Source: Pseudoalteromonas piscicida
GTDB taxonomy: Bacteria > Pseudomonadota > Gammaproteobacteria > Enterobacterales > Alteromonadaceae
Assembly: GCF_002208135.1 (NCBI RefSeq)
Contig: NZ_CP021646.1
Span: 3,164,001 to 3,228,000, forward strand
Direction of reading: 5' to 3'
DNA: 64,000 nucleotides
A model generated the notes under the pieces. It had not been told where the DNA came from, ran no database searches, and saw only the letters and a list, made by a program, of their open reading frames with translations. A program made the position numbers and the translations under genes. Numbering within the stretch: position 1 is the stretch's first letter; each line of letters begins with the position of its first letter. This document shows positions 1 through 64,000 of this stretch, one piece after another.

Positions 1-791
1 AAATTGAGCAAACCTTTGAGGCGATATTTATAACGATTAAATAGCTCGACTCGATGCGCGAGAATATCGTCAATATGATTAAACACACACAAGCCCATTG
101 CAGCGTGCATTTCGCTCATTTTTGCATTCGTACCGATGAGCACGGGAATTTGCTGCTCATTTTGACCAAAGTTTATTATTTTCTGTGCTTTTTCTAGATC
201 GCTACGATGTTTAAAGATAACCGCTCCCCCTTCTACGGTATGGAACAGCTTTGTCGCATGGAGGCTAAGGGTTGCACAGTCACCGTACTTTAACAAAGAC
301 TCACCTTTGTATTTACTCGCAAAGCAGTGCGCAGCATCGTAAATGACTTTTAGTTGGTATTGCTCGGCGATCCTGTTTATTGCTTCTACATCACAGGGAT
401 TAGCAAATACATGCACGGGCACTAAAGCATCGGCCCACTCTAGATCCGCGCTATCTAATTTACTTGGGTCTAAATTAAATGTATTGGGGCAAATATCACT
501 GAAGCGGGTTGCAATATTTTGCATACGTAGCGAGCCCAGGGTGGCGGCAAACGTGAACGGTGTTGTAATGGCTTTAGTGATACCCATGACTTGATAAGCA
601 ATGTGCAGTGCCATCGTGCCATTCGCCACAAGCAGGATATGCTCAACCCCTAAATACGCTTTTAACTTTTCGACTAACTCAGCTTCACATGGGCCTTTGT
701 TCGTAAGCCTATTTCTTGCAAAGATCTCTGTGATTTGTTTTTGGTATAAATCTAATTCAGGTAGGAAGGGCTGTACTATGGGGTATTTCAC
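1..791 (-). CDS. DegT/DnrJ/EryC1/StrS-type sugar aminotransferase (partial)
   Basis: PLP-dependent enzyme of the family that aminates keto-sugar nucleotides for surface polysaccharides. I translated the minus strand by hand; the frame is open from about 791 to the window edge, so the C-terminus is missing. About 263 residues are visible. They show a QPFLP start, an NGT motif near residue 58, YDAAH near 151-155 (Asp for the PLP ring nitrogen) and HATK at 178-181, whose Lys should be the Schiff-base lysine. The start chosen is a GTG that gives a KYPIVQPFLP N-terminus; the ribosome site is weak, and an in-frame stop lies 12 codons upstream. It lies downstream of the S-layer-like gene and fits the polysaccharide theme of the left part. 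The exact sugar substrate cannot be told. Confidence 0.8.
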   Translation of the reverse strand, partial: MKYPIVQPFLPELDLYQKQITEIFARNRLTNKGPCEAELVEKLKAYLGVEHILLVANGTMALHIAYQVMGITKAITTPFTFAATLGSLRMQNIATRFSDICPNTFNLDPSKLDSADLEWADALVPVHVFANPCDVEAINRIAEQYQLKVIYDAAHCFASKYKGESLLKYGDCATLSLHATKLFHTVEGGAVIFKHRSDLEKAQKIINFGQNEQQIPVLIGTNAKMSEMHAAMGLCVFNHIDDILAHRVELFNRYKYRLKGLLN

Positions 792-906
792 TCGGCACTC
801 TACATGTTTGCGATACTGCCAAGCAGTTTACCGAATGGCTTAATAGATAGAAAGTACAAAGTTTTTATACTTTTTATTTTGTATAACGATAAAACGCATA
901 AAAGTA

Positions 907-932
907 AAAAGCGAGCCGAGGCTCGCTTTTTA
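907..932 (-). terminator. Rho-independent terminator after the S-layer-like gene
   Basis: Perfect 8-bp stem AGCGAGCC/GGCTCGCT (911-918 and 921-928) with a 2-base spacer, flanked by A and T runs. It lies 20 bases beyond the stop of the minus-strand gene and could work in both directions. Confidence 0.8.
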
Positions 933-950
933 GACTAGCTAAAAGTTAAA

Positions 951-2243
951 TTAGTTAACTTTAACGTGGTCTTGTACTTCTTTGTTGTAGTAAAGCGCGC
1001 TTACTTCGATGTTAGCTTCTGGAGCGTTAGTAGTAACGCGGATACCAGCAACACCTGTTACTTCATTTTCTTTAGCAAGTGCGTCAACAGCAGCAGTGAT
1101 GTTGTTTACTGCGTGCTTACCAGCTGTGCCAACTTTCTTAGCAGCAACCATTTTGCCGTTGAAGTAAAGTTCAACAGAGATATCACCTTCAACTGTACCG
1201 TTATTAGTTACAGTAATGTAACGTGAGTAAGCATCAGTGAAAGGCATGATTTCAACAAACTCAGTGTCACCGTTTAGTTTCCATGTAGCAACAGCTGAAT
1301 CGTTAGCTAGAGCAAGAACAGCTTTGTCGTCTGCATCAATTAGGTTTACGTCAGCAGTGAAAGTTTGAGCTGTTAGAGCTGATTTTTTAGCATCGTCAGC
1401 AGGTAGAGTGAATGCTACTGCTACGTTACCTGTAGCTAGTGCAGCACCATCTACAACAGCTTTAGCGCTGCTCTTATCAGTAGCGATTGTCGCTTCTTTA
1501 GCACCAACAGTTACTTTGTCAACACCAGCGAAGTCACCAGTAATTACTACTTCATAGCCATCGTTAGTTACTGCACCAGCCTCAACAGCAGTTACAGTGA
1601 AAGCAAGAGAAGCGTCTGAGTATGTGCCGTCAGCGAACTTCTTACGCATTTCAGCTACGTCAATAGTACCTTTACCTTCAGTGATCTCTAGCTTGAACTG
1701 GTTTGCACCTAGGAATACTGTGTCTGTGTCATTCTTAGTTGTATCGATTGAGATACCTTGTGCAGTTTCAGCTTTAGAAGTAAGTGTTACTTTACCTTCG
1801 TTAGCAATAGAAGTTACTTTGAATGCAACAGCAGCATCAGCACCAGCACCAGCTGTTAGGCTATAAACGCCGCCTTTAGTACCAGCAGTACCTGCACCGT
1901 TGTCTTCTACGTTAGTAACACGGAATGTTAGTACTGAATCTGTTGAGTTAAGAAGACCAAATGTTACGTCGTCTTGCGCACCAGCAGTTTCGTCAGCAAC
2001 TAGAGTGTACTCTTCAGTATCCGCGAAAGTACCGCCAGCAGCAGTGATTTTGATGATGTCACCAGCTGTGTACTCTGCACCTAGAGTTAGTTTGATGTCG
2101 TTTTTTGCGTCTAAAGTTAGACCTTTTGCAGCTGCAGCTACACCTTCAACACCAATAGTTTTTTCAGTAACTGTAGTTTGAACAGCAGAAGCAGAAGTTG
2201 CAACACCAGCCAAAGCTAGCGCTAGTAGAGATTTTTTGAACAT
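951..2243 (-). CDS. S-layer-like secreted surface protein
   Basis: Encodes about 430 residues beginning MFKKSLLALALAGVATSASA, a clear Sec signal peptide with cleavage after Ala20. The mature part has no cysteine, is rich in Ala, Thr, Val, Asp and Gly, is acidic, and looks like successive beta-sandwich repeats. I see no lipobox, transmembrane segment or catalytic motif. This is how S-layer proteins look; the Slr4 family described from Pseudoalteromonas tunicata is the likeliest relative, but I could not align it. The start (ATG at 2243) is chosen over upstream ATGs because the signal peptide begins there and a GGAA lies just before it. The gene is single, with a strong promoter, a long leader and a terminator, all consistent with very high expression. 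It lies directly downstream of a type II secretion cluster that may export it. Confidence 0.7.
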   Translation of the reverse strand: MFKKSLLALALAGVATSASAVQTTVTEKTIGVEGVAAAAKGLTLDAKNDIKLTLGAEYTAGDIIKITAAGGTFADTEEYTLVADETAGAQDDVTFGLLNSTDSVLTFRVTNVEDNGAGTAGTKGGVYSLTAGAGADAAVAFKVTSIANEGKVTLTSKAETAQGISIDTTKNDTDTVFLGANQFKLEITEGKGTIDVAEMRKKFADGTYSDASLAFTVTAVEAGAVTNDGYEVVITGDFAGVDKVTVGAKEATIATDKSSAKAVVDGAALATGNVAVAFTLPADDAKKSALTAQTFTADVNLIDADDKAVLALANDSAVATWKLNGDTEFVEIMPFTDAYSRYITVTNNGTVEGDISVELYFNGKMVAAKKVGTAGKHAVNNITAAVDALAKENEVTGVAGIRVTTNAPEANIEVSALYYNKEVQDHVKVN

Positions 2244-2622
2244 GTTTTCCATTCTCCAAAGTTTCATGAAACAAGAACAATGCGTGTTCCCATTTTTCTT
2301 ATATTTGATCATTCAATTAGGCCGTCACCCAAGTGACATCCGATCAAATCCATGCTTAGTCTAACCATTGTCTCTGCATTGTCAAGCAGTTAACTTTGCA
2401 AATACTAAGCGTTAATACAAATAACATAGCACAGCCCAAAAGACCACAAAAAAAACACCTAAAAATCAAAAGGATAAGATTATAAAACCAAATAAACTGT
2501 TGTTTTTTTAGGCGTTTTCAATTGTAAAAAAAAGTATAAAACCCAGATTTACTGTATGCTATTGAATAAGATAAGCAACTTTTTTGTCAGTTTTATGACT
2601 ATATTAGCGCAATCTACTTCAT
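2244..2622. other. AT-rich intergenic region and leader of the S-layer-like gene
   Basis: This 379-base gap holds the minus-strand promoter and a leader of about 110 bases. The leader contains a small GTCAC/GTGAC hairpin (about 2322-2336) and a purine-rich ribosome site. The remainder (about 2390-2622) is very AT rich; I see no gene in it and no convincing terminator for the upstream gspD. Confidence 0.6.
2358..2385 (-). promoter_or_regulatory. Putative sigma-70 promoter of the S-layer-like gene
   Basis: On the minus strand a perfect TTGACA (2380-2385) is followed after 16 bases by TAGACT (2358-2363). Transcription would start near 2350, giving an untranslated leader of roughly 105-110 bases before the ATG at 2243. 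Confidence 0.6.
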
Positions 2623-4680
2623 CTAGTTAGATTTATTATTACTAAAATCTAAACTGCTTAGATTCTTCTTAAATGCATCCATCACGCCTTGCCACTGCTC
2701 AGATGCCTCAACTACTCTTGGTGTCACCATGACAACAAGTTCGGTTTTGGTATTGGTGTCTTTTTTACCGTCAAACAGCCTACCAAGCACCGGAAGATCC
2801 GAGAAGAAAGGCACGCCAGTATTCGTTAGACTATTGTTTTGACTGATCAAGCCACCCAGCATAATAGTTTGTCCATCAGCTGCTATCACCTCAGTTTTAA
2901 TATTGCGGGTAAAAATTGTCGGTTGATTATCCGCGGCCTTATCACCTGATGCTTGATTACTGATCTCTTGCTCAATTTCCATCAAAATAACACCTTGCGC
3001 ATTGACGGTTGGAGTTACATTTAGATCAATACCCGTTTTACGATACACCACAGAAGCGCGAGATCCATTTACTGGATCGGTTATAATATCACCCGCAGTT
3101 GGGATTTCATCTCCTACAGCAATATTCGCCTCAACCCCATCACGAACAGCAATAGTTGGTCTCGAGAGTACATTAACGTTTTGATTTTTCTCAAATAGTT
3201 GAATATCTAGCTTACCCGTTAATCCTTCTAATACGTAGTTAAGTCCGGTTTCTGTACTTCCAGTAAAATTGTAGTAACCCGTTCTCGCAGCGCGATTATT
3301 AGCCAGTGCAAATTTAACCCCTTGACTAAACTCGTCCGTCAGTGTGACTTCGGCGATAAGTACTTCAAGCACAACTTGCTTTGGCATCACGTCCAAACGC
3401 TTCACTAAGGGAAGTAAGCTGCGATATTCCGAACCAGACGTGTGAAAAATAATGGCATTGGAGCGCTCATCCACTACCATACGCAGGTCTTCATTATTGA
3501 CACTTACGCTTGTATTTCGCGGACTTGATTCGCGCTGCTCTTTTGCCTCTGACGTTGCCGAAGTTGAGCGGCTGACAGCAGAACTATTTCCACCACCCAG
3601 CAAGTTTTGCAAACTTTGGCCTAAATCGACGGCTCGTGCAAACTCGGGCTCAAAAATAAAGTATTGCTTCTCGTTGCCATCTGCTGGCTGATCGAGTTGC
3701 TGCGACCAAAACTCAACGCGCTGTAAAAAAGCCTCATTATTGGTGAAGAAGACCAAACTATTAGTACGCTCAATAGCGACCATGCTAACCGCTTGCTCTG
3801 TAGAACCTGAACTATTACTGCTTATGCCTTCTTGCTTTAACAGCTCGCCAAGTTTTTTACTCAACTCTTTTGCAGGCATAAACACCGATTTATACATACC
3901 AATATGACGGTCTCTGAATGCAGGCTTATCCATCATTTGCATAAATTCAAGGGCTCTGATCACCTCGGCACGCTTACCTTTGAACATTATCGCATGCTGG
4001 TCAAATAGCGGTTGCGCATCTACGTTTGTCATCTGCCTAATAGTGTTCGCAAGTGGCGTTTGCATACCACTGGTAAATGGCGCAATCTGTATAATGCTAC
4101 TGGCGGTGTTAGGTACATCTTCTACTTTATTACCATAGCCATACACCACATTACCACCAGAGGCATTCTCAGAGGGGTGGATATAAAAAATATCATCCTG
4201 CTCGCGAATAATAATACCGCGTTCAGTTAACAAGTCTTGGCTGATAGAAAATAAACGGCGCTTGCTTAGCTGCTCTTTAAGATTAATTGTTATTGCGTCG
4301 TCACTGTTGGTGATTGCATCTCCAATGATGTAATTAACGCCAAGTAAATCGCCAAATACATAATGCAAATAGTCCTTAACTTTGAGGCTGTCCGCGGTCA
4401 ACTTTACTTGCTCGTTATCACTAAACTGTTGCGCTAAGTTTGGTTGGCTGGTTTGTGTTACTTTACCATCAGGTAATGCAGGTAAATATACCAAGCCGCT
4501 CGATTGCGTCTGCGGACGCGCTTTTTCGTCGTGTGACGACAAGTCGTTATTGACTGTTTTGCCTTTACTCTCTTTTTCTAAGTACGAGCCATTGACTGCA
4601 ACTGAGTTAGGTACTGAACTACATGCCGACAGTCCCGCTGTGACAATAAAACCGAGTAAGATTTTCTGTGCTTGTTTCAT
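2623..4680 (-). CDS. gspD: Type II secretion secretin GspD, lipoprotein form
   Basis: Outer-membrane secretin, about 685 residues, forming the exit pore of a type II secretion system. The chosen start (ATG at 4680) follows a GGAAG ribosome site and gives a lipoprotein signal ending LSAC, so the N-terminus should be lipidated. Then come N0/N1-like ring domains (about 90-370, with a Ser/Asn-rich linker near 355-390) and the C-terminal secretin domain, with the conserved VLSRPTI and VPFFSDLPVLGRLF motifs. Most GspD proteins have an ordinary signal peptide and need a separate pilotin. A lipidated secretin is known in the Hxc system of Pseudomonas aeruginosa (HxcQ), where the lipid replaces the pilotin. 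That fits the absence of a pilotin gene here. It is the last gene of the cluster, just upstream of the S-layer-like gene. Confidence 0.9.
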   Translation of the reverse strand: MKQAQKILLGFIVTAGLSACSSVPNSVAVNGSYLEKESKGKTVNNDLSSHDEKARPQTQSSGLVYLPALPDGKVTQTSQPNLAQQFSDNEQVKLTADSLKVKDYLHYVFGDLLGVNYIIGDAITNSDDAITINLKEQLSKRRLFSISQDLLTERGIIIREQDDIFYIHPSENASGGNVVYGYGNKVEDVPNTASSIIQIAPFTSGMQTPLANTIRQMTNVDAQPLFDQHAIMFKGKRAEVIRALEFMQMMDKPAFRDRHIGMYKSVFMPAKELSKKLGELLKQEGISSNSSGSTEQAVSMVAIERTNSLVFFTNNEAFLQRVEFWSQQLDQPADGNEKQYFIFEPEFARAVDLGQSLQNLLGGGNSSAVSRSTSATSEAKEQRESSPRNTSVSVNNEDLRMVVDERSNAIIFHTSGSEYRSLLPLVKRLDVMPKQVVLEVLIAEVTLTDEFSQGVKFALANNRAARTGYYNFTGSTETGLNYVLEGLTGKLDIQLFEKNQNVNVLSRPTIAVRDGVEANIAVGDEIPTAGDIITDPVNGSRASVVYRKTGIDLNVTPTVNAQGVILMEIEQEISNQASGDKAADNQPTIFTRNIKTEVIAADGQTIMLGGLISQNNSLTNTGVPFFSDLPVLGRLFDGKKDTNTKTELVVMVTPRVVEASEQWQGVMDAFKKNLSSLDFSNNKSN

Positions 4681-4693
4681 AGTGCTTCCGTCG

Positions 4694-5203
4694 TTATTGC
4701 TTCGTACTTTGGTACATAATAAGCGTGATATGCTGGTCACCCTTGTTGAGTTCTACTTTTACATTAGAGTTAATAGTCAAAATAAAATCTTCTATCACTT
4801 CGCCCTGATTAAACCTTTTTAGTTCATTGGCACCATTTTTGACTGACGTAATATCTATCAGGGCGTATGTAGATTCAGGTGAGTGTACCACCGCCTTCAA
4901 TCTCAACTCTTTATCGCGAGCAAAAACAGAAGTCAGCTCCCCTGTTTGTTTTGCCTGCTCATCTGGACTCATGCCATTATCTTGCGACTCTGGCCGTTCT
5001 ACTTTTTTAACAACCCATGTGTCAAGCGTACGCTCAATATCATGCTTACTTTGTTCTGATAGCTTAGGTAAAAACGTTTGTTCAGCGTTATTCAGCCTAA
5101 ACGGCTTACTGTCAGCATTAACTTCTGTTTGTAAGCGAGTGACGGCGTCAATAGCAAAGAGTGTAAGCATAAAAATACTGATATAAATGTATAGTTTATT
5201 CAC
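4694..5203 (-). CDS. gspC: GspC-like inner-membrane protein
   Basis: Short bitopic protein (about 169 residues) with one membrane segment near residues 5-22, a charged linker, and a C-terminal domain of about 70 residues (LKAVV...ALIDI...GEVIEDFILTINS). That domain has the pattern of the GspC homology region, which contacts the secretin N0 domain and couples inner and outer membrane parts. The start is a GTG at 5203 overlapping the end of the gspM-like gene, with AAGGGG upstream. No PDZ domain is present, so it is shorter than classical GspC. Assigned from domain pattern and from its place directly before gspD. Confidence 0.7.
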   Translation of the reverse strand: MNKLYIYISIFMLTLFAIDAVTRLQTEVNADSKPFRLNNAEQTFLPKLSEQSKHDIERTLDTWVVKKVERPESQDNGMSPDEQAKQTGELTSVFARDKELRLKAVVHSPESTYALIDITSVKNGANELKRFNQGEVIEDFILTINSNVKVELNKGDQHITLIMYQSTKQ

Positions 5204-5762
5204 CCTTAGCCCCTTCTTGTAAGTAAAAGGAGAGCAACAAGCTAACTTCTCCACTCCCTGTTTCTTCAGCGCTCAGCCCTTGTATATTTAAATCAAAATA
5301 TTCAACAACTACGACTGGTGATTGAGATTCGAGCATAACCAAAAAGGCAGCGAGATCGGTCAACTTTCCCGAAATATTTAGTCTAATTTGCTCCTTGTGC
5401 AGAGCCGCTGATTGATATTTTAGTGCTGGCTGCCAACCTATATTAATGGTCGACAAGTTATGCTCTGTGAGCCATTGATTGACTTGCTTTTGTGTATCAA
5501 TTCTAAACTTCGAGGGTTCTTGCCAATCAAATAACATTGCAGTGAAAACACGTGCTACATCAGCAACCTGCTCTTTTGCGAGCTCGATTTGTTGAAGCTG
5601 TGTCATGACCTGTTCCGCTTTAAATAGGCGCTTCTCAATTTGAGCGATATTCTCAACTTGTTCCTCCTGCCATGTGAAAAGCGGAACTAATGCAAATTTT
5701 ATTGTGGCTAACAGAATTACCAATGCTAGGAGCATTTTATATTGTTTTAGTTGCTCAACCAT
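5196..5762 (-). CDS. gspM: GspM/PilO-like assembly protein
   Basis: About 188 residues: a short cytoplasmic N-terminus, one membrane helix (about 9-30), a coiled-coil stretch (about 35-80), and a ferredoxin-like C-terminal domain as in GspM/PilO. In type II systems this protein pairs with GspL to form the inner-membrane platform. The ATG at 5762 overlaps the stop of the preceding gspL-like gene; an ATG 7 codons upstream is an alternative. Sequence conservation in this family is low, so the call rests on topology, size and operon position. Confidence 0.65.
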   Translation of the reverse strand: MVEQLKQYKMLLALVILLATIKFALVPLFTWQEEQVENIAQIEKRLFKAEQVMTQLQQIELAKEQVADVARVFTAMLFDWQEPSKFRIDTQKQVNQWLTEHNLSTINIGWQPALKYQSAALHKEQIRLNISGKLTDLAAFLVMLESQSPVVVVEYFDLNIQGLSAEETGSGEVSLLLSFYLQEGAKGE

Positions 5763-6888
5763 GGTCGCCACCCGTACGTTCATTTATTGGCTGATATTCA
5801 GCTTTATAGGTACTTGCCGGAATTGTATAGCTAATTACAAACTCTTCTTTTCCTTGATAGCTTCTGACGGGGAAGTCAAATTTAGGATCTAGAACCCAGT
5901 CAAACTCACTGACTGACTCGAGGACGGCAATAGCATTAGAGCTTTCTCCTCGAATTACAAATCGGTCGCCTTTGTATTGTAAGCTTTCGATCCTTGCTTT
6001 ATCCCGAACGCTATCCAATAAAAGCAAGTTTGGTGAAACCTTAGGTACATCCTGCATTACTGCTTGCCAATTTTCGACTCTACCCTGATTCTTTTCATAC
6101 TCTGAAAATGTAGATAATGCTTGATTAATATTACTTTGATTTCCACTGAGCTCAGCTTGGAGATATTCTTTTTTGGCCACCAAGTAAGCACTACTTAGCG
6201 CTAAGTATGATACGCATGCAATGGCGCTTAACACTGCAGATTTTTTGAAATAAGCTTGATAAGCCAATAAACCTTGTGGCTGGATAAAGCTAGATACAAA
6301 GCGCTTAAGAAAAGGAAAGATAGACTCGACCATGCGCTTTACTAGACTTCTCTCTGAATCTATTTCAGAAACGGTATCAAAGCTTATGCCAACCGTGTTT
6401 GCAAAACGCTCAGGGGAATTCACTAACCCAAAGCGAGCAACGGAATATATCACCTGATTTCTTTGTGCAAGGTAATACTCGTTATTAACCAAGGTGATGC
6501 TCGAATTAGATTCACCGATGGCAATTAACACCGATTCAGGTATCACAACTAATGAGCCTTCAGCTTTTATATCGAATAACCAACTGTTTAAAATTGACGT
6601 ACTTTCATCTTGAGCGCGGATCTGCGTGGAATAACATTCAACATTGTGCTTCTGCTTACGCAGTTTCAACAAGCTATTTAATGCTTTACGATCAGTAACA
6701 GGTAGTTTGTCGACTTGCTCAATATAATGGTTTCTAGCAACGATTTGGATAAGCTTTGGTGATGACGACTTGATTAAATGCCACCCACCCTTATCATAGT
6801 TAAGATGAAAGTGCTGACTATCTTTGTAGTAACTAACCAGATTACAAATCAGCCTTTTTTGCCAACCTAGCAATGCATGTTCACTCAT
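5755..6888 (-). CDS. gspL: GspL/PilN-like platform protein
   Basis: Protein of 377 residues with a cytoplasmic domain (about 1-215), a single membrane helix near 218-240, then a coiled coil and a periplasmic domain. This matches the layout of GspL, which recruits the GspE ATPase to the membrane. I see no typical actin-fold motif in the cytoplasmic part, so it is a divergent member. It ends by overlapping the gspM-like gene and starts 7 bases after gspK. The assignment depends mainly on order and topology. Confidence 0.65.
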   Translation of the reverse strand: MSEHALLGWQKRLICNLVSYYKDSQHFHLNYDKGGWHLIKSSSPKLIQIVARNHYIEQVDKLPVTDRKALNSLLKLRKQKHNVECYSTQIRAQDESTSILNSWLFDIKAEGSLVVIPESVLIAIGESNSSITLVNNEYYLAQRNQVIYSVARFGLVNSPERFANTVGISFDTVSEIDSERSLVKRMVESIFPFLKRFVSSFIQPQGLLAYQAYFKKSAVLSAIACVSYLALSSAYLVAKKEYLQAELSGNQSNINQALSTFSEYEKNQGRVENWQAVMQDVPKVSPNLLLLDSVRDKARIESLQYKGDRFVIRGESSNAIAVLESVSEFDWVLDPKFDFPVRSYQGKEEFVISYTIPASTYKAEYQPINERTGGDHG

Positions 6889-6895
6889 TGTGTTA

Positions 6896-7747
6896 TTAAC
6901 CTTCCGAAGCCACTAAATTTACTGGCTTTGACTTGTTTGGATCTAATAGGTAATAAAGCGTACGACTTACGCGTGCATCGCCCAGCTGAGTCTCGATTTT
7001 TATCTTATAATTACTGGACGGAAACAAAGTGATGTTTCGGCTTTCCTCAACCCCTGTATACGCTGAAAATAATGCTGGGGTTAACGTTTTCTCATTACGC
7101 ATCTTTATAATTTGTTCTACTACTGGTACGTCATACAAACTATGTAACAAACTATCAGGAGCTGTCATCGGATTAAACACACTTTTCTTATACATTGTGG
7201 CATTTTGCTCCAAGTACTTACGCAAAGAACTTGAGATATTCAAATGTGATAGCTCAGACCACGTTTGAATGATACCGTTTTTATAATCTGATTCTGGTAA
7301 AGAGTGCTTAGATAACTTATCGACATCTTGCCAATCTTGTATTTGGCTCAATAGTAGCCGAGCATCATAGTCGCTTAGTCCCTTGTGCGTCAATACTCGC
7401 AACCACCTTTGTTCCGATGGATAACTAAGATTAAGCAGCCCCCTTAAATCTTGAAGGCGGATGCTCGCGTGGTCTCCATAACGAAAATCTTCACCATAAA
7501 AATTCCAGACGCCAGTTAGTGCTGGCAGATCATTTGAAAAAGGCGAAGTTGGTGACTTTGACTCTGTTAATAACGCAAAAAGAACCGTTGCTTCAGCATC
7601 ATAATTATCAACCAGAGCTTGTGCTCTGTTGTCGAATGCAGCTGCTATTTCAACTTGCTGCCGTGCTGTTTTAGTCATGAACAAGCCAAGTAAACTAAGC
7701 ACAGCGGTGATAAGTAAAACTTGCAGTAAAGCTATTCCTTGTTGCAT
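6896..7747 (-). CDS. gspK: GspK-like minor pseudopilin
   Basis: Protein of 283 residues that starts MQQGIALLQVLLI, a prepilin-type N-terminus with a Gly cleavage site and a long hydrophobic helix. It has no Glu at mature position 5, which is usual for GspK and unlike the other pseudopilins. The large globular domain after the helix (helical, with Asp-rich segments) is also a GspK trait; GspK caps the pseudopilus tip in a complex with GspI and GspJ. The ATG overlaps the gspJ stop (TAATG), so the two are translationally coupled. Confidence 0.8.
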   Translation of the reverse strand: MQQGIALLQVLLITAVLSLLGLFMTKTARQQVEIAAAFDNRAQALVDNYDAEATVLFALLTESKSPTSPFSNDLPALTGVWNFYGEDFRYGDHASIRLQDLRGLLNLSYPSEQRWLRVLTHKGLSDYDARLLLSQIQDWQDVDKLSKHSLPESDYKNGIIQTWSELSHLNISSSLRKYLEQNATMYKKSVFNPMTAPDSLLHSLYDVPVVEQIIKMRNEKTLTPALFSAYTGVEESRNITLFPSSNYKIKIETQLGDARVSRTLYYLLDPNKSKPVNLVASEG

Positions 7748-8412
7748 TAAAACATCCCGCTTTCAATAAAGTGGCCTTTCCAACGACTGGGATCCCTATC
7801 TAACTGGGAAAAAAGCGTAAAGTCATCAATATTCAATTTAATATACTCAGGCGTCAATCCTCGCTCTTGCGAGTGATAGTTTTCAAACCAGTTTGGTGCT
7901 GTTCCTGGCGTTCTACTTGACTTGAGCGTCAAATCCCGCCATCCAAAATAACTTAGATCAGCTCGCTGAAGGTTGCTAAGCAACACTTTACTATTACTGA
8001 AGTCCAGCGATTGCTCTGTAGACGTTAGTATCGTTTGTTCCAAGGCAATGGCCTGATACACCAACTGAAAATCATTTTTGTTCTGTTGGATCACCAAGCG
8101 AAATATTTCAGGTCCACCATTAATCAGGCCATTACTCGTCACCGCCAATAACCTTGATTCAGAACCTACAAAAAAGAAGGTGGGCTCCCCCGTTTTATCT
8201 CTAACAACATAGGGAATGACCCCTTTAAGTACCTGCTCAAGCTGTGCTACTACTTTCGCTGTTCGGGCTTGCTGCTGAAAATCACCAAGCTCTTTATCCC
8301 ATCGACTTGCAAACTGGAAATACGCAAAGGTACCTGTCGCCATTACTAAACTTAATAAAGTAATTGATATCAGCAGCTCAACTAATGTGAACCCTTTTTG
8401 CTTAACGGCCAC
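7747..8412 (-). CDS. gspJ: GspJ-like minor pseudopilin
   Basis: 221 residues with a prepilin N-terminus KGFTLVELLISITLL (cleavage after Gly, then FTLVE with Glu5). The body carries a YFGWRDL segment reminiscent of GspJ. It starts with GTG at 8412, overlapping the end of the preceding pseudopilin gene. In type II systems GspJ forms part of the tip complex with GspI and GspK. The call of J rather than I rests on length and on its place next to gspK. Confidence 0.75.
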   Translation of the reverse strand: MAVKQKGFTLVELLISITLLSLVMATGTFAYFQFASRWDKELGDFQQQARTAKVVAQLEQVLKGVIPYVVRDKTGEPTFFFVGSESRLLAVTSNGLINGGPEIFRLVIQQNKNDFQLVYQAIALEQTILTSTEQSLDFSNSKVLLSNLQRADLSYFGWRDLTLKSSRTPGTAPNWFENYHSQERGLTPEYIKLNIDDFTLFSQLDRDPSRWKGHFIESGMF

Positions 8413-8830
8413 GCCAACTCACCTCTTTAAATTGGTATTGACGGACTATGCCTTGAGCTTCAACCTCAAGCGAGACTTGCCATAACTTATATTGATTGCT
8501 CGTTGTTTGTAGTTGGATCGCAATATCTGAGGTACCTGAAATCGAGTCACCTTTTTCCTTAATTGCTGAGGCATCCCAGCGGAATGATACCCCTCCATTA
8601 GTGCCTGTACCTTCCAATCTAGTTTGATTAAAAGGAGCATGCCTTATGTCAAATCGTACAGTGTCCAATACTCCCGTAATTGCAGTTGAAAATTGAACAT
8701 ACTTTGATGCTTTCTCTGAACTAATAAATGCACCTCGGTAAAGCATGGAGACTGTAGTGATCACCGCCAATAAAATAACAACTGAAACGAGAAGCTCAAC
8801 AAGCGTAAAGCCTTTTTTATGGTGCATCAT
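8402..8830 (-). CDS. gspI: GspI-like minor pseudopilin
   Basis: About 142 residues beginning MMHHKKGFTLVELLVSVVIL, a typical prepilin leader with Glu5. The rest is a small beta-rich domain, as expected for a minor pseudopilin. The ATG pair at 8830/8827 overlaps the end of gspH (ATGATG around the stop), so an upstream in-frame start is not needed. The name GspI follows from gene order (H-I-J-K) rather than from a diagnostic motif, and it could equally be a second J-like subunit. Confidence 0.65.
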   Translation of the reverse strand: MMHHKKGFTLVELLVSVVILLAVITTVSMLYRGAFISSEKASKYVQFSTAITGVLDTVRFDIRHAPFNQTRLEGTGTNGGVSFRWDASAIKEKGDSISGTSDIAIQLQTTSNQYKLWQVSLEVEAQGIVRQYQFKEVSWRGR

Positions 8831-9206
8831 TACCCTGCAACTCAATTTGAAAAGGCTGTCCAAGGTAATGAGTAGTAATGCTGTCGGTTGAGATCATACC
8901 GAAGCGATTAAGCGTAATTTCTTGCTTAGGGAACTGTATGTACTTTAGTTGCTTGCTTTCGACTGCTGTTTCGCCTTGAAAAACAATACCGTTATCCTTT
9001 TCCAGTACCACCAAATAATCTCTTTGCTCTAGAAATGCTTTATTGGCTCTATTTCGCAACCAGTTTTTTACCTCAACTAACTCCATCTTTGCATCTGAGC
9101 GGTTAATTGCTTTTAGAGATAAAGGCGCTACCAAAGACATGATCAAGCCCATAATGGTAAGCACAATTAACAACTCAATCATTGTGAAGCCGCGCATAGT
9201 ATTCAT
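8817..9206 (-). CDS. gspH: GspH-like pseudopilin
   Basis: 129 residues starting MNTMRGFTMIELLIVLTIMG: prepilin cleavage after Gly, Phe1 and Glu5 present, one hydrophobic helix, then a beta-rich domain. It fits the minor pseudopilin GspH/FimT group. It sits between gspF (3 bases away) and the gspI-like gene (overlapping). Confidence 0.75.
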   Translation of the reverse strand: MNTMRGFTMIELLIVLTIMGLIMSLVAPLSLKAINRSDAKMELVEVKNWLRNRANKAFLEQRDYLVVLEKDNGIVFQGETAVESKQLKYIQFPKQEITLNRFGMISTDSITTHYLGQPFQIELQGNDAP

Positions 9207-9208
9207 GC

Positions 9209-10411
9209 TTAAAAGCCAACATCATTGAGTGAGATCATACTAAGCATCATCACAACCACGACACCACCAACAAAAACCCCCATAAAAAGGATCATCAAAG
9301 GCTCTAGAAGTGAAGTGATTCTATCGGTCCAAGTTTCAAAATCTTGCCTTGAGCGACTCGCAATTTCATCAAATACAGTTTCTAACTTTCCAGATTCCTC
9401 ACCAACTTCTAGTAGGGAAATATAAAAAGACGGATAGAGAGAAGACTGCTGCAATGAAGGCGTTAATTGATCTCCGCGTTTGACCTTTTTTCGAGCGACT
9501 TCCAATTCAGCGTAAAGCTGCTGATTCCGGATATTGCCAGTTGCGAGCGCTAACGCTTTATCTATTGGTACCCCAGCCTTTAGCATTAAGCTTAAACCGG
9601 TATTAAAGCGGATCCTTTCAACCGTTTTAACCGCAGTACCACAAATGGGAAGTTGTAATACAATTCGATGCCACCAAGCAATTATACGTTCGTTCTTACT
9701 GGTAAAATAAACTCCCGCAAAAGCAGTAACGAGTCCTAGTAATAGTAATGACTGATTTTGGTTAAACCATGCACTAGTCCCGAGCATTGCTTGTGTGTAC
9801 CAAGGTAATTGCTCAATATTCGCAAACATATCTGCCATCTTGGGAATGATCACATTAAAGATAAACAAAATACTCAGTACACAGACAAAAAAGATGACAA
9901 CAGGATAAGTAATAGCGCTAACAATTTTTTTTCTAAGGTCACGCTTAAATTTTAAATCCTGCGATAGCCCTGCGAAAGTGCCAGCAAGATCACCAGATGC
10001 TTCGCCGAGCTCAATCAAATTGCAATATAGACTATCGAAAACTTTAGGATGTGCTCTGCAGGCTTGGGAGAGACTACTGCCTTTTTTGAGGCTTTGGCTA
10101 AGATCAGACAACAACTTAGCCAATACAGGTTTAGCTTTCGTTTTTCGGATAATATCTAGGCCTCGGTCGATCCTGATGCCCGTTGCCAGTAGTAAGCTCA
10201 GCTCAGACGTGACAAACTCTAAATCGGCTAAACTGACGCGTTCTTCAAAAAAGCGGTTTCCCTGACGAGATGATTGCTGCTCTTTCAACTCATAAGGGAG
10301 CAAACCTTCTTTTTCTAGCTTTAACTGCGCTGAGGAGAGGCTATCCGCTTCAATGAGACCATCACACTTTCCTCCCATAGAGTCGAAAGCCTTGTAGCTA
10401 AACGAAGCCAT
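9209..10411 (-). CDS. gspF: Type II secretion inner-membrane protein GspF
   Basis: 400-residue polytopic platform protein with the duplicated GspF/PilC helical domain: the first copy is about 65-190 and the second about 270-390. Each is followed by membrane helices (about 165-190, 220-240 and 370-390). It carries the family signatures GEASGDLAGTF and GEESGKLETVF. GspF connects the GspE ATPase to pseudopilus growth. The start codon overlaps the gspE stop (TAATG). Confidence 0.93.
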   Translation of the reverse strand: MASFSYKAFDSMGGKCDGLIEADSLSSAQLKLEKEGLLPYELKEQQSSRQGNRFFEERVSLADLEFVTSELSLLLATGIRIDRGLDIIRKTKAKPVLAKLLSDLSQSLKKGSSLSQACRAHPKVFDSLYCNLIELGEASGDLAGTFAGLSQDLKFKRDLRKKIVSAITYPVVIFFVCVLSILFIFNVIIPKMADMFANIEQLPWYTQAMLGTSAWFNQNQSLLLLGLVTAFAGVYFTSKNERIIAWWHRIVLQLPICGTAVKTVERIRFNTGLSLMLKAGVPIDKALALATGNIRNQQLYAELEVARKKVKRGDQLTPSLQQSSLYPSFYISLLEVGEESGKLETVFDEIASRSRQDFETWTDRITSLLEPLMILFMGVFVGGVVVVMMLSMISLNDVGF

Positions 10412-12060
10412 TAGCCAGCAACCCTCACCACTTCATCAATGGTAGTTTGACCTAAGATCGCTTTATAAAGACCATCCTCTAGTAAAGTGCGTCGATTTCT
10501 GCTCGCGTTATGCACTTTTGCTTTTTGAATAAAATCAGCATCTTTTGGAGTACTCTTGATAGTATCGTCACATGCTAAGTACTCAGTAATAGCCAAGCGC
10601 CCTTTGTAGCCTGTATGTGCACATTTCTCACAACCACTACCACGCTGTAGATTAATTTTATCTAAGGAAAATTTGGCAGCAATATTGTCTAGATCATATT
10701 GTTTGATTAACTCAATACTGTCCGGATCACTTGTCGCGCAGTGTTCACAAACCTTGCGTGCCAAACGTTGGGCAACCACAGAGATTAATGCCGCATTTAG
10801 CAAAAACTCTTCAACCCCTAAGTCTAGAAGACGAGTATATGCGCTCGCCGCATCATTCGTGTGTACCGTTGAGAACACCAAGTGTCCAGTCAATGCGGAC
10901 TGTAATGCAATTTGTGCGGTCTCTTTATCTCGGATCTCACCAAGCATAATAACATCAGGATCTTGACGAACAATTGAGCGAAGGCCAGCGGCAAAATCAA
11001 AACCTATTTCACTATTTACCTGAACCTGATTGATACCTTCAAGCTGATATTCAACAGGATCTTCGAGTGTTATAATCTTAACGTCATCATTATTTAGTGC
11101 GTTCAGGAAAGTATAAAGTGTTGTTGTTTTACCCGACCCTGTTGGTCCTGTTAACAAAACAACCCCCGCGGTCTTCTTTATATCTTCTCGGATACTTTGT
11201 TCTATATCTTGAGATAACCCTAATACAGACATTTCATATCTGACACTTTCTTTCCTAAGAAAACGCATTACGATGGACTCACCATCATTAAGTGGTAAAG
11301 CCGAAACCCGAATATCGATGTCTTGATTAGCAATCTTCATTTCAATCTTGCCATCTTGCGGACGCCGACGCTCAGCGATATCCATACCTGATAAAATTTT
11401 CAGTCTCGTAACGATGGGTAACTGTTTGCTAGCGGGAATAACCTCTGCTTCGTGTAATACCCCATCAACACGAAACCTTGCTCGATAGCGCCCCTCATAT
11501 GGTTCAAGGTGCATATCAGAAGCTCCTTGTCGAAGCGCTCGACTTATTAACGAGTTTAGTAAGTTAACTGTCGGCGCTTCCGTTGCCAACTCTTTGAGCT
11601 TTTCTTCTTCTGCGCTGAAGATATCTGATTCAACTTCTTCGGATGTATCAAGTTTTGATTTAAGTAAGTTAATATCTGATGCAGAAGCTAAGATGATATT
11701 AGGGTTAATCTTATGCTTGAATAGCCATTGGTTCATGAAAGGATCTAAAGGCTCTAGTACCGCAAAACTCCAATTGCTTTCATCAGTGCTTAGCGGTACC
11801 CAATTATGCTCGAGACAAACCTCTACATCTGAAGAAATTTTTATTTCTTCACTATCGAAATCACTAAGCTGCTCCGAAGTAATCATTGGAAGGTTTAGAT
11901 ACAGCGCATAAAGATCGAGCAATTGGTCTTCTGGTAAACTACCCATATTTACCAATATTTGTTCAAGCCTACCGCCATATTTTTGTTGGTAGTTTAACGC
12001 TTTTTCAATATCACTAGAATTGACTTCAAAGCGTTCAGTTAGTAGTTGATTAAGTTCCAT
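10411..12060 (-). CDS. gspE: Type II secretion ATPase GspE
   Basis: Cytoplasmic ATPase that drives pseudopilus assembly, about 549 residues from the ATG at 12060. An N-terminal GspE/PilB N1-type domain (about 1-140) is followed by the AAA-type core: Walker A GPTGSGKTTT (about 305-314), the Asp box, Walker B with MLGEIRD, and the His box TGHLVFSTVHTND. A tetracysteine zinc motif (CEHC ... CEKC) is intact, as in most GspE. A longer upstream start exists but would overlap gspG; the shorter start begins like other family members. Confidence 0.93.
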   Translation of the reverse strand: MELNQLLTERFEVNSSDIEKALNYQQKYGGRLEQILVNMGSLPEDQLLDLYALYLNLPMITSEQLSDFDSEEIKISSDVEVCLEHNWVPLSTDESNWSFAVLEPLDPFMNQWLFKHKINPNIILASASDINLLKSKLDTSEEVESDIFSAEEEKLKELATEAPTVNLLNSLISRALRQGASDMHLEPYEGRYRARFRVDGVLHEAEVIPASKQLPIVTRLKILSGMDIAERRRPQDGKIEMKIANQDIDIRVSALPLNDGESIVMRFLRKESVRYEMSVLGLSQDIEQSIREDIKKTAGVVLLTGPTGSGKTTTLYTFLNALNNDDVKIITLEDPVEYQLEGINQVQVNSEIGFDFAAGLRSIVRQDPDVIMLGEIRDKETAQIALQSALTGHLVFSTVHTNDAASAYTRLLDLGVEEFLLNAALISVVAQRLARKVCEHCATSDPDSIELIKQYDLDNIAAKFSLDKINLQRGSGCEKCAHTGYKGRLAITEYLACDDTIKSTPKDADFIQKAKVHNASRNRRTLLEDGLYKAILGQTTIDEVVRVAG

Positions 12061-12064
12061 AAAG

Positions 12065-12481
12065 TTACTGATGAACGATATCTGCGTTAGTTTCTTCACC
12101 ACCTTCTTGGCCATCAGCACCCAGTGACTTCAATAAGTAAGGCGCGCCATTATCTCCAGGAACTTTATAAACATATGCGTTGCCCCAAGGGTCCATAGGG
12201 ACATCTTTTGGTAGATATGGTCCATCCCACCTTGCCACATCACTGCTTCTCAATTCCTGCAATGATTTTGGATAGCTACCAACATCTAGTCGATAAGTAT
12301 CAATTGCAGTTTCAAATGATGACATTTGAGCAGCTGCTATTTTACGCTCTGATGAACTCAGCCTTTTGAAAAAGTCAGGAGCGACTAAAGACATTAACAG
12401 GCCTAAAATTACGATCACAATTAACAACTCCATCATGGTGAAGCCGTTATGTTTATTCTTTGTCTTCATATTGTTTGTCAT
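12065..12481 (-). CDS. gspG: Major pseudopilin GspG
   Basis: 138 residues with a textbook prepilin leader (HNGFTMMELLIVIVILGLL; cleavage after Gly, Glu5). The compact C-terminal domain has the GspG signature of DPWGN followed by YLLKSLGADGQEGGE, the loop that binds calcium in GspG. It is the structural subunit of the pseudopilus. It is the first gene of the secretion cluster, 4 bases before wecA in map terms (wecA lies upstream in transcription), and 4 bases before gspE. Confidence 0.95.
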   Translation of the reverse strand: MTNNMKTKNKHNGFTMMELLIVIVILGLLMSLVAPDFFKRLSSSERKIAAAQMSSFETAIDTYRLDVGSYPKSLQELRSSDVARWDGPYLPKDVPMDPWGNAYVYKVPGDNGAPYLLKSLGADGQEGGEETNADIVHQ

Positions 12482-12485
12482 TGAA

Positions 12486-13559
12486 CTACTCTTTAATTCT
12501 GTTTTTGATAAAGACGTGCTTTCTTAAAAACCGTGCTACCTTCCATGCATGTTGAATACAAGCAGAATAAGCAACAAAAATACCGATAAATAAGACTAAC
12601 ATAAACCAATGGGGAATACCTATCAACTCTCCAACAATCCCTATCGACGCAAGAAATACAGCCAACATTGATATCGTAATTAAGGCCTTTCTGGAGCTAA
12701 AACCTATACGCATAAAGACATGATGTAAATGATCTCTGTCTGCTTTGAATGGAGAATGGCCTTTTTTAACACGCCTAATGATAATTGCCATCATATCCAT
12801 CAGTGGAATAGCAATTATCCAAAGCGCAGTAACAGGGCTGAAAGCGTTATCTACTTCTGATTGTGTAGCTATCATTAATAACCAAATGACGCTCAGCCCA
12901 ATGAACATAGAGCCCGCATCACCCATAAATATTTTCTTATTGCGGTGGCCTAGGACGCCTAAGTTGAAAGCAAGGTAAGGAACTATGGTTGCAATAATGA
13001 TTAAGGGTAAAACTGACAACTGCCCACCATTAACCCCCATTAATATTAAAATGGCTGCAAACGTTGTAATACTCATGGCACCAGCTAGGCCGTCTATACC
13101 ATCAATCATGTTAAAGGCATTTATCGCAGCGATAACAGCAATGACTGTAAAAGGAATGCCAAACAACCCTAAGTCGATAGACCCAAATCCAAACAAGTTA
13201 CCCAAATTATGAATATAAGCGTCGGAGCCCCACATCATAATAAGTGCAACTAGAGCCTGAACACCTAAACGGATCTTGACTCCCAACTGGCGATAATCGT
13301 CAATAACCCCAAGAAGGACGATAGCAGCAGCGCAAATTAAGTAAACTATCAGCTTTTTCTCAAGTGGCAAAAATACAATGATTGAAGCCAACACTGCTAC
13401 AAAAATTGATACGCCACCAATCAGCGGAATAGCACCTACATGCTTTTTTCGGCTACAGGGTACGTCAACTAAGCCAAAACGCTCAGCGACTGGCTTAATC
13501 ATAAAAATTGAACAGTACGATGCTAAAAATGCAAAAAAAATGACCATAAAGATCCACAT
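12486..13559 (-). CDS. wecA: WecA-like undecaprenyl-phosphate sugar-1-phosphate transferase
   Basis: 357-residue polytopic enzyme of the MraY/WecA family that loads the first sugar phosphate onto the lipid carrier for O-antigen or capsule. Visible motifs are VGAIPLIGG (about 42-50), DDYRQLG near 107-113, NAFNMIDGIDGLAG near 147-160, FMGDAGSMFIG near 210-220 and DRDHLHH near 273-279. The last is the WecA-type His box rather than the MraY one. GlcNAc-1-phosphate is the usual substrate. It lies between the wzz-like gene and gspG, in the same direction. Confidence 0.85.
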   Translation of the reverse strand: MWIFMVIFFAFLASYCSIFMIKPVAERFGLVDVPCSRKKHVGAIPLIGGVSIFVAVLASIIVFLPLEKKLIVYLICAAAIVLLGVIDDYRQLGVKIRLGVQALVALIMMWGSDAYIHNLGNLFGFGSIDLGLFGIPFTVIAVIAAINAFNMIDGIDGLAGAMSITTFAAILILMGVNGGQLSVLPLIIIATIVPYLAFNLGVLGHRNKKIFMGDAGSMFIGLSVIWLLMIATQSEVDNAFSPVTALWIIAIPLMDMMAIIIRRVKKGHSPFKADRDHLHHVFMRIGFSSRKALITISMLAVFLASIGIVGELIGIPHWFMLVLFIGIFVAYSACIQHAWKVARFLRKHVFIKNRIKE

Positions 13560-13658
13560 GCTTCCATCATTATATAATTAACGCGCCATTGTAATAGAAA
13601 TTAAATTTAAACTAAATTGCCAATAACACTAAATAACAACTCTCTACCTTACCCACAA

Positions 13659-14603
13659 CTACTTTCTGAGCACAAAATGTCTAAATAATAACAGAACAAA
13701 CGCAAGTACACTGCCTAGGAATGTAATACCAAGGCAAATCAATGCACGCTTTGGTCCAGCTTTTTGGATCGGCAGAATGGCAGGGTCAATTGTCTTAAAC
13801 ACATATTGTGACTGTGTTTGCGCTAACATCTTTGTCTGCTCTTGTTGCTCTATCAGCTGGTAAAATATCTTTTGCATATCCGCAACCGATGTTTCAGCTA
13901 ACGCTTTTTTCAAATACTCAATCTTTACATTGGACTCTGCAACTGCTTCAGCTTTCATGTAATCGTTGATTTCAACAACGATGTTTTCCACCATTTCCTT
14001 AGCTAAGTAAGGGGAATAATGAGTCATTGCAATAGTAATTAGTCCCTTTTCTTTTTCTTCTATCACAGCTAAATTTTGTGCTCTGATATGTTCATATACT
14101 TCTTGGATCCCTGGCTCTGGCTTAAAAGGTGCAGCAACATCTCTGAGCCAAATACCAGTCTCCTTATCATAAACCTCAGCGTTATATACTAGCTGATTAC
14201 TGCCCAGATCCCATCCCTTGGTGGCCATAAGTTTTGGCTTTAGCTCATATTTCTCAACGAAGTTATTTAAAAATGAGCGACTTTGCATTACTTGAAGCGC
14301 AAGAGCTGATTTATCGCCCTTTCCTCCACCTAAGTTCACCCCTGCCATTGCAGCTAAGCCGCCAAACTCCGATTTCAAATTTGATAGCATGCCGCCTTGA
14401 GTATCTTCAACAGGTGAAAGTAATACTGTCGCTTTATAAGTATTCGGTAGAGAAAGTGCAAAAAACACACTGGATACAGCAAATACAGCAGTGATTAATA
14501 TAATTAGCCACTTTCCCCTCCAAAGCACTGACAAAATTTCAGTCAAATCAACTTCATTTTTTTTAATAATATCAGCTTCAGTCATCTGTTTATTGTTATC
14601 CAT
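13659..14603 (-). CDS. Wzz-type polysaccharide chain-length protein
   Basis: 314 residues with an N-terminal membrane helix (about 33-53), a periplasmic alpha/beta and coiled-coil part, and a second helix near the C-terminus (about 285-307). It includes the conserved Pro-rich stretch before the last helix (AILPIQKAGPKRA). This is the Wzz/co-polymerase layout that sets polysaccharide length. The ATG overlaps the stop of the export gene, so the two are coupled. There is no cytoplasmic kinase domain, so it is not a Wzc-type tyrosine kinase. Confidence 0.88.
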   Translation of the reverse strand: MDNNKQMTEADIIKKNEVDLTEILSVLWRGKWLIILITAVFAVSSVFFALSLPNTYKATVLLSPVEDTQGGMLSNLKSEFGGLAAMAGVNLGGGKGDKSALALQVMQSRSFLNNFVEKYELKPKLMATKGWDLGSNQLVYNAEVYDKETGIWLRDVAAPFKPEPGIQEVYEHIRAQNLAVIEEKEKGLITIAMTHYSPYLAKEMVENIVVEINDYMKAEAVAESNVKIEYLKKALAETSVADMQKIFYQLIEQQEQTKMLAQTQSQYVFKTIDPAILPIQKAGPKRALICLGITFLGSVLAFVLLLFRHFVLRK

Positions 14604-17259
14604 TAGTTGTTAAGCGTTGCAATTGAAGCCGCAGCTAAGCCAAGCTGATAAATAATCTGTGTCGCTGTACTCCACAGTGTCAAGCTATCAATATGTTGAG
14701 CGTCTAGAGGTACAACGATCGTGTCGCCCGGCGCTAGTTGGCCGCCATGGCTGCTGACAGCAAACCATGATCCTGAACTTGGTAATTCAACAGAACCATT
14801 GGCTTTTATGATGTAAATACGCTCGTCATCCGCTTTTTGCTTTAATCCACCGCTAGCTTTAATGTAGTCATCAACAGACTTGGATGAATCGAATAAGTGC
14901 GTTGCAGCCAGATTAACCTCACCAATGACACTAACCGAGTCTTGTATCGCTGGGATATATAACGCATCGCCATCTTCTAACTGCAAAGATTGAGTTGAAC
15001 GTTTATCGAGATCAATAACCAGACGTCCCAAGGCCTCAACCTTCGATAAATCCTTTAATATTTGATCCATATCTTCGTATGGCATTGAAGTATTAGCAGT
15101 CGCACTTTTTTGGAAAGTATTAGTAATGATATCGCGTCTTAGCTCTTGTGTTAGGCGTTGAATTTGCGAAGTTTCTTTACGCTTGATAGATTCACGCGTA
15201 AAAATTGCTGCTTCTTTATGTGCAAATTGATTAAAACCGCCAACTCTTTCAAGCAGGCTATCAAGTGTCTCACCACGCTTAATAGTGTACGTCCCTGGAA
15301 ATTTAACCTCACCAACAACCTTAACTTGCAGTCTTTCTTGCCAATTAGGTCTTGGGAAAATGTTAACAGTATCTTTGCTTGTCAGTATTTGAGTTGGATT
15401 TGTCAACTCGTTCAAACCATTAAACTGGATATGTTCAACCTGTTTACCACCATTATAAACAACACGAGTTAACTCAACCTGTTCCAGATACGCAGCTTCA
15501 AGAAAGCCACCGCCAGCTTGCACCGCTTTTTGGAAATCTGCATTTTCAGATAATGGATAAACACCAGGAAACTTAACTTGACCGTTTACTGCAAATAACT
15601 TTGCAGGTTCGCTAGGTGTAGCCTGCCTCTGTAGCTTAGCGACAATTGGCGCAAGTAGCTTTTGACGACTAAATACCGCATAGTCTTCTTCTTCTACGTC
15701 TTCAGGCTCTTGAAAAAGTGCATCAATACTTGTGATTAATTTAACTTCTTCCTCAAGCTCAAATAGTTCATCTTCTTTCAAGCCAATATATTTTAAGAAC
15801 TCATCACGCTCAAATTGCTCCCATAGCTTCACGTTTTCACGTAGTTTTAGTTGCTCTTTGTTATACGCTAGATCTTCTAATAACTGTTCTTCTTCTTCTT
15901 TAAGCTGGTAGCGGCTAAATACAACGATTGTATCGTTAGATGCGAGCTCTATATCCCCGCTTTACCGTTAAAAATATCTTGTAAAGAAAACTGGTGGATC
16001 TCTATGTCACCTTCAAAATTCACTTCACGAATAATCAATGAGTAGCCAAAATCTGCAATGGATAGCAAATCTTCGCGTGGTGCACTAAAGATATCTTTGA
16101 GTGTCTTGCCCTGATGCCATTCATAATGACCAGGACTGGTTACCGCACCAACTACAGTTACCGTATTTTGGAAACGAGTTGAAGCAGCATTGACCGAAAT
16201 CTCATCACCGTTTTGGGGTTTGTAGCTAGTGTTTTCAGTAAAGTTGTAGTTTAGGGTAATACGCCTTCCATCACCGTTGTAGCGTGAGACAACCACTTTC
16301 GATTTGTTTGCATTTGCTTTGAAGCCTCCGGACATAGCCATCACACTATCAAGCGAGTCCGACTCTTTAAGCTCAAAGATTGCTTGACGGTTAACTTCAC
16401 CTTTTACTTTTATTTTCTTGGCTGCTGGCGGAATAAATACAACATCGCCTGGCTTTAACACTACATCATCAGAGCTATCACCAAATAGCAATAAGTCATA
16501 GAGATCGAAAGTAGTAACTAGCTTACCTGCTCTTTTGACTTGGATTTTTCTAAGTGAACCATTATCACTAACGCCGCCAGAAACAAACAGAGCATGTGTG
16601 ACGGTGGCAAGAGGAGACACTGTATAACTACCCGGTCTATAAGCTTCACCCACCACCATAATACGCATCGGGTTCAGTTCACCCATCGAGACGAAAGCTT
16701 GAACACCGATCATTTCCTCAGAGATTTTTTTCGAGATCAGTGCTTTTAATTCCTTGAACGATAAACCAATTACGTGAATTGGACTTAGGTTAGGAATGGC
16801 GAGACGTCCTTCACGATCGATTTGTACTTCATGCTCTTCATTGGTTTTACCATACAGGTTGATTTTTACCGTATCTCCAATCCCAAGCAAATAGGTATCA
16901 GGGATTGCAGCCAACTCTGAAGGCATAAAAGTTGTCGGTTCTCCTGCGAATAGCTCATAACCAAAAGGTTTAAGTTCTTCTAACTTTGGTTTGAACTTAT
17001 CCTCCTCTTCTTCCTCTTCCAGCAACCCTTTTTTGTCACGAGGTAAAATCGAAGATTCCTTCTCTTCGTTCTTTTTATCACCTTTGTTGTTACTATCTAA
17101 CGCACTTACATCGAAACCGTAACGTTTTGCTAAGGCTTCTTGTTGTGCTTTGGGGAGCTTTTTGAACTGCTCTATTTGCTGTTTACTTGGAGTGATTGCC
17201 AGTGATTGATGTGACGTCAATATGAGCATTGAGAGGAGTAATAGTCTGAGGAACTTCAC
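14603..17259 (-). pseudogene. SLBB-domain polysaccharide export protein, apparent frameshift
   Basis: Outer-membrane/periplasmic export protein (OPX, Wza-like) with a Poly_export domain (about 115-200) and several SLBB beta-grasp domains along the rest. The start is a GTG at 17259 with GGAAGAG upstream, giving a Sec signal MKFLRLLLLSMLILTSHQSLA. The frame stops at 15949, but the next frame continues without loss as DIELASNDTIVVFSRYQ right through to 14603. Restoring one base in the C4 run at 15955-15958 (G4 on the coding strand) gives one 885-residue protein. I therefore read it as one gene with a -1 shift, a sequence error or a recent mutation. The downstream piece alone (from an internal Met at 15832) would lack a signal peptide. 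It heads the minus-strand run of polysaccharide and secretion genes. Confidence 0.85.
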
Positions 17260-17324
17260 GTAAATCTCTTCCATTGTGGATTTTTGTTAAACTTCAGGCA
17301 TTCTACCGAAGTTTGGAAGAATTA

Positions 17325-17346
17325 AAAGGGCACTGAGGTGCCCTTT
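17325..17346 (-). terminator. Rho-independent terminator after the DUF481 gene
   Basis: Perfect stem AAAGGGCAC/GTGCCCTTT (17325-17333 and 17338-17346), loop of 4, lying 14 bases past the stop of the minus-strand DUF481 gene. It separates that gene from the export locus, which therefore should have its own promoter. Confidence 0.75.
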
Positions 17347-17359
17347 GACAAGATACTTG

Positions 17360-18151
17360 TTAGAAACTGTAAACCAAAGTAAGTGAAGTTTCTGTGTCAG
17401 TATTTTCTTTATCGTCTGCTACGTCTGAGTTGTGGATGATGTTATATGCCACTTTCATTTGAAGCGAACCATTGATTTTGGTTAATAGCGCCGTTTCAGA
17501 GGTTGTTTTGGTGTTTGTGTCACCGTATTCAATCGCGACTAGCTGTGTAAAGCGTGCGTTTTCTGAGATCTGCCATTGATAATCTAGTTTACCAACACCA
17601 ATGAACTCACTTTCAGAAGTACCAGCAAGTAGTTCGCCATCATCGTCAAGTTCAGTGCTATCGTCTTGGTGCTCAAATCGTTTCACACCGGGACCAATTT
17701 CTGCATTAAGATACATGTCGTCGTTTTCGAATAAACGTTGACCATAACCCACAGAGATAACCGCTTCACTGCGGTAGGCACCAAAGTAATCCGATACATA
17801 AGAGCCAAATACGAATAAATGGCTATTATCTTCATTTAACTTGTAGTTGCCTTGAACTGAAGCAGAGTATTTTTCGTTAGTACGAGACGTAACATCTACG
17901 CCAGCATCGTTTTCACGAGTGTCTTCTTTGTAGAAGCCATCTAACTTGTACTCATTGTTCCAGTTAGTTAGGTTGTGCTTAGCTTTGATCCCGCCTTTAA
18001 GCGTCGTAGTTTCAGTATTACCACTGGTGATAATCGCACCTACTTCACTGGTCACATCCCAAACTTTCTGTGGCTTCTTAGCTTTGCCTTCTGCCGCTGC
18101 ATTAGCGCTCGCAGCAACAAGAATACAACAGGTTAAAACCTTTAATTTCAT
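17360..18151 (-). CDS. DUF481 family outer-membrane protein (YdiY-like)
   Basis: 263 residues with a Sec signal (MKLKVLTCCILVAASANAAA) and an alternating hydrophobic/polar pattern ending in Phe (SLTLVYSF), as in beta-barrel proteins. The SEVGAIITSGNTETTTLKGG segment is typical of the DUF481 family, whose E. coli member YdiY is described as induced by acid or salt. The function is not known. It lies 14 bases downstream of the MscS gene and may share its transcript. Confidence 0.85.
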   Translation of the reverse strand: MKLKVLTCCILVAASANAAAEGKAKKPQKVWDVTSEVGAIITSGNTETTTLKGGIKAKHNLTNWNNEYKLDGFYKEDTRENDAGVDVTSRTNEKYSASVQGNYKLNEDNSHLFVFGSYVSDYFGAYRSEAVISVGYGQRLFENDDMYLNAEIGPGVKRFEHQDDSTELDDDGELLAGTSESEFIGVGKLDYQWQISENARFTQLVAIEYGDTNTKTTSETALLTKINGSLQMKVAYNIIHNSDVADDKENTDTETSLTLVYSF

Positions 18152-18165
18152 TTCTAACTAACCTT

Positions 18166-18990
18166 TTACTGATCTTTATGTAGGTGAACATCCATTTGCG
18201 GGAATGGAATGGTGATATTCGCTTCGTCTAGCGCAATTTTAATATTTTCCACAAGTGTGAAATACGTTGGCCAGTACTCTTCTGTTTTAACCCAAGGGCG
18301 AACAACAAAGTTAACACTTGAGTCTGCAAGCTCTAGTACCGCAACGGTATAAGCAGGCTCTTTCAAAATACGTGACTCGTTATCTAATACCGACTTCAAT
18401 ACTGCCTTTGCTTCTCTTAGGTCAGCATCATAGCCAACACCAATAACAAGGTCGATACGACGTGTTTTTTCACGGGAGTAGTTGACAATCGCACCTGACA
18501 TAATTGAAGAGTTAGGCATCACAATTACTTTGTTATCAGGTGTACGAAGCTCAGTAGAGAAGATTTCTATCTTTTGTACGCTACCAGCCCTACCGCCCGC
18601 TTCAATATAGTCACCTGACTTGAACGGACGTAGCATAATAATAAGTACGCCAGAGGCAAAATTAGAAAGTGAACCTTGCAGCGCAAGACCAACAGCTAAA
18701 CCAGCAGCACCTAAAATCGCAATAAATGAGGTGGTTTCGATACCTACCTGAGATAATGCCATTAGTAATGTCGCAGCAAACACAATCGCATAAGCAATAT
18801 TGGCAACAAATGAGCCTACCGCTTTATCTACTTTGCGTTTACCAAATGCTTTTTCAGTGAGATCAGCACTGAGCTTAGCTAGCTTTAAGCCAACGAAGAA
18901 AATTATTAGTGCTATAACGCCTTGAAGCACATAGTGTAAGATTAAATCTGAGTTCTCATTAACCCATTTCCAAACAGCTTCCATACTCAT
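18166..18990 (-). CDS. mscS: MscS-family small-conductance mechanosensitive channel
   Basis: 274 residues, the size of E. coli MscS. Three N-terminal membrane helices lead into the pore helix with Gly/Ala packing (AGLAVGLALQGSLSNFASG, about 95-113). Then come LRPFKSGDYIE and the beta/alpha cytoplasmic vestibule domain with the RRIDL and VGVGYDADL segments. It opens under membrane tension to release osmolytes. The symbol reflects the family; paralogues cannot be told apart here. Confidence 0.92.
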   Translation of the reverse strand: MSMEAVWKWVNENSDLILHYVLQGVIALIIFFVGLKLAKLSADLTEKAFGKRKVDKAVGSFVANIAYAIVFAATLLMALSQVGIETTSFIAILGAAGLAVGLALQGSLSNFASGVLIIMLRPFKSGDYIEAGGRAGSVQKIEIFSTELRTPDNKVIVMPNSSIMSGAIVNYSREKTRRIDLVIGVGYDADLREAKAVLKSVLDNESRILKEPAYTVAVLELADSSVNFVVRPWVKTEEYWPTYFTLVENIKIALDEANITIPFPQMDVHLHKDQ

Positions 18991-19120
18991 CCCCCTTTTT
19001 ATATTAAGCAGTTATTTATCATTAGATCGGCTGAATCATACATAGGATATATGAATATTTGCTGTATGCGGAAATAATCTCCAAAAAAAAACTTTTATTA
19101 AGTTTTTTCGATATTTCCCT

Positions 19121-19148
19121 TTGCATTTGCAAAAAACTTATGTATTAT
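19121..19148 (+). promoter_or_regulatory. tRNA-His promoter with GC-rich discriminator
   Basis: TTGCAT (19121-19126), a 16-base spacer, then TATTAT (19143-19148), followed directly by GCGCGCC. A GC-rich discriminator is typical of stringently controlled stable-RNA promoters. The mature tRNA begins 37 bases after the -10 element. Confidence 0.6.
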
Positions 19149-19184
19149 GCGCGCCACACCAGACAAGGTGTTCAAGTCTTTTAT

Positions 19185-19261
19185 GGCGGCTGTAGCTCAG
19201 TTGGTAGAGCCCTGGATTGTGATTCCGGTTGTCGTGGGTTCAAGTCCCATCAGTCGCCCCA
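19185..19261 (+). tRNA. tRNA-His (anticodon GTG)
   Basis: 77 bases including encoded CCA (19259-19261). The acceptor stem GCGGCTG pairs with CAGTCGC (one G-T), with the extra 5' G (position -1) opposite C73 that is the identity mark of tRNA-His. The D arm is TAGCTCAGTTGGTAGAGC, the anticodon loop TTGTGAT contains GTG, and the T arm is GTGGGTTCAAGTCCCAT. It closely resembles the E. coli gene. Confidence 0.98.
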
Positions 19262-19329
19262 CTCTTTCTATAAATTCATTCCCATTTTATATTTTTACGC
19301 ACATAGCACTCCTACATAATAAACACCAA

Positions 19330-19806
19330 GTAGCAGCGATTTTATATCGCGACTAAGAATAAAACCCTCGCTACATAAAGTAGCTCCGACACGACCAACA
19401 CCAAACAACAAGCACCAGACATCGGCGTAGCAGGGATTTTATATCGCGACTTAAGAATGAAACCCTCGCTACCTAAAGTAGCTCCTACACGACAAACACC
19501 AGATATCAGAGTAGCAGCGATTTTATATCGCGACTAAGAATGAAAACATCGCTACATAAAGTAGCTCCTACACGACAAACACCAGATATCAGAGTAGCAG
19601 CGATTTTACATCGCGACTTAAGAATGAAAACCTCGCTACATAAAGTAGCTCCTACACGACAAACACCAAATAACAAGCACCAGATATCTGCGTAGCAGTG
19701 ATTTTACATCGCGACTTAAGAATGAAAACATCGCTACATAAAGTAGCTCCTTCACGACAAACACCAAGCACCAAACATCTGCGTAGCAGCGATTTTATAT
19801 CGCGAA
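19330..19806. repeat. Six tandem copies of an 83-98 bp imperfect palindromic repeat
   Basis: Units begin GTAGCAGCGATTTTATATCG at 19330, 19427, 19511, 19594, 19692 and 19783; the last is cut short after about 24 bases. Each continues with CGACTTAAGAATGAAAACAT or a variant and then TCGCTACATAAAGTAGCTCC. The two ends are inverted relatives (GTAGCAGC... against GTAGGAGCTACTTTATGTAG read from the other strand), so each unit can fold back. Between units lie variable ACACCAGATATC-like linkers, which accounts for the 83-98 bp period. This is a REP/MITE-like element, not a CRISPR. Confidence 0.85.
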
Positions 19807-19854
19807 GAAGATCTCAGCATTAAGCCGGTTTTGCAGGTAAGGGAGTCATTTGGG

Positions 19855-19886
19855 CATAAAAAATGCCACCTTATTCAGGTGGCATC
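19855..19886 (-). terminator. Rho-independent terminator after nagP
   Basis: Stem ATGCCACC/GGTGGCAT (19863-19870 and 19878-19885) with a 7-base loop, followed on the minus strand by a T run (A run at 19857-19862 on the plus strand). It lies about 48 bases past the nagP stop. Confidence 0.8.
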
Positions 19887-19933
19887 ACACACGGGATTAT
19901 TTCTACATACATAGAAATTCTTTACATTTATCT

Positions 19934-21229
19934 TTACGCTTTCTTTTTGATCTTATGACCCTTCACAGCGTAGAAGATAATAAATAGATAGCAAGGCAAC
20001 ATGACCAAATGTGCTATTTGTTGTGACTCTACGGTTCCAGAAGTTCCTTTAGCCAAGCCTAAGAACACAGGACCGAATGCACCACCAGCAATACCCATAA
20101 CTAATAAGCCAGAGCCTACACTGGTTAACTTGCCAAGTCCAGATAATGCGAGCGGCCAAATAGCTGGCCACATGATTGCATTGGCTAGACCTAAAATAGC
20201 GACCATCAATAGAATATCAGGCAACGCTGATAATCCAAATAGGTTTGAAATGATAAACGAGTCTGGGCTACCAAATGAAATTGCGAGCGTGAGCAGCACA
20301 CCAAGCACAGCAGATGCCGTTAATGCCCTCTCCTGCGATATTACTCTTGGGATCAATATAATACCCAAGATATAACCCGTAACCATACACGCCATGGTAT
20401 AAGACGTCATCACACTATATTTTTCAACACCAAGTGCTAATGCAAATGAGCCAATCGTATCACCAGCGATCACTTCAACCGCAACGTACAAAAACAACGC
20501 GATCACACCAAGCTTTAAATTCGGATGAGATAGCGCTTCTCTCACTGAACCATGCTCTTCTTCGTCATCTTTTTCTATTTCAGGTAGTGGTGCAAACTTA
20601 ATACCTAGGGCAAAAATACCGATAAATGCAGCCAAACCTAAATATGGGCCGATAAGACCGTTTGCCATTGCATCAATATCAGCTTGAGTCAGCTCTTTAC
20701 CAGCCATATCTGTAAAGTTACTTAGTACCAATGCGGTAAATACCAGCGGTGCAACAATACCAGCGCCTTTATTCAAGATACCCATAATACTTACGCGTAC
20801 AGCTGCAGACTCTTCAGGGCCAATGCGGACTACATAAGGATTTACTGCCGTTTGTAACAATGTTTGACCAATACCCATGGTAAATTGGGCAAACAAAAAC
20901 AGCGCAAACATTTGTGTTTTCGCAGCAGGGATATATAACAATGCTGCACACATCATCATCGCAATCGCGATGGCCATGCCATTCTTATAACCTACCTTAC
21001 GGATGACTAAGGCAGAAGGAACAGCGGTAAATGTCACCGCAATATAAAAAGAGAAAAGGATAAAAGAAGATTGGAGTGGAGTTAGTTTTAAGACTTGCTC
21101 CAAATATGGCATTAGCGACCCATTCAGCCAAGTCACAAAGCCAAGAATAAAAAACATGGCGGCGACAATTGCCATTGGGATCGCGTTACTTCGTTTTGTT
21201 GTATTCGACACGGTAGCTTCCATAAACAT
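19934..21229 (-). CDS. nagP: N-acetylglucosamine MFS transporter NagP
   Basis: 431 residues, 12 predicted membrane helices, in the FucP branch of the MFS. Key segments are FFILGFVTWLNGSLMPYLEQ (about 22-41) and TLLQTAVNPYVVRIGPEESA (about 123-142). This is the inner-membrane GlcNAc permease that replaces the PTS in Alteromonadales. It lies beside a GH20 hexosaminidase and shares with it a near-identical palindromic operator, so the two should be induced together by chitin sugars. The ATG at 21229 is used; an ATG two codons later is equally possible. Confidence 0.88.
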   Translation of the reverse strand: MFMEATVSNTTKRSNAIPMAIVAAMFFILGFVTWLNGSLMPYLEQVLKLTPLQSSFILFSFYIAVTFTAVPSALVIRKVGYKNGMAIAIAMMMCAALLYIPAAKTQMFALFLFAQFTMGIGQTLLQTAVNPYVVRIGPEESAAVRVSIMGILNKGAGIVAPLVFTALVLSNFTDMAGKELTQADIDAMANGLIGPYLGLAAFIGIFALGIKFAPLPEIEKDDEEEHGSVREALSHPNLKLGVIALFLYVAVEVIAGDTIGSFALALGVEKYSVMTSYTMACMVTGYILGIILIPRVISQERALTASAVLGVLLTLAISFGSPDSFIISNLFGLSALPDILLMVAILGLANAIMWPAIWPLALSGLGKLTSVGSGLLVMGIAGGAFGPVFLGLAKGTSGTVESQQIAHLVMLPCYLFIIFYAVKGHKIKKKA

Positions 21230-21300
21230 TACTCATCGTTTATTGTTTGTATGGCTTTTTGCCTTGTTATTTTTTGCTTTGCTCACTGCTTTCTTTACAA

Positions 21301-21320
21301 AAATGACAGCGCTGACATTT
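21301..21320 (-). promoter_or_regulatory. NagR/NagC-like operator upstream of nagP
   Basis: Imperfect palindrome AAATGACAGCGCTGACATTT, centred about 80 bases before the nagP start. An almost identical site (24097-24115) precedes the GH20 gene. In Alteromonadales the GlcNAc regulon is controlled by a LacI- or ROK-type repressor with palindromic operators of this kind; which one binds here is inferred. Confidence 0.7.
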
Positions 21321-21376
21321 AACTTTACGTTAAAATCTATTTCATTACCAGTTAGAATTTGAGCAAAATTATCACC

Positions 21377-21400
21377 AAAAAAGGGCCATTGCCCTTTTTT
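21377..21400 (-). terminator. Rho-independent terminator after the GH20 gene
   Basis: Perfect 10-bp stem AAAAAAGGGC/GCCCTTTTTT (21377-21386, 21391-21400), loop CATT, 23 bases past the stop of the hexosaminidase gene. It isolates the GH20 transcript from nagP, so each has its own operator. Confidence 0.88.
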
Positions 21401-21422
21401 GCGATAAACTGAATACGGGGGT

Positions 21423-24014
21423 TTATTTCAACCCTGTGACACGGCTCGTATTTTTATCTCCGGCTCTCGTTCTCAACAATACCTTACTTTCATCTGAGAT
21501 ACTCATCTGATCAGTATAAGGCTGCCAAGATTCACCATTGTCTAAGCTCACTTCAATTGCAAGATAAGGGAAAGCACTATTCGCTTCAAGTTTACCCAGC
21601 ACCACTTTGGCACCAGGAACCGGAAGGTTTGGCTTAATGCCATCGTTTTGCAACTTTGCAATCTCTTTTAAAGACAGGGCTGCTGCGAAGGTTGAGAAGT
21701 CCTTGTTTAGCTCTTTTTGGTTAATACGGCGTCCCTCCCAATCCGCTTTATGCCAAGCGCGCTCCGCAAGCGAAAGCAAACGAGGGAAAATTAGGCGTAA
21801 TACTTGGTCTTCCGAGCGAATGGTCTCACTCCATATTTGCCCTTGCATACCAAGGATATTTTGCGGTCTTTTAAGCGCAGGTAACTCTCGACCAACTAAG
21901 GCTTCTAGATTCACGATAGGCTCACGGTTTCGCGTGAAGTCCGCATTTGCATAAATATTATCTGGCATATACGAAAATGCTTTTTTCGTATCTGTGTAAC
22001 GAGTTGCCCAATAATAGCCGCGCTCTTCAGGGTGGGCTTCGTAAGGGTGATCAAAGTACAAATGTGTACCGTGAGACAAAATAACTTGGTAATTGTTGTT
22101 TGCAAAACGATGGGCTCTGTCTGCTACTCCCCATTCCCAAATGTTATCCCATGTATTCACTAAGAACTGTGGGTTTGGAAACTCATCACGTTTAAAGGTC
22201 GTCGTAGTGTTGTACATTAAACCATCTTCCCAAGCGGCTGGGGTGATCCCACGCTTAGCAAGCAGCTTTGCAACTTTTTGAGTAAAGTATGGTTTTAAAT
22301 CATTGGGTCCAGCCACTCCGTTGTCGGCTACCGCAAATAAATCATTACATGCCGGTGATTCAGTCCACGAGCCCTTTCCAACTTCATCTCCACCAAAATG
22401 GACTGTCGTTAGCATAGTACCAGCGTCACGATACATTTCCTGCAGCTCATATACCACCTTCTCCATAAAGGCATAGCTTGAGTCCAAGCAAACATTAATA
22501 GAGTTATCAGTATAGAGTTGCACGGTTAGATACTTTGAAGTGTCATCAATATCGTTCAGAAGATAAGCTTTGGCCTCTTGCTCTCTACCTGCTTCCATCA
22601 ATTTGTGATAACGCGCTTCCATGGACTTAATAGCAGCACGAGCATGCCCAGGGCTTTCAATTTCTGGAATGATCTCGATATGACGTGCGGTGGCAAATTT
22701 AAGTAACTCGACAAAGTCCTCTCGAGAAAGGTAACCATTCCCACTTCCTGTTTTGAAAGGACCTGTGCCCAGCTGAGTCAGTAAGCACTCACGTTCTTCT
22801 AAATCAAAACAACGGAATGCGCCGACTTCCGTTAGTTCAGGAAGCCCAGGGATCTCCAAGCGCCAACCTTCATCATCTGAAAAGTGCCAATGGAACTTAT
22901 TTAACTTATAACGCGCCATCTGTTCAATTAATTTAAATAGCGCATCTTTACCATGATAGTTACGAGCATTGTCGTAATGCATGCCACGCCAACTAAAGCG
23001 CGGCGAGTCTTTAATTTCTAAGTGAGACAAGGTAATTTCATTTTTGCTATCGGCAGGAAATAGTGCAAGCAAGCTTTGAATACCGTAAAACACACCCGCG
23101 TTATCAATACCGGTGATTTCAATCACATCATCATCAATATCTAACGTGTATGACCCAGGTTGACTATAGTCATAATCTCGCCCTAGACTTTTCGCAACCT
23201 TGAGGCGGATCGTCGGGATATTCCCTTCAGGCACATGATTAGCTTCAGCTTTTAAATCCAATCCATATTCTGATAAGTCTTCTTGAAACACGGCGACTTC
23301 TGACTTCAAACGTCCTGCAAAGCGGATCTGCCAGTTTTTGTTTAGTGTAATTTCGCCACGATTAAAGTCGATATACTCAGGCTTTGGAATGATACGTCTT
23401 AGCGCATCTTCTTTTGAGACAGAAACATTGCTTTGATTACGTTCGAAACGCAGCGCTGCGTTCGCTATCTGCGTGTAATCGGTGGGTGTATTGTATCTTT
23501 TCAGTTGGTTCTCACGCTCGAATGGTGCAACGAACTGCGTCATGTCTTCTGTATCAGTATTTGCAAAAATGACTGGCTTATTTTTACCAGACACAATAAA
23601 GGCACGCGGCATAAAATCGCTGTATGCAGCAACCCAAGCCGAACCATCAAAAGCCAACTTGAGCTTTTCACCCGCTTTTAAGCCGGCAAACGAATCGGTA
23701 GGGGTTATACGATGAAGGTCGCCATTAATATGCTCAAAGCGCAGACCTTCAGCAGTTTCGGTTGAGATGTGACGAACTGAGTGCAAATAGATTTGCCAAT
23801 CACTTTGTCCTTTTGGTAGATCAACTTTTGAATTGTTAGTCAGTGTAATGGAGCCGCTAAAGCCTCCGGCACCATTGCTGAAGTTATTTTCTACCGCAAA
23901 TTCAAAATGCGTGTCACTTGCAAATTGCGTCAATTGCTGCTGCGTGAATGATGCTTGTGTATAGAATGAGCATCCAGCAATTATCGCCCCAAGCAAAGTC
24001 GTTTTTATTCTCAT
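21423..24014 (-). CDS. Beta-N-acetylhexosaminidase, GH20 (chitobiase), lipoprotein
   Basis: 863 residues. The N-terminus MRIKTTLLGAIIAGC fits a lipoprotein signal (IAGC lipobox). Then come a chitobiase N-terminal carbohydrate-binding-like domain (about 35-190), a GH20 domain-2-like region (about 205-330), and the GH20 catalytic barrel (about 335-770) with the diagnostic HFGGDEVG, whose Asp-Glu pair acts in substrate-assisted hydrolysis. A C-terminal beta domain follows. It releases GlcNAc from chitooligosaccharides, probably in the periplasm or outer membrane, feeding NagP. It has its own terminator and operator. Confidence 0.93.
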   Translation of the reverse strand: MRIKTTLLGAIIAGCSFYTQASFTQQQLTQFASDTHFEFAVENNFSNGAGGFSGSITLTNNSKVDLPKGQSDWQIYLHSVRHISTETAEGLRFEHINGDLHRITPTDSFAGLKAGEKLKLAFDGSAWVAAYSDFMPRAFIVSGKNKPVIFANTDTEDMTQFVAPFERENQLKRYNTPTDYTQIANAALRFERNQSNVSVSKEDALRRIIPKPEYIDFNRGEITLNKNWQIRFAGRLKSEVAVFQEDLSEYGLDLKAEANHVPEGNIPTIRLKVAKSLGRDYDYSQPGSYTLDIDDDVIEITGIDNAGVFYGIQSLLALFPADSKNEITLSHLEIKDSPRFSWRGMHYDNARNYHGKDALFKLIEQMARYKLNKFHWHFSDDEGWRLEIPGLPELTEVGAFRCFDLEERECLLTQLGTGPFKTGSGNGYLSREDFVELLKFATARHIEIIPEIESPGHARAAIKSMEARYHKLMEAGREQEAKAYLLNDIDDTSKYLTVQLYTDNSINVCLDSSYAFMEKVVYELQEMYRDAGTMLTTVHFGGDEVGKGSWTESPACNDLFAVADNGVAGPNDLKPYFTQKVAKLLAKRGITPAAWEDGLMYNTTTTFKRDEFPNPQFLVNTWDNIWEWGVADRAHRFANNNYQVILSHGTHLYFDHPYEAHPEERGYYWATRYTDTKKAFSYMPDNIYANADFTRNREPIVNLEALVGRELPALKRPQNILGMQGQIWSETIRSEDQVLRLIFPRLLSLAERAWHKADWEGRRINQKELNKDFSTFAAALSLKEIAKLQNDGIKPNLPVPGAKVVLGKLEANSAFPYLAIEVSLDNGESWQPYTDQMSISDESKVLLRTRAGDKNTSRVTGLK

Positions 24015-24096
24015 CTTTTGCTCCCAGTCTTCATGTTCAATTTAGAAATGAACATCATTTAATCACTTATTATTCCTAAACATCATATAAAAGTTA

Positions 24097-24115
24097 AAAT
24101 GACAGCGCTATCATT
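24097..24115 (-). promoter_or_regulatory. NagR/NagC-like operator upstream of the GH20 gene
   Basis: AAATGACAGCGCTATCATT, an imperfect palindrome sharing its first 13 bases with the nagP site. It lies about 85 bases before the GH20 start codon, the same placement as at nagP. Confidence 0.7.
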
Positions 24116-24281
24116 ATTTTTTCATATCCTTGTGTTAGGCAAAATGAAGCTACTCTGATTCGGCTGTAAATACCATCAAATAGCGATGAACTTGACTTTG
24201 GAAATGGCTAGTGTGTGCGGTAAGTGCTGAAGTAGATGTGATATCTTGCTAGGAGTTCAATAAGTTGTAATTGGGTGTCGT

Positions 24282-24322
24282 AAAAAGCGGCGGATTTACT
24301 GAAAGAGCACAATAAAACCGCC
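24282..24322 (-). terminator. Likely terminator after the M13 peptidase gene
   Basis: On the minus strand, GGCGGTTTTA and TAAATCCGCC pair with one mismatch around a 14-base loop, followed by GCTTTTTAC. The stem starts 20 bases past the stop codon. Confidence 0.65.
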
Positions 24323-24341
24323 ACGAATTCAAAATGTGAAA

Positions 24342-26414
24342 TTACCAGATTTTCACTCTATCTTCTGGCTTAAGATACATTTTATCGCCTTCTTTCACAT
24401 CAAATGCCTTGTAGAACTCAGGCATATTTGGCAGCACACCAATCACTCGATAATGACTTGGTGAATGCGGATCTGTCATCAGACGATTACGCAGCTCTTC
24501 ATCGCGGTATTTACGACGCCAAATTTGTGACCAGCCCATAAAGAAGCGCTGCTCCCCAGTATAACCGTCAATAACTGGCGCCTTCTTATCACCTAGTGAA
24601 ATTTGGTACGCTTTATAAGCGACAGTTAGACCGCCTAAATCACCAATGTTTTCACCTAGTGTAAGTTGACCGTTTACGCCGGCATCTTCAAATGGTTTGA
24701 AGCCATTAAATTGCTCAACCAGTTTTTGGCTACGCGCTTCGAATTGTGCAAGGTCAGACTCACTCCACCAATTACGTAGGTTACCATCACCGTCATACTT
24801 CGCACCTTGGTCGTCAAAGCCGTGGCCTAACTCGTGACCGATAACCGCACCGATTGCACCGTAGTTGACAGCATCATCCGCTTCGAGGTTAAAAAATGGT
24901 GGTTGTAAAATCGCAGCTGGGAATACAATCTCGTTATTCACTGGATTGTAATATGCATTCACCGTTTGCGGTGTCATAAACCACTCGCCACGGTCGACTG
25001 GTTTACCCAGCTTGTCGATCATTTCCTGATTAGCAAATTGGCTATAGCGTACATAGTTACCAACTAGATCATCAGGATTGATCTCAAGCGCTGAATAGTC
25101 TTTCCATTTGTCAGGGTAACCAATCTTAGGCGTAAACTTATTGAGCTTATCTTTTGCCGCTACTTTAGTTTCAGCACTCATCCACTCAAGACCATCAATC
25201 GCTTGATCAAATCCTTTAATAAGATTGGCAACCAACTCTTCCATTCTTGCCTTAGCTTCTGGTGGGAAATACGACTTAACGTATATCTTGCCTAGCATTT
25301 CACCAAGTACCGAATTACTTGCATCTACTGCTTTTTTCCACGTTGGCGCTTGTTCCTCTACACCCGTCAATGTTTTACCAAAGAACCCAAATTTAAGGTC
25401 AACTACATCTTTACTTAGTAGCTCTGCGTAGTCATTGGTAAAGTGGAATGTTAAGTAGTCTTGCCATGTCTCTAGCTTTGAATCTGCAATGATTTTTGAC
25501 AGCGCCTCAAAGAAACTTGGCTGGCTTACGATAAGTGAATCCGTTTTAATACCAAGTGCGCTTAAAAACGCTGATGTATCAAAGTCTGGCATTAATTGAT
25601 TAAATGCATCATTGCTTAGCTTGTTATAGGTTTTAGTCGCATCGCGGCTTTCAACGCGTGTCCATTGCGCTTCGGCAATTTGCCTCTCTAATGCAACAAT
25701 ATTCAGTGCAGCTTGACCTGGATTTTTATGACCAGCCTTTGCTAACAACTGTTCGATGTAAAGCTGGTACTGTTCACGAATTTTACTGAATTTTTCTTCA
25801 TCTTTCAGGTAGTAATCACGGTCAGGTAAGCCAAGCCCTGACTGGAACATGTAAAGTGCATTTTCGCTTGAATTCTTAGCATCATTATTAACGTACCAAC
25901 CAAACGGTGTACTTGCACCCGTTAAACGCATTTTAGCAAAGATAGTTGGTAGCTCTGACTTATTCTTCAGGTCTTGAATTTCTTTCAGATAAGGCTTAAC
26001 CGGGTTTAAGCCCAGCTCGTTCCTAGCACCTTCATCCATATAGCTTTGATAAAACGCACCCAGCTTCTGTTCATCGCTACCCGCTTTAGCTGATGTGTTG
26101 TTTGCAGCATCTTCAAGTACTTTACGTAGTGCTTTTTGCGACTCATCATAAAGCTGTGAGAAAGAACCATAATTTGACTTATCAGCAGGGATTTTGGTTT
26201 TTTCTAACCAGTGACCATTCACATGATAATAGAAGTCATCTTGTGGGCGCACTGATTTATCAATATTTTCCAATTCGATACCAGAATTCAAAGCCGCCTT
26301 TTGTGCTTCGGCTTGTTCCGCTGGTTTTTGTTGTTGTGTTTGCGGTTGTTCACTACAACCAATCAATCCCAATGCGAGTGCAACGCTCGCAGCAGTCAGT
26401 GATAGTTTCTTCAT
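24342..26414 (-). CDS. pepO: M13 family metallopeptidase (neprilysin/PepO-like), lipoprotein
   Basis: About 690 residues from the ATG at 26414. The start gives a lipoprotein signal ending LIGC; longer upstream starts would bury it. A Gln/Ala-rich linker precedes the M13 N-terminal domain with NIDKSVRPQDDFYYHVNGHW. The catalytic domain has the zinc motif VIGHELGHGFDDQG, the third ligand in GENIGDLGG, and a C-terminal DPHSPSHYRVIG. It should be a periplasmic peptidase cleaving short peptides. It is transcribed alone. Confidence 0.93.
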   Translation of the reverse strand: MKKLSLTAASVALALGLIGCSEQPQTQQQKPAEQAEAQKAALNSGIELENIDKSVRPQDDFYYHVNGHWLEKTKIPADKSNYGSFSQLYDESQKALRKVLEDAANNTSAKAGSDEQKLGAFYQSYMDEGARNELGLNPVKPYLKEIQDLKNKSELPTIFAKMRLTGASTPFGWYVNNDAKNSSENALYMFQSGLGLPDRDYYLKDEEKFSKIREQYQLYIEQLLAKAGHKNPGQAALNIVALERQIAEAQWTRVESRDATKTYNKLSNDAFNQLMPDFDTSAFLSALGIKTDSLIVSQPSFFEALSKIIADSKLETWQDYLTFHFTNDYAELLSKDVVDLKFGFFGKTLTGVEEQAPTWKKAVDASNSVLGEMLGKIYVKSYFPPEAKARMEELVANLIKGFDQAIDGLEWMSAETKVAAKDKLNKFTPKIGYPDKWKDYSALEINPDDLVGNYVRYSQFANQEMIDKLGKPVDRGEWFMTPQTVNAYYNPVNNEIVFPAAILQPPFFNLEADDAVNYGAIGAVIGHELGHGFDDQGAKYDGDGNLRNWWSESDLAQFEARSQKLVEQFNGFKPFEDAGVNGQLTLGENIGDLGGLTVAYKAYQISLGDKKAPVIDGYTGEQRFFMGWSQIWRRKYRDEELRNRLMTDPHSPSHYRVIGVLPNMPEFYKAFDVKEGDKMYLKPEDRVKIW

Positions 26415-26530
26415 TTTTGTTCCCCTGATAGAATTTCGCATGTAAGCGATCATTCACTAGTCTACCGATGCACATAGTGAATGACTATGACTCTGAGTGC
26501 TGAATTTAGTAACAAAGTTTGTCACTGATA

Positions 26531-26923
26531 TTAGCGAGTTTGCAATAGTTCCACGATTGCCTTGTTGGCTTCAGGAAACGCGAGCTCGTGCAACTGCTCA
26601 ACTGCAACCCATTTAGAAGGCTGTCCTTCTGCGCCATGAGCTTCACCGGAAAAGTCCTCAACATGATGAATGTATAAGCATACGGCTTTATCAGCATAAT
26701 CATGCTCAATGCGCATTAGCTCAGATGAACGATAGATCTCAATGCCAACCTCTTCTTGTAACTCACGCTTCAATGCCGAAAAGACATCTTCACCCGCTTC
26801 CATTTTCCCGCCAGGGAATTCCCAAAGTCCACCTTGATGTTGCTCTTCACCTCTTAAGCAGACAAAGATTTGCTGATTTTTTTCAATCACACCAACAGCG
26901 ACTTCAACACGTTTTTTTTGCAT
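26531..26923 (-). CDS. mutT: MutT, 8-oxo-dGTP diphosphatase (Nudix)
   Basis: About 130 residues. The Nudix box GGKMEAGEDVFSALKREL followed by QEEVGI is intact (Gx5Ex7REUxEExGU pattern). MutT hydrolyses 8-oxo-dGTP and prevents A:T to C:G changes. The start at 26923 is preferred because GGAG lies 6 bases upstream; an ATG 12 bases earlier would place the ribosome site inside the gene. Its place downstream of secA is the same as in enterobacteria, here with a terminator between them. Confidence 0.9.
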   Translation of the reverse strand: MQKKRVEVAVGVIEKNQQIFVCLRGEEQHQGGLWEFPGGKMEAGEDVFSALKRELQEEVGIEIYRSSELMRIEHDYADKAVCLYIHHVEDFSGEAHGAEGQPSKWVAVEQLHELAFPEANKAIVELLQTR

Positions 26924-26935
26924 CATTTTCTCCAT

Positions 26936-26962
26936 AAAAAAAGCGACTTAGCGTCGCTTTTT
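26936..26962 (-). terminator. Rho-independent terminator after secA
   Basis: Stem AAGCGAC/GTCGCTT (26941-26947, 26953-26959) extended by A/T runs, about 30 bases past the secA stop and right at the mutT start. mutT transcription would need read-through or a promoter in the same few bases. Confidence 0.8.
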
Positions 26963-26990
26963 ATACAAATTTAGATTTAGATTTAGACAA

Positions 26991-29699
26991 TTATTTTAGT
27001 TTGCCGCAACACTGCTTAAACTTCTTACCTGATTGGCAAGGACATGGCTCATTGCGACCAACTTTTGGCTCTGTGCGCTCAGCAACAACCGCCCCCTCAG
27101 GCGTTTCACCGCCCACGCGCTCAACTTCTTCGTGTTGATATTCACGCGGTGCTTGCTCACTCTTTCGATGTTGTTCTTCAACCTTCTCAACATCTTCCTC
27201 AGCACGAACCTGAACTTTACTTAGTACGCCAACAACGTCAATCTTCAAGTTTTCAAGCATTTGTGAGAATAACTCAAACGACTCACGCTTATATTCTTGC
27301 TTCGGATTCTTCTGCGCATAGCCACGTAGATGAATACCTTGGCGAAGATGATCCATTGCTGCTAAGTGATCTTTCCAATGCTGATCTAGGCTTTGTAGCA
27401 TAACTGCCTTTTCGAAGTGACGTAGCACATCTGGGCCTACCATCTCTTCTTTTTGCTTGTACGCCTTGTCTACGTCTTCTACGATACGATCGCGTAGCAT
27501 TTCTTCATACAACTTGCTGTCTTCTTCAAGCCATTTTGCAATCGGAAGCTCAACATGGAAATCATTTTTCAAGCGCTCTTCAAGTGCTGGAATATCCCAC
27601 ATTTCCGCTAGGCTCTGTGGTGGAATATACTGATCGATGGTCGCATTCAGTACGTCTTCACGAATAGCCGTGATCGTCTCTGAGATATCACCTTCTTCAA
27701 GTAGTTCGTTACGTTGTTCGTAAACCACTTTACGTTGATCGTTAGCAACATCATCGTATTCAAGTAATTGTTTACGAATATCAAAGTTACGCGCTTCCAC
27801 TTTACGCTGTGCGTTTTCAATGGCACGGTTAACCCATGGGTGTTCAATGGCTTCACCACGTTGCATACCTAGTTTGCGCATCATGTTAGTCATACGCTCA
27901 CCTGCGAAGATACGCATCAATGCGTCATCCATCGATAGGTAGAAACGGCTTGAACCGGCATCACCTTGACGACCTGCACGACCACGCAACTGGTTGTCGA
28001 TACGGCGAGATTCGTGACGCTCAGTTCCAATAATATGTAAACCACCAGAAGCCAGTACTGCATCATGACGCTCTTTCCAAGCGGCTTTAATTTCTGCTAC
28101 TTGCTCTTCTGATGGGTTTTCTAATTTTTCAACATCCGACTGCCAGCTGCCACCCAGTACGATATCCGTACCACGACCAGCCATATTCGTCGCAATCGTC
28201 ACTTTTCCCGGTAGACCCGCATCCGCGATAATATCTGCTTCTTGCGCGTGGAATTTAGCATTCAGTACGTTATGCTCAATTTTTTCTTTGCGAAGGAAGT
28301 GAGAAAGATACTCAGAACTTTCGATAGATACCGTACCCACCAATACAGGCTGACCACGTTCTTGGCAAGAGCGAATGTCTTCAAGAATGGCTTCAAACTT
28401 CTCTTCTTGCGTCAAATATACAAGATCTGCACGGTCATCGCGAACCATAGGTTTATTGGTTGGGATAACTACGGTATCTAGGCCATAGATTGACTGGAAC
28501 TCGAACGCTTCAGTGTCTGCTGTACCTGTCATACCTGCAAGCTTGTTGTACAAGCGGAAATAATTCTGGAACGTGATTGAAGCCAAGGTTTGGTTTTCGT
28601 TCTGAATACGAACCCCTTCCTTCGCCTCAACGGCTTGGTGAAGACCCTCAGACCAACGACGTCCTTCCATCGTACGGCCAGTGTGCTCGTCAACGATGAT
28701 AACTTCGTTATCTTTTACAACGTAATCAACGTCTTTTTGATATAGCTTGTGAGCACGAAGTGCTGCGTAAACATGGCTAAGTAGTGAAATATTACCTGCC
28801 GAGTAAAGAGAATCCCCCTCTTCAATCAGACCACGTTCGGTCAGTAATTCTTCAACTTTGATTTGACCACGTTCGGTAAGGTGAACTTGTTTACCTTTTT
28901 CATCAATCGTGAAGTCACCATCGCCTTCAACGCCTTCTTCGTCCTCTTTTTCTTGTTGCACAAGATCAGGCACAATTTTATTGATTTCGGCATAAAGCTC
29001 AGAGCTATCTTCAGCAGGACCAGAAATAATAAGTGGTGTACGCGCTTCATCAATTAGGATCGAATCCACCTCATCCACAACAGCATAGTTAAGTGGACGT
29101 TGCACACGTTCTTCAACACTAAACGCCATATTATCGCGTAGGTAGTCAAAGCCGAATTCGTTATTGGTGCCGTAAGTGATATCGGCGGCATACGCTTGCT
29201 TTTTCTGCTGTGGCATCATGCCTGGCACGTTACAACCAACAGTAAGACCTAGAAATTCAAAGAGTGGACGGTTTGTCTCAGCATCACGTTTAGCTAAGTA
29301 GTCGTTGACGGTAATAACGTGCACACCTTTACCTGAAACCGCATTTAAATACGCAGGTAATGTTGCTGTTAGTGTTTTACCTTCACCCGTTCTCATTTCT
29401 GAAATACGGCCTTGGTGCAGCACCATACCACCAATCATTTGTACATCGAAATGACGCATTCCAAATACGCGCTTAGATGCTTCACGCACCGTAGCGAACG
29501 CCTCTGGTAATAAATCATCTAGCGTTGAACCTTGCTCAATACGCTGTTTAAATTCAGCCGTTTTTGCTTTTAGTTCCTCATCGCTTAATTTGCCGTATTG
29601 TTCTTCTAACGCATTGATTAAAGCGACTGTTTTTCTTAGGTTTTTGATGGTGCGATCATTACGACTACCAAAAATTTTGGTAAAAATATTAGCTAACAT
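26991..29699 (-). CDS. secA: Preprotein translocase ATPase SecA
   Basis: 902 residues, normal length. Shows MRTGEGKT (Walker A, about 103-110), the [20 protein letters not shown] region (about 209-228), [19 protein letters not shown], and the C-terminal zinc motif [15 protein letters not shown] that binds SecB and phospholipid. It powers Sec export, including the secreted proteins of this window. A secM gene, which lies before secA in enterobacteria, is not seen. Next upstream is the divergent dciA. Confidence 0.99.
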
Positions 29700-30181
29700 G
29701 TTTAAACCGTTTCACTCTGTGTATTGGCTGACCCACACCTCTAAACTAAAGTTATTAAGACTGGGTCGCGCTTGTCCTGTTGGCGACAAAAGCGTTCCTA
29801 AATTACGGTTTTCATTTTGCCAATTTAGGAGTGAGCATTTTGTATCTTGCCGAGTTAAAATTATGCCCTATCATACCAGACTCTTTGTTTCTGCAAACCT
29901 TATTGGGTAAATAATACCTAGTTCAATTGCAAGAAACCTTTACTGTTAGGCGTAAGCGTACCGTTGCAAGTGATAAAGTTTAGTTGACACCTAGCTCGGC
30001 TCATCTATTCGAGCATAGAGCTAAGCGCTTTCGACAACAAATGTTGGTACTTTTGGATTTCTCAAAAATTTGTCTCTGATATACTTAGTAGACTGAGAAA
30101 CCACCAGTACGGAGTAACTTGACTCCGTATTATCCCGATATGGCGGTTATTTTTTATTTTTCAACCTTGGGAAGTAAGTCA
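29700..30181. other. Divergent secA/dciA intergenic region
   Basis: 482 bases between the two divergent genes. It contains an 8-bp perfect inverted repeat CCTAAATT/AATTTAGG (29797-29804, 29822-29829) in the secA leader. A TATACT (30080-30085) could be the dciA -10, but no good -35 accompanies it. No gene is evident. Confidence 0.55.
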
Positions 30182-30667
30182 TTGACTAAAAATCGCTACA
30201 ATCCAAAACCACTTGATGAAGTGATGGGTGGATGGTCAGATAAACTCAATCAGTATGGCCAAAAAAGTGCTCAAGCGGCACAATTACAGAGCTGTCTGGA
30301 AGAGACACTCGGGGCAATTTTGAGTAAAAAGTGCCGCGTAGCCCACTATCGAGATGGCACACTGACGATAGAAGCAGCCTCCGCTACGCTTGCTACTCGG
30401 TTAAACTTTATGAAAATGGATATTCTCAGTGCATTTAGAAAAGTTGGGTTGCACGATTGTGCACTAGTGAAAATCACCACCAACCCAGAAGCTCAGCAGC
30501 GCCTCACCAACAAGGTAGAATCCCAATCATCGACCTATCAAGCGAATAGAAGTATGAGCCAAGCCACTGGCGAGCATTTGCTTGCGCTGGCGCAATCCGC
30601 GCCACCGTCGCTCAAGGCAAAACTAGAAAAACTCGCTAAACACGCAAACACCGCGCAAAAAAAATGA
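30182..30667 (+). CDS. dciA: DciA, DnaB helicase loader/regulator (DUF721)
   Basis: About 161 residues of the DUF721/DciA family, the ancestral bacterial loader of the DnaB replicative helicase. The KH-like core (about 30-105) includes KCRVAHYRDGTLTIEAAS and ATLATRLNFMKMDIL; the C-terminus is helical and Lys rich. I place the start at TTG 30182 because GGGAAGTAAG lies 8 bases upstream and the following residues (TKNRYNPKPL) fit the family. A longer TTG start at 30119 and an ATG at 30140 are possible but lack a comparable ribosome site. Confidence 0.85.
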   Translation: MTKNRYNPKPLDEVMGGWSDKLNQYGQKSAQAAQLQSCLEETLGAILSKKCRVAHYRDGTLTIEAASATLATRLNFMKMDILSAFRKVGLHDCALVKITTNPEAQQRLTNKVESQSSTYQANRSMSQATGEHLLALAQSAPPSLKAKLEKLAKHANTAQKK

Positions 30668-30687
30668 CGCCGTAGCGTCATTTTTTA
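30661..30687. terminator. Bidirectional terminator between dciA and lpxC
   Basis: Perfect 10-bp stem AAAATGACGC/GCGTCATTTT (30661-30670, 30675-30684) with A and T runs on both sides. It begins inside the last codons of dciA and lies about 25 bases past the lpxC stop, so it serves both convergent genes. Confidence 0.88.
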
Positions 30688-30711
30688 TCAAATTGTATTA
30701 GCCTGAAGGAG

Positions 30712-31635
30712 TTATGCCGTTGCGGTATTGATACCCGCTTCCATTCCTGGTGCTGGCATACTGACTGGCTCTTCGAATGTTGCCCATTCCCATGCTGACT
30801 CAGTTGCCATGATTTCACGAAGCAACATATTGTTTAGGCCGTGGCCCGACTTATAGCATGAAATCTTACCTAAGATGTTGTGACCTGCCATAAACATATC
30901 ACCAACACAGTCTAAGATTTTGTGTTTAACAAACTCATCCGCATAGCGCAGACCATCTGGGTTTAATACTTTAAACTGGTCTAAAACAACTGCATTGTCC
31001 ATACTGCCACCTAAGGCTAGATTGTTTGCATGCATGTATTCGATATCACGCATAAAACCAAAAGTACGCGCACGACTGATTTCTTCAGTAAAGCTTTGAG
31101 CGGTAATGTCTAATCCAATACGTTGGCGGCTAGCATTGATCGCAGGGTGATTGAAGTCGATTTCAAAGTCGATGTGGAAACCATCGTAAGGTTCAATTTC
31201 AGCCCACTTGTCACCATCTTCAACACGCACTTTTTCTTTGATGCGAATAAAGCGCTTGGCAGCGTTTTGCTCTTCAATACCGCCTTTTTGAATTAAGTAG
31301 ATGAATGGCAATGCACTGCCATCCATAATAGGCACTTCGGCGCTGTCTAGCTCTACGATAAGATTATCAATCCCAAGCGCAGCTACCGCGGCAATCAAAT
31401 GCTCGGTAGTAGACAAGCGAACGCCGTCTTTATTTGTTAAACACGTACACAGTTGCGTGTCGCCCACAGCTTCCGGTGTTGTTTCAAAATCAACAACTGG
31501 GTCTAGATCAACGCGGCGAAATACAACACCTGTATTCACACCAGCTGGTCGGAGAGTGATCGTGACCTTTTCACCTTTGTGTAAACCTACACCTGTGGCT
31601 TTAACGACTTGTGCAATCGTACGTTGTTTAATCAT
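30712..31635 (-). CDS. lpxC: LpxC, UDP-3-O-acyl-N-acetylglucosamine deacetylase
   Basis: About 307 residues. First committed step of lipid A synthesis, zinc dependent. Visible landmarks are [13 protein letters not shown] (about 14-26), [17 protein letters not shown] containing the first zinc His, and [16 protein letters not shown] with the remaining ligands His and Asp. The start MIKQRTIAQ at 31635 is the family start; an ATG 4 codons upstream is less likely. Last gene of the dcw cluster. Confidence 0.98.
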
Positions 31636-31723
31636 ATATTCGCCCACTTAAATTCTAGATAGGCGGCGGAGTATAACATAGTTCCACCAAACTGCCAATC
31701 TCTGTTTGTTTTTTATACCAACT

Positions 31724-32968
31724 TTAGTCTGACTGTTTACGTAAAAAAGCCGGAATATCGAAGTAGTCACCTTTTTCTTTACTGTCTTTGCCTTTCGCGC
31801 TTGTTGAACTAGAAGGCTGTTGCGATTTCTGCTCTTGCACTTGTGGTGCTGGCGCTTCAGCTGGCTGCTCAGGTTCTGCCGCCGACGTTTGTGGTTGCGT
31901 AAAGCTTGGCACATACATGCTTGTTTGTGAGCTAGTTTGTGAACCACCTACCGCGTCCGAGCCAGAAGCTTGCCTAAAGCCATTGTCTACAATACCAAAC
32001 TGCGGACGACGGTCACCGCCTAGGCCTGTAGCAACTACGGTTACTCTTAGCTCTTCGCTCATTTCAGGGTCAATAACAGCACCCACTACCACAGTCGCGT
32101 TCTCAGACGCCAACGCTTTAACATGGTTACCAACGACCTCAAACTCTTCGATAGTAATGTCCATGCCAGCCGTGATGTTTACCAAAATACCTTTCGCGCC
32201 AGTTAGGTCAACATCTTCTAAAAGCGGGCTAGAAATCGCCGCTTCCGCTGCTTCTTGTGCACGATCAGGACCTGTTGCCGAAGCCGTTCCCATCATTGCA
32301 GTACCCATTGCTGACATTACGGTTCTAACATCCGCAAAGTCAACGTTGATTAGACCTGAACGTGTGATCAGCTCTGCAATGCCTTGTACCGCACCATAAA
32401 GCACGTCATTTGCCTTAGCGAAGGCATCTAGCAGTGTAGTCCCTTTACCAAGAACTTTAAGCAATTTGTTGTTTGGAATTGTAATAAGTGAGTCTACAAT
32501 TTCTGACAACTCAGCAATACCTTGCTCAGCCGCAGCCATACGCTTTTTACCTTCAAGATCGAAAGGACGCGTTACTACAGCCACAGTCAGAATACCAAGT
32601 TCTTTTGCTGCGCGTGCAACAACAGGTGCGGCACCGGTACCTGTACCGCCGCCCATACCGGCTGCGATAAATACCATGTCTGCACCTTCAAGGCTGCTCT
32701 TGATGGTTTCTAGATCTTCTTCTGCTGCGCTGCGGCCCACTTCTGGGTTCGCGCCGGCTCCTAGACCTGAGGTAATTTGAGTACCCAGCTGTACAGTAAT
32801 ATCCGCTGAAGAACGACGTAACGCTTGTGCGTCAGTATTCGCTACGATAAAACGTACACCTTCAATTTCTTGGTTTACCATGTGTTCTACGGCGTTACCG
32901 CCGCCGCCACCGACACCGATGACTTTAATGACAGCTTCTTCGCTGTGCTGTTCCATAATATCAAACAT
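31724..32968 (-). CDS. ftsZ: Cell division protein FtsZ
   Basis: About 414 residues. The tubulin-like GTPase has [13 protein letters not shown], the [10 protein letters not shown] signature (about 103-112) and the NVDFADV synergy-loop region. A long Gln/Ser/Pro-rich linker then leads to the conserved C-terminal peptide [10 protein letters not shown] that binds FtsA and ZipA. The start at 32968 follows GGAGAG at 9 bases; a GTG two codons upstream is rejected. Confidence 0.99.
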
Positions 32969-32989
32969 CTTCACTCTCCGACTTGAGTA

Positions 32990-34222
32990 TTAAAACTCGC
33001 CTTGGAACCATTTTGTAACACGGTTCCACCAACTCCCCTCTGCATCTACCTTCGACTTCTGTGCATTCATCGATTGTAGTGATCGGCCGTATTGTAACAA
33101 ACCTACCGCCGTTGCATATGCAGGGTCATCCACATAATCTGTTAATCCCTTTATGCCAATTGGTTTCCCTATTCTTACCGGCATTTGGAATATATCTTCT
33201 GCAACTTCTTGTGCACCTTGCATCTTGGCACTACCGCCAGTGATAACAAGACCTGCCGCTATTTGATCTTCAAAACCTGAGCGACGTAATTCTTCTTGTG
33301 CAAGCTCAAACAGTTCTCTAAATCTTGGCTCTACCACTTCAGACAAAGTATGGCGAGACATGACCCGAGCAGGACGTCCACCAACACTTGGTACTTCGAT
33401 GGTTTCTTCACTTGACGCCATTTGGCTCGACGCGAAGGCATATTGTACTTTTAGAGACTCGGCATGCGAAATAGGTGTTCTAAATATTTTTGCTATATCA
33501 CCAGTTACCTGATTACCCGCAACCGGGATCACGGCAGTATGGCGCAGTGCACCATTAACATAAATCGCAATATCCATGGTGCCACCACCAATATCTAATA
33601 CTGCAACACCAAGCTCTTTTTCATCTTCAGTTAACACCGAATAACATGATGCCAAGGCGTTAAACGTTAATTGGTCTACCTGCAAACCACAACGTTCAAC
33701 ACATTTTTCAATATTTTTCGCCATATCATTCGAGCACGTGATGATATGTGCTTTCGCTTCCATCCTAACACCACTCATACCCAGAGGGTTTTTGATCCCC
33801 TCTTGCATGTCGATGCTATATTCTTGCGGCAATGAATGCAGCATTTTGCGTTCAGCAGACATAGGTACAGAGCGCGCAATGTGAATAACATTGGCTATAT
33901 CATCGTCTGTGACTTCAGCGTTGTTTATTGCCACCACGCCACTTTCGTTTTGACACTGAATATGTTTGCCTGAGATCCCCAAATAAACCGAGCTTATTCT
34001 ACAATCAGCCATTAGTTCTGCTTCATCTACGGCGCGTTTAATAGACTCAGAAACAAGGTCTAAATCATTTACCCCGCCCTTATCCATGCCGTGAGACTCT
34101 TGGCGTCCAACACCGACAATACTAAGTTGATTGTCCACAGTGATCTCCCCAACTGTGGCGACGACCTTTGATGTGCCAACATCTAATCCAATCACTAAGT
34201 TTCTTTCTGCCGACTTTGTCAT
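32990..34222 (-). CDS. ftsA: Cell division protein FtsA
   Basis: 410 residues. Actin-like ATPase that tethers FtsZ to the membrane: IGLDVGTSKV (phosphate 1), the VLDIGGGTMD region (phosphate 2), VITGGSAKMQG (adenosine motif), and a C-terminal amphipathic helix WWNRVTKWFQGEF that binds membrane. Overlaps the ftsQ stop by 4 bases. Confidence 0.98.
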   Translation of the reverse strand: MTKSAERNLVIGLDVGTSKVVATVGEITVDNQLSIVGVGRQESHGMDKGGVNDLDLVSESIKRAVDEAELMADCRISSVYLGISGKHIQCQNESGVVAINNAEVTDDDIANVIHIARSVPMSAERKMLHSLPQEYSIDMQEGIKNPLGMSGVRMEAKAHIITCSNDMAKNIEKCVERCGLQVDQLTFNALASCYSVLTEDEKELGVAVLDIGGGTMDIAIYVNGALRHTAVIPVAGNQVTGDIAKIFRTPISHAESLKVQYAFASSQMASSEETIEVPSVGGRPARVMSRHTLSEVVEPRFRELFELAQEELRRSGFEDQIAAGLVITGGSAKMQGAQEVAEDIFQMPVRIGKPIGIKGLTDYVDDPAYATAVGLLQYGRSLQSMNAQKSKVDAEGSWWNRVTKWFQGEF

Positions 34223-35004
34223 GCTTCACTCTTGTTATTTTGTTGTTCTTGCTGCTCAGTAGGTTCTTTCCAACTCACTGCCAGTCCCGTGTCGTAGCGT
34301 AAATCAATGACATCTATTACTTTACCTTCGGGGCGTTCCATACGTGGATACACGTCAATAAAACGTTGTACTCGTTTGGCTTTATCTTCACGCCCTAAAT
34401 TTAAGCGGATCCCATTGTCCAACCATAGCTGCCAAGCAAATCGCTCTGAAAGCGCCAAACTTTCCAAAGTAAACTGATTTACTGCCAGCAAGGCTTTAAA
34501 TTGTTTAAATGTTTGCCATGCTTCTTCAGCACTCCCTTCAGGGCCGTATAATTCAGGCAACCCTTGCGGCAATTTGTTACTACTTGCTTGGAACACTTCG
34601 CCATCATCAGTGAGTAACGAATCGCTATTCCAATGCGCAACCGGCTTATGTTCCACGACATATACCTGCAACGTATCCGGCCATTGTTTTCTGACTGATA
34701 CTGTGGCAATCCAAGGTAAAGACTTTACCGCTTTGTGGACTGCTTTTACATCAAGCTCAAAAAAACTATTTAAATCTGCGGTTTTAATTGCCGCTACAAT
34801 GTCATTTTCATTGGTGTAATGCGGCTTACCGAGTACTTTGAGTGTTTTTAGCTGCGCATCATGATGTGCAACTAACCAATCACTTACCCAGTATGTTCCT
34901 CTTATCAATGTAAAAATCACCACAAAGAAGAAGCTAAGTCCCCAAAAAAGGGGCCAGTTCACTCTAGAACTGATCAGCTTCAACCCTGCCAAAAATGCTC
35001 GCAT
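34219..35004 (-). CDS. ftsQ: Cell division protein FtsQ
   Basis: About 261 residues: short cytoplasmic tail, one membrane helix (about 20-38), POTRA domain (about 50-120, VLGKPHYTNENDI onward), then the FtsQ/DivIB beta domain. Links FtsB-FtsL to the divisome. The ATG at 35004 directly follows the ddlB stop; the upstream in-frame Met is inside ddlB and is rejected. Confidence 0.95.
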   Translation of the reverse strand: MRAFLAGLKLISSRVNWPLFWGLSFFFVVIFTLIRGTYWVSDWLVAHHDAQLKTLKVLGKPHYTNENDIVAAIKTADLNSFFELDVKAVHKAVKSLPWIATVSVRKQWPDTLQVYVVEHKPVAHWNSDSLLTDDGEVFQASSNKLPQGLPELYGPEGSAEEAWQTFKQFKALLAVNQFTLESLALSERFAWQLWLDNGIRLNLGREDKAKRVQRFIDVYPRMERPEGKVIDVIDLRYDTGLAVSWKEPTEQQEQQNNKSEA

Positions 35005-35005
35005 A

Positions 35006-35917
35006 TTAAAGCGTTTGCTCCAAAATGCGAACAACTAATTGTTCAAAACTTACACCCGTTGCTTTTGCTGCCATCGGCACCAACGACTTTTCGGTCATAC
35101 CAGGTACGGTATTTACCTCGAGTAGATAGAAATGACCTTGCTCATCTTGCATGGCGTCAACACGTCCCCAACCAGTGGCACCAACCAATTCAAAAGCGTG
35201 CTTTGCCATCACTTGTAATTGCTCAGTGTGTGCAGCGCTAATATCCGCCGGACAATAATACTCTGTACTGTTAACTTGGTACTTCGCTTCATAATCGTAA
35301 AAACCACGAGGCGTACGCATTTCAATAACAGGCAATGCCTCTTTACCGAGCATAGACACGGTAAACTCACGTCCAGTGATCCATTGTTCAACGAGGACTT
35401 GGTCGTCAAACTTAAAAGCATTATTGAGTGCCGCAGTCAAGGTTTCTTCGCTGTCAGCCTGAGCCATACCTATGCTTGAGCCCTCGTGGCTTGGCTTTAC
35501 CATGACTTTACCAAACTCTGCTATCAGCGCCTTAGCATCAAACCCCGTCTCTTTACTTACGACAGCATAAGGTGCCGTACTTAACTTGGCAGACTGAAAT
35601 AGATGCTTACAGCGGACTTTATCCATTGCAAGCGCACTACCAAGTACACCACTTCCTGTATATGGTATTCCCATAAACTCAAGCGCACCTTGAATAGTAC
35701 CATCTTCACCGCCACGGCCATGCAGTGCAATGAATACGCGATCCACACCTAGGTCTTTAAGTTGCCATAAATTACGTTCTGCAGGATCAAAAGCGATTGC
35801 ATCAACGCCTTGATTAACGAAGGCATTTAACACTGCATTACCAGACTTTAGCGACACCTCTCGCTCTGCTGAACTACCGCCAAGTAATACGGCTACTTTT
35901 CCAAACTGACTACTCAT
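35006..35917 (-). CDS. ddlB: D-alanine-D-alanine ligase DdlB
   Basis: 303 residues, ATP-grasp enzyme joining two D-Ala for the peptidoglycan stem. [13 protein letters not shown] near the N-terminus, [12 protein letters not shown] (about 80-91), [11 protein letters not shown] (ATP-binding loop) and [16 protein letters not shown] with metal-binding Glu and Asn. Overlaps murC by 4 bases. Confidence 0.98.
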
Positions 35918-37347
35918 AATTCACTCTGTTTTAGCTGCGCTATCGATAGCCCAGTTGCGGCTAACTGCTTCACGATTTGACCAATATTGCCAGCCCCTTG
36001 CGTCAACACTAAATCACCATCTTCCATGGTGTTTGCCAACACTTGCGCCAATTCACTATGGTCGCTGATATGAATAGGTTCAACGCCACGTTGACGGAGG
36101 CTACGACACAAACTTTTACTATCCGCACCGACTATCGGCGCTTCACCGGCACTATATACATCTAACAGCAGCAGTTTATCAACATCGCAAAGCACTTTTA
36201 CGAAATCTTCATATAAATCACGTGTTCGACTGTAGCGATGTGGCTGATAAATCATCACCAAACGCTTATCAGGCCAACCAGACTTCGCCGCTTTTATCGT
36301 CATCGCAACCTCAGACGGGTGGTGGCCATAATCATCAACCAACATCACCTCACCCACTTCATTATTGAATGAGCCGTAATGCTGAAAACGACGCCCTATC
36401 CCTTCGAAATTGGCTAATGCCTGATAAATCGCTTCGTTTTCAATATTGTGATCTTTTGCAACCGCAATAGATGCCAGCGCGTTCAATGCATTGTGCTTAC
36501 CTGGCATATTTAGCGTCACTTCAAGTAACTCACCGTCTTTGGTTCTGACTTTAAAGTGTGATTCGCTTTGTGTTTGCTTGAAGTCCAGTAACTGATAATC
36601 CGCATCGTTAGCCTCACCATACGTGATTGTCGGCCTTGCGAAGCGTGGCAATAATTCTCTCACGACTGGCGAATCGATACACACCACCGCCAAACCATAA
36701 AATGGTAAGTTATGGATAAATTCGATGTAGGTGTCTTTCATTTTTTCAAAGTCACCATCGTAAGTATCCATATGGTCTTCTTCGATATTTGTTACTACCG
36801 ACACCATCGGCTGCAAATGCAAAAATGATGCGTCACTCTCATCCGCTTCCGCGATAAGGTATTCACTGCTACCCACCTTGGCATTACTGCCAGCACTGTT
36901 GAGCAAGCCACCAATAATAAAGGTTGGATCCAGCTCAGCCCGCGCAAAAATACTTGCAATCAGGCTCGTTGTTGTGGTCTTACCATGTGTTCCTGCCACC
37001 GCAATCCCGTGACGAAAACGCATCAACTCAGCGAGCATTTCTGCGCGACGAACGATGGGCGTACGATTTGCCTTCGCCGCTTGGATCTCTGGGTTTTGGT
37101 CGTTGATTGCACTCGATACCACAACCACATCGGCCGTTTTTACATTGTCAGCTTGGTGGCCGATAAAGATCTCGGCCCCCATATTTGCTAATCGCTCTGT
37201 CATCGTACTTTTGGCGATATCTGAGCCTGTAATTCGGTAACCTTCAAAGGCCAGCACTTCTGCAATCCCACCCATACCAGCACCACCAATTCCGATAAAG
37301 TGGATGGTGTTGATACGTCGCATTGCTCTTCTGCTTGAAGCTTCCAT
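35914..37347 (-). CDS. murC: UDP-N-acetylmuramate-L-alanine ligase MurC
   Basis: 477 residues. [19 protein letters not shown]-terminal Rossmann motif, [11 protein letters not shown]-loop (about 120-129), DYGHHPSE and HRYSRTRDL typical of MurC. Adds the first amino acid to UDP-MurNAc. The start at 37347 has AGGAT upstream; an ATG 8 codons in is an alternative. Confidence 0.98.
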
Positions 37348-37355
37348 TTAATATC

Positions 37356-38423
37356 CTAGTTCGATAATTCTGTACAAATTTGGGCAACTTTCGACGTTGC
37401 CTCCGACTTACCGCATTGTCTCGCTTTTGCAGCCATCGTCGCAATCTTTTGCGGCTCAATAACAAGTGGTTTTAGTGTAGCTGCCAACGTTTCTGCCGTA
37501 AGTGCAGATTGCTGCAATATATACGCAGCCCCGGCCGACACTAAAAATTGCGCATTAGCCGTTTGATGATCGTCAACGGCATGTGGGAAAGGCACAAAAA
37601 CCGCAGCTTTCCCAGCAGCGGCTATTTCACTCACAGTTAAAGCGCCTGCACGGCAAATAACCAGATCAGCCCAAGCGTATGCGGCATCCATATCATGAAT
37701 GAACTCGCTGACCTCAGCATTAATGCCTGCACTTTCATATCGTTGTTGTGTATCGTCTTGGTTATGTTTACCGCTTTGATGGCGAATAGTTAATGCGATA
37801 CTAGCCACCTGTTGCTGAAGTAACTTAAGCCCTTCTGGCACTGTTTCATTCAGTGCTTTTGCACCTAGTGAGCCACCAACAATTAATAGGTTTAACGGCA
37901 CCGAAATGGGTTTATCGCTAATGTCAGCAACACTTGCACGCACTGGATTCCCCACAACCTGAGCGAGCTTTTCACTGAATGCGCCTGGAAAACCAGCCAA
38001 TACGCGACTTGCAATTTTCGCCAACAACTTGTTGCTCATACCCGCAACCGCGTTTTGCTCATGGATCACCAAAGGGATCCCAAGCAGTTTCGCGGCGACA
38101 CCTACAGGGCCTGTTACATATCCTCCCATAGCTAATACCACATCAGGTTTACGCTGTTGTAAAATACGCTTTGCTGCGAGTACCGCTTTTAACACCATAA
38201 ATGGGGCGCTCAGCAATCGTTTGACTCCGTTACCACGGACGCCTTTCATGGCAATGAAATCAATTTCAAAACCGTAACGCGGCACGACATCAGCCTCCAT
38301 TCTGTCAGCAGTGCCAACCCAGCTGACTTGCCAAGCCTGCGTCTGTAAAAATTGTGCCACTGCAATACCTGGAAAAATATGTCCACCTGTACCGCCCGCG
38401 ACCACTAGAAGACGTTTTGTCAT
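37356..38423 (-). CDS. murG: MurG, lipid II-forming GlcNAc transferase
   Basis: 355 residues, GT28 family. GGTGGHIFPGIAVA near the N-terminus (G loop), HEQNAVAGMSNKLLA (about 120-134), GGSLGAKALNETVP, and CRAGALTVSEIAAAG for the sugar donor. Makes lipid II from lipid I on the inner face of the membrane. Overlaps ftsW by 4 bases. Confidence 0.98.
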   Translation of the reverse strand: MTKRLLVVAGGTGGHIFPGIAVAQFLQTQAWQVSWVGTADRMEADVVPRYGFEIDFIAMKGVRGNGVKRLLSAPFMVLKAVLAAKRILQQRKPDVVLAMGGYVTGPVGVAAKLLGIPLVIHEQNAVAGMSNKLLAKIASRVLAGFPGAFSEKLAQVVGNPVRASVADISDKPISVPLNLLIVGGSLGAKALNETVPEGLKLLQQQVASIALTIRHQSGKHNQDDTQQRYESAGINAEVSEFIHDMDAAYAWADLVICRAGALTVSEIAAAGKAAVFVPFPHAVDDHQTANAQFLVSAGAAYILQQSALTAETLAATLKPLVIEPQKIATMAAKARQCGKSEATSKVAQICTELSN

Positions 38424-39595
38424 CGTCTACCTCCACGGGATGTTGCCTGCCTTGTCGACATTTTTGTCTCAAAGTCTATGCGCTGTAAAATGCCTGCCGC
38501 GATTGTCATCACCCAAAGGCTAGAGCCACCATAAGAAACAAACGGCAGCGTTAAGCCTTTAGTGGGTAAAATGCCAGCGCTCGCACCAATATTAACGACC
38601 GCCTGAAAGGCAAACCAAATACCAATACCCAAAGCAAAATACCCTTCGTATTCTTTGCCTGCTTTAAGGGCCTTTTGCCCGATAAAGAGCGCTCGCGTAA
38701 CCAAGACACCGAGTAAAATAATGATGCTGAATACACCAATAAAGCCGAGCTCTTCGGCTATTACAGCAAAAATAAAGTCGTTATGTGCTTCCGGTAAATA
38801 CTGTAGTTTTTGAATGCTGTTGCCTAGACCTTGACCAAACCAACCGCCTTGGCCATATGCCATTAGCGATTGTACCAATTGATAACCGGCACCGAATGGA
38901 TCTTCCCAAGGATTTAAAAAGCCCACGACACGCTTCATACGATATGGCTCAATGATGATAAGCAGCACAACTAAAGATACGCCGGTAAGCATTAATGTAA
39001 AAAACTGCCAAAGTCTTGCACCGGCTAAAAACAAAAGGCCAACGGTCGTCACAAACATCACAACCACAGTGCCTAAATCCGGCTGCATCAAAATTAAGAA
39101 CGCATATGCCGCAAACACAATCATTGGCTTAGCGAAGCCTTTAATGTTTTCTTGTACTTCATCGCGTTTACGTACTAAGTAGCCGGCAATATAGCTGAAG
39201 AAAAATAACTTAGATGCCTCCGCAACTTGCAAACCAAAAGGACCAAGCGGGATCCAGCGTCTTGCACCATTTACTTCGCGACCAATAATGAGTACCGCCA
39301 CTAACAGTACCAAACCAAAAAGCAGCAAATATGGATTACTGCGTTTCCACCACGTCATTGGCACACTCGTCGCAAACCAAAAGAGAATAAACGAGCCCAC
39401 TAAAAAGATAACGTGACGAATAGTAAAGTGAAAAGGATTATCAAATAGTCGCTCAGCAACCGGCATAGAAGCACTTGTCACCATCACAAATCCCACTCCA
39501 ATAAGCATGAGCATGCAGTACATCAAAGGTACGTCAAATAAGCTCTCGGACTGGCGAGGCGTTAGCGCCTCTTTGATATCAGCGACGTTAATCAA
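38420..39595 (-). CDS. ftsW: FtsW, septal peptidoglycan polymerase (SEDS family)
   Basis: 391 residues with about 10 membrane helices. SEDS signatures include RRWIPLGPFGLQVAEASKLF (about 110-129), the PEAHNDFIFAVIAEELGF loop, and TKGLTLPFVSYGGSSL. FtsW polymerises septal glycan together with FtsI. Overlaps murD by 4 bases. Confidence 0.98.
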   Translation of the reverse strand: MINVADIKEALTPRQSESLFDVPLMYCMLMLIGVGFVMVTSASMPVAERLFDNPFHFTIRHVIFLVGSFILFWFATSVPMTWWKRSNPYLLLFGLVLLVAVLIIGREVNGARRWIPLGPFGLQVAEASKLFFFSYIAGYLVRKRDEVQENIKGFAKPMIVFAAYAFLILMQPDLGTVVVMFVTTVGLLFLAGARLWQFFTLMLTGVSLVVLLIIIEPYRMKRVVGFLNPWEDPFGAGYQLVQSLMAYGQGGWFGQGLGNSIQKLQYLPEAHNDFIFAVIAEELGFIGVFSIIILLGVLVTRALFIGQKALKAGKEYEGYFALGIGIWFAFQAVVNIGASAGILPTKGLTLPFVSYGGSSLWVMTIAAGILQRIDFETKMSTRQATSRGGRR

Positions 39596-40913
39596 GCATG
39601 TTCCTCCACTAAACGGACGAACTCATCTCCACGCGCCATATAGTTTGGATACATGTCTATGCTGGCACAGGCTGGTGCTAGTAGCACAATATCACCATTG
39701 GTCGCTATTGTTTTTGCGGCTAATACTGCTTCTTCGAGATTGTTAACTTGATGGCTATTGCGCAGTAATGGCATAAACTGTGCGCCGTCTTGTCCGAAAC
39801 AAAATAGCGCTTTGCAATGCGCGTTTAGTGGCGTCTTGAGTGGCGAAAGATCTGCACCTTTGGCGTCCCCCCCACGATCAAAATAATATTCTTGCGGCCT
39901 GTCGCCAAAGAATCAATAGCGGCGACCGTCGAGCCAACATTGGTTGCTTTTGAATCGTTGAAGTAACGAACCCCTGCAACATCGGCAACCAACTGACAAC
40001 GATGAGGTAAACCCGTGAAACTTGCAAACGCGGTAGCAAATGCCTGCATAGGCAATTGCATCGGCGCTAATAACGCCAATACTGCCAGAGCATTAAATTG
40101 GTTATGTCGCCCTACCATCGCCAACGTTTTTACTGGTAATAGTGGTGTTTGTTTGTGTGCGAAATGCGGCTCACCATCAAAGGTCATTAAATGGTAATCC
40201 CCCTCAGTGAGGGATACACTGCTGCCTTGCCCATGCTGCGCAAAGGTATAATGATCTTCAGCGTTAAAAACAGTATGTTCGACATGCTGATAAATACGCT
40301 GCTTCGCGCCAATATAAGCTTGAAAATCAGGATAACGATCCATGTGATCTTCAGTAATATTGAGGATCATTGCCGACAGACAAGCGAGACTATGTGTGGT
40401 TTCAAGCTGAAAACTAGACAGCTCTAGCACATAAACGTCATGCGGCTGCTCTAACAATGACAGCACCGACGTGCCAATGTTGCCGCCAAGCCCCACTTTC
40501 AGCCCTGCGGCTTTCAATACTTCTGTCGCCAGCGTAACAACGGTGGACTTACCATTAGAGCCCGTAACGGCAATCACTGGACGAGTATTAAGGCGAGCAA
40601 ATAGCTCAATATCGCCAATGACCTCGACGCCTTCGGCAATGGCCGCGGCAACGCTCTGTTCAAAAAGCGGGACCCCTGGACTGATAATAATCAGATCTGT
40701 TTGCGCCAAAGCGGCATCAGCAAGATTGCCAAATACCGCTTCACATTCAGGTGCGTTGTGACTTAGCCAATCCGAGCCCGGAGGCACAGGACGACTATCA
40801 ACCATTTTTGGATTAATACCGTGCGACAGCAAAAAACGCACAATCCCCTGTCCTGTGACTCCAAGTCCCAGTACCGTGACATGCTTTTTCTGTAATTGCT
40901 CAATATACGTCAT
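39592..40913 (-). pseudogene. murD: UDP-N-acetylmuramoylalanine-D-glutamate ligase MurD, apparent frameshift
   Basis: Adds D-Glu to UDP-MurNAc-L-Ala. The first 353 codons read as a normal MurD: VLGLGVTGQGIVRFLL, GSNGKSTVVTLATEVL P-loop, EDHMDRYPDFQAYIGAKQRI, and the KATNVGSTVAAIDSL region. After LIVGG the frame goes off (TPKVQIFRHSRRH) and stops. Adding one base to the C7 run at 39867-39873 restores DAKGADLSPL and then the normal C-terminus (FCFGQDGAQ ... LAPACASIDM), a 440-residue protein, the expected MurD length. The gene is essential and single copy in such clusters, so I believe the real gene is intact and the shift is a sequence error. Confidence 0.93.
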
Positions 40914-41995
40914 TATCTAATCTTCAACGTCGCAAGACCGGCCAAAACCAAGATAATCGAGATGATCCAAAAACGGACTATCACGCGCGGCTCAGGCCAT
41001 CCTTTTAATTCGTAATGATGGTGAATAGGGGCCATTCTAAAGATCCGCTGACCTCTGAGTTTGTAAGACCCTACCTGTAAAATGACGGATAATGCCTCCA
41101 TCACAAATACACCACCCATAATAATCAGCACTAACTCTTGGCGTACTAAAATAGCGATGATCCCGAGTGCACCACCCAACGCCAATGAACCTACATCGCC
41201 CATAAAAACTTGTGCCGGATAGGTGTTAAACCATAAGAAACCAAGACCTGCGCCAACAATCGCCGTACATACCACAACCAATTCACTTGTGAGTGGTAAA
41301 TGAGGAATATGAAGGTAGCTTGAGAAATTCGCGTTACCAGTCACGTAAGCAATGATGGCAAGTGCAGAAGCAACCAAAATGGTCGGAACAATGGCGAGTC
41401 CATCCAAACCATCTGTTAAATTAACTGCGTTTGACGTACCCACAATCACAAAGTAGCTCATGACTAAATAGAACAAACCAAGTTGTGGTAATACATCTTT
41501 CAAAAATGGTACAACTAACGTGGTTTCTGCAGCGCTGGTGGACGTAAAGTACAAAAATGCCGCCGTAGAGATCGCAATAACCGACTGCCAAAAGTATTTC
41601 CAACGTGCAATTAGGCCTTTACTGTCTTTTCTGATCACCTTGCGGTAATCATCCACGAACCCAACAATACCTAAGCTGCCAATAACAAATAACGTCACCC
41701 ATACATATTTGTTGCTAAGGTCGCCCCACAGTAGCGTACTGGTAAAGATCGCAGCCAGAATCAAGAGTCCACCCATGGTTGGGGTACCCGACTTGGATAA
41801 ATGCGACTCCGGGCCATCATCACGTACGGTCTGACCAATCTGCATACGCTGCAATGCAGCGATGAGTTTAGGGCCAAAATACAACGAAATCAGTAAGGCC
41901 GTTAAAATGCCTAAAATCGCCCTCAAAGTAAGGTAAGAAAATACGTTAAACCCAGAATAATATTGGGTAAGATACTCGGCTAGCCAAACTAACAT
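40913..41995 (-). CDS. mraY: MraY, phospho-MurNAc-pentapeptide transferase
   Basis: 360 residues, about 10 membrane helices. [12 protein letters not shown] (about 69-80), [27 protein letters not shown] (about 189-201) with catalytic Asp residues, [12 protein letters not shown], and [14 protein letters not shown] with the HHH motif. Makes lipid I. Overlaps murF by a few bases and murD by one. Confidence 0.99.
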
Positions 41996-43383
41996 GATAC
42001 TTCTCCTGTCTCGCTATCCGACTGGCCAGCGTTTACTAATTCTTCAACGAGCAGTTCCATCCGCGCACTACGTGATCCTTTAACGATAACGGTACATTGT
42101 CCTGATTGTTCGGCCAATACAAGCCGTAACGCCTTCATTAAATTCTCGCGAGTCGAGAAATGACGATTTGGCTTTTCGAATACATTGCTTGCGCTACTAC
42201 TCAGCACCCCCAATGAAAACAATTCATCAATGCCTTGCTGCTTAGCATACTCGCCGACTTCACGGTGATATTCGCGGGCATCTTCACCTAGTTCTGCCAT
42301 ATCACCCAACGCCAATACTTTATAGCCAGACATAGACGCCAGTAAATCAATCGCCGCGTTGACAGATTTCACATTCGCATTGTAGGTGTCATCGACGACA
42401 CGCAGCGTGTCCGAGACTTGGATCATGTTGACGCGGCCCTTTACTTCAGCCATTTGTCCAAGACCCGTTGCCACCTCACTTAAGCTTGCGCCAAGTTCGG
42501 TTGTCAATGCGGCCGCAATCAGCGCATTGCCAACATTGTGCTGGCCACTAAGCGGTAAACTAATGGTGGTACGCTCTTCACCCTGGCATAGCGTAAAGGT
42601 AGGGCGAGCTAGCTCATCCAACTCGATTGCTTCCACCCAAATATCAAGCTGAGCATTTAAGCTATAACGTTTCACTTTAGAAACAGTTAAGCTTTCCTGC
42701 CACATCTGAGCATAATCACTATCCGCATTGATGACTGCAACACCGTCAGCTTTTAGGCCTGAGAAAATCTCACCTTTCGCTTTTCCTACGCCATCAATTG
42801 AACCAAACCCTTCGATGTGGGCTGGTGCGACATTACACACTGTCGCCACGTCTGGGCTCACTAATGCTGTGGTATAAGCAATCTCACCCAAGTGGTTAGC
42901 GCCAAGTTCTATCACCGCGTATTCGTCATCCTCACTTAAGCGCAATAGCGTCAACGGTACCCCGATGTCGTTATTAAAATTACCTTTCGTCGCAAGGACT
43001 TTGCCTTTTTGCGCCAAAATCGCCGCACACATTTCTTTCACTGTGGTTTTACCGACACTGCCGGTAATAGCAATGGTTTTAGGGGCAACGGTTTCAATTA
43101 CTGCTCGACCAATTTGGCCTAAAGCAATGCGCGTATCTGCAACAACAAACTGTGGTAAATCGATCTCTTCATCGTGCTCAGAAACAATAGCTGCAATAGC
43201 ACCTTGCGCTTTGGCCACAGCCAAAAAGCGGTGGCCGTCAAAGTTAGGCCCTTTAAGTGCTAAGAACACCTCACCAGACTGTATTGTTCTGGTATCAGTA
43301 TTAATATTGGCGACTGCCAAATTCTCCCCGTCGTAAGGGGTTTTTAAGACTGCTGCAAGCCAAGAAAAATCCATCTTGATCAT
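41989..43383 (-). CDS. murF: MurF, D-Ala-D-Ala adding ligase
   Basis: About 464 residues. [14 protein letters not shown]-loop, [17 protein letters not shown] and [12 protein letters not shown] typical of MurF, and [16 protein letters not shown] in the C-terminal domain. Completes the UDP-MurNAc pentapeptide. The start ATG at 43383 overlaps the murE stop (ATGA); the longer frame into murE is rejected. Confidence 0.98.
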
Positions 43384-44843
43384 GCCTTTTCCCCTCGTAA
43401 AATCGCTGCAACGCATTGTCTATCACAAAAATCAATGCGCTCAGTACCTATAATTTGATAATCCTCGTGCCCTTTCCCCGCTATTAGCACCACGCTGTTT
43501 TCATCAGCTAGGTCTATCGCGTGTTGAATGGCTAGCCCTCTATCAGGCTGGCAGACAGCATACTCAGGGTGGATGAGTCCTGCCTTAACGTCATCAATGA
43601 TTAAATTGGGATCTTCACTTCGTGGATTATCGCTGGTGATCACTAATTTATCTGCATATTTCTCAGCAGCTCGCGCCATTTCGGGACGTTTACCTTTATC
43701 TCTGTCACCACCGCAACCAAACACACAGATAAGTTCGCCCGGTACATGTGCTCGCAAGGCTTGTAGTGCAAGTGCCAAAGCGTCTGGTGTATGGGCATAA
43801 TCGACAATACAGGTAGGCTTTTCAGGGGCACTAAATGGCTGCATGCGTCCTGCAACCGGCGCGAGTTGGCTGCATGCTTCGCTTAATGCTTCAAGACTTG
43901 CACCTTGCAATAGTAAAGTCGCAATCGCAGCAGCTAAATTATAAAGATTAAACTCACCATACAGTGGCACACAGACTTCACATTCACCCCAGCTGGTTTT
44001 TAACGTCGCCGATAAGCCGTTTGGGTGTGCCGACACGGCATCAAAGAATACGTATTGTTGGTAGCTATGCGCTTCACTCCAGCGACCGTAAACAACCATG
44101 GTGTCGTCGCTGAACTCATCGACCCAGCTTGCGCCAACTTCGTCGTCAATGTTAATGACTTTGTGATTTGGCGCATAGCGAGTGAATAGCAGCTTTTTGG
44201 CTTCTGCGTAGCTTTGCATATCGCCGTGATAATCTAAGTGATCGCGCGTCAAATTGGTGAAAACAGCCACATCAAAGTCGCATTCATCAACTCGACCTTG
44301 CACCAAACCATGGGAAGATACTTCCATCGCGACTTGATCATATTGTTGCTGTAAAAACGCCAAAATACGTTGTAAATCCACGTTTGACGGTGTGGTGTTT
44401 GCCAGCGGAATAAGATCATCAGGTTGACCATAACCAAGCGTACCTATCACCGCACCGGTGCCACCAGTTAGGCTTGCTAAATTAGCGATCATCGCTGTCG
44501 TGGTAGATTTACCATTGGTGCCAGTAACACCTGTGAGTTTGAGCTTTTTACTCGGGTAAGCATAAAACTGCGCTGCAATTGCAGCCAATTTATTGGCAAG
44601 ATTATCGATAAAAATCGCTTGCTCTGGTGCGATATTAAGCTCACTTCCCGTTTCAGCAAGCACACATTTAGCACCTTGTGCTACGGCACTGGCGGCATAT
44701 TTAGCACCGTCTTGGGCATGACCTTGCAGTGCGACAAAACAATCACCCGGCTCAATCGCTCGGCTGTCTATACGTAGATGCTCAACCTCAATAGAGGCAA
44801 TGTTGACACCATAATCACTGAGTACCTGAGCCAAATCACGCAT
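43380..44843 (-). CDS. murE: MurE, diaminopimelate-adding ligase
   Basis: About 487 residues. GVTGTNGKSTTT P-loop (about 104-115), TTPSNVDLQRIL, MEVSSHGLVQGRV, and SDNPRSEDPNLIIDDV, the DNPR motif that selects meso-diaminopimelate. The ATG at 44843 overlaps the ftsI stop; the 10 extra upstream codons lie inside ftsI and are rejected. Confidence 0.98.
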   Translation of the reverse strand: MRDLAQVLSDYGVNIASIEVEHLRIDSRAIEPGDCFVALQGHAQDGAKYAASAVAQGAKCVLAETGSELNIAPEQAIFIDNLANKLAAIAAQFYAYPSKKLKLTGVTGTNGKSTTTAMIANLASLTGGTGAVIGTLGYGQPDDLIPLANTTPSNVDLQRILAFLQQQYDQVAMEVSSHGLVQGRVDECDFDVAVFTNLTRDHLDYHGDMQSYAEAKKLLFTRYAPNHKVINIDDEVGASWVDEFSDDTMVVYGRWSEAHSYQQYVFFDAVSAHPNGLSATLKTSWGECEVCVPLYGEFNLYNLAAAIATLLLQGASLEALSEACSQLAPVAGRMQPFSAPEKPTCIVDYAHTPDALALALQALRAHVPGELICVFGCGGDRDKGKRPEMARAAEKYADKLVITSDNPRSEDPNLIIDDVKAGLIHPEYAVCQPDRGLAIQHAIDLADENSVVLIAGKGHEDYQIIGTERIDFCDRQCVAAILRGEKA

Positions 44844-46650
44844 CGTTATCTGCTCCAGAAATATAAGCCACACGCTCTTTATCAGGTGCTACGTTTAAAA
44901 TCCTCAGTGCATTAGACATAATTTCAGCAAAAGCAGGTCCTGCGGTTTGACCTCCATAGTAAACGTCTCCCGCAGGTTCATTCACCATCACCACAACGGC
45001 AAGCCTAGGGTCGCTTACCGGTGCAACACCTGCGAAATAACCAACATACTCATCACCATAGCCACCCGCGACCGCTTTTTCTGAAGTCCCTGTTTTACCA
45101 GCGGCACGGTATCCATCAACCTTTACGTTGTGAGCTGTCCCACCACGTTCAAATACTGATTCCATCATTTCTACCACTGCGTACGTATCTTGTTCGCTAA
45201 AAATGCGCTTACCTTCAGGGATTTCATCCTGCTTCACAATGGTGAGTGGTCGCAAGATGCCTCCCGCTCCAAACATAGCGTAAAGTCTTGCCATCTGTGC
45301 TGTGCTTACTGATACCGCATAACCATAGGATAGTGTTGCTATTTCAAAGTTAGACCAACGGCGGTTTGGATAAAATAGACCAGCGCTTTCACCAATCATA
45401 TTTGAGCCGGTTGGCTCACCAAAGCCCACTTCTTGGTATAAATTGATAAAATATTCTTTTGGTAGCATTTGCGAGATCTTCGCAACACCCATGTTACTGG
45501 AAATTTTAAGGATTTCTCTTAAGCTCAGCTCACCATTATTGCGTGTGTCTTTCACTAAGCCACCGCTTAAGTTCATCCAACCAGGATAAGTATCTATCGT
45601 GTCTGTTGCCTTAACCGCACCATAATTTAAACCCGCTAATACCGCTAAAGGCTTTAATGTTGAACCGGGCTCAAATAAGTCAGTCATGGCGCGATTACGA
45701 CGTTTATAAGGTGCTGCAGTACTTAGGTCATTAGGATTAAAGCTTGGGCTATTCACTAAGGCTAGAATCTCGCCAGTGTGAACATCAACAACCATCGCCG
45801 ATCCTGACGTTGCTTTGTAGCTCAGTACTGCTGATTTCAATGCTCGATAGGCAATGGCTTGGATCCGTAAGTCGATACTCAAGTAAACATCTTCAGGCTC
45901 AACACGCTGCTCTTCTGAGAGCACTTGCACTTCACGACCTTGCGCATCTTTACGAATGGTGCGTTTACCAGCCGTTCCGGTTAATGCAGAGTCAAACATG
46001 CGCTCGACACCTTCGATACCTTTACCATCGATATCCGTTACACCAATCATGTGCGCCGTTACTTCACCACTTGGATAGAAGCGTTTGGACTCGTCAAGCA
46101 AGTGCACGCCCGGCAGACGCATTTGACGAATATAGTTGGCGACAACCGCCGTCACTTGACGCTTCAAATAGACAAAACGACGGCTTGGGTCTCCCCGAAG
46201 CCGTTCATCGACATTTTCTGGTTTGAGTCTGAGCACATCTGCAAGCTCTTTCCACCTGAGCTCATCATCATACCAAGCTTGTTTTCGTATTTTCAGCTCA
46301 GCGTCGTTTTGCTCCAGTGCTTTATAATCTTCACCTTCTTTACGGGCTTTACGCAGCACTTTTTTGGCAAGCGCCTTATCAATAGCTAGGGGATCAGCAT
46401 AGACACTCACTACTGGCACACTCACCGCCAGCTCTTTGCCATTGCGGTCGAAGATCATGCCTCGTTGTACATTGAGTTTCTCTACCCGCACGGTGCGCTT
46501 TTCATTTTCTTCAATTGCCTTGTCAGGCTCAATTACTTGCAAAAATGCAGCGCGTGCCACAAGGGTCATAAATACGGTTAGCATCACACCGCAAACTAAA
46601 GCAAAGCGCCAGGTGATAATAGATTGAGTTTTTTGCTTCGGTTTATTCAT
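44836..46650 (-). CDS. ftsI: FtsI (PBP3), septal transpeptidase
   Basis: 604 residues. Cytoplasmic tail and one membrane helix (about 14-36), non-catalytic dimerisation domain (about 55-220), then the penicillin-binding domain with STLK (active Ser, in EPGSTLKPL), SSN (ISSNMGV) and KTGT (AAGKTGTSEK). Cross-links septal peptidoglycan with FtsW. Overlaps ftsL by 4 bases. Confidence 0.98.
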   Translation of the reverse strand: MNKPKQKTQSIITWRFALVCGVMLTVFMTLVARAAFLQVIEPDKAIEENEKRTVRVEKLNVQRGMIFDRNGKELAVSVPVVSVYADPLAIDKALAKKVLRKARKEGEDYKALEQNDAELKIRKQAWYDDELRWKELADVLRLKPENVDERLRGDPSRRFVYLKRQVTAVVANYIRQMRLPGVHLLDESKRFYPSGEVTAHMIGVTDIDGKGIEGVERMFDSALTGTAGKRTIRKDAQGREVQVLSEEQRVEPEDVYLSIDLRIQAIAYRALKSAVLSYKATSGSAMVVDVHTGEILALVNSPSFNPNDLSTAAPYKRRNRAMTDLFEPGSTLKPLAVLAGLNYGAVKATDTIDTYPGWMNLSGGLVKDTRNNGELSLREILKISSNMGVAKISQMLPKEYFINLYQEVGFGEPTGSNMIGESAGLFYPNRRWSNFEIATLSYGYAVSVSTAQMARLYAMFGAGGILRPLTIVKQDEIPEGKRIFSEQDTYAVVEMMESVFERGGTAHNVKVDGYRAAGKTGTSEKAVAGGYGDEYVGYFAGVAPVSDPRLAVVVMVNEPAGDVYYGGQTAGPAFAEIMSNALRILNVAPDKERVAYISGADNDA

Positions 46651-46970
46651 GGCAGCACAATCACCTGTTCATCTTTACTAGTTGGGCGTTTCATCTCTAG
46701 CTGCATCTTCGCTATCTCTTCTATCCTTGCGTGCTGCGAGTAAAACTCTTCTTCCACAACGAGGTAACGCCATTGTAGGTCTAACTCATCGCGCTGTTGT
46801 AATAACTCATCCTGCTGTATCAACTGTTGGCGAGTTAAATGGGTAATTTGCACTACGGCGAGTGCAGAAATCAAAATTGTAAGTAGCAAGAATGCCGTCA
46901 ACTTATTAGCAATGATGTAATAGCCAATTTCTGCAAATAGATTCGGTTGACGTTGCTTACCTGCATTCAT
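46647..46970 (-). CDS. ftsL: Cell division protein FtsL
   Basis: 107 residues: short cytoplasmic part, one membrane helix (about 24-45) and a periplasmic leucine-zipper coiled coil (about 50-95). Ends with EEIAKMQLEMKRPTSKDEQVIV, the family C-terminus. Immediately follows rsmH with no gap. Confidence 0.95.
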   Translation of the reverse strand: MNAGKQRQPNLFAEIGYYIIANKLTAFLLLTILISALAVVQITHLTRQQLIQQDELLQQRDELDLQWRYLVVEEEFYSQHARIEEIAKMQLEMKRPTSKDEQVIVLP

Positions 46971-47903
46971 TTAAAGCTTCTCCGCCACTCTTAATACTGA
47001 GCTTCGCGAGCGTGGGTTTTGTGCAATCTCCGCATCGCTAGGCTTAATGGCTTTACCCACTGCCTTTAAGGTGAGATTTTGTTTAAGTTGTTCATCCGTT
47101 AAAGGCAGACCTCTGGGTATCGCCTCTCCCTTACTCTGCTTCTTGATAAACTGCTTTACAATGCGATCTTCTAAAGAGTGGAACGAGATCACCACTAAAC
47201 GGCCACCAGGCTTTAACACCTCGAGTGACGCTTGCAATGCAGTCTGAATTTCTTCTAACTCGCTGTTAATATAAATACGGATAGCTTGGAAAGTGCGAGT
47301 CGCAGGATGCTTGTGTTTGTCTTTGACAGGCACAGCTTCATCAATCAATTGCGCTAATTGCGCTGTAGTTGTAATCGCGGTGTGCTCACGCACTTCAATG
47401 ATTTTACGAGCAATACGGGTGGCAAATTTTTCTTCGCCATACTTTTTGATCACAAACACCATTTCTTCGAGTTCAGCTTCAGCTAACCACTGCGCAGCGC
47501 TGCGGCCTGAATCTGGATCCATACGCATATCCAGTGGGCCGTCTTTCATAAAACTAAAGCCACGGTCTGCATCATCAAGCTGAGGTGAAGACACACCGAT
47601 GTCCAATAAGATACCATCAACCTGACCTAAAATACCGGCTTGTTCCGCGACGGATTTAATTTGCGAGAAACGACTGCGCGCAATCGAAAAACGTGCATCA
47701 TCGGCAAACTTTTCAGCTGCCTTAATCGCTTGCGGATCTTGATCTATCGCTTGTAAACGCCCAGTCGACAATCTTTTGAGGATTTCACCCGAGTGCCCAC
47801 CACGACCAAAGGTCCCGTCGATATATGTACCTTCAGGGTTAATTGCTAAGGCATCTAGGGTTTCGGTCATTAGTACCGAAATATGCTTAAACTCTTCGCT
47901 CAT
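46971..47903 (-). CDS. rsmH: RsmH (MraW), 16S rRNA m4C1402 methyltransferase
   Basis: 310 residues. [14 protein letters not shown]-terminus, [19 protein letters not shown]-binding loop (about 27-42), [21 protein letters not shown], and [15 protein letters not shown] near the C-terminus. Methylates N4 of C1402 in 16S rRNA. Second gene of the dcw cluster. Confidence 0.98.
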
Positions 47904-47917
47904 TAATTTGTTTACCC

Positions 47918-48376
47918 CTACAAGGAAAAGTTTTCCAGTTCAGGGCTTTCCTCAAAGTTTCCTGAGTGTTCAATTTCGGTATCCGCCTGCATTTGCTGAT
48001 ACCAGCGTTCTTCGTCCCAAATTTCAAATTTATTAAGTAGCCCAACTAGCATGATCTTTTTGCCTAATTGCGCATGGGACCGCAATGAAGGCGCCAGTAA
48101 AATCCGGCCATTCTTGTCTAGCTGGTATTCCGTAGCATGACCTAGCAACATCCGCTGCCAGCGTCTCACTCTGGGGTTGGTGTTAGAGATGCGACTTAGT
48201 TTGGTCTCAATTTCTAGCCATTCGGAAAGTGGGTAGAGCCACAAGCACAGTTCGTTGATCGCAATAGTACAAATAACGGTTCCCTGATCTTCGGACAGCA
48301 GCGGTTGACGGTACTTAGTTGGTACCGCAAAACGCCCTTTGTCATCCAAAGCTAGCGAACTTGCACCTCGAAACAT
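47918..48376 (-). CDS. mraZ: MraZ, transcriptional repressor of the dcw cluster
   Basis: About 152 residues starting [20 protein letters not shown], two AbrB-like MraZ repeats (about 5-50 and 78-125, the second with [10 protein letters not shown]). MraZ binds direct repeats in its own promoter. The start at 48376 is chosen because the family always begins MFRG and AGGA lies 9 bases upstream. The longer open frame upstream contains the promoter boxes. Confidence 0.97.
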
Positions 48377-48402
48377 GCGTGATCCTATTTCTAAGTTGGT
48401 TG

Positions 48403-48427
48403 ATCCAGTTTGATCCACTAAAACCCA
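48403..48427 (-). promoter_or_regulatory. MraZ-binding boxes
   Basis: Read on the minus strand: TGGGT-N5-TGGAT-N5-TGGAT, three boxes exactly 10 bp apart (48423-48427, 48413-48417, 48403-48407). MraZ is known to bind three or more TGGGN repeats with 5-base gaps. Two boxes here have A in place of the third G. They lie in the mraZ leader between the putative transcription start and the ATG, so bound MraZ should block early elongation. Confidence 0.8.
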
Positions 48428-48446
48428 CTTTTTACCACAGAAGAAC

Positions 48447-48476
48447 AGTCTAGGGCTTGACAAGCACTTTTGTCAA
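48447..48476 (-). promoter_or_regulatory. Putative main promoter of the dcw cluster
   Basis: On the minus strand TTGACA (48471-48476), 18-base spacer, TAGACT (48447-48452). The spacer carries the palindrome CTTGTCAAG. Transcription would begin near 48440, just upstream of the MraZ boxes. Confidence 0.6.
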
Positions 48477-48739
48477 GCTCAGTCGGTGCCTTTAACGCCT
48501 TTGAAAGCCAGAAAAATCGCGGGATTTGTGGAAGATCATGAATTTGGTGGAAAAAAGTGGAGAGATGAAAAAATGCTATTTTTTTTGACCGGATAATCAC
48601 GTCATACTTTCAAATTAGAAATTAAAAATTCCATTTGTTAATCCTTGCTTAAGGATGCTTTTGCAACTGAATTATTTATGCAAATTTACTTGGTTGTCCC
48701 TACTTGATTCGGTATCATTCGCGCTCTCTGATCAGCTCC

Positions 48740-51700
48740 ATGGGTGGGATTATTCTGAAATCTTCAATACAGTTTCGATTTTATCGCTTACTAGTTCTAC
48801 TTTGCCTGCCATGTCTGATCATTATTTTATTTCTATTATGTGAGCAACGTCAGCAGGCATTAACACAACAGTCACAACAGGCGCTGTATTACGCCAAACA
48901 AGTTGCGGCGATCCAACAGGTAGAACTCGCAGATACAGAACAAGTATTACAGCAACTATCGACCCGTATTGACCATCTTACTGTAGAGCACGGCAAGTGC
49001 CCGCCGCTGCTTTATCATGCGATGCTGCTCAGCCCCAACCTAGCTAACCTTGGTATTGTTGACGCGCAAGGGAACGTACTTTGTACTACGCATCAAGCAG
49101 ATCAACGTGAGATCAATATCGCCGATCGTAGTTACTTTAAAGTTGCAATGCGTACTGCGCAATTTAGTATTGGTGAATATCAAATTGACCGCAGCATGCA
49201 GCGTGCAACGGTCAACTTTGCGCTACCGATATACGATGATCAACAACAATTTTTGTTTATGCTTGTTGCGGTGAAAGGCCTAACGCATTGGAGCCAGACT
49301 CTCGCAAAACTGCCTCTTCCTGTTGGTACTCGGGTGATGATTGCCGATGCTAAAGCGCAAATCATTGCGCAATATCCAGCTGCAAATGCTGAACTTGGCC
49401 GTGCTGTTAGCAGTTCTTGGCCCAGCAATTTAAGCACACACGCAACACTACTAAAGACCCCTGAAGGCAACCGCTTGGTGTATGTAAAGCAATCACTCAA
49501 TAACAGCAACCGAGCTTTACAAATCTATTTTAGTTTCGATTTTGAGTCCCAATTGAGCAGTATCGACAAGCGTTTTGCGCTTTTTTTAGGTGTCTTCTTT
49601 GCGCTTGTGTGTATTTTGTTTTGGCAAACTCACTGGCAATTAAAACAACAACTTTTAAAACCGCTTGGTGCACTCAAACATGCTATTGCAAAGCTTGAAT
49701 CGGGCAAGCAAGACTCCCGTTTTGACGCTACCAAAGTACCCAGCGAGTTTGAGCATATCGCCGAACGCTTTGCTCATATGGCGCAAACACGCCTAGCCGC
49801 TGAAGACAATGCAAATCATAGACTTGCCGTTGTAAAAGCCTTGATTAATGCACTCCCCGATAGCTATGTGCGCTTAGATCAGCAGGCTCAGATCTTATCT
49901 CGCTATGGTGATTATACCGATAAGGCACAAACGCTTAGAGAGTTACTCCCAGAACATATCTATAAGCGGATCCGAGCAGAACTTGCTCTGCTAAACGATA
50001 AAACCTATGTGCAACTTGAGTTTTCTCCAACCAGCAATCAAGTGGTTGAATGTCGCCTGTGCGCCATTGAATCACACCCTCAGGCGTTGTTGATTTTCCG
50101 CGATATTAGCCAACGTAAGCATCAAGAAGAGGCATTAAACCTTGCAGCATTGGTGTACAACAATAGTAGTGAGTGCATGATCATCACGGATGCCAATGGC
50201 TTTATCTTAGACGTCAACCTCGCCTTTACGCGTGTAACTGGTTACTCACGCTCAGAGGTGCTAGGTAAGTCCACTGCCATGTTGGGGTCGGGTCAACACG
50301 ACCGTAGCTTTTACGAGTTAATGTGGCAGCAGCTTAACGAACATGGCCGTTGGCAAGGTGAGATTGTCAACCGTAAGAAAAATGGCGAGCTCTACACCGA
50401 ATGGCTAACTATTGATAGCGTTTATGATAGCAACCGTGAGATCTATCGCCGCGTCGCGATCTTCACCGATATTACCGAAGTTAAGCGTAAAGATGCGCTG
50501 ATCTGGAAACAAGCACATTTTGACGAATTAACCGATCTTCACAACCGTGTAGGACTTAAAAAGCACTTAAAAAAGCAGGTTGCCAGCGGACAACAACAAA
50601 CCGCCGTGCTGTTACTCGATCTCGACAACTTCAAGGATATTAACGACACTTTAGGCCATTATTACGGCGACTTACTATTAAAGTTAGTCGCACAACGTTT
50701 AAAGAGTATAGCTCCGCATGCGTTTTTATCCCGCATTGGAGGTGATGAGTTTGTCTTTGTGTTGGAGGATGACGAACATAAAGCAAAGTGCAAAGCACTA
50801 GCAGCTCAGATCCAGTCCGCATTCAAACAGCCGTTTGAGATCAAAGATGAGCAGTGTCATATCACCGCAAGTATAGGAATTGCCACCGCACCAACAGATG
50901 GTAATGGTGCAGAAGCCCTATTAAAGGCTGCAGACCAAGCAATGTATCGAGCAAAGCAGCAAGGTCGTAATGGCTACGTGATTTTTGACGATACCTTACG
51001 TAAAGTCGCGGAATCTAGAATGCAAATGCTCAAAGGTATTCGTGCTGCGCTACACAAAAATCAATTTGAAATGCACTACCAGCCAATCGTATCACTTGAC
51101 GATAATCGCGTCGCCAAAGCCGAGGCTTTGATCCGCTGGCGACACCCAGAGCAAGGTATGGTTAGTCCGGCTGAGTTTATTCCATTAGCCGAAGAAACCC
51201 AGCTCATTCATCATATTGGTGATTTAGCATTTGCGCAGTCCGTTGATACGCTGACGCAACTGCAGCACTTAGGTCATACGACACAAATTAGCATCAATGT
51301 GTCACCAGTCCAATTTGCCGCTAAAAATTGCACCTTAGCAAGTTGGAGTGACAAACTCACGACGCTTGCGATCCCCGCTGAGCACGTAGTGTTAGAAGTC
51401 ACGGAAGGCATGATGATGCACAATGATAGCCGTACTAAGCAGCGGGTTGAACGCTTAAAGCAGCAAGGTTTTCAATTTGCGTTAGATGACTTTGGTACGG
51501 GTTACTCGTCACTTGCGTATCTAAAACAATTAGATTGTCACTTTGTGAAAATTGATAAACGCTTCGTCGATGGCATTGCAACCAATGCAGATGATTTAAC
51601 CCTGTGTGAAACCATTATTTTGATGGCCCACCGACTGGGCTTAAAAGTCATTGCAGAAGGCGTTGAAACCGCGACTCAGCATCAGCTATTAAAACAAGCT

Positions 51701-51799
51701 GGATGTGATTTCGGCCAAGGTTATTACTATTCGAAACCGCTACCACAGCGTGAGTTTCTGACCTTAATGACAGAAAAAAGCCACATTACTGTGGCTTAG
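48740..51799 (+). CDS. Membrane-bound GGDEF-EAL protein with periplasmic sensor and PAS
   Basis: About 1,019 residues. Membrane helix near 13-33, periplasmic CACHE-like sensor (about 35-275) with DRSYFKVAMRT, second helix (about 280-300) and a HAMP-like linker. A PAS domain follows (about 465-575), then GGDEF with intact RIGGDEF (about 665) and EAL with intact EALIRW (about 795) and DDFGTGYSSL. Both cyclic-di-GMP synthesis and degradation motifs are present; I see no RxxD inhibitory site. The net activity cannot be told. The start is uncertain: ATG 48740 and TTG 48704 both lack a good ribosome site. Confidence 0.88.
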   Translation: MGGIILKSSIQFRFYRLLVLLCLPCLIIILFLLCEQRQQALTQQSQQALYYAKQVAAIQQVELADTEQVLQQLSTRIDHLTVEHGKCPPLLYHAMLLSPNLANLGIVDAQGNVLCTTHQADQREINIADRSYFKVAMRTAQFSIGEYQIDRSMQRATVNFALPIYDDQQQFLFMLVAVKGLTHWSQTLAKLPLPVGTRVMIADAKAQIIAQYPAANAELGRAVSSSWPSNLSTHATLLKTPEGNRLVYVKQSLNNSNRALQIYFSFDFESQLSSIDKRFALFLGVFFALVCILFWQTHWQLKQQLLKPLGALKHAIAKLESGKQDSRFDATKVPSEFEHIAERFAHMAQTRLAAEDNANHRLAVVKALINALPDSYVRLDQQAQILSRYGDYTDKAQTLRELLPEHIYKRIRAELALLNDKTYVQLEFSPTSNQVVECRLCAIESHPQALLIFRDISQRKHQEEALNLAALVYNNSSECMIITDANGFILDVNLAFTRVTGYSRSEVLGKSTAMLGSGQHDRSFYELMWQQLNEHGRWQGEIVNRKKNGELYTEWLTIDSVYDSNREIYRRVAIFTDITEVKRKDALIWKQAHFDELTDLHNRVGLKKHLKKQVASGQQQTAVLLLDLDNFKDINDTLGHYYGDLLLKLVAQRLKSIAPHAFLSRIGGDEFVFVLEDDEHKAKCKALAAQIQSAFKQPFEIKDEQCHITASIGIATAPTDGNGAEALLKAADQAMYRAKQQGRNGYVIFDDTLRKVAESRMQMLKGIRAALHKNQFEMHYQPIVSLDDNRVAKAEALIRWRHPEQGMVSPAEFIPLAEETQLIHHIGDLAFAQSVDTLTQLQHLGHTTQISINVSPVQFAAKNCTLASWSDKLTTLAIPAEHVVLEVTEGMMMHNDSRTKQRVERLKQQGFQFALDDFGTGYSSLAYLKQLDCHFVKIDKRFVDGIATNADDLTLCETIILMAHRLGLKVIAEGVETATQHQLLKQAGCDFGQGYYYSKPLPQREFLTLMTEKSHITVA
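51773..51797 (-). terminator. Terminator of the phosphatase gene, inside the GGDEF-EAL 3' end
   Basis: Perfect 8-bp stem AAGCCACA/TGTGGCTT (51778-51785, 51790-51797). Read on the minus strand it is followed by six T (plus-strand A at 51774-51779), so it terminates the leftward phosphatase transcript. It lies entirely within the last codons of the convergent GGDEF-EAL gene. Confidence 0.75.
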
Positions 51800-51836
51800 T
51801 ACTTAATCTGAAGTTACTTAAATCTAGGTACTTGGT

Positions 51837-53501
51837 TTATTCAGTTAAACCTAGCGCAGTCATCATTTTGTTTGCAACGTCCACATGGTGCTGCATGGTT
51901 GAGAACTGCTTAGTGACGCCAGCAGGGCCGAACGTATAAACTGGTACTGGTGCAGCCGTATGCGTGCCGGTACCCCACACTACGCTTTGCTCTGAAGCAA
52001 TCGCGCGAGCGATTTTTCCAGTGTAGTCTTCTTTGGCGTATACGTAGAAATCACTAAAGTCTTCAAACGCTGGGATCATATCAGCGCTATTTTCATCGTA
52101 TACACTCTGACCGACTTTTGTAGCATTATCTAGCGTCACCGTGTAAGCCGTCATATCTTCAATGGTCGCTTTCCAAGTTGGGCCCGATACATTCTCATAG
52201 GCTTCATCAGGCGCAGCTTCTGCAAGGATATCGAAGAAAGTGCCTGTTTGCGCGTAAAGCTTGTCTAGTTGCGCAAGCGGGCCAAAGTTAAATTTGGGAT
52301 GATATTCTTTAGCAACACCATTTACATACATGCCATCGCCAGACAGCGTCTGTGCTTCTGGACGCTCATGTTTTGAATAACTAAAGCCAAAACTACCCGT
52401 TTCGTGATCCGCAGTCACAACAACTAGGGTGTCGTTACGGTCTTTTACCCACTCATGAACAGCTTCAACAGCTTCATCAAATTTAAGCAACTCGTTTAAC
52501 ATCCAGCCCGCATCGTTTGCGTGGCCTGCCCAGTCAATTTGACCACCTTCAATCATTAAGAAAAAGCCATCTTCATCTTTAGACAAAATATCAAGCGCTT
52601 TCACCGTCATTTCTTTTAATGAAGGCTGAGTACAACTGTTGCTTTGTTGACATGCTTTGTAAGCAATTGCGTCGCTCATACCAGAGTTTGCGAATAGACC
52701 TAATACTTTTTCGCCTTCAAAGCTGCTTAATTGTGCTTTATCAAATGCAAGGCCATAACCATGTTGCTCTTTTGCTTCAACAACTAGGTTAGTTTCATCT
52801 CCACGCTTTGATTTTTTGTATACGCTGCTAGGCATACCAAGCGCGTCAAGCTGTGCTTTTACTTCAGCGTTGTCAGGCGTGCTCTTTGGTACGAATACCC
52901 GTGCGCCACCAGATAACATCACATCAACGCTGCCAGAGCGAACCAATTGCTCAGCGATTTCAGCTTCGTATGAACGGTGCGGCATATGTGCAGCAAATGC
53001 CGCTGGTGTGGCGTGAGTAATACGCGTATCAGAGACAAGACCCGTCGCTTTGCCTGCAGCTTTGGCTTTCTCTAAGATAGTCGCTACTTTATTGCCATCG
53101 GCATCAAGACCTATCATTTCTGAGCCTGCGGCAAGGCCAGTAGCTAATTGTGTCGCCGAACAGGCAGAGTCAGTCACTAGACTACCAGTGGCGCCATGCG
53201 GTGCATTCATTGAAAGGCCTAAATGACCACCCGCAGCAAGTTTAGAAAGCGCTGTTTGATTGCCTTTGTTGTTATAAGTTGAATTTGGCGCACGCTGAGC
53301 ATACTCTTCAAGTAAGCCAACTTGCTGTGGCCCCATACCGTCACCGATCATAAGGATCACATTCTTTACTTGAGTCACTTCTTGCACTGGTACTTCTTTG
53401 ATGACTTCAACTTCTTTGATCACCTCAACGGTTTTTGTATCGTCATCACATGCGGTAAGTAGAATTGCAGAGATAGCAACTGTAAGTAACTTTTTATTCA
53501 T
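51837..53501 (-). CDS. Alkaline phosphatase, PhoA superfamily, lipoprotein
   Basis: 554 residues with a lipoprotein signal (MNKKLLTVAISAILLTAC) and an acidic EVIKEVEVIKEV repeat linker. The catalytic domain has VILMIGDGMGPQQ (metal site), TDSACSATQLATG (about 110-122, nucleophilic Ser), MIEGGQIDWAGHAND and VVTADHETGSFGF. It releases phosphate from organic esters in the periplasm. A Pho-box-like element upstream suggests phosphate control, matching the phosphonate genes nearby. It is single, with its own terminator. Confidence 0.92.
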   Translation of the reverse strand: MNKKLLTVAISAILLTACDDDTKTVEVIKEVEVIKEVPVQEVTQVKNVILMIGDGMGPQQVGLLEEYAQRAPNSTYNNKGNQTALSKLAAGGHLGLSMNAPHGATGSLVTDSACSATQLATGLAAGSEMIGLDADGNKVATILEKAKAAGKATGLVSDTRITHATPAAFAAHMPHRSYEAEIAEQLVRSGSVDVMLSGGARVFVPKSTPDNAEVKAQLDALGMPSSVYKKSKRGDETNLVVEAKEQHGYGLAFDKAQLSSFEGEKVLGLFANSGMSDAIAYKACQQSNSCTQPSLKEMTVKALDILSKDEDGFFLMIEGGQIDWAGHANDAGWMLNELLKFDEAVEAVHEWVKDRNDTLVVVTADHETGSFGFSYSKHERPEAQTLSGDGMYVNGVAKEYHPKFNFGPLAQLDKLYAQTGTFFDILAEAAPDEAYENVSGPTWKATIEDMTAYTVTLDNATKVGQSVYDENSADMIPAFEDFSDFYVYAKEDYTGKIARAIASEQSVVWGTGTHTAAPVPVYTFGPAGVTKQFSTMQHHVDVANKMMTALGLTE

Positions 53502-53544
53502 TGTACTGTTCCTGAAACGTAATATTTGTCTGTAAGGCGGGCAC

Positions 53545-53589
53545 AGTCTAGGCGCGTTGCATGACTTTTTTATTTCAGCAAAGTGACAA
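53545..53589 (-). promoter_or_regulatory. Pho-box-like element and -10 of the phosphatase gene
   Basis: On the minus strand three 7-base half-sites spaced exactly 11 bp: TTGTCAC (53583-53589), CTGAAAT (53572-53578), AAGTCAT (53561-53567). Ten bases further is TAGACT (53545-53550). PhoB binds CTGTCAT-like repeats with 11-bp spacing, and the -10 then lies about 10 bp away. The half-sites are imperfect, so binding is inferred. Confidence 0.5.
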
Positions 53590-53638
53590 AAAATATTTTA
53601 TTTCACAATGAGTTACAATATAACAATACAATTAAGAT

Positions 53639-53666
53639 GCGCAACTGCATGGTACAACAGTTGCGC
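53639..53666 (-). terminator. Likely terminator after the antiporter gene
   Basis: Perfect 9-bp stem GCGCAACTG/CAGTTGCGC (53639-53647, 53658-53666), loop of 10, 11 bases past the stop. The following T run on the minus strand is weak, so it could be a processing hairpin instead. Confidence 0.5.
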
Positions 53667-53676
53667 TTTAGAGTAA

Positions 53677-54891
53677 TTACTCTCGACCAGAAGTACTGGT
53701 AAATAATTTAGAAATGGGTCGACTGGATAGTCCAAATAGAAAGATACTCAACAACACCGTTGCCATTGCCACTTGAGTAATTTGCAAACCATTTGGCAAC
53801 TCTTCGCTGAGTAGCATTAAGGTTAGTACCACTGAAGCCAATCCCTTGGGACCAAACCAAGCTAAAGTAAAGCGCTCTTTGGTTGTCAGGTCGCCACCTA
53901 ATAAACAGAGGAACACAGGGATCAATCTAAACAAGGCGGTTGCCAACACCGCGTACACCCAAACCTGCCACTCGATTACCGCCAATAGCACCACACTGGC
54001 CGACAGACCAAACACAATCCAAATCATAAAAGCCGCAAACTCGGCGAGGTGCTCCCCTTCTTCGATAAGCTGATCTTTAAATTCATCACGATAATATTTA
54101 TCAAATAACAAACCACTGACAAAAGCGGCGATAAAACCACTGCCGTGCAGTGCTTGGGTAGCGGAGAAAACCAAAAATGCGATGCCAACAAAGAGGAAAG
54201 GACTGGTTTTAGAGGCAAAATAATGATGTTGATAGGCACGTTTAAGTAACCAAATGATTACCCCGGTCAGTAACCCCGCGACAACGAGTGCTATCCCTAC
54301 TTCTCGAATAAAAATCCAAGCAAATGACTCAGTGGTCGCTTGCATTCGTTCTGCTAATACACCCAGTAAAAACAGAAATACCGGAATACACAGGCCGTCA
54401 TTCAAGCCACTTTCCACATTGATTGCCTCGCGTAATCTGGTGGGCACAGACTTATCCTGAATGAAGGTTTTGCATAACGTGGCATCAGTTGGGGTAATGA
54501 TCACTGCAATTAAAAAACAAGCCAACCAAGATAATTGAAACAGCTCATGGGCCACCCAAGCGCCAAATACCATGGTTAATGGCAGCCCGAGTAACAACTT
54601 AACCGGTAACTGGAAGCTGTGAGATAACACCCGTAATCGCGTTTTTGCAGCATCGGAAAATAAATAAATCGCAAGCGTCAGCTCAATAATCGGCAACCAA
54701 GTTTGTAGGCCATTAATGTCTACCGCTAAAGCTTGTTGCCCTCCCTCAATATTGCCAAGCACAAAGCCTATCGCCCCACCCGTTAGCACAAACCACATAG
54801 GTGCAGTGAGCTCCGCCCTATCTAGTTGTCGAGCTGTGATGCTATAAATAAAAAGAGAAAGTCCAATCGCCGCAATCAAAGCATAAATCAC
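53677..54891 (-). CDS. Cation/proton antiporter, CPA1 (NhaP-like)
   Basis: 404 residues, 11-12 membrane helices. VIITPTDATLCKTF and NVESGLNDGLCIPVFLFLLG (about 153-172) are the paired motifs of the CPA1 core, with the Asp in the second being the ion-binding residue. GPKGLASVVLTLML lies near the C-terminus. It exchanges Na+ or K+ for H+, useful in seawater. No cytoplasmic regulatory domain is present. It appears to be a single gene. Confidence 0.88.
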   Translation of the reverse strand: MIYALIAAIGLSLFIYSITARQLDRAELTAPMWFVLTGGAIGFVLGNIEGGQQALAVDINGLQTWLPIIELTLAIYLFSDAAKTRLRVLSHSFQLPVKLLLGLPLTMVFGAWVAHELFQLSWLACFLIAVIITPTDATLCKTFIQDKSVPTRLREAINVESGLNDGLCIPVFLFLLGVLAERMQATTESFAWIFIREVGIALVVAGLLTGVIIWLLKRAYQHHYFASKTSPFLFVGIAFLVFSATQALHGSGFIAAFVSGLLFDKYYRDEFKDQLIEEGEHLAEFAAFMIWIVFGLSASVVLLAVIEWQVWVYAVLATALFRLIPVFLCLLGGDLTTKERFTLAWFGPKGLASVVLTLMLLSEELPNGLQITQVAMATVLLSIFLFGLSSRPISKLFTSTSGRE

Positions 54892-55009
54892 GTTGCCATT
54901 CCTTTACTGAAAACCTGCTGCTGATAAAACGAGTATGACAAATCTTACGAGTCTAGGTAAGCCGAGTTTGCAAAAACACCTCCTGTTAGTAAGTTAATTT
55001 TTCACCTTT

Positions 55010-55037
55010 GTGTCATCGGACTGTAAAAAACCGTCAT
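55010..55037 (+). promoter_or_regulatory. Pho-box-like repeats before the TonB-dependent receptor gene
   Basis: Half-sites GTGTCAT (55010-55016), CTGTAAA (55021-55027) and CCGTCAT (55031-55037), with 11 and 10 bp between starts. They lie about 65-90 bases before the start codon. The match to the CTGTCAT repeat is imperfect, but the position and the phosphonate context support PhoB control. Confidence 0.45.
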
Positions 55038-55101
55038 TACTCTATCCGCAACAAACTGGACTAGACCAAAAAACTTAACCCAAACTTTTGAGAAAAGAGC
55101 A

Positions 55102-57897
55102 ATGAAAAAACTAACCCAAATCGCTGCTGCCGTGTTACTCGCCACCAGTCCCAGCTTATATGCTGCGACAGGTAAACTCATTGGTGTTGTAAAAGACCCA
55201 CAAAGTAATCTGTCTGGCGCAGTTATCTCGGTAAAAGGCCAAGATGTATCCACGGTATCTGATTATCGTGGTCGCTTTGAACTGCCAAAACTGGATGCTG
55301 GTCGCTACACCTTAGTCGTGAAATATATGGGTTATCAGGAAACTGAACTTCAGGTTGAGGTGATTGATGGCAAAGTCACTACCTTGTCTCCAATCTTATT
55401 AAACCAACAACAAGCGATGGAAGAAGTGGTCACGGTTGGGCAAATCTTCCGTGGCGAAATGGCCGCTGCAAATAACCAAAAAAATGCCAGTAATATCAAA
55501 AGTATCATTTCTGCCGATGGGATTGGTAAATTACCAGATAGAAATGCCGCTGAAGCCGTGCAACGTATTCCAGGTGTGTCGATAGAACGTGACCAAGGTG
55601 AAGGCCGTTTTGTTGCAGTGCGTGGTTTACCATCACAGTGGAGCTCGGCCAGTATCAACGGTAACCGCCTTCCAACCGCAGAAGAAGAAACCACCAGCCG
55701 CGCCACTGCGTTCGACTTTTTTCCAAGCGAATTGATTGAGTTTGTGGAAGTGTCTAAAGCTATCACCCCTGACATGGAAGGCGATGCGATTGGCGGTAAT
55801 GTTAATTTCGTGACCAAAAAAGGCGCTGATGACTTTATCCTCAAAACCAACTTTGCTGTGGGTCAAAACGAACTGGCCGATGGCACAAATTATTCTGCCA
55901 ATGTGGTGTATGGCGACCGTCTACTCGACGACAAGCTAGGTTTTATCATTAACGCCACTGCGTGGCAGCGTGATTGGGCAACCGATAACTATGAGCCGCG
56001 CCGGGGTAACGATGGCTTAGGCATTTACCGTTTAGAGCTGCGTGATTATACCGGAACCCGTGAAACTTACGGCTTAAATGGCTCGCTGGAATATCAACTT
56101 GAAAGCGGCACGCTCAGCGCCAGCGCGCTATATGGCACACTGATTGATGATGAAACCCACTATAAGCACAGGCTGCGTTTTGATAAAGACCGTGCTGAGC
56201 TGCAGCATATTCGCAACGAACTCATCACCGAAATGCAAGGCTTTGAAATTGCAGGTGAACATGACTTTGGCTTTGATAAAACGCTCTCTTGGCAACTAGC
56301 CACGTACGAAAATGAGTTTCGCTATGGCGACAAACCCAACAGTGAAGACAATAGCTATTTTGTCGCCCGTTTTGATCAAAAAAATGTGGGATATGTTGGA
56401 CTTGAAGACCGCGATACCGGTAAAAATTATGCCTACAACCAAGTAGACGGCGGCAGTGACCCTTGGAACGCCATCAGTAATCACTTCCCCTCGGGCTTTA
56501 CACTCGATCCAAGCAAAATGGGCTTGTCTTGGGTTGAGCTATACAAGGTCTACGTCAACGAAAAAGACAGACTGGTGGCCAATGCCGACTTTGACTGGCA
56601 ATACAATAACCAGCTAGCCGTTAAATTTGGGGCGAAATACCGTGACAAAGTCCGCAAAGCTGACTTTGCCGATGAATTTTACGCGTGGGACAGCGAACAA
56701 TATGGCGCAGCGCCAACGCTTGCAGACTTTGCCTTAAGCGATCAACCCGGTCGCAGCGATTACTTAAGCGAAGCCAAGTTTGATTATCGCACGCAGTTGT
56801 CGCAGGTGGCTTCCACCGATGCTCTTGCTCAGTTTTGGACGCAAAATCGCAATAAGTTCAAGCTAGATGCGGGTGAATCAGCACTCATCAGCAACGGTGG
56901 AGCACTGGGCAGAAACTTTGATGTTGAAGAAACCCACGCCTCGCTCTACGGTATGGCAACTTACCAAGCCAGCGACAACTGGGAAGTATTAGGCGGCTTA
57001 CGCGTTACCCGCACCGATACAGTAGTGTCTGGTTACACTTATTTAGCCGACGAAGACAAAGTTGTTGATACCACCAACAGCAATGATTATTGGTCAATTT
57101 TACCTGCACTACATGTTACCTATCGTGCCAATGACGATACCAATTATCGCCTCGCACTAACTCGCACCTTTGCCCGTCCTGATTTTGGTTCGTTAACACC
57201 AGGCGCAACTTACCTTGAGCAAGACAACCAGCTTAACTCAGGAAATCCAGCGCTCGACCCTACCTACTCAAATAATCTCGACTTGATGGTGGAACATTAT
57301 TTTGACCGCGTTGGTTTGGTCTCTGCGGGGGTATTCTACAAAGATATCCAAGACCCAATCTTCCAAGCCACCAGCGTTGGCAATTACAACAACAAGCAAG
57401 GCGTGACCATTATCCGTCCTGAAAACGGCGATAGCGCTTGGCTTGCGGGCATTGAGCTGGCGTTTAATCGCGACCTTGGTTTTATTTCTGACAGTTTGAG
57501 CAACTTTGGAGTAATGACCAATGCGACCTTTATGGATTCTGAAATGCAGATCCCAGAGCGCACAGAAAAAGTGGCTATTCCACGTCAAGCTAATGAGCTT
57601 TATAACTTTACGCTGTATTACGACGACACCCGTTTTGCAGCTCGAATAGCGCTTAATCATAAAGGTGCTTATATCGAAGAGCACGGCGGTGATAGCCAGT
57701 CGGATAGCTACTATGGCGCCAATACCAGCGTCGACTTTACGACGTCATACCAACTTAACGAACAAACGTTAGTTTACCTAGAGCTGAGTAACCTCACCAA
57801 TGAAGCATTGCAGTACTACCAAGGTGAGCAAGGTCGTCCATTACAGGTGGAATACTATGGTATCCGCGGCATGGTCGGCATTAACTACCAATTTTAA
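55102..57897 (+). CDS. TonB-dependent receptor (TonB-Xanth-Caul type), probable phosphonate uptake
   Basis: 931 residues. Sec signal MKKLTQIAAAVLLATSPSLYA, a carboxypeptidase-regulatory-like domain (about 22-100), then the plug with DGIGKLPDRNAAEAVQRIPG and VRGLPSQWSSASINGNRLP (about 137-195) and a 22-strand barrel ending in Phe (GMVGINYQF). It belongs to the large-substrate receptor group. Its place at the head of the phosphonate genes suggests it imports a phosphonate or a phosphonate-bearing compound; the substrate is not shown by the sequence. A Pho-like element lies upstream. Confidence 0.9.
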   Translation: MKKLTQIAAAVLLATSPSLYAATGKLIGVVKDPQSNLSGAVISVKGQDVSTVSDYRGRFELPKLDAGRYTLVVKYMGYQETELQVEVIDGKVTTLSPILLNQQQAMEEVVTVGQIFRGEMAAANNQKNASNIKSIISADGIGKLPDRNAAEAVQRIPGVSIERDQGEGRFVAVRGLPSQWSSASINGNRLPTAEEETTSRATAFDFFPSELIEFVEVSKAITPDMEGDAIGGNVNFVTKKGADDFILKTNFAVGQNELADGTNYSANVVYGDRLLDDKLGFIINATAWQRDWATDNYEPRRGNDGLGIYRLELRDYTGTRETYGLNGSLEYQLESGTLSASALYGTLIDDETHYKHRLRFDKDRAELQHIRNELITEMQGFEIAGEHDFGFDKTLSWQLATYENEFRYGDKPNSEDNSYFVARFDQKNVGYVGLEDRDTGKNYAYNQVDGGSDPWNAISNHFPSGFTLDPSKMGLSWVELYKVYVNEKDRLVANADFDWQYNNQLAVKFGAKYRDKVRKADFADEFYAWDSEQYGAAPTLADFALSDQPGRSDYLSEAKFDYRTQLSQVASTDALAQFWTQNRNKFKLDAGESALISNGGALGRNFDVEETHASLYGMATYQASDNWEVLGGLRVTRTDTVVSGYTYLADEDKVVDTTNSNDYWSILPALHVTYRANDDTNYRLALTRTFARPDFGSLTPGATYLEQDNQLNSGNPALDPTYSNNLDLMVEHYFDRVGLVSAGVFYKDIQDPIFQATSVGNYNNKQGVTIIRPENGDSAWLAGIELAFNRDLGFISDSLSNFGVMTNATFMDSEMQIPERTEKVAIPRQANELYNFTLYYDDTRFAARIALNHKGAYIEEHGGDSQSDSYYGANTSVDFTTSYQLNEQTLVYLELSNLTNEALQYYQGEQGRPLQVEYYGIRGMVGINYQF

Positions 57898-57928
57898 TAC
57901 CAATTCACTTGATTAAGCCGATTGGTAT
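57897..57928 (+). other. Intercistronic hairpin ATACCAAT/ATTGGTAT
   Basis: Perfect 8-bp inverted repeat (57897-57904, 57921-57928) with a 16-base loop, starting at the receptor stop codon. Low GC and no T run, so it is more likely an mRNA-stabilising or attenuating hairpin than a strong terminator. It would let the receptor be made in excess of the downstream enzymes. Confidence 0.55.
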
Positions 57929-57982
57929 ACACCGGTTGACGGGCAATCCACAAAGGATTGCCCTCGAATTACCGAGGATCCT

Positions 57983-59328
57983 ATGATGTTGCAGATCACC
58001 CTATTTAACGCCCGCCCGCGCTGGCTAAAAGACGCTCAAGGTATCGGCTTTGTGCTATTTGCCGCGACCAGTGCGTTTATGACTTACTTTTGTATGTACG
58101 CCTTTCGTAAGCCATTTTCGGTCAATACCTATGAAGCCTTTGATGACCCGAGCTGGGTTGTCAGCTTTAAAATTGCCCTGATTTTATCGCAAGTGTTTGG
58201 CTACCTATGCGCGAAATTTATCGGCGTTAAAGTGATTGCTGAAATGCGGCATCATTATCGCGGCCGTGCGATTTTGGGTATGATTTTAGCCGCCGAGCTC
58301 GCTCTGGTGCTATTTGCCATCACTCCTACGGGCTGGAATCTGGTTTGGCTGTTTGCCAATGGCCTCTCCCTTGGCATGATCTGGGGTTTGGTTTTTAGCT
58401 TTTTAGAAGGTCGTAAAACCACCGAAATCTTAGGTGCGGTACTCAGCGTGACTTTTATTCTTGCCTCTGGATTGGTCAGAACCGTAGGCAAATGGCTGGT
58501 GAGTGAACTCAATGTGCCTGAACTGTGGATGCCAGCAGCAACCGGAGCGATTTTTCTGCCGCTGCTTGTACTTAGCGTTGCTTGTCTAAATAGCATCCCA
58601 GAGCCGACACAAGAAGATGAACAATTACGACAAAAGCGCGCGCCAATGGATGGCAAAGCCCGGCTGGCGTTTTTTAAACAGTATTGGTTTGGAATAACTG
58701 TACTGGTGCTTAGCTTTTTACTCTTTACTGGCTTTCGTGACTTTAGAGATAACTTCTCAGCCGAGATCTGGCAGGCCTTAGGTTATGGGCAAGAACCCGC
58801 GATTTTTGCTTATGCCGGGATCCGCATCGCCTTTATCGTGCTCATTGCGCTTGCCGCTTTGGTGTTAATTAAAAATAACCGCATCGCATTTTTTGCCAAT
58901 CATGGCTTTGTCTTACTCGGGGCTTTACTGCTGGCTGGCAGTACGTATTTATACCAAACCCAAAGCCTAGATCCTAAAACTTGGATGGTACTGCTGGGGC
59001 TGGTCTTTATATCAGTTATATCCCCTATAACTGCTTTTTGTTTGACCGCATGATCTCAGCGGTTGGCTCGACTGCGAACGCAGGTTTTTTAATTTATCTG
59101 GCGGATTCGGCGGGCTACATCGGCTCAGTGGGCATTTTGCTCTATAAAACTTTTGCCACACCTGAGCTCAGTTGGCTGCACTTTTTTACCATGGCTTGCT
59201 ACTGGGTGGCGTTTATCGCAAGCGCCCTCGTAGTGAGTTCAATTATTTATTTTGCCGTGAAATTAAAGCGACCACGTAAGGCGTCAACGCAACTACGCGC
59301 CACGGCACTTTCATCACATATTTCCTAG
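57983..59328 (+). pseudogene. DUF5690 family membrane protein (probable phosphonate permease), apparent frameshift
   Basis: Polytopic protein with MFS-like topology (about 12 helices) and the FCMYAFRKPF motif (about 34-43) of the DUF5690 family. The first frame runs to 59053, but after WMVLLG it leaves the family sequence; the other frame continues as GLYISYIPYNCFLFDRMISA to 59328. One extra base in the G4 run at 58996-58999 (or in GG at 59002-59003) makes one 448-residue protein. It lies between the receptor and phnX, which suggests inner-membrane uptake of the same phosphonate; this is inference. The frameshift is probably a sequence error. Confidence 0.8.
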
Positions 59329-59345
59329 CTAGGAGTCTTAGCAAC

Positions 59346-60155
59346 ATGAAACACATTGAAGCGTTAATTTTGGATTGGGCAGGTACTGTGGTCGACTATG
59401 GTTCGATTGCCCCTACCAGCATATTTGTTGAAGCATTTAAGCAAGCGTATCAATTTGATATTTCCTTAGCTGAAGCGCGCGGTCCTATGGGAATGGGCAA
59501 ATGGGATCACATTAATACCTTGCTACAAATGAACAGCGTCCGCACCCGCTGGATAACGCAATTTGGTCAGGCACCGAGTACAGCAGATGTTGATCATATT
59601 TATCAAACCTTTATGCCGCTTCAACAGGCAAAAGTCGCCGACCGAGCTGCCCCCATTCCGGGCGTGCTTGCGGTGATCAAACGATTACAACAACAAGGCG
59701 TTAAGATTGGTAGTTGTTCTGGGTATCCCAAGCCTGTGATGGATGTACTAGTGCCTGCCGCTGCCGATTATGGTTATCAGCCAGATTGTGTGGTTGCCAG
59801 TGATGAATGTGCGGCTGGCTCTCGCCCAGGCCCTTGGATGGCATTAGAAAACGTACAACGACTTGGAATTAATCGCGTATCAGGATGCGTAAAAGTCGAT
59901 GACTCTGCGCCGGGAATAAGCGAGGGATTAAATGCCGGCATGTGGACAGTTGGACTTGCTTTAACAGGTAATGCGGTGGGGCTTAGCGAAGAAGAATGGA
60001 CGGCGCTCGGTCACGAAGAACAAAGTGCACGCTCACTAAGCGCTTATCAGCAACTTGGCGAAGCCGGTGCGCATTATGTGATTGATTCACTAGCCGACAT
60101 CGAAATGGTCTTGGTGGATATTTCTGCTCGTATCGCTCGTGGAGAGCGCCCGTAA
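59346..60155 (+). CDS. phnX: PhnX, phosphonoacetaldehyde hydrolase (phosphonatase)
   Basis: 269 residues, HAD superfamily. LILDWAGTVVDYGS (about 8-21) holds the nucleophile Asp10. MGMGKWDHI (about 48-56) holds Lys52, which forms the Schiff base with phosphonoacetaldehyde in characterised phosphonatases. GSRPGPWM and VKVDDSAPG complete the HAD core. It cleaves the C-P bond to acetaldehyde and phosphate. The next gene starts at its stop (TAATG), so the two are coupled. No phnW lies nearby. Confidence 0.95.
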   Translation: MKHIEALILDWAGTVVDYGSIAPTSIFVEAFKQAYQFDISLAEARGPMGMGKWDHINTLLQMNSVRTRWITQFGQAPSTADVDHIYQTFMPLQQAKVADRAAPIPGVLAVIKRLQQQGVKIGSCSGYPKPVMDVLVPAAADYGYQPDCVVASDECAAGSRPGPWMALENVQRLGINRVSGCVKVDDSAPGISEGLNAGMWTVGLALTGNAVGLSEEEWTALGHEEQSARSLSAYQQLGEAGAHYVIDSLADIEMVLVDISARIARGERP

Positions 60156-61573
60156 TGCGTTTTCAGCCTTTTTGGTTTGATGAAGCAATCACTCAAGCCG
60201 ATATTGAAGCCGCAGTAAGCGCGCCGCCTCATGGCGCGTTGGATACCCAAGTTTGTATCATAGGTGGCGGCTTTACTGGCCTTTGGACAGCCATAACGCT
60301 GAAAAAGCAAAAACCTGAGCTGAATATCGCCATTATTGAAAAAGACCTCTGTGGACAAGGCGCTTCGGGTCGTAATGGCGGAGCTATGCTGACATGGTCG
60401 ACTAAATTTGCCAGCTTAATTAAAGCGTTTGGCTTAGAACAAGCCTGCTTTTTAGTGCGCCAGTCTGAACAGGCCGTTCATGACATTAAAGCCTTTACCA
60501 GTAAACACGGGATTGAATGTGATTGCCGCGTCGATGGCACTTACTATACGGCTTCTAATCACAGCCAGCGTAATGCCTTTGGCCCCATTACCACCCTACT
60601 CGAGCAACACCAGCTTAATGCGTGGCAAACACTGGATAAAGCGCAGTTACAAGCAACCGGTTCTAATGCTAACCTTGCTGGAATTTACTCCCCCCACGGG
60701 GGTAGTGTTCAACCCGCCAAGCTTGTGCGTGGACTGATGAAAGTGGCAAAAACCCTTGGGGTCAAGGTATTTGAACACACCCGCTACCTAAAGCACCAAG
60801 GCCAAGACACGCTAACCATTACCACAGACAAAGGCGAGATCAGAGCCAATCAGCTGGTATTTGCCGTTAACGCTTGGCTGCCAAGCTTATTGCCGCAGTT
60901 TTCTCGCAGCGTAGTGTTGGTTTCGAGCGATATGGCGATCACCACCCCTGCGTCTGAAAAGCTTGCAGCAATGGGGTTGAACCACGGCGCTCCGGTGATT
61001 GATGCACGCATTTTTGTGAATTACTACCGCACCACCTCAAGCGGTCGATTAATGCTTGGCAAAGGCGGAAATTATTTTAGTTTCAATAACCAAGTGAGAG
61101 AGACCTTTCACCGTGCTAGCCGTTATCAAGCCATTCTTGAACGCTCATTTAGCCATTTCTTTGCACATCATCAGCTTGAGATAGAAAGAACCTGGACCGG
61201 ACCTTCAGACCGAAGTGTCTCTGGCATGCCTTTCTTTGGTCATTTAAATGGTCAAGCTAATGTGTTTTATGGCAGTGGTTACTCGGGCAACGGCGTGGTG
61301 CAATCCTATTTAGGTGGACAAATCTTAGCGAGTCTACTGCTTAGTCAACATAACAACTGGCGTCACTGCGCCTTGGTCAACCAAACGCTTAAACAGTTTC
61401 CCGTCGAGCCATTTCGCACCGTGGGGGCCTTAATGATGAGAAATGCCATTCGCCGTAAAGAAAGCGCTGAGGATAACAACACGCCACCGCATAAACTCGA
61501 TGTTTGGCTAAGCAAGCTTAGTGGCAGCGCAGCAAAATTAGACTCGAACGTAAAGCAGGAATATATAAAGTGA
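60155..61573 (+). CDS. FAD-dependent oxidoreductase of the phosphonate locus (DadA/GlpO-like)
   Basis: 472 residues, D-amino-acid-oxidase fold. VCIIGGGFTGLWTAITL (about 31-47) is the FAD-binding GxGxxG, followed by QGASGRNGGAM and, near the C-terminus, GSGYSGNGVVQSYLGG. Flavoenzymes of this type recur in phosphonate operons. Some are known to oxidise N-methyl-aminoethylphosphonate, and in some cases aminoethylphosphonate itself, to phosphonoacetaldehyde. Here it sits between phnX and an HD gene with no transaminase, so I infer that it supplies the PhnX substrate. Its gene is translationally coupled to both neighbours. Confidence 0.85.
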   Translation: MRFQPFWFDEAITQADIEAAVSAPPHGALDTQVCIIGGGFTGLWTAITLKKQKPELNIAIIEKDLCGQGASGRNGGAMLTWSTKFASLIKAFGLEQACFLVRQSEQAVHDIKAFTSKHGIECDCRVDGTYYTASNHSQRNAFGPITTLLEQHQLNAWQTLDKAQLQATGSNANLAGIYSPHGGSVQPAKLVRGLMKVAKTLGVKVFEHTRYLKHQGQDTLTITTDKGEIRANQLVFAVNAWLPSLLPQFSRSVVLVSSDMAITTPASEKLAAMGLNHGAPVIDARIFVNYYRTTSSGRLMLGKGGNYFSFNNQVRETFHRASRYQAILERSFSHFFAHHQLEIERTWTGPSDRSVSGMPFFGHLNGQANVFYGSGYSGNGVVQSYLGGQILASLLLSQHNNWRHCALVNQTLKQFPVEPFRTVGALMMRNAIRRKESAEDNNTPPHKLDVWLSKLSGSAAKLDSNVKQEYIK

Positions 61574-62118
61574 ATGCCATTGCACAAATAAAACAGCTAT
61601 TCGAGCAATATGGTCATGCCACCTATGACGAGGCATGTAGCCAAATTTGCCATGCCGAGCAATGCGCCACCCTAGCGAAAGAAAATGGTTATGAGCAAGC
61701 GACTCAAATCGCTGCATTTTTACATGATATTGGCCATTTTGTTGCTCAATCTCAGAATAACCCAGATTTTACCCCACAAGGGTATAGCAATCATGGCGAT
61801 TTAGGAGCAGATCACTTAACTCAACTTGGTTTTGACCCCTCGGTGACAATATTGGTGCGCAAACACGTAGATGCGAAACGCTATCTCGTCAGTATTGATG
61901 AGGAGTATTACCAAACCCTCTCTTCTGCCAGCCAACTGACTCTAGCAAGACAAGGCGGAAAGATGAGCTGCGAAGAACTTGCGGCATTCTCCAAGCTGCC
62001 AGAATTGGACGCCATTATCGCGCTGCGTCGTTTTGATGATTTAGGGAAAGATCCAAATTTAGCCGTTTTGCCTAGTAGCTATTGGTTTAGCCAGATAGAA
62101 GCCTATTTGGCGAGTTAG
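61570..62118 (+). CDS. PhnZ-like HD-domain protein (probable diiron oxygenase)
   Basis: 182 residues from a GTG overlapping the previous stop. Metal-ligand pattern of phosphonate-operon HD proteins: His28, His52-Asp53 and His56 (LHDIGH), His75, His99 (KHVDAKRYL) and an Asp near 156. Relative to PhnZ these fall in register, and the substrate-loop Glu is kept at 21. The Tyr that precedes it in PhnZ seems displaced by one position (Tyr19); this comparison is from memory. PhnZ acts on hydroxylated aminoethylphosphonate made by PhnY, which is not in this window. The role could therefore differ. Confidence 0.8.
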   Translation: MNAIAQIKQLFEQYGHATYDEACSQICHAEQCATLAKENGYEQATQIAAFLHDIGHFVAQSQNNPDFTPQGYSNHGDLGADHLTQLGFDPSVTILVRKHVDAKRYLVSIDEEYYQTLSSASQLTLARQGGKMSCEELAAFSKLPELDAIIALRRFDDLGKDPNLAVLPSSYWFSQIEAYLAS

Positions 62119-62198
62119 GCCAATCTGAGTTTACAAGTCTATTTATCCTGTCATAAAACGATAGTAAGCTTGTCACAAAAGGTTTTATCGACTCAATT

Positions 62199-62891
62199 AT
62201 GCTGCTTTATCAACGTATTCGAAACCATATCCAAGCGCTGCTAGCCGCTGGCAGCATGACGCCCGGTGCCAAGTTGCCTTCAGAGCGTGCGCTGCAAGAA
62301 ACATTTAGCTCAACACGGATCACCGTCCGTGAAGCCCTAGCACGACTAGAAGCCGAAGGACTTATCTTTAGCCAAAAGCGTCGCGGCTGGTTTGTCACGC
62401 CAGAAAAACTCAAATGGCATCCAGCTAAAAAAGTGAACTTTAACCACCTTGCCATTGAACAAGGCTTTACACCAACAACTCAAGTAGTGGCAATTAATGC
62501 CCCGTCCACAGAGCCTGAGTTTAGCCACTCTCATTTTAACGGCCAGCCTGTGTATGAATTAACTCGAGTACGCGCGTTAGATGGTCGCGCAATAATGATG
62601 GAACAGATTTATTGTGCGGCCGAACGTTTTGCCGACTTACACAACCAACCGCTGGATGGCTCAATCACAGAAGTAATGTCGACTCACTACCAAGTTGACG
62701 TCAGCTTTGAACAGTGCGTAATAAGCGTCACCGTATTACCCGATGACGTTGCCGACAAATTAGAAAAGAACAGCGGCGCACCTTGCTTAAAAGTACTGCG
62801 CGCCCGCTATGACGCCGAACAAGCATTGGTGGATTACAATATTGAATATTGGCTCCATGACGCCATAGAGATGATTGTTGAAGGCGTGTAA
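62199..62891 (+). CDS. GntR-family regulator with UTRA domain (PhnR-like)
   Basis: 230 residues. N-terminal winged helix with PSERALQETFSSTRITVREAL (about 27-47), followed by a UTRA ligand-binding domain (about 80-225). Similar proteins regulate phosphonate genes. It lies in the same direction 80 bases after the HD gene and is presumably the local regulator, responding to a phosphonate. I did not find a clear operator palindrome in the window for it. Confidence 0.85.
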   Translation: MLLYQRIRNHIQALLAAGSMTPGAKLPSERALQETFSSTRITVREALARLEAEGLIFSQKRRGWFVTPEKLKWHPAKKVNFNHLAIEQGFTPTTQVVAINAPSTEPEFSHSHFNGQPVYELTRVRALDGRAIMMEQIYCAAERFADLHNQPLDGSITEVMSTHYQVDVSFEQCVISVTVLPDDVADKLEKNSGAPCLKVLRARYDAEQALVDYNIEYWLHDAIEMIVEGV

Positions 62892-62948
62892 CCCCATAGC
62901 TCAGCTTTAGCAGCCTTTGCACATTAATCACACGGTAGACACTATCAT

Positions 62949-63008
62949 TACATTGAATATCGACATCAACATCGACATCACGACGCCATCGAAATGAATG
63001 ATCTTTGA
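62949..63008 (+). pseudogene. Possible relic of a second UTRA-regulator 3' end
   Basis: One frame reads YIEYRHQHRHHDAIEMNDL then stop. This resembles the end of the preceding regulator (YNIEYWLHDAIEMIVEGV), sharing IEY and HDAIEM, with a 12-base repeat (ATCGACATCAAC) inserted between them. It may be a leftover of a duplicated or replaced regulator gene. It is too short to be sure. Confidence 0.3.
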
Positions 63009-63107
63009 GGAGGGAACTTTCAAAAAGTCAGAACATAGATATATTCTTCCCTTCGAATTAGCGCCAAACAACAAGGCTTTTTTGTCCCCCAAAAATCAAT
63101 ATCAGAA

Positions 63108-63142
63108 AAAACTAAAAATTACCATTGTTAATTTTTAGTTTT
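63108..63142. repeat. Perfect 13-bp AT-rich inverted repeat
   Basis: AAAACTAAAAATT (63108-63120) and AATTTTTAGTTTT (63130-63142), loop of 9. It could be a weak terminator of the regulator gene or a protein-binding site; the stem has only two G-C pairs. Confidence 0.6.
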
Positions 63143-63420
63143 AAATTATTTCAATCAGACTTTTTAATCTTCCTAATTATCTGTTAGCAACAAGGCTGCA
63201 TCTAGAGTAAAAGTTCTAAGTAAAGGCTTATTATCTTTTTTATATAATATTTGTAACCACACAAGCCAAATCTAATAAAAAATAGGAGTAAAATTCGAGC
63301 GACACCTGCAAAAAAAGGAAACAATTGAAAAACAAAAATAAAACACTTTATAAACACAAAATCATCAAAATTAATTCAATTAAAAAAACAAACCCAAAAA
63401 CAAAATAGAATACGTACAAA

Positions 63421-63456
63421 GTTGTTCCTTAATTGACCGCAACTCCAAGGAACAAC
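63421..63456 (+). promoter_or_regulatory. Perfect inverted repeat sequestering the ribosome-binding site of the next gene
   Basis: GTTGTTCCTT (63421-63430) and AAGGAACAAC (63447-63456) are fully complementary around a 16-base loop. The right arm contains the AAGGA ribosome site and ends one base before the ATG at 63458. If it forms in the mRNA, it would hide the start. It may be a translational switch or a DNA operator. Confidence 0.65.
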
Positions 63457-63457
63457 A

Positions 63458-64000
63458 ATGGAAAATAAACAACAAGAAATAGCCACAACAGTGTACCGAT
63501 CCTTATCGGAAATAGAGGAACAAAAGTGGGACTCAGCAGGAGAGTCTACAGGGTTAGATCACAAGTTTTTAAACATTGTCGAAGAGTCTAAACTCAATAA
63601 CCTTGCTCACTTTTATATCCATCATCAAAGTCATGATGCCTCAGCTAGAGCTAATTGCTATGTCGTTGATTTTGACTTTGCAACCACGGATCAAAGTCTT
63701 AGCGAGATAATCCCCCTATCAAAGCTTGGTTCCCCAAGTTTATGGACTTCAAAGTATTTGAGCTTGGTTTATTTACTATGATAGGCGATGGATTTGAGTC
63801 CACCTCAAATGCTGAGGCGTTTCTTATCAAAACCATAGAAACCATGGAAGTGCTCGGAGGAGAATGTCATAACGACTTCTTTTTAATTAGAGATATTCCC
63901 ACCTCACAAATAGAATACCTCGCCACATTACTCAAACCATACGGCTACTTGCCCTGCTCAGGTTTTACAAATGCCGTACTTTATAATCAATGGTCAACTT
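63458..64000 (+). CDS. Unrecognised protein, possibly GNAT/FemAB-like acyltransferase (partial, apparent frameshift)
   Basis: The first 107 codons begin MENKQQEIATTVYRSLSEIE and read WDSAGESTGLDHKFLNIVEE, followed by YVVDFDFATTD; this pattern (Trp, then a FLxxVExS-like segment) resembles the N-terminus of GNAT-fold peptidyl or acyltransferase-like proteins. The frame then stops at 63781. Another frame continues as IKAWFPKFMDFKVFELGLFT to the window edge without a stop. Adding one base in the C5 run at 63712-63716 joins them (IIPPIKAWFPKF). The gene leaves the window at 64000. Function uncertain; the fold guess is from pattern only. Confidence 0.55.

Follow-up and report, generated by a model that had tools for sequence, protein, structure and literature searches.

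The window, a stretch of 64,000 nt of Pseudoalteromonas piscicida DNA, contains at one end genes for polysaccharide export and priming, a type II secretion system (T2SS) and an S-layer protein (Table 1). Profile matches bear out that these genes lie on the minus strand, as stated in the original prediction.

Table 1. Features of the S-layer locus in the window, listed in descending coordinates
Feature	Position	Strand	Evidence
OPX N-terminal part, frame stops early	15949..17274	minus	PF02563 (Poly_export), PF10531 (SLBB)
OPX C-terminal part (SLBB repeats), other frame	14603..15832	minus	PF10531, PF22461
Wzz chain-length determinant	13659..14603	minus	PF02706, 56.4 bits
WecA, lipid-carrier priming enzyme	12486..13559	minus	TIGR02380, 410.9 bits (above cut-off 326)
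gspG, major pseudopilin	12065..12481	minus	TIGR01710, 130.6 bits (above cut-off 88.85); PF08334
gspE, ATPase with MshEN domain	10411..12120	minus	PF00437, PF05157; TIGR02533, 518.5 bits (below cut-off 630)
gspF, inner-membrane platform	9209..10411	minus	PF00482
gspH-like, minor pseudopilin	8817..9206	minus	PF07963 (N_methyl) and position
gspI-like, minor pseudopilin	8402..8863	minus	PF07963 and position
gspJ-like, minor pseudopilin	7747..8412	minus	PF07963 and position
gspK, minor pseudopilin (weak match)	6896..7747	minus	NF037980, 56.2 bits (below cut-off 130)
gspL-like	5755..6888	minus	position; no Pfam match; own profile marks S-layer T2SS (395 genomes)
gspM (weak match)	5196..5783	minus	PF10741, 23.0 bits (above cut-off 21.7)
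gspC, by position only	4694..5254	minus	0/37 family members match a T2SS GspC model
gspD, secretin	2623..4740	minus	PF00263, 152.5 bits; TIGR02517, 296.7 bits (below cut-off 351)
promoter-like site (TTGACA-16-TAGACT) ahead of slr4	2358..2385	minus	weak alone
slr4, S-layer protein	951..2243	minus	PF19526, 7e-34; Sec-type leader MFKKSLLALALAGVATSASA
terminator-like site 3' of slr4	905..932	minus	12-pair stem, T-rich tail
DegT/DnrJ-type sugar aminotransferase, runs off window	1..791	minus	PF01041

The core parts of the T2SS, i.e. secretin, ATPase, platform and major pseudopilin, were all found by profile, with GspG scoring above and GspD and GspE below the NCBIfam equivalog cut-offs. Of the full T2SS set that had been read from the sequence, the core genes and the pseudopilins could be recovered, but GspL lacks a Pfam match and GspC is assigned by position only, the T2SS GspC model matching none of the family members of this protein. 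Neither gspN nor gspO was seen among the ORFs of the block. In the Xps-type T2SS of Xanthomonas, which exports enzymes, the genes likewise run from E to D with gspD last; in the window gspG has moved to the front, and it is the XpsM model that gives GspM its highest score (37.2 bits, under the cut-off of 60). Control of GspE by c-di-GMP was considered and dropped: the MshEN domain is present, but the NCBIfam c-di-GMP motif reaches only 35.1 against a cut-off of 38. Our own motif patterns matched 0 of 83 GspE-type sequences; as pilus ATPases are among these too, the patterns may be too strict.

The coat protein had been described as S-layer-like, and searching it against S-layer families identified it as Slr4 rather than a member of an unrelated family, with PF19526 matching at 118.1 bits (cut-off 25) over profile positions 1–369 of 370. 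As a member of the Slr4 family it would be expected to enclose the cell in a square (p4) lattice. The leader at the N-terminus (MFKKSLLALALAGVATSASA) was read straight off the sequence and is Sec-type in look. In the AlphaFold model (mean pLDDT 90.6) the fold resembles beta-sandwich domains; RsaA is not among the listed fold-search matches of this model, and searching solved structures by sequence, with Slr4 as well as with the family B described below, gave no convincing match. Codon use agrees with the high expression proposed for slr4: its codon adaptation index is 0.865, compared to 0.34–0.51 for the gsp genes and 0.67–0.81 for ribosomal protein genes (six of which made up the reference set). 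Because a promoter-like site precedes slr4 and a terminator-like site follows it, the gene is probably transcribed separately; in the region 3 promoter-like sites were found vs 3.7 expected from shuffles, and 1 terminator-like site vs 2.0 expected.

As predicted, OPX, Wzz and WecA were all recognised by profile, but the OPX reading frame is broken. It is split into two ORFs in different frames, which cross near 15952–15961, and intact OPX relatives are single stop-to-stop ORFs of 897–973 codons; the gene therefore appears to be interrupted in this strain, or the sequence contains an error. The sugar aminotransferase downstream of slr4 is indeed of the DegT type and is the first gene of a polysaccharide cluster that continues in the adjoining stretches (L005, L004). 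The RfaH ops element was tried as a candidate and rejected: its pattern gave three one-mismatch matches in the window vs 2.43 expected, none of them ahead of the OPX gene.

The T2SS of the window is not the only one in the genome. A canonical operon in gspC–N order lies elsewhere (stretch L007; D and E by profile, the other genes named by reading) and a PilQ system is also present, so that the T2SS at the S-layer locus reads as the second T2SS of the genome, in line with what had been proposed. The prepilin peptidase family has one match in the whole genome, outside the T2SS block.

The original prediction had also called for a co-occurrence check of slr4 with this gsp set. Among 395 genomes, 80 contain both Slr4 and the S-layer T2SS, 6 only Slr4, 7 only the T2SS and 302 neither; here the T2SS was recognised with a GspL-type profile whose training loci were Slr4-positive, a bias towards co-occurrence. 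The order G-E-F-H-I-J-K-L-M-(C)-D is kept in 76/76 loci; what had been called an unusual gene order is confirmed as an order but is not peculiar to this genome. In one locus (L086) slr4 sits 4.4 kb from gspD. Our list of slr4 places (n = 84) left out G076, G206, G298 and the window's own, and 80 of the 84 were fetched (all except G158, the second G082 copy, G196 and G239); the loci of G076, G196, G239 and G298 were added later, G158, G206 and the second G082 copy stay outside the fetched set, and several further slr4 copies per genome from the genome search lie outside the fetched loci. GspE proteins of the S-layer systems form a single clade apart from canonical GspE (SH-aLRT 100) in trees built from a subset (46 entries of the Slr4 type in one tree, half of those in the other). 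A plasmid search by tblastn with GspD returned 943 distant records, none with ≥60% identity.

In 15 of the 395 genomes (hosts include Pseudoalteromonas lipolytica, Paraglaciecola hydrolytica and Rheinheimera baltica) the coat slot is filled by an unrecognised secreted family, which we call family B, and a DsbA-like gene follows it in 13 of the 15 loci. Relatives appear, on this sequence comparison, to carry coat-like proteins other than Slr4 at the same T2SS. A C-terminal domain common to family B and Slr4 was found with hhalign. Using hmmscan (E ≤ 0.01), PF19526 matched 0 of 15 family B proteins, but three of them (G196, G239, G298) in the genome search, a difference that is due to the HMMER bias filter. 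With the filter off, 8 of 15 matched our own Slr4 profile (E ≤ 1e-3, in a database of 15 sequences); composition contributes to this match, as the bias correction exceeds the score in seven of the eight. The reverse search with the B profile gave 9 matches at E ≤ 0.01 among 79 Slr4 sequences. Since the HMMER matches are weak and affected by composition, we base the homology of B and Slr4 on hhalign. In NCBIfam, one of the 15 proteins weakly matches an unrelated family (0.0075), and in the fold search the structure model of family B (pLDDT 72.5) returned generic sandwich matches only. Four Slr4 sequences shorter than 300 aa were excluded from the cysteine count.

A class-level search for a wider distribution of the S-layer T2SS gave matches at E ≤ 1e-150 in 56 of 364 genomes. 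Stretches from 20 of these 56 were examined, and gspD was recognised in 11 of the 20. Directly after gspD, three of the 11 (L176, L178, L184) have a same-strand ORF with a signal-peptide-like pattern, the pattern used being a crude one. The ORF in L178 resembles a membrane protein.

That Slr4 has a T2SS next to it, possibly a dedicated one, was reported in 2020 for P. tunicata D2 (Ali et al., PMC7821379), so the core of our finding is not new; there Slr4 forms the S-layer, as shown with a knockout. As in the window, the coat protein is of the same family, the T2SS (G, E, F, K, D and further genes named) lies directly upstream and a dedicated T2SS was proposed. The main text of that paper, Figure 2b aside, is without WecA, O-antigen or Wza, and its I-TASSER model of Slr4 is a beta-helix, in contrast to the beta-sandwich domains of our AlphaFold model. 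The publication sections consulted describe no experiment on how Slr4 is secreted or anchored. In Aeromonas hydrophila AH-1, spsE-F-G-H-I-J-K-L-M-orf2-D-vapA lies inside the O11 cluster (PMC4413209); comparing gene order alone, the window shares with it M-orf2-D followed by the coat gene and the setting within an O-antigen cluster. The gspG homologue of AH-1 comes after F, however, whereas gspG is first in the window, and O-antigen export in AH-1 uses the ABC-2 transporter Wzm/Wzt instead of OPX/Wzz. Compared by description, the NpdA S-layer of Paracidovorax citrulli and relatives is also similar, with a cluster of 12 gsp genes preceding the coat gene and a further gsp cluster in the same genome (PMC10765051), but NpdA is a different coat protein and its hosts are reported to be mostly terrestrial or aquatic species, while Slr4 is mainly marine.

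Family, gene order, linkage, clade and codon bias are observed; the mechanism that we infer extends to substrate specificity, anchoring and a role for the C-terminal domain. Strong production of Slr4 would probably be driven by a promoter of its own; the protein would enter the periplasm via the Sec route, fold there and be pushed out through a T2SS that serves Slr4 alone. The pseudopilins of this and the other systems would presumably all be processed by the single prepilin peptidase that the genome encodes. At the cell surface Slr4 would form its lattice. As the part that the machine or the surface recognises, the conserved C-terminal domain is the strongest candidate, and the likely docking layer would be the polysaccharide that the flanking genes specify and WecA primes.

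Export of the coat by this locus is likely, and this half of the mechanism appears well supported by comparison. We regard it as quite probable that the neighbouring T2SS serves only Slr4, apart from the canonical T2SS; this originally proposed reading is favoured by the identity of Slr4, the canonical operon elsewhere, the separate clade and the co-occurrence counts. A T2SS that also exports enzymes or adhesins, with Slr4 merely its most abundant neighbouring substrate, seems unlikely: it would fit the nearest GspE relatives outside the S-layer clade, which are T2SS spread over the class, and the small share of class-level stretches with a candidate secreted protein after gspD, but a coat protein of the Slr4, B or C type is present in each of the 99 family genomes that carry this GspL type (a few drafts have the coat gene on a different contig), and in the GspE tree the T2SS lineages follow the type of coat protein. 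It is very improbable that the adjacent T2SS serves something else while Slr4 exits through the canonical T2SS or by a different path. Two cases would agree with this: in L075 a copy of slr4 occurs where the stretch has no T2SS genes, and at the slr4 locus L073 the only T2SS genes recognised are gspG, E and F. Against it stand the co-occurrence of Slr4 and T2SS, the gene order and the co-inheritance.

That the locus polysaccharide, primed by WecA, anchors Slr4 is a plausible but tentative proposal, based on circumstantial linkage. OPX or WecA is found upstream in 49 of 74 loci and, counted by genus, upstream of gspG in 23 of 29; polysaccharide-gene homologues occur in 80 of 101 fetched S-layer T2SS loci vs 0 of 21 canonical T2SS loci. 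These counts speak against a somewhat more doubtful, though still possible, reading in which the polysaccharide genes only mark a hotspot of swapped surface genes and play no role in the S-layer. The hotspot is in turn suggested by the 25 of 74 loci in which OPX and WecA are both absent, and by AH-1, where the S-layer block seems to have entered the wb cluster next to a wzm gene that is truncated (PMC4413209). No polysaccharide-gene homologue was found in 17 fetched loci (19–20 kb each; nine from genus g26), so an anchor encoded at the locus is not universal. The interrupted OPX frame of this strain likewise speaks against anchoring.

Taken by itself, the window adds one more example to a kind already described and is of modest value; the comparison, however, turned up variant coats. 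What was already known is the coat protein Slr4 with its neighbouring T2SS; what is new are the other coat-like proteins at the same T2SS in relatives. The selection, export and anchoring of S-layer proteins in Gram-negatives are known in detail for few species. We tentatively suggest that the S-layer T2SS may be the fixed part of an exchangeable coat module, into which Slr4, B and C would plug, their shared C-terminal domain serving as a tag for export or docking and the WecA/OPX polysaccharide as the dock. If true, family B, with a DsbA-like disulfide partner of its own, would be a new S-layer family; the machine being constant and the coat exchangeable, the T2SS could be used as a search handle for unseen S-layer proteins, and the shared C-terminal domain would offer a small target for the question of which feature of its substrate a T2SS recognises.

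All genes first noted at this locus are present, and the protein originally called S-layer-like belongs to the Slr4 family: its long open reading frame matches PF19526 over residues 85–448 (profile positions 1–369 of 370, 7e-34), and with a likely start at 2243 it has 430 aa and no cysteine. Among named Slr4 proteins, the closest come from Pseudoalteromonas piscicida (83 and 73%). With a codon adaptation index of 0.865, slr4 has the strongest bias in a test set of 21 genes from the window and six for ribosomal proteins (ribosomal reference 0.67–0.81; gsp genes 0.34–0.51); it is flanked by a promoter-like and a terminator-like site, neither kind being commoner than in shuffled sequences. An AlphaFold model from 59 aligned sequences (mean pLDDT 90.6, pTM 0.77) retrieved domains of Ig-like and sandwich type from adhesins and pilins, as well as domains 5–6 of the S-layer protein SbsC (1.3e-3). 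Because these matches have low TM and middling Z scores, we limit our claim to the general architecture. Ali et al. 2020 (PMC7821379) proposed a beta-helix by threading, and also discussed the weakness of the alignment.

Positions of the features discussed, in the window, elsewhere in its genome and in other genomes
Feature	Location	Strand	Description
Gene series	window, 17274 down to 1	minus throughout	OPX (two ORFs), Wzz, WecA, gspG-E-F-H-I-J-K-L-M-C-D, slr4, DegT aminotransferase
OPX frame break	window, 15949–15961		in a ~900-codon frame; mutation or sequence error; one ORF in relatives such as L077 and L017
GspE	window, 10411–12120		MshEN domain (canonical GspE of the same genome: N1E domain)
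Secretin 1	elsewhere in genome		PilQ, adjoining pilM-P-like ORFs
Secretin 2	elsewhere in genome		within gspC-N order; D and E by profile, other genes by reading
Secretin 3	window		gspD of the slr4-linked T2SS
Export and regulator genes	fetched stretch L004, 11064–14949 and 16007–16486		downstream of the locus; Wza-type OPX (scan), NusG-type (RfaH-like) regulator; Wzc-like and phosphatase-like ORFs beside the OPX (own reading)
Signal-peptide-like protein	stretch L176 (other family of the class), 17517–19034		496 aa, after gspD, E-first T2SS; possible further coat protein
Decayed second B gene	genome G370, C1:8385–9832		11 internal stops, far from the T2SS

The original prediction of a specialised T2SS serving the surface layer is supported as regards export, by the identity of Slr4, a second T2SS, co-occurrence, gene order and the GspE clade. 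The 5.3 Mb genome (two contigs) contains three secretin matches, one of them within a separate, canonical T2SS, and a single prepilin peptidase match, outside the locus. PF19526 was matched in 86 of the 395 genomes of the family (32 of 52 genera). A GspL profile built from 44 rows of slr4 loci found 87 of these genomes at ≥146 bits and another 12 between 59 and 106 bits; among the matches listed, those under these bands were shorter ORFs, which we took for PilN-like proteins. Counting strong GspL hits, 80 genomes have both genes, 6 only Slr4, 7 only GspL and 302 neither, a table flattered by the training of the profile on Slr4-positive loci. Among the Slr4-only genomes, two (G196, G239) carry family B, a second coat-type protein, one (G347) is on short contigs and one (G081) retains little of the T2SS; the others are G158 and G206. 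Five of the GspL-only genomes have family B and two a divergent Slr4 by our own profile (169 and 43 bits). Beyond the family, Slr4 occurs in 9 more genomes among 375 of the order, 8 of them with GspL at ≥185 bits.

We compared 81 loci, namely 80 fetched places and the window. In 76 the T2SS is present, beginning with gspG or gspE and ending with gspD; the recognised genes of every one of these are arranged as G-E-F-H-I-J-K-L-M-(C)-D, and 61 have the full set of eleven recognised. The other five comprise three short contigs (L015, L043, L066); L073, where gspG, E and F alone are recognised; and L075, a lone second slr4 copy on a stretch without T2SS genes, in a genome whose other copy (L068) has one. 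Tandem slr4 genes, two or three after gspD, occur in five loci from three genera (L024, L058, L061, L028, L057). A GspE tree of 83 rows places the S-layer systems in a single group (SH-aLRT 100), separate from 16 canonical GspE; with 20 class-level relatives added the group is kept (100), with canonical T2SS further off. Support for the family B group is 99 without and 76 with these relatives; both trees are quick and flagged for long branches that meet.

Twenty extra loci with GspL, in which a clear Slr4 was absent or on another contig, yielded 15 with family B, two with a type C protein, two with divergent Slr4 and one ending at a contig edge. Family B proteins are secreted-looking (571–652 aa), and hmmscan gave no Pfam match for any of the 15. 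In the 395 genomes, full-length B was found only in those 15; four others gave weak partial matches (≤39 bits), and one of the 15 also holds a decayed B gene. A separate contig scan found 15 named B loci, including Pseudoalteromonas amylolytica, P. lipolytica, Pseudocolwellia agarivorans, Paraglaciecola hydrolytica and Rheinheimera baltica. By hhalign the C-terminal parts of B and Slr4 align with each other (probability 97.9, E 5e-13) and the N-terminal parts do so weakly (53.9, 1e-4), four usable unrelated profiles scoring <1; the strand/helix order of the C-terminal domain is identical in both models, that of B being of lower confidence. The B gene follows gspD in six loci and precedes gspG in nine. 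Each of the 15 B proteins contains either 4 or 6 cysteines; an even number is seen in every one of the 92 coat-type proteins of ≥300 aa (zero in many Slr4). Directly after B, 13 of 15 loci carry a DsbA-like gene (Thioredoxin_4 in the two members scanned), which was not found in the other 86 loci or the 21 canonical controls. Its location, its size, its leader and the domain in common with Slr4 lead us to infer that family B may form an S-layer.

Polysaccharide genes occupy, by our reading of ORFs, most of the next 40 kb beyond the locus. Ten proteins scanned there include a hexapeptide transferase, two oxidoreductase/dehydrogenase types, a UDP-GlcNAc 2-epimerase, WecG-type and group 1 glycosyltransferases, two flippase-like proteins, a Wza-type OPX and a NusG-type regulator. 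Where 4 kb or more of upstream sequence was available (74 loci), OPX is found in 46, WecA in 36 and Wzz in 6 (OPX or WecA in 49, covering 23 of 29 genera). With 38 queries from the polysaccharide locus of the window genome, at least one homologue was detected in 80 of 101 fetched loci (the 81 plus the 20 extra) and in none of the 21 canonical T2SS loci, taken from other genomes, mostly Pseudoalteromonas. The 21 fetched loci without a homologue count against the polysaccharide linkage; 17 of them are 19–20 kb long, nine in one genus.

Ali et al. 2020 (PMC7821379) identified Slr4 as the S-layer protein, using a knockout, described a conserved T2SS operon directly upstream of slr4 and proposed a dedicated T2SS, a statement repeated in AnnoView 2024; the export role supported here had already been proposed in that work. 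In titles and abstract openings of the open-licence literature we found no report linking Slr4 to a polysaccharide locus. What seems new is the exchangeable coat slot, together with family B.

Caulobacter holds its S-layer on polysaccharide. Given the WecA, Wzz and OPX genes at its flank, the coat here may likewise rest on a polysaccharide produced by the same locus; an S-layer arrangement with LPS tethering is described for Aeromonas (PMC4413209). The T2SS would export one type of folded coat protein per lineage, and the C-terminal domain common to Slr4 and B would be an obvious candidate for what the secretion system or the surface recognises. Coat proteins with four or more cysteines, such as B, would often be accompanied by an oxidase, which fits the established periplasmic folding of T2SS substrates. 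Members of Pseudoalteromonas fall among the Slr4, the B and the C systems of the GspE tree; therefore, whole modules seem to move between lineages.
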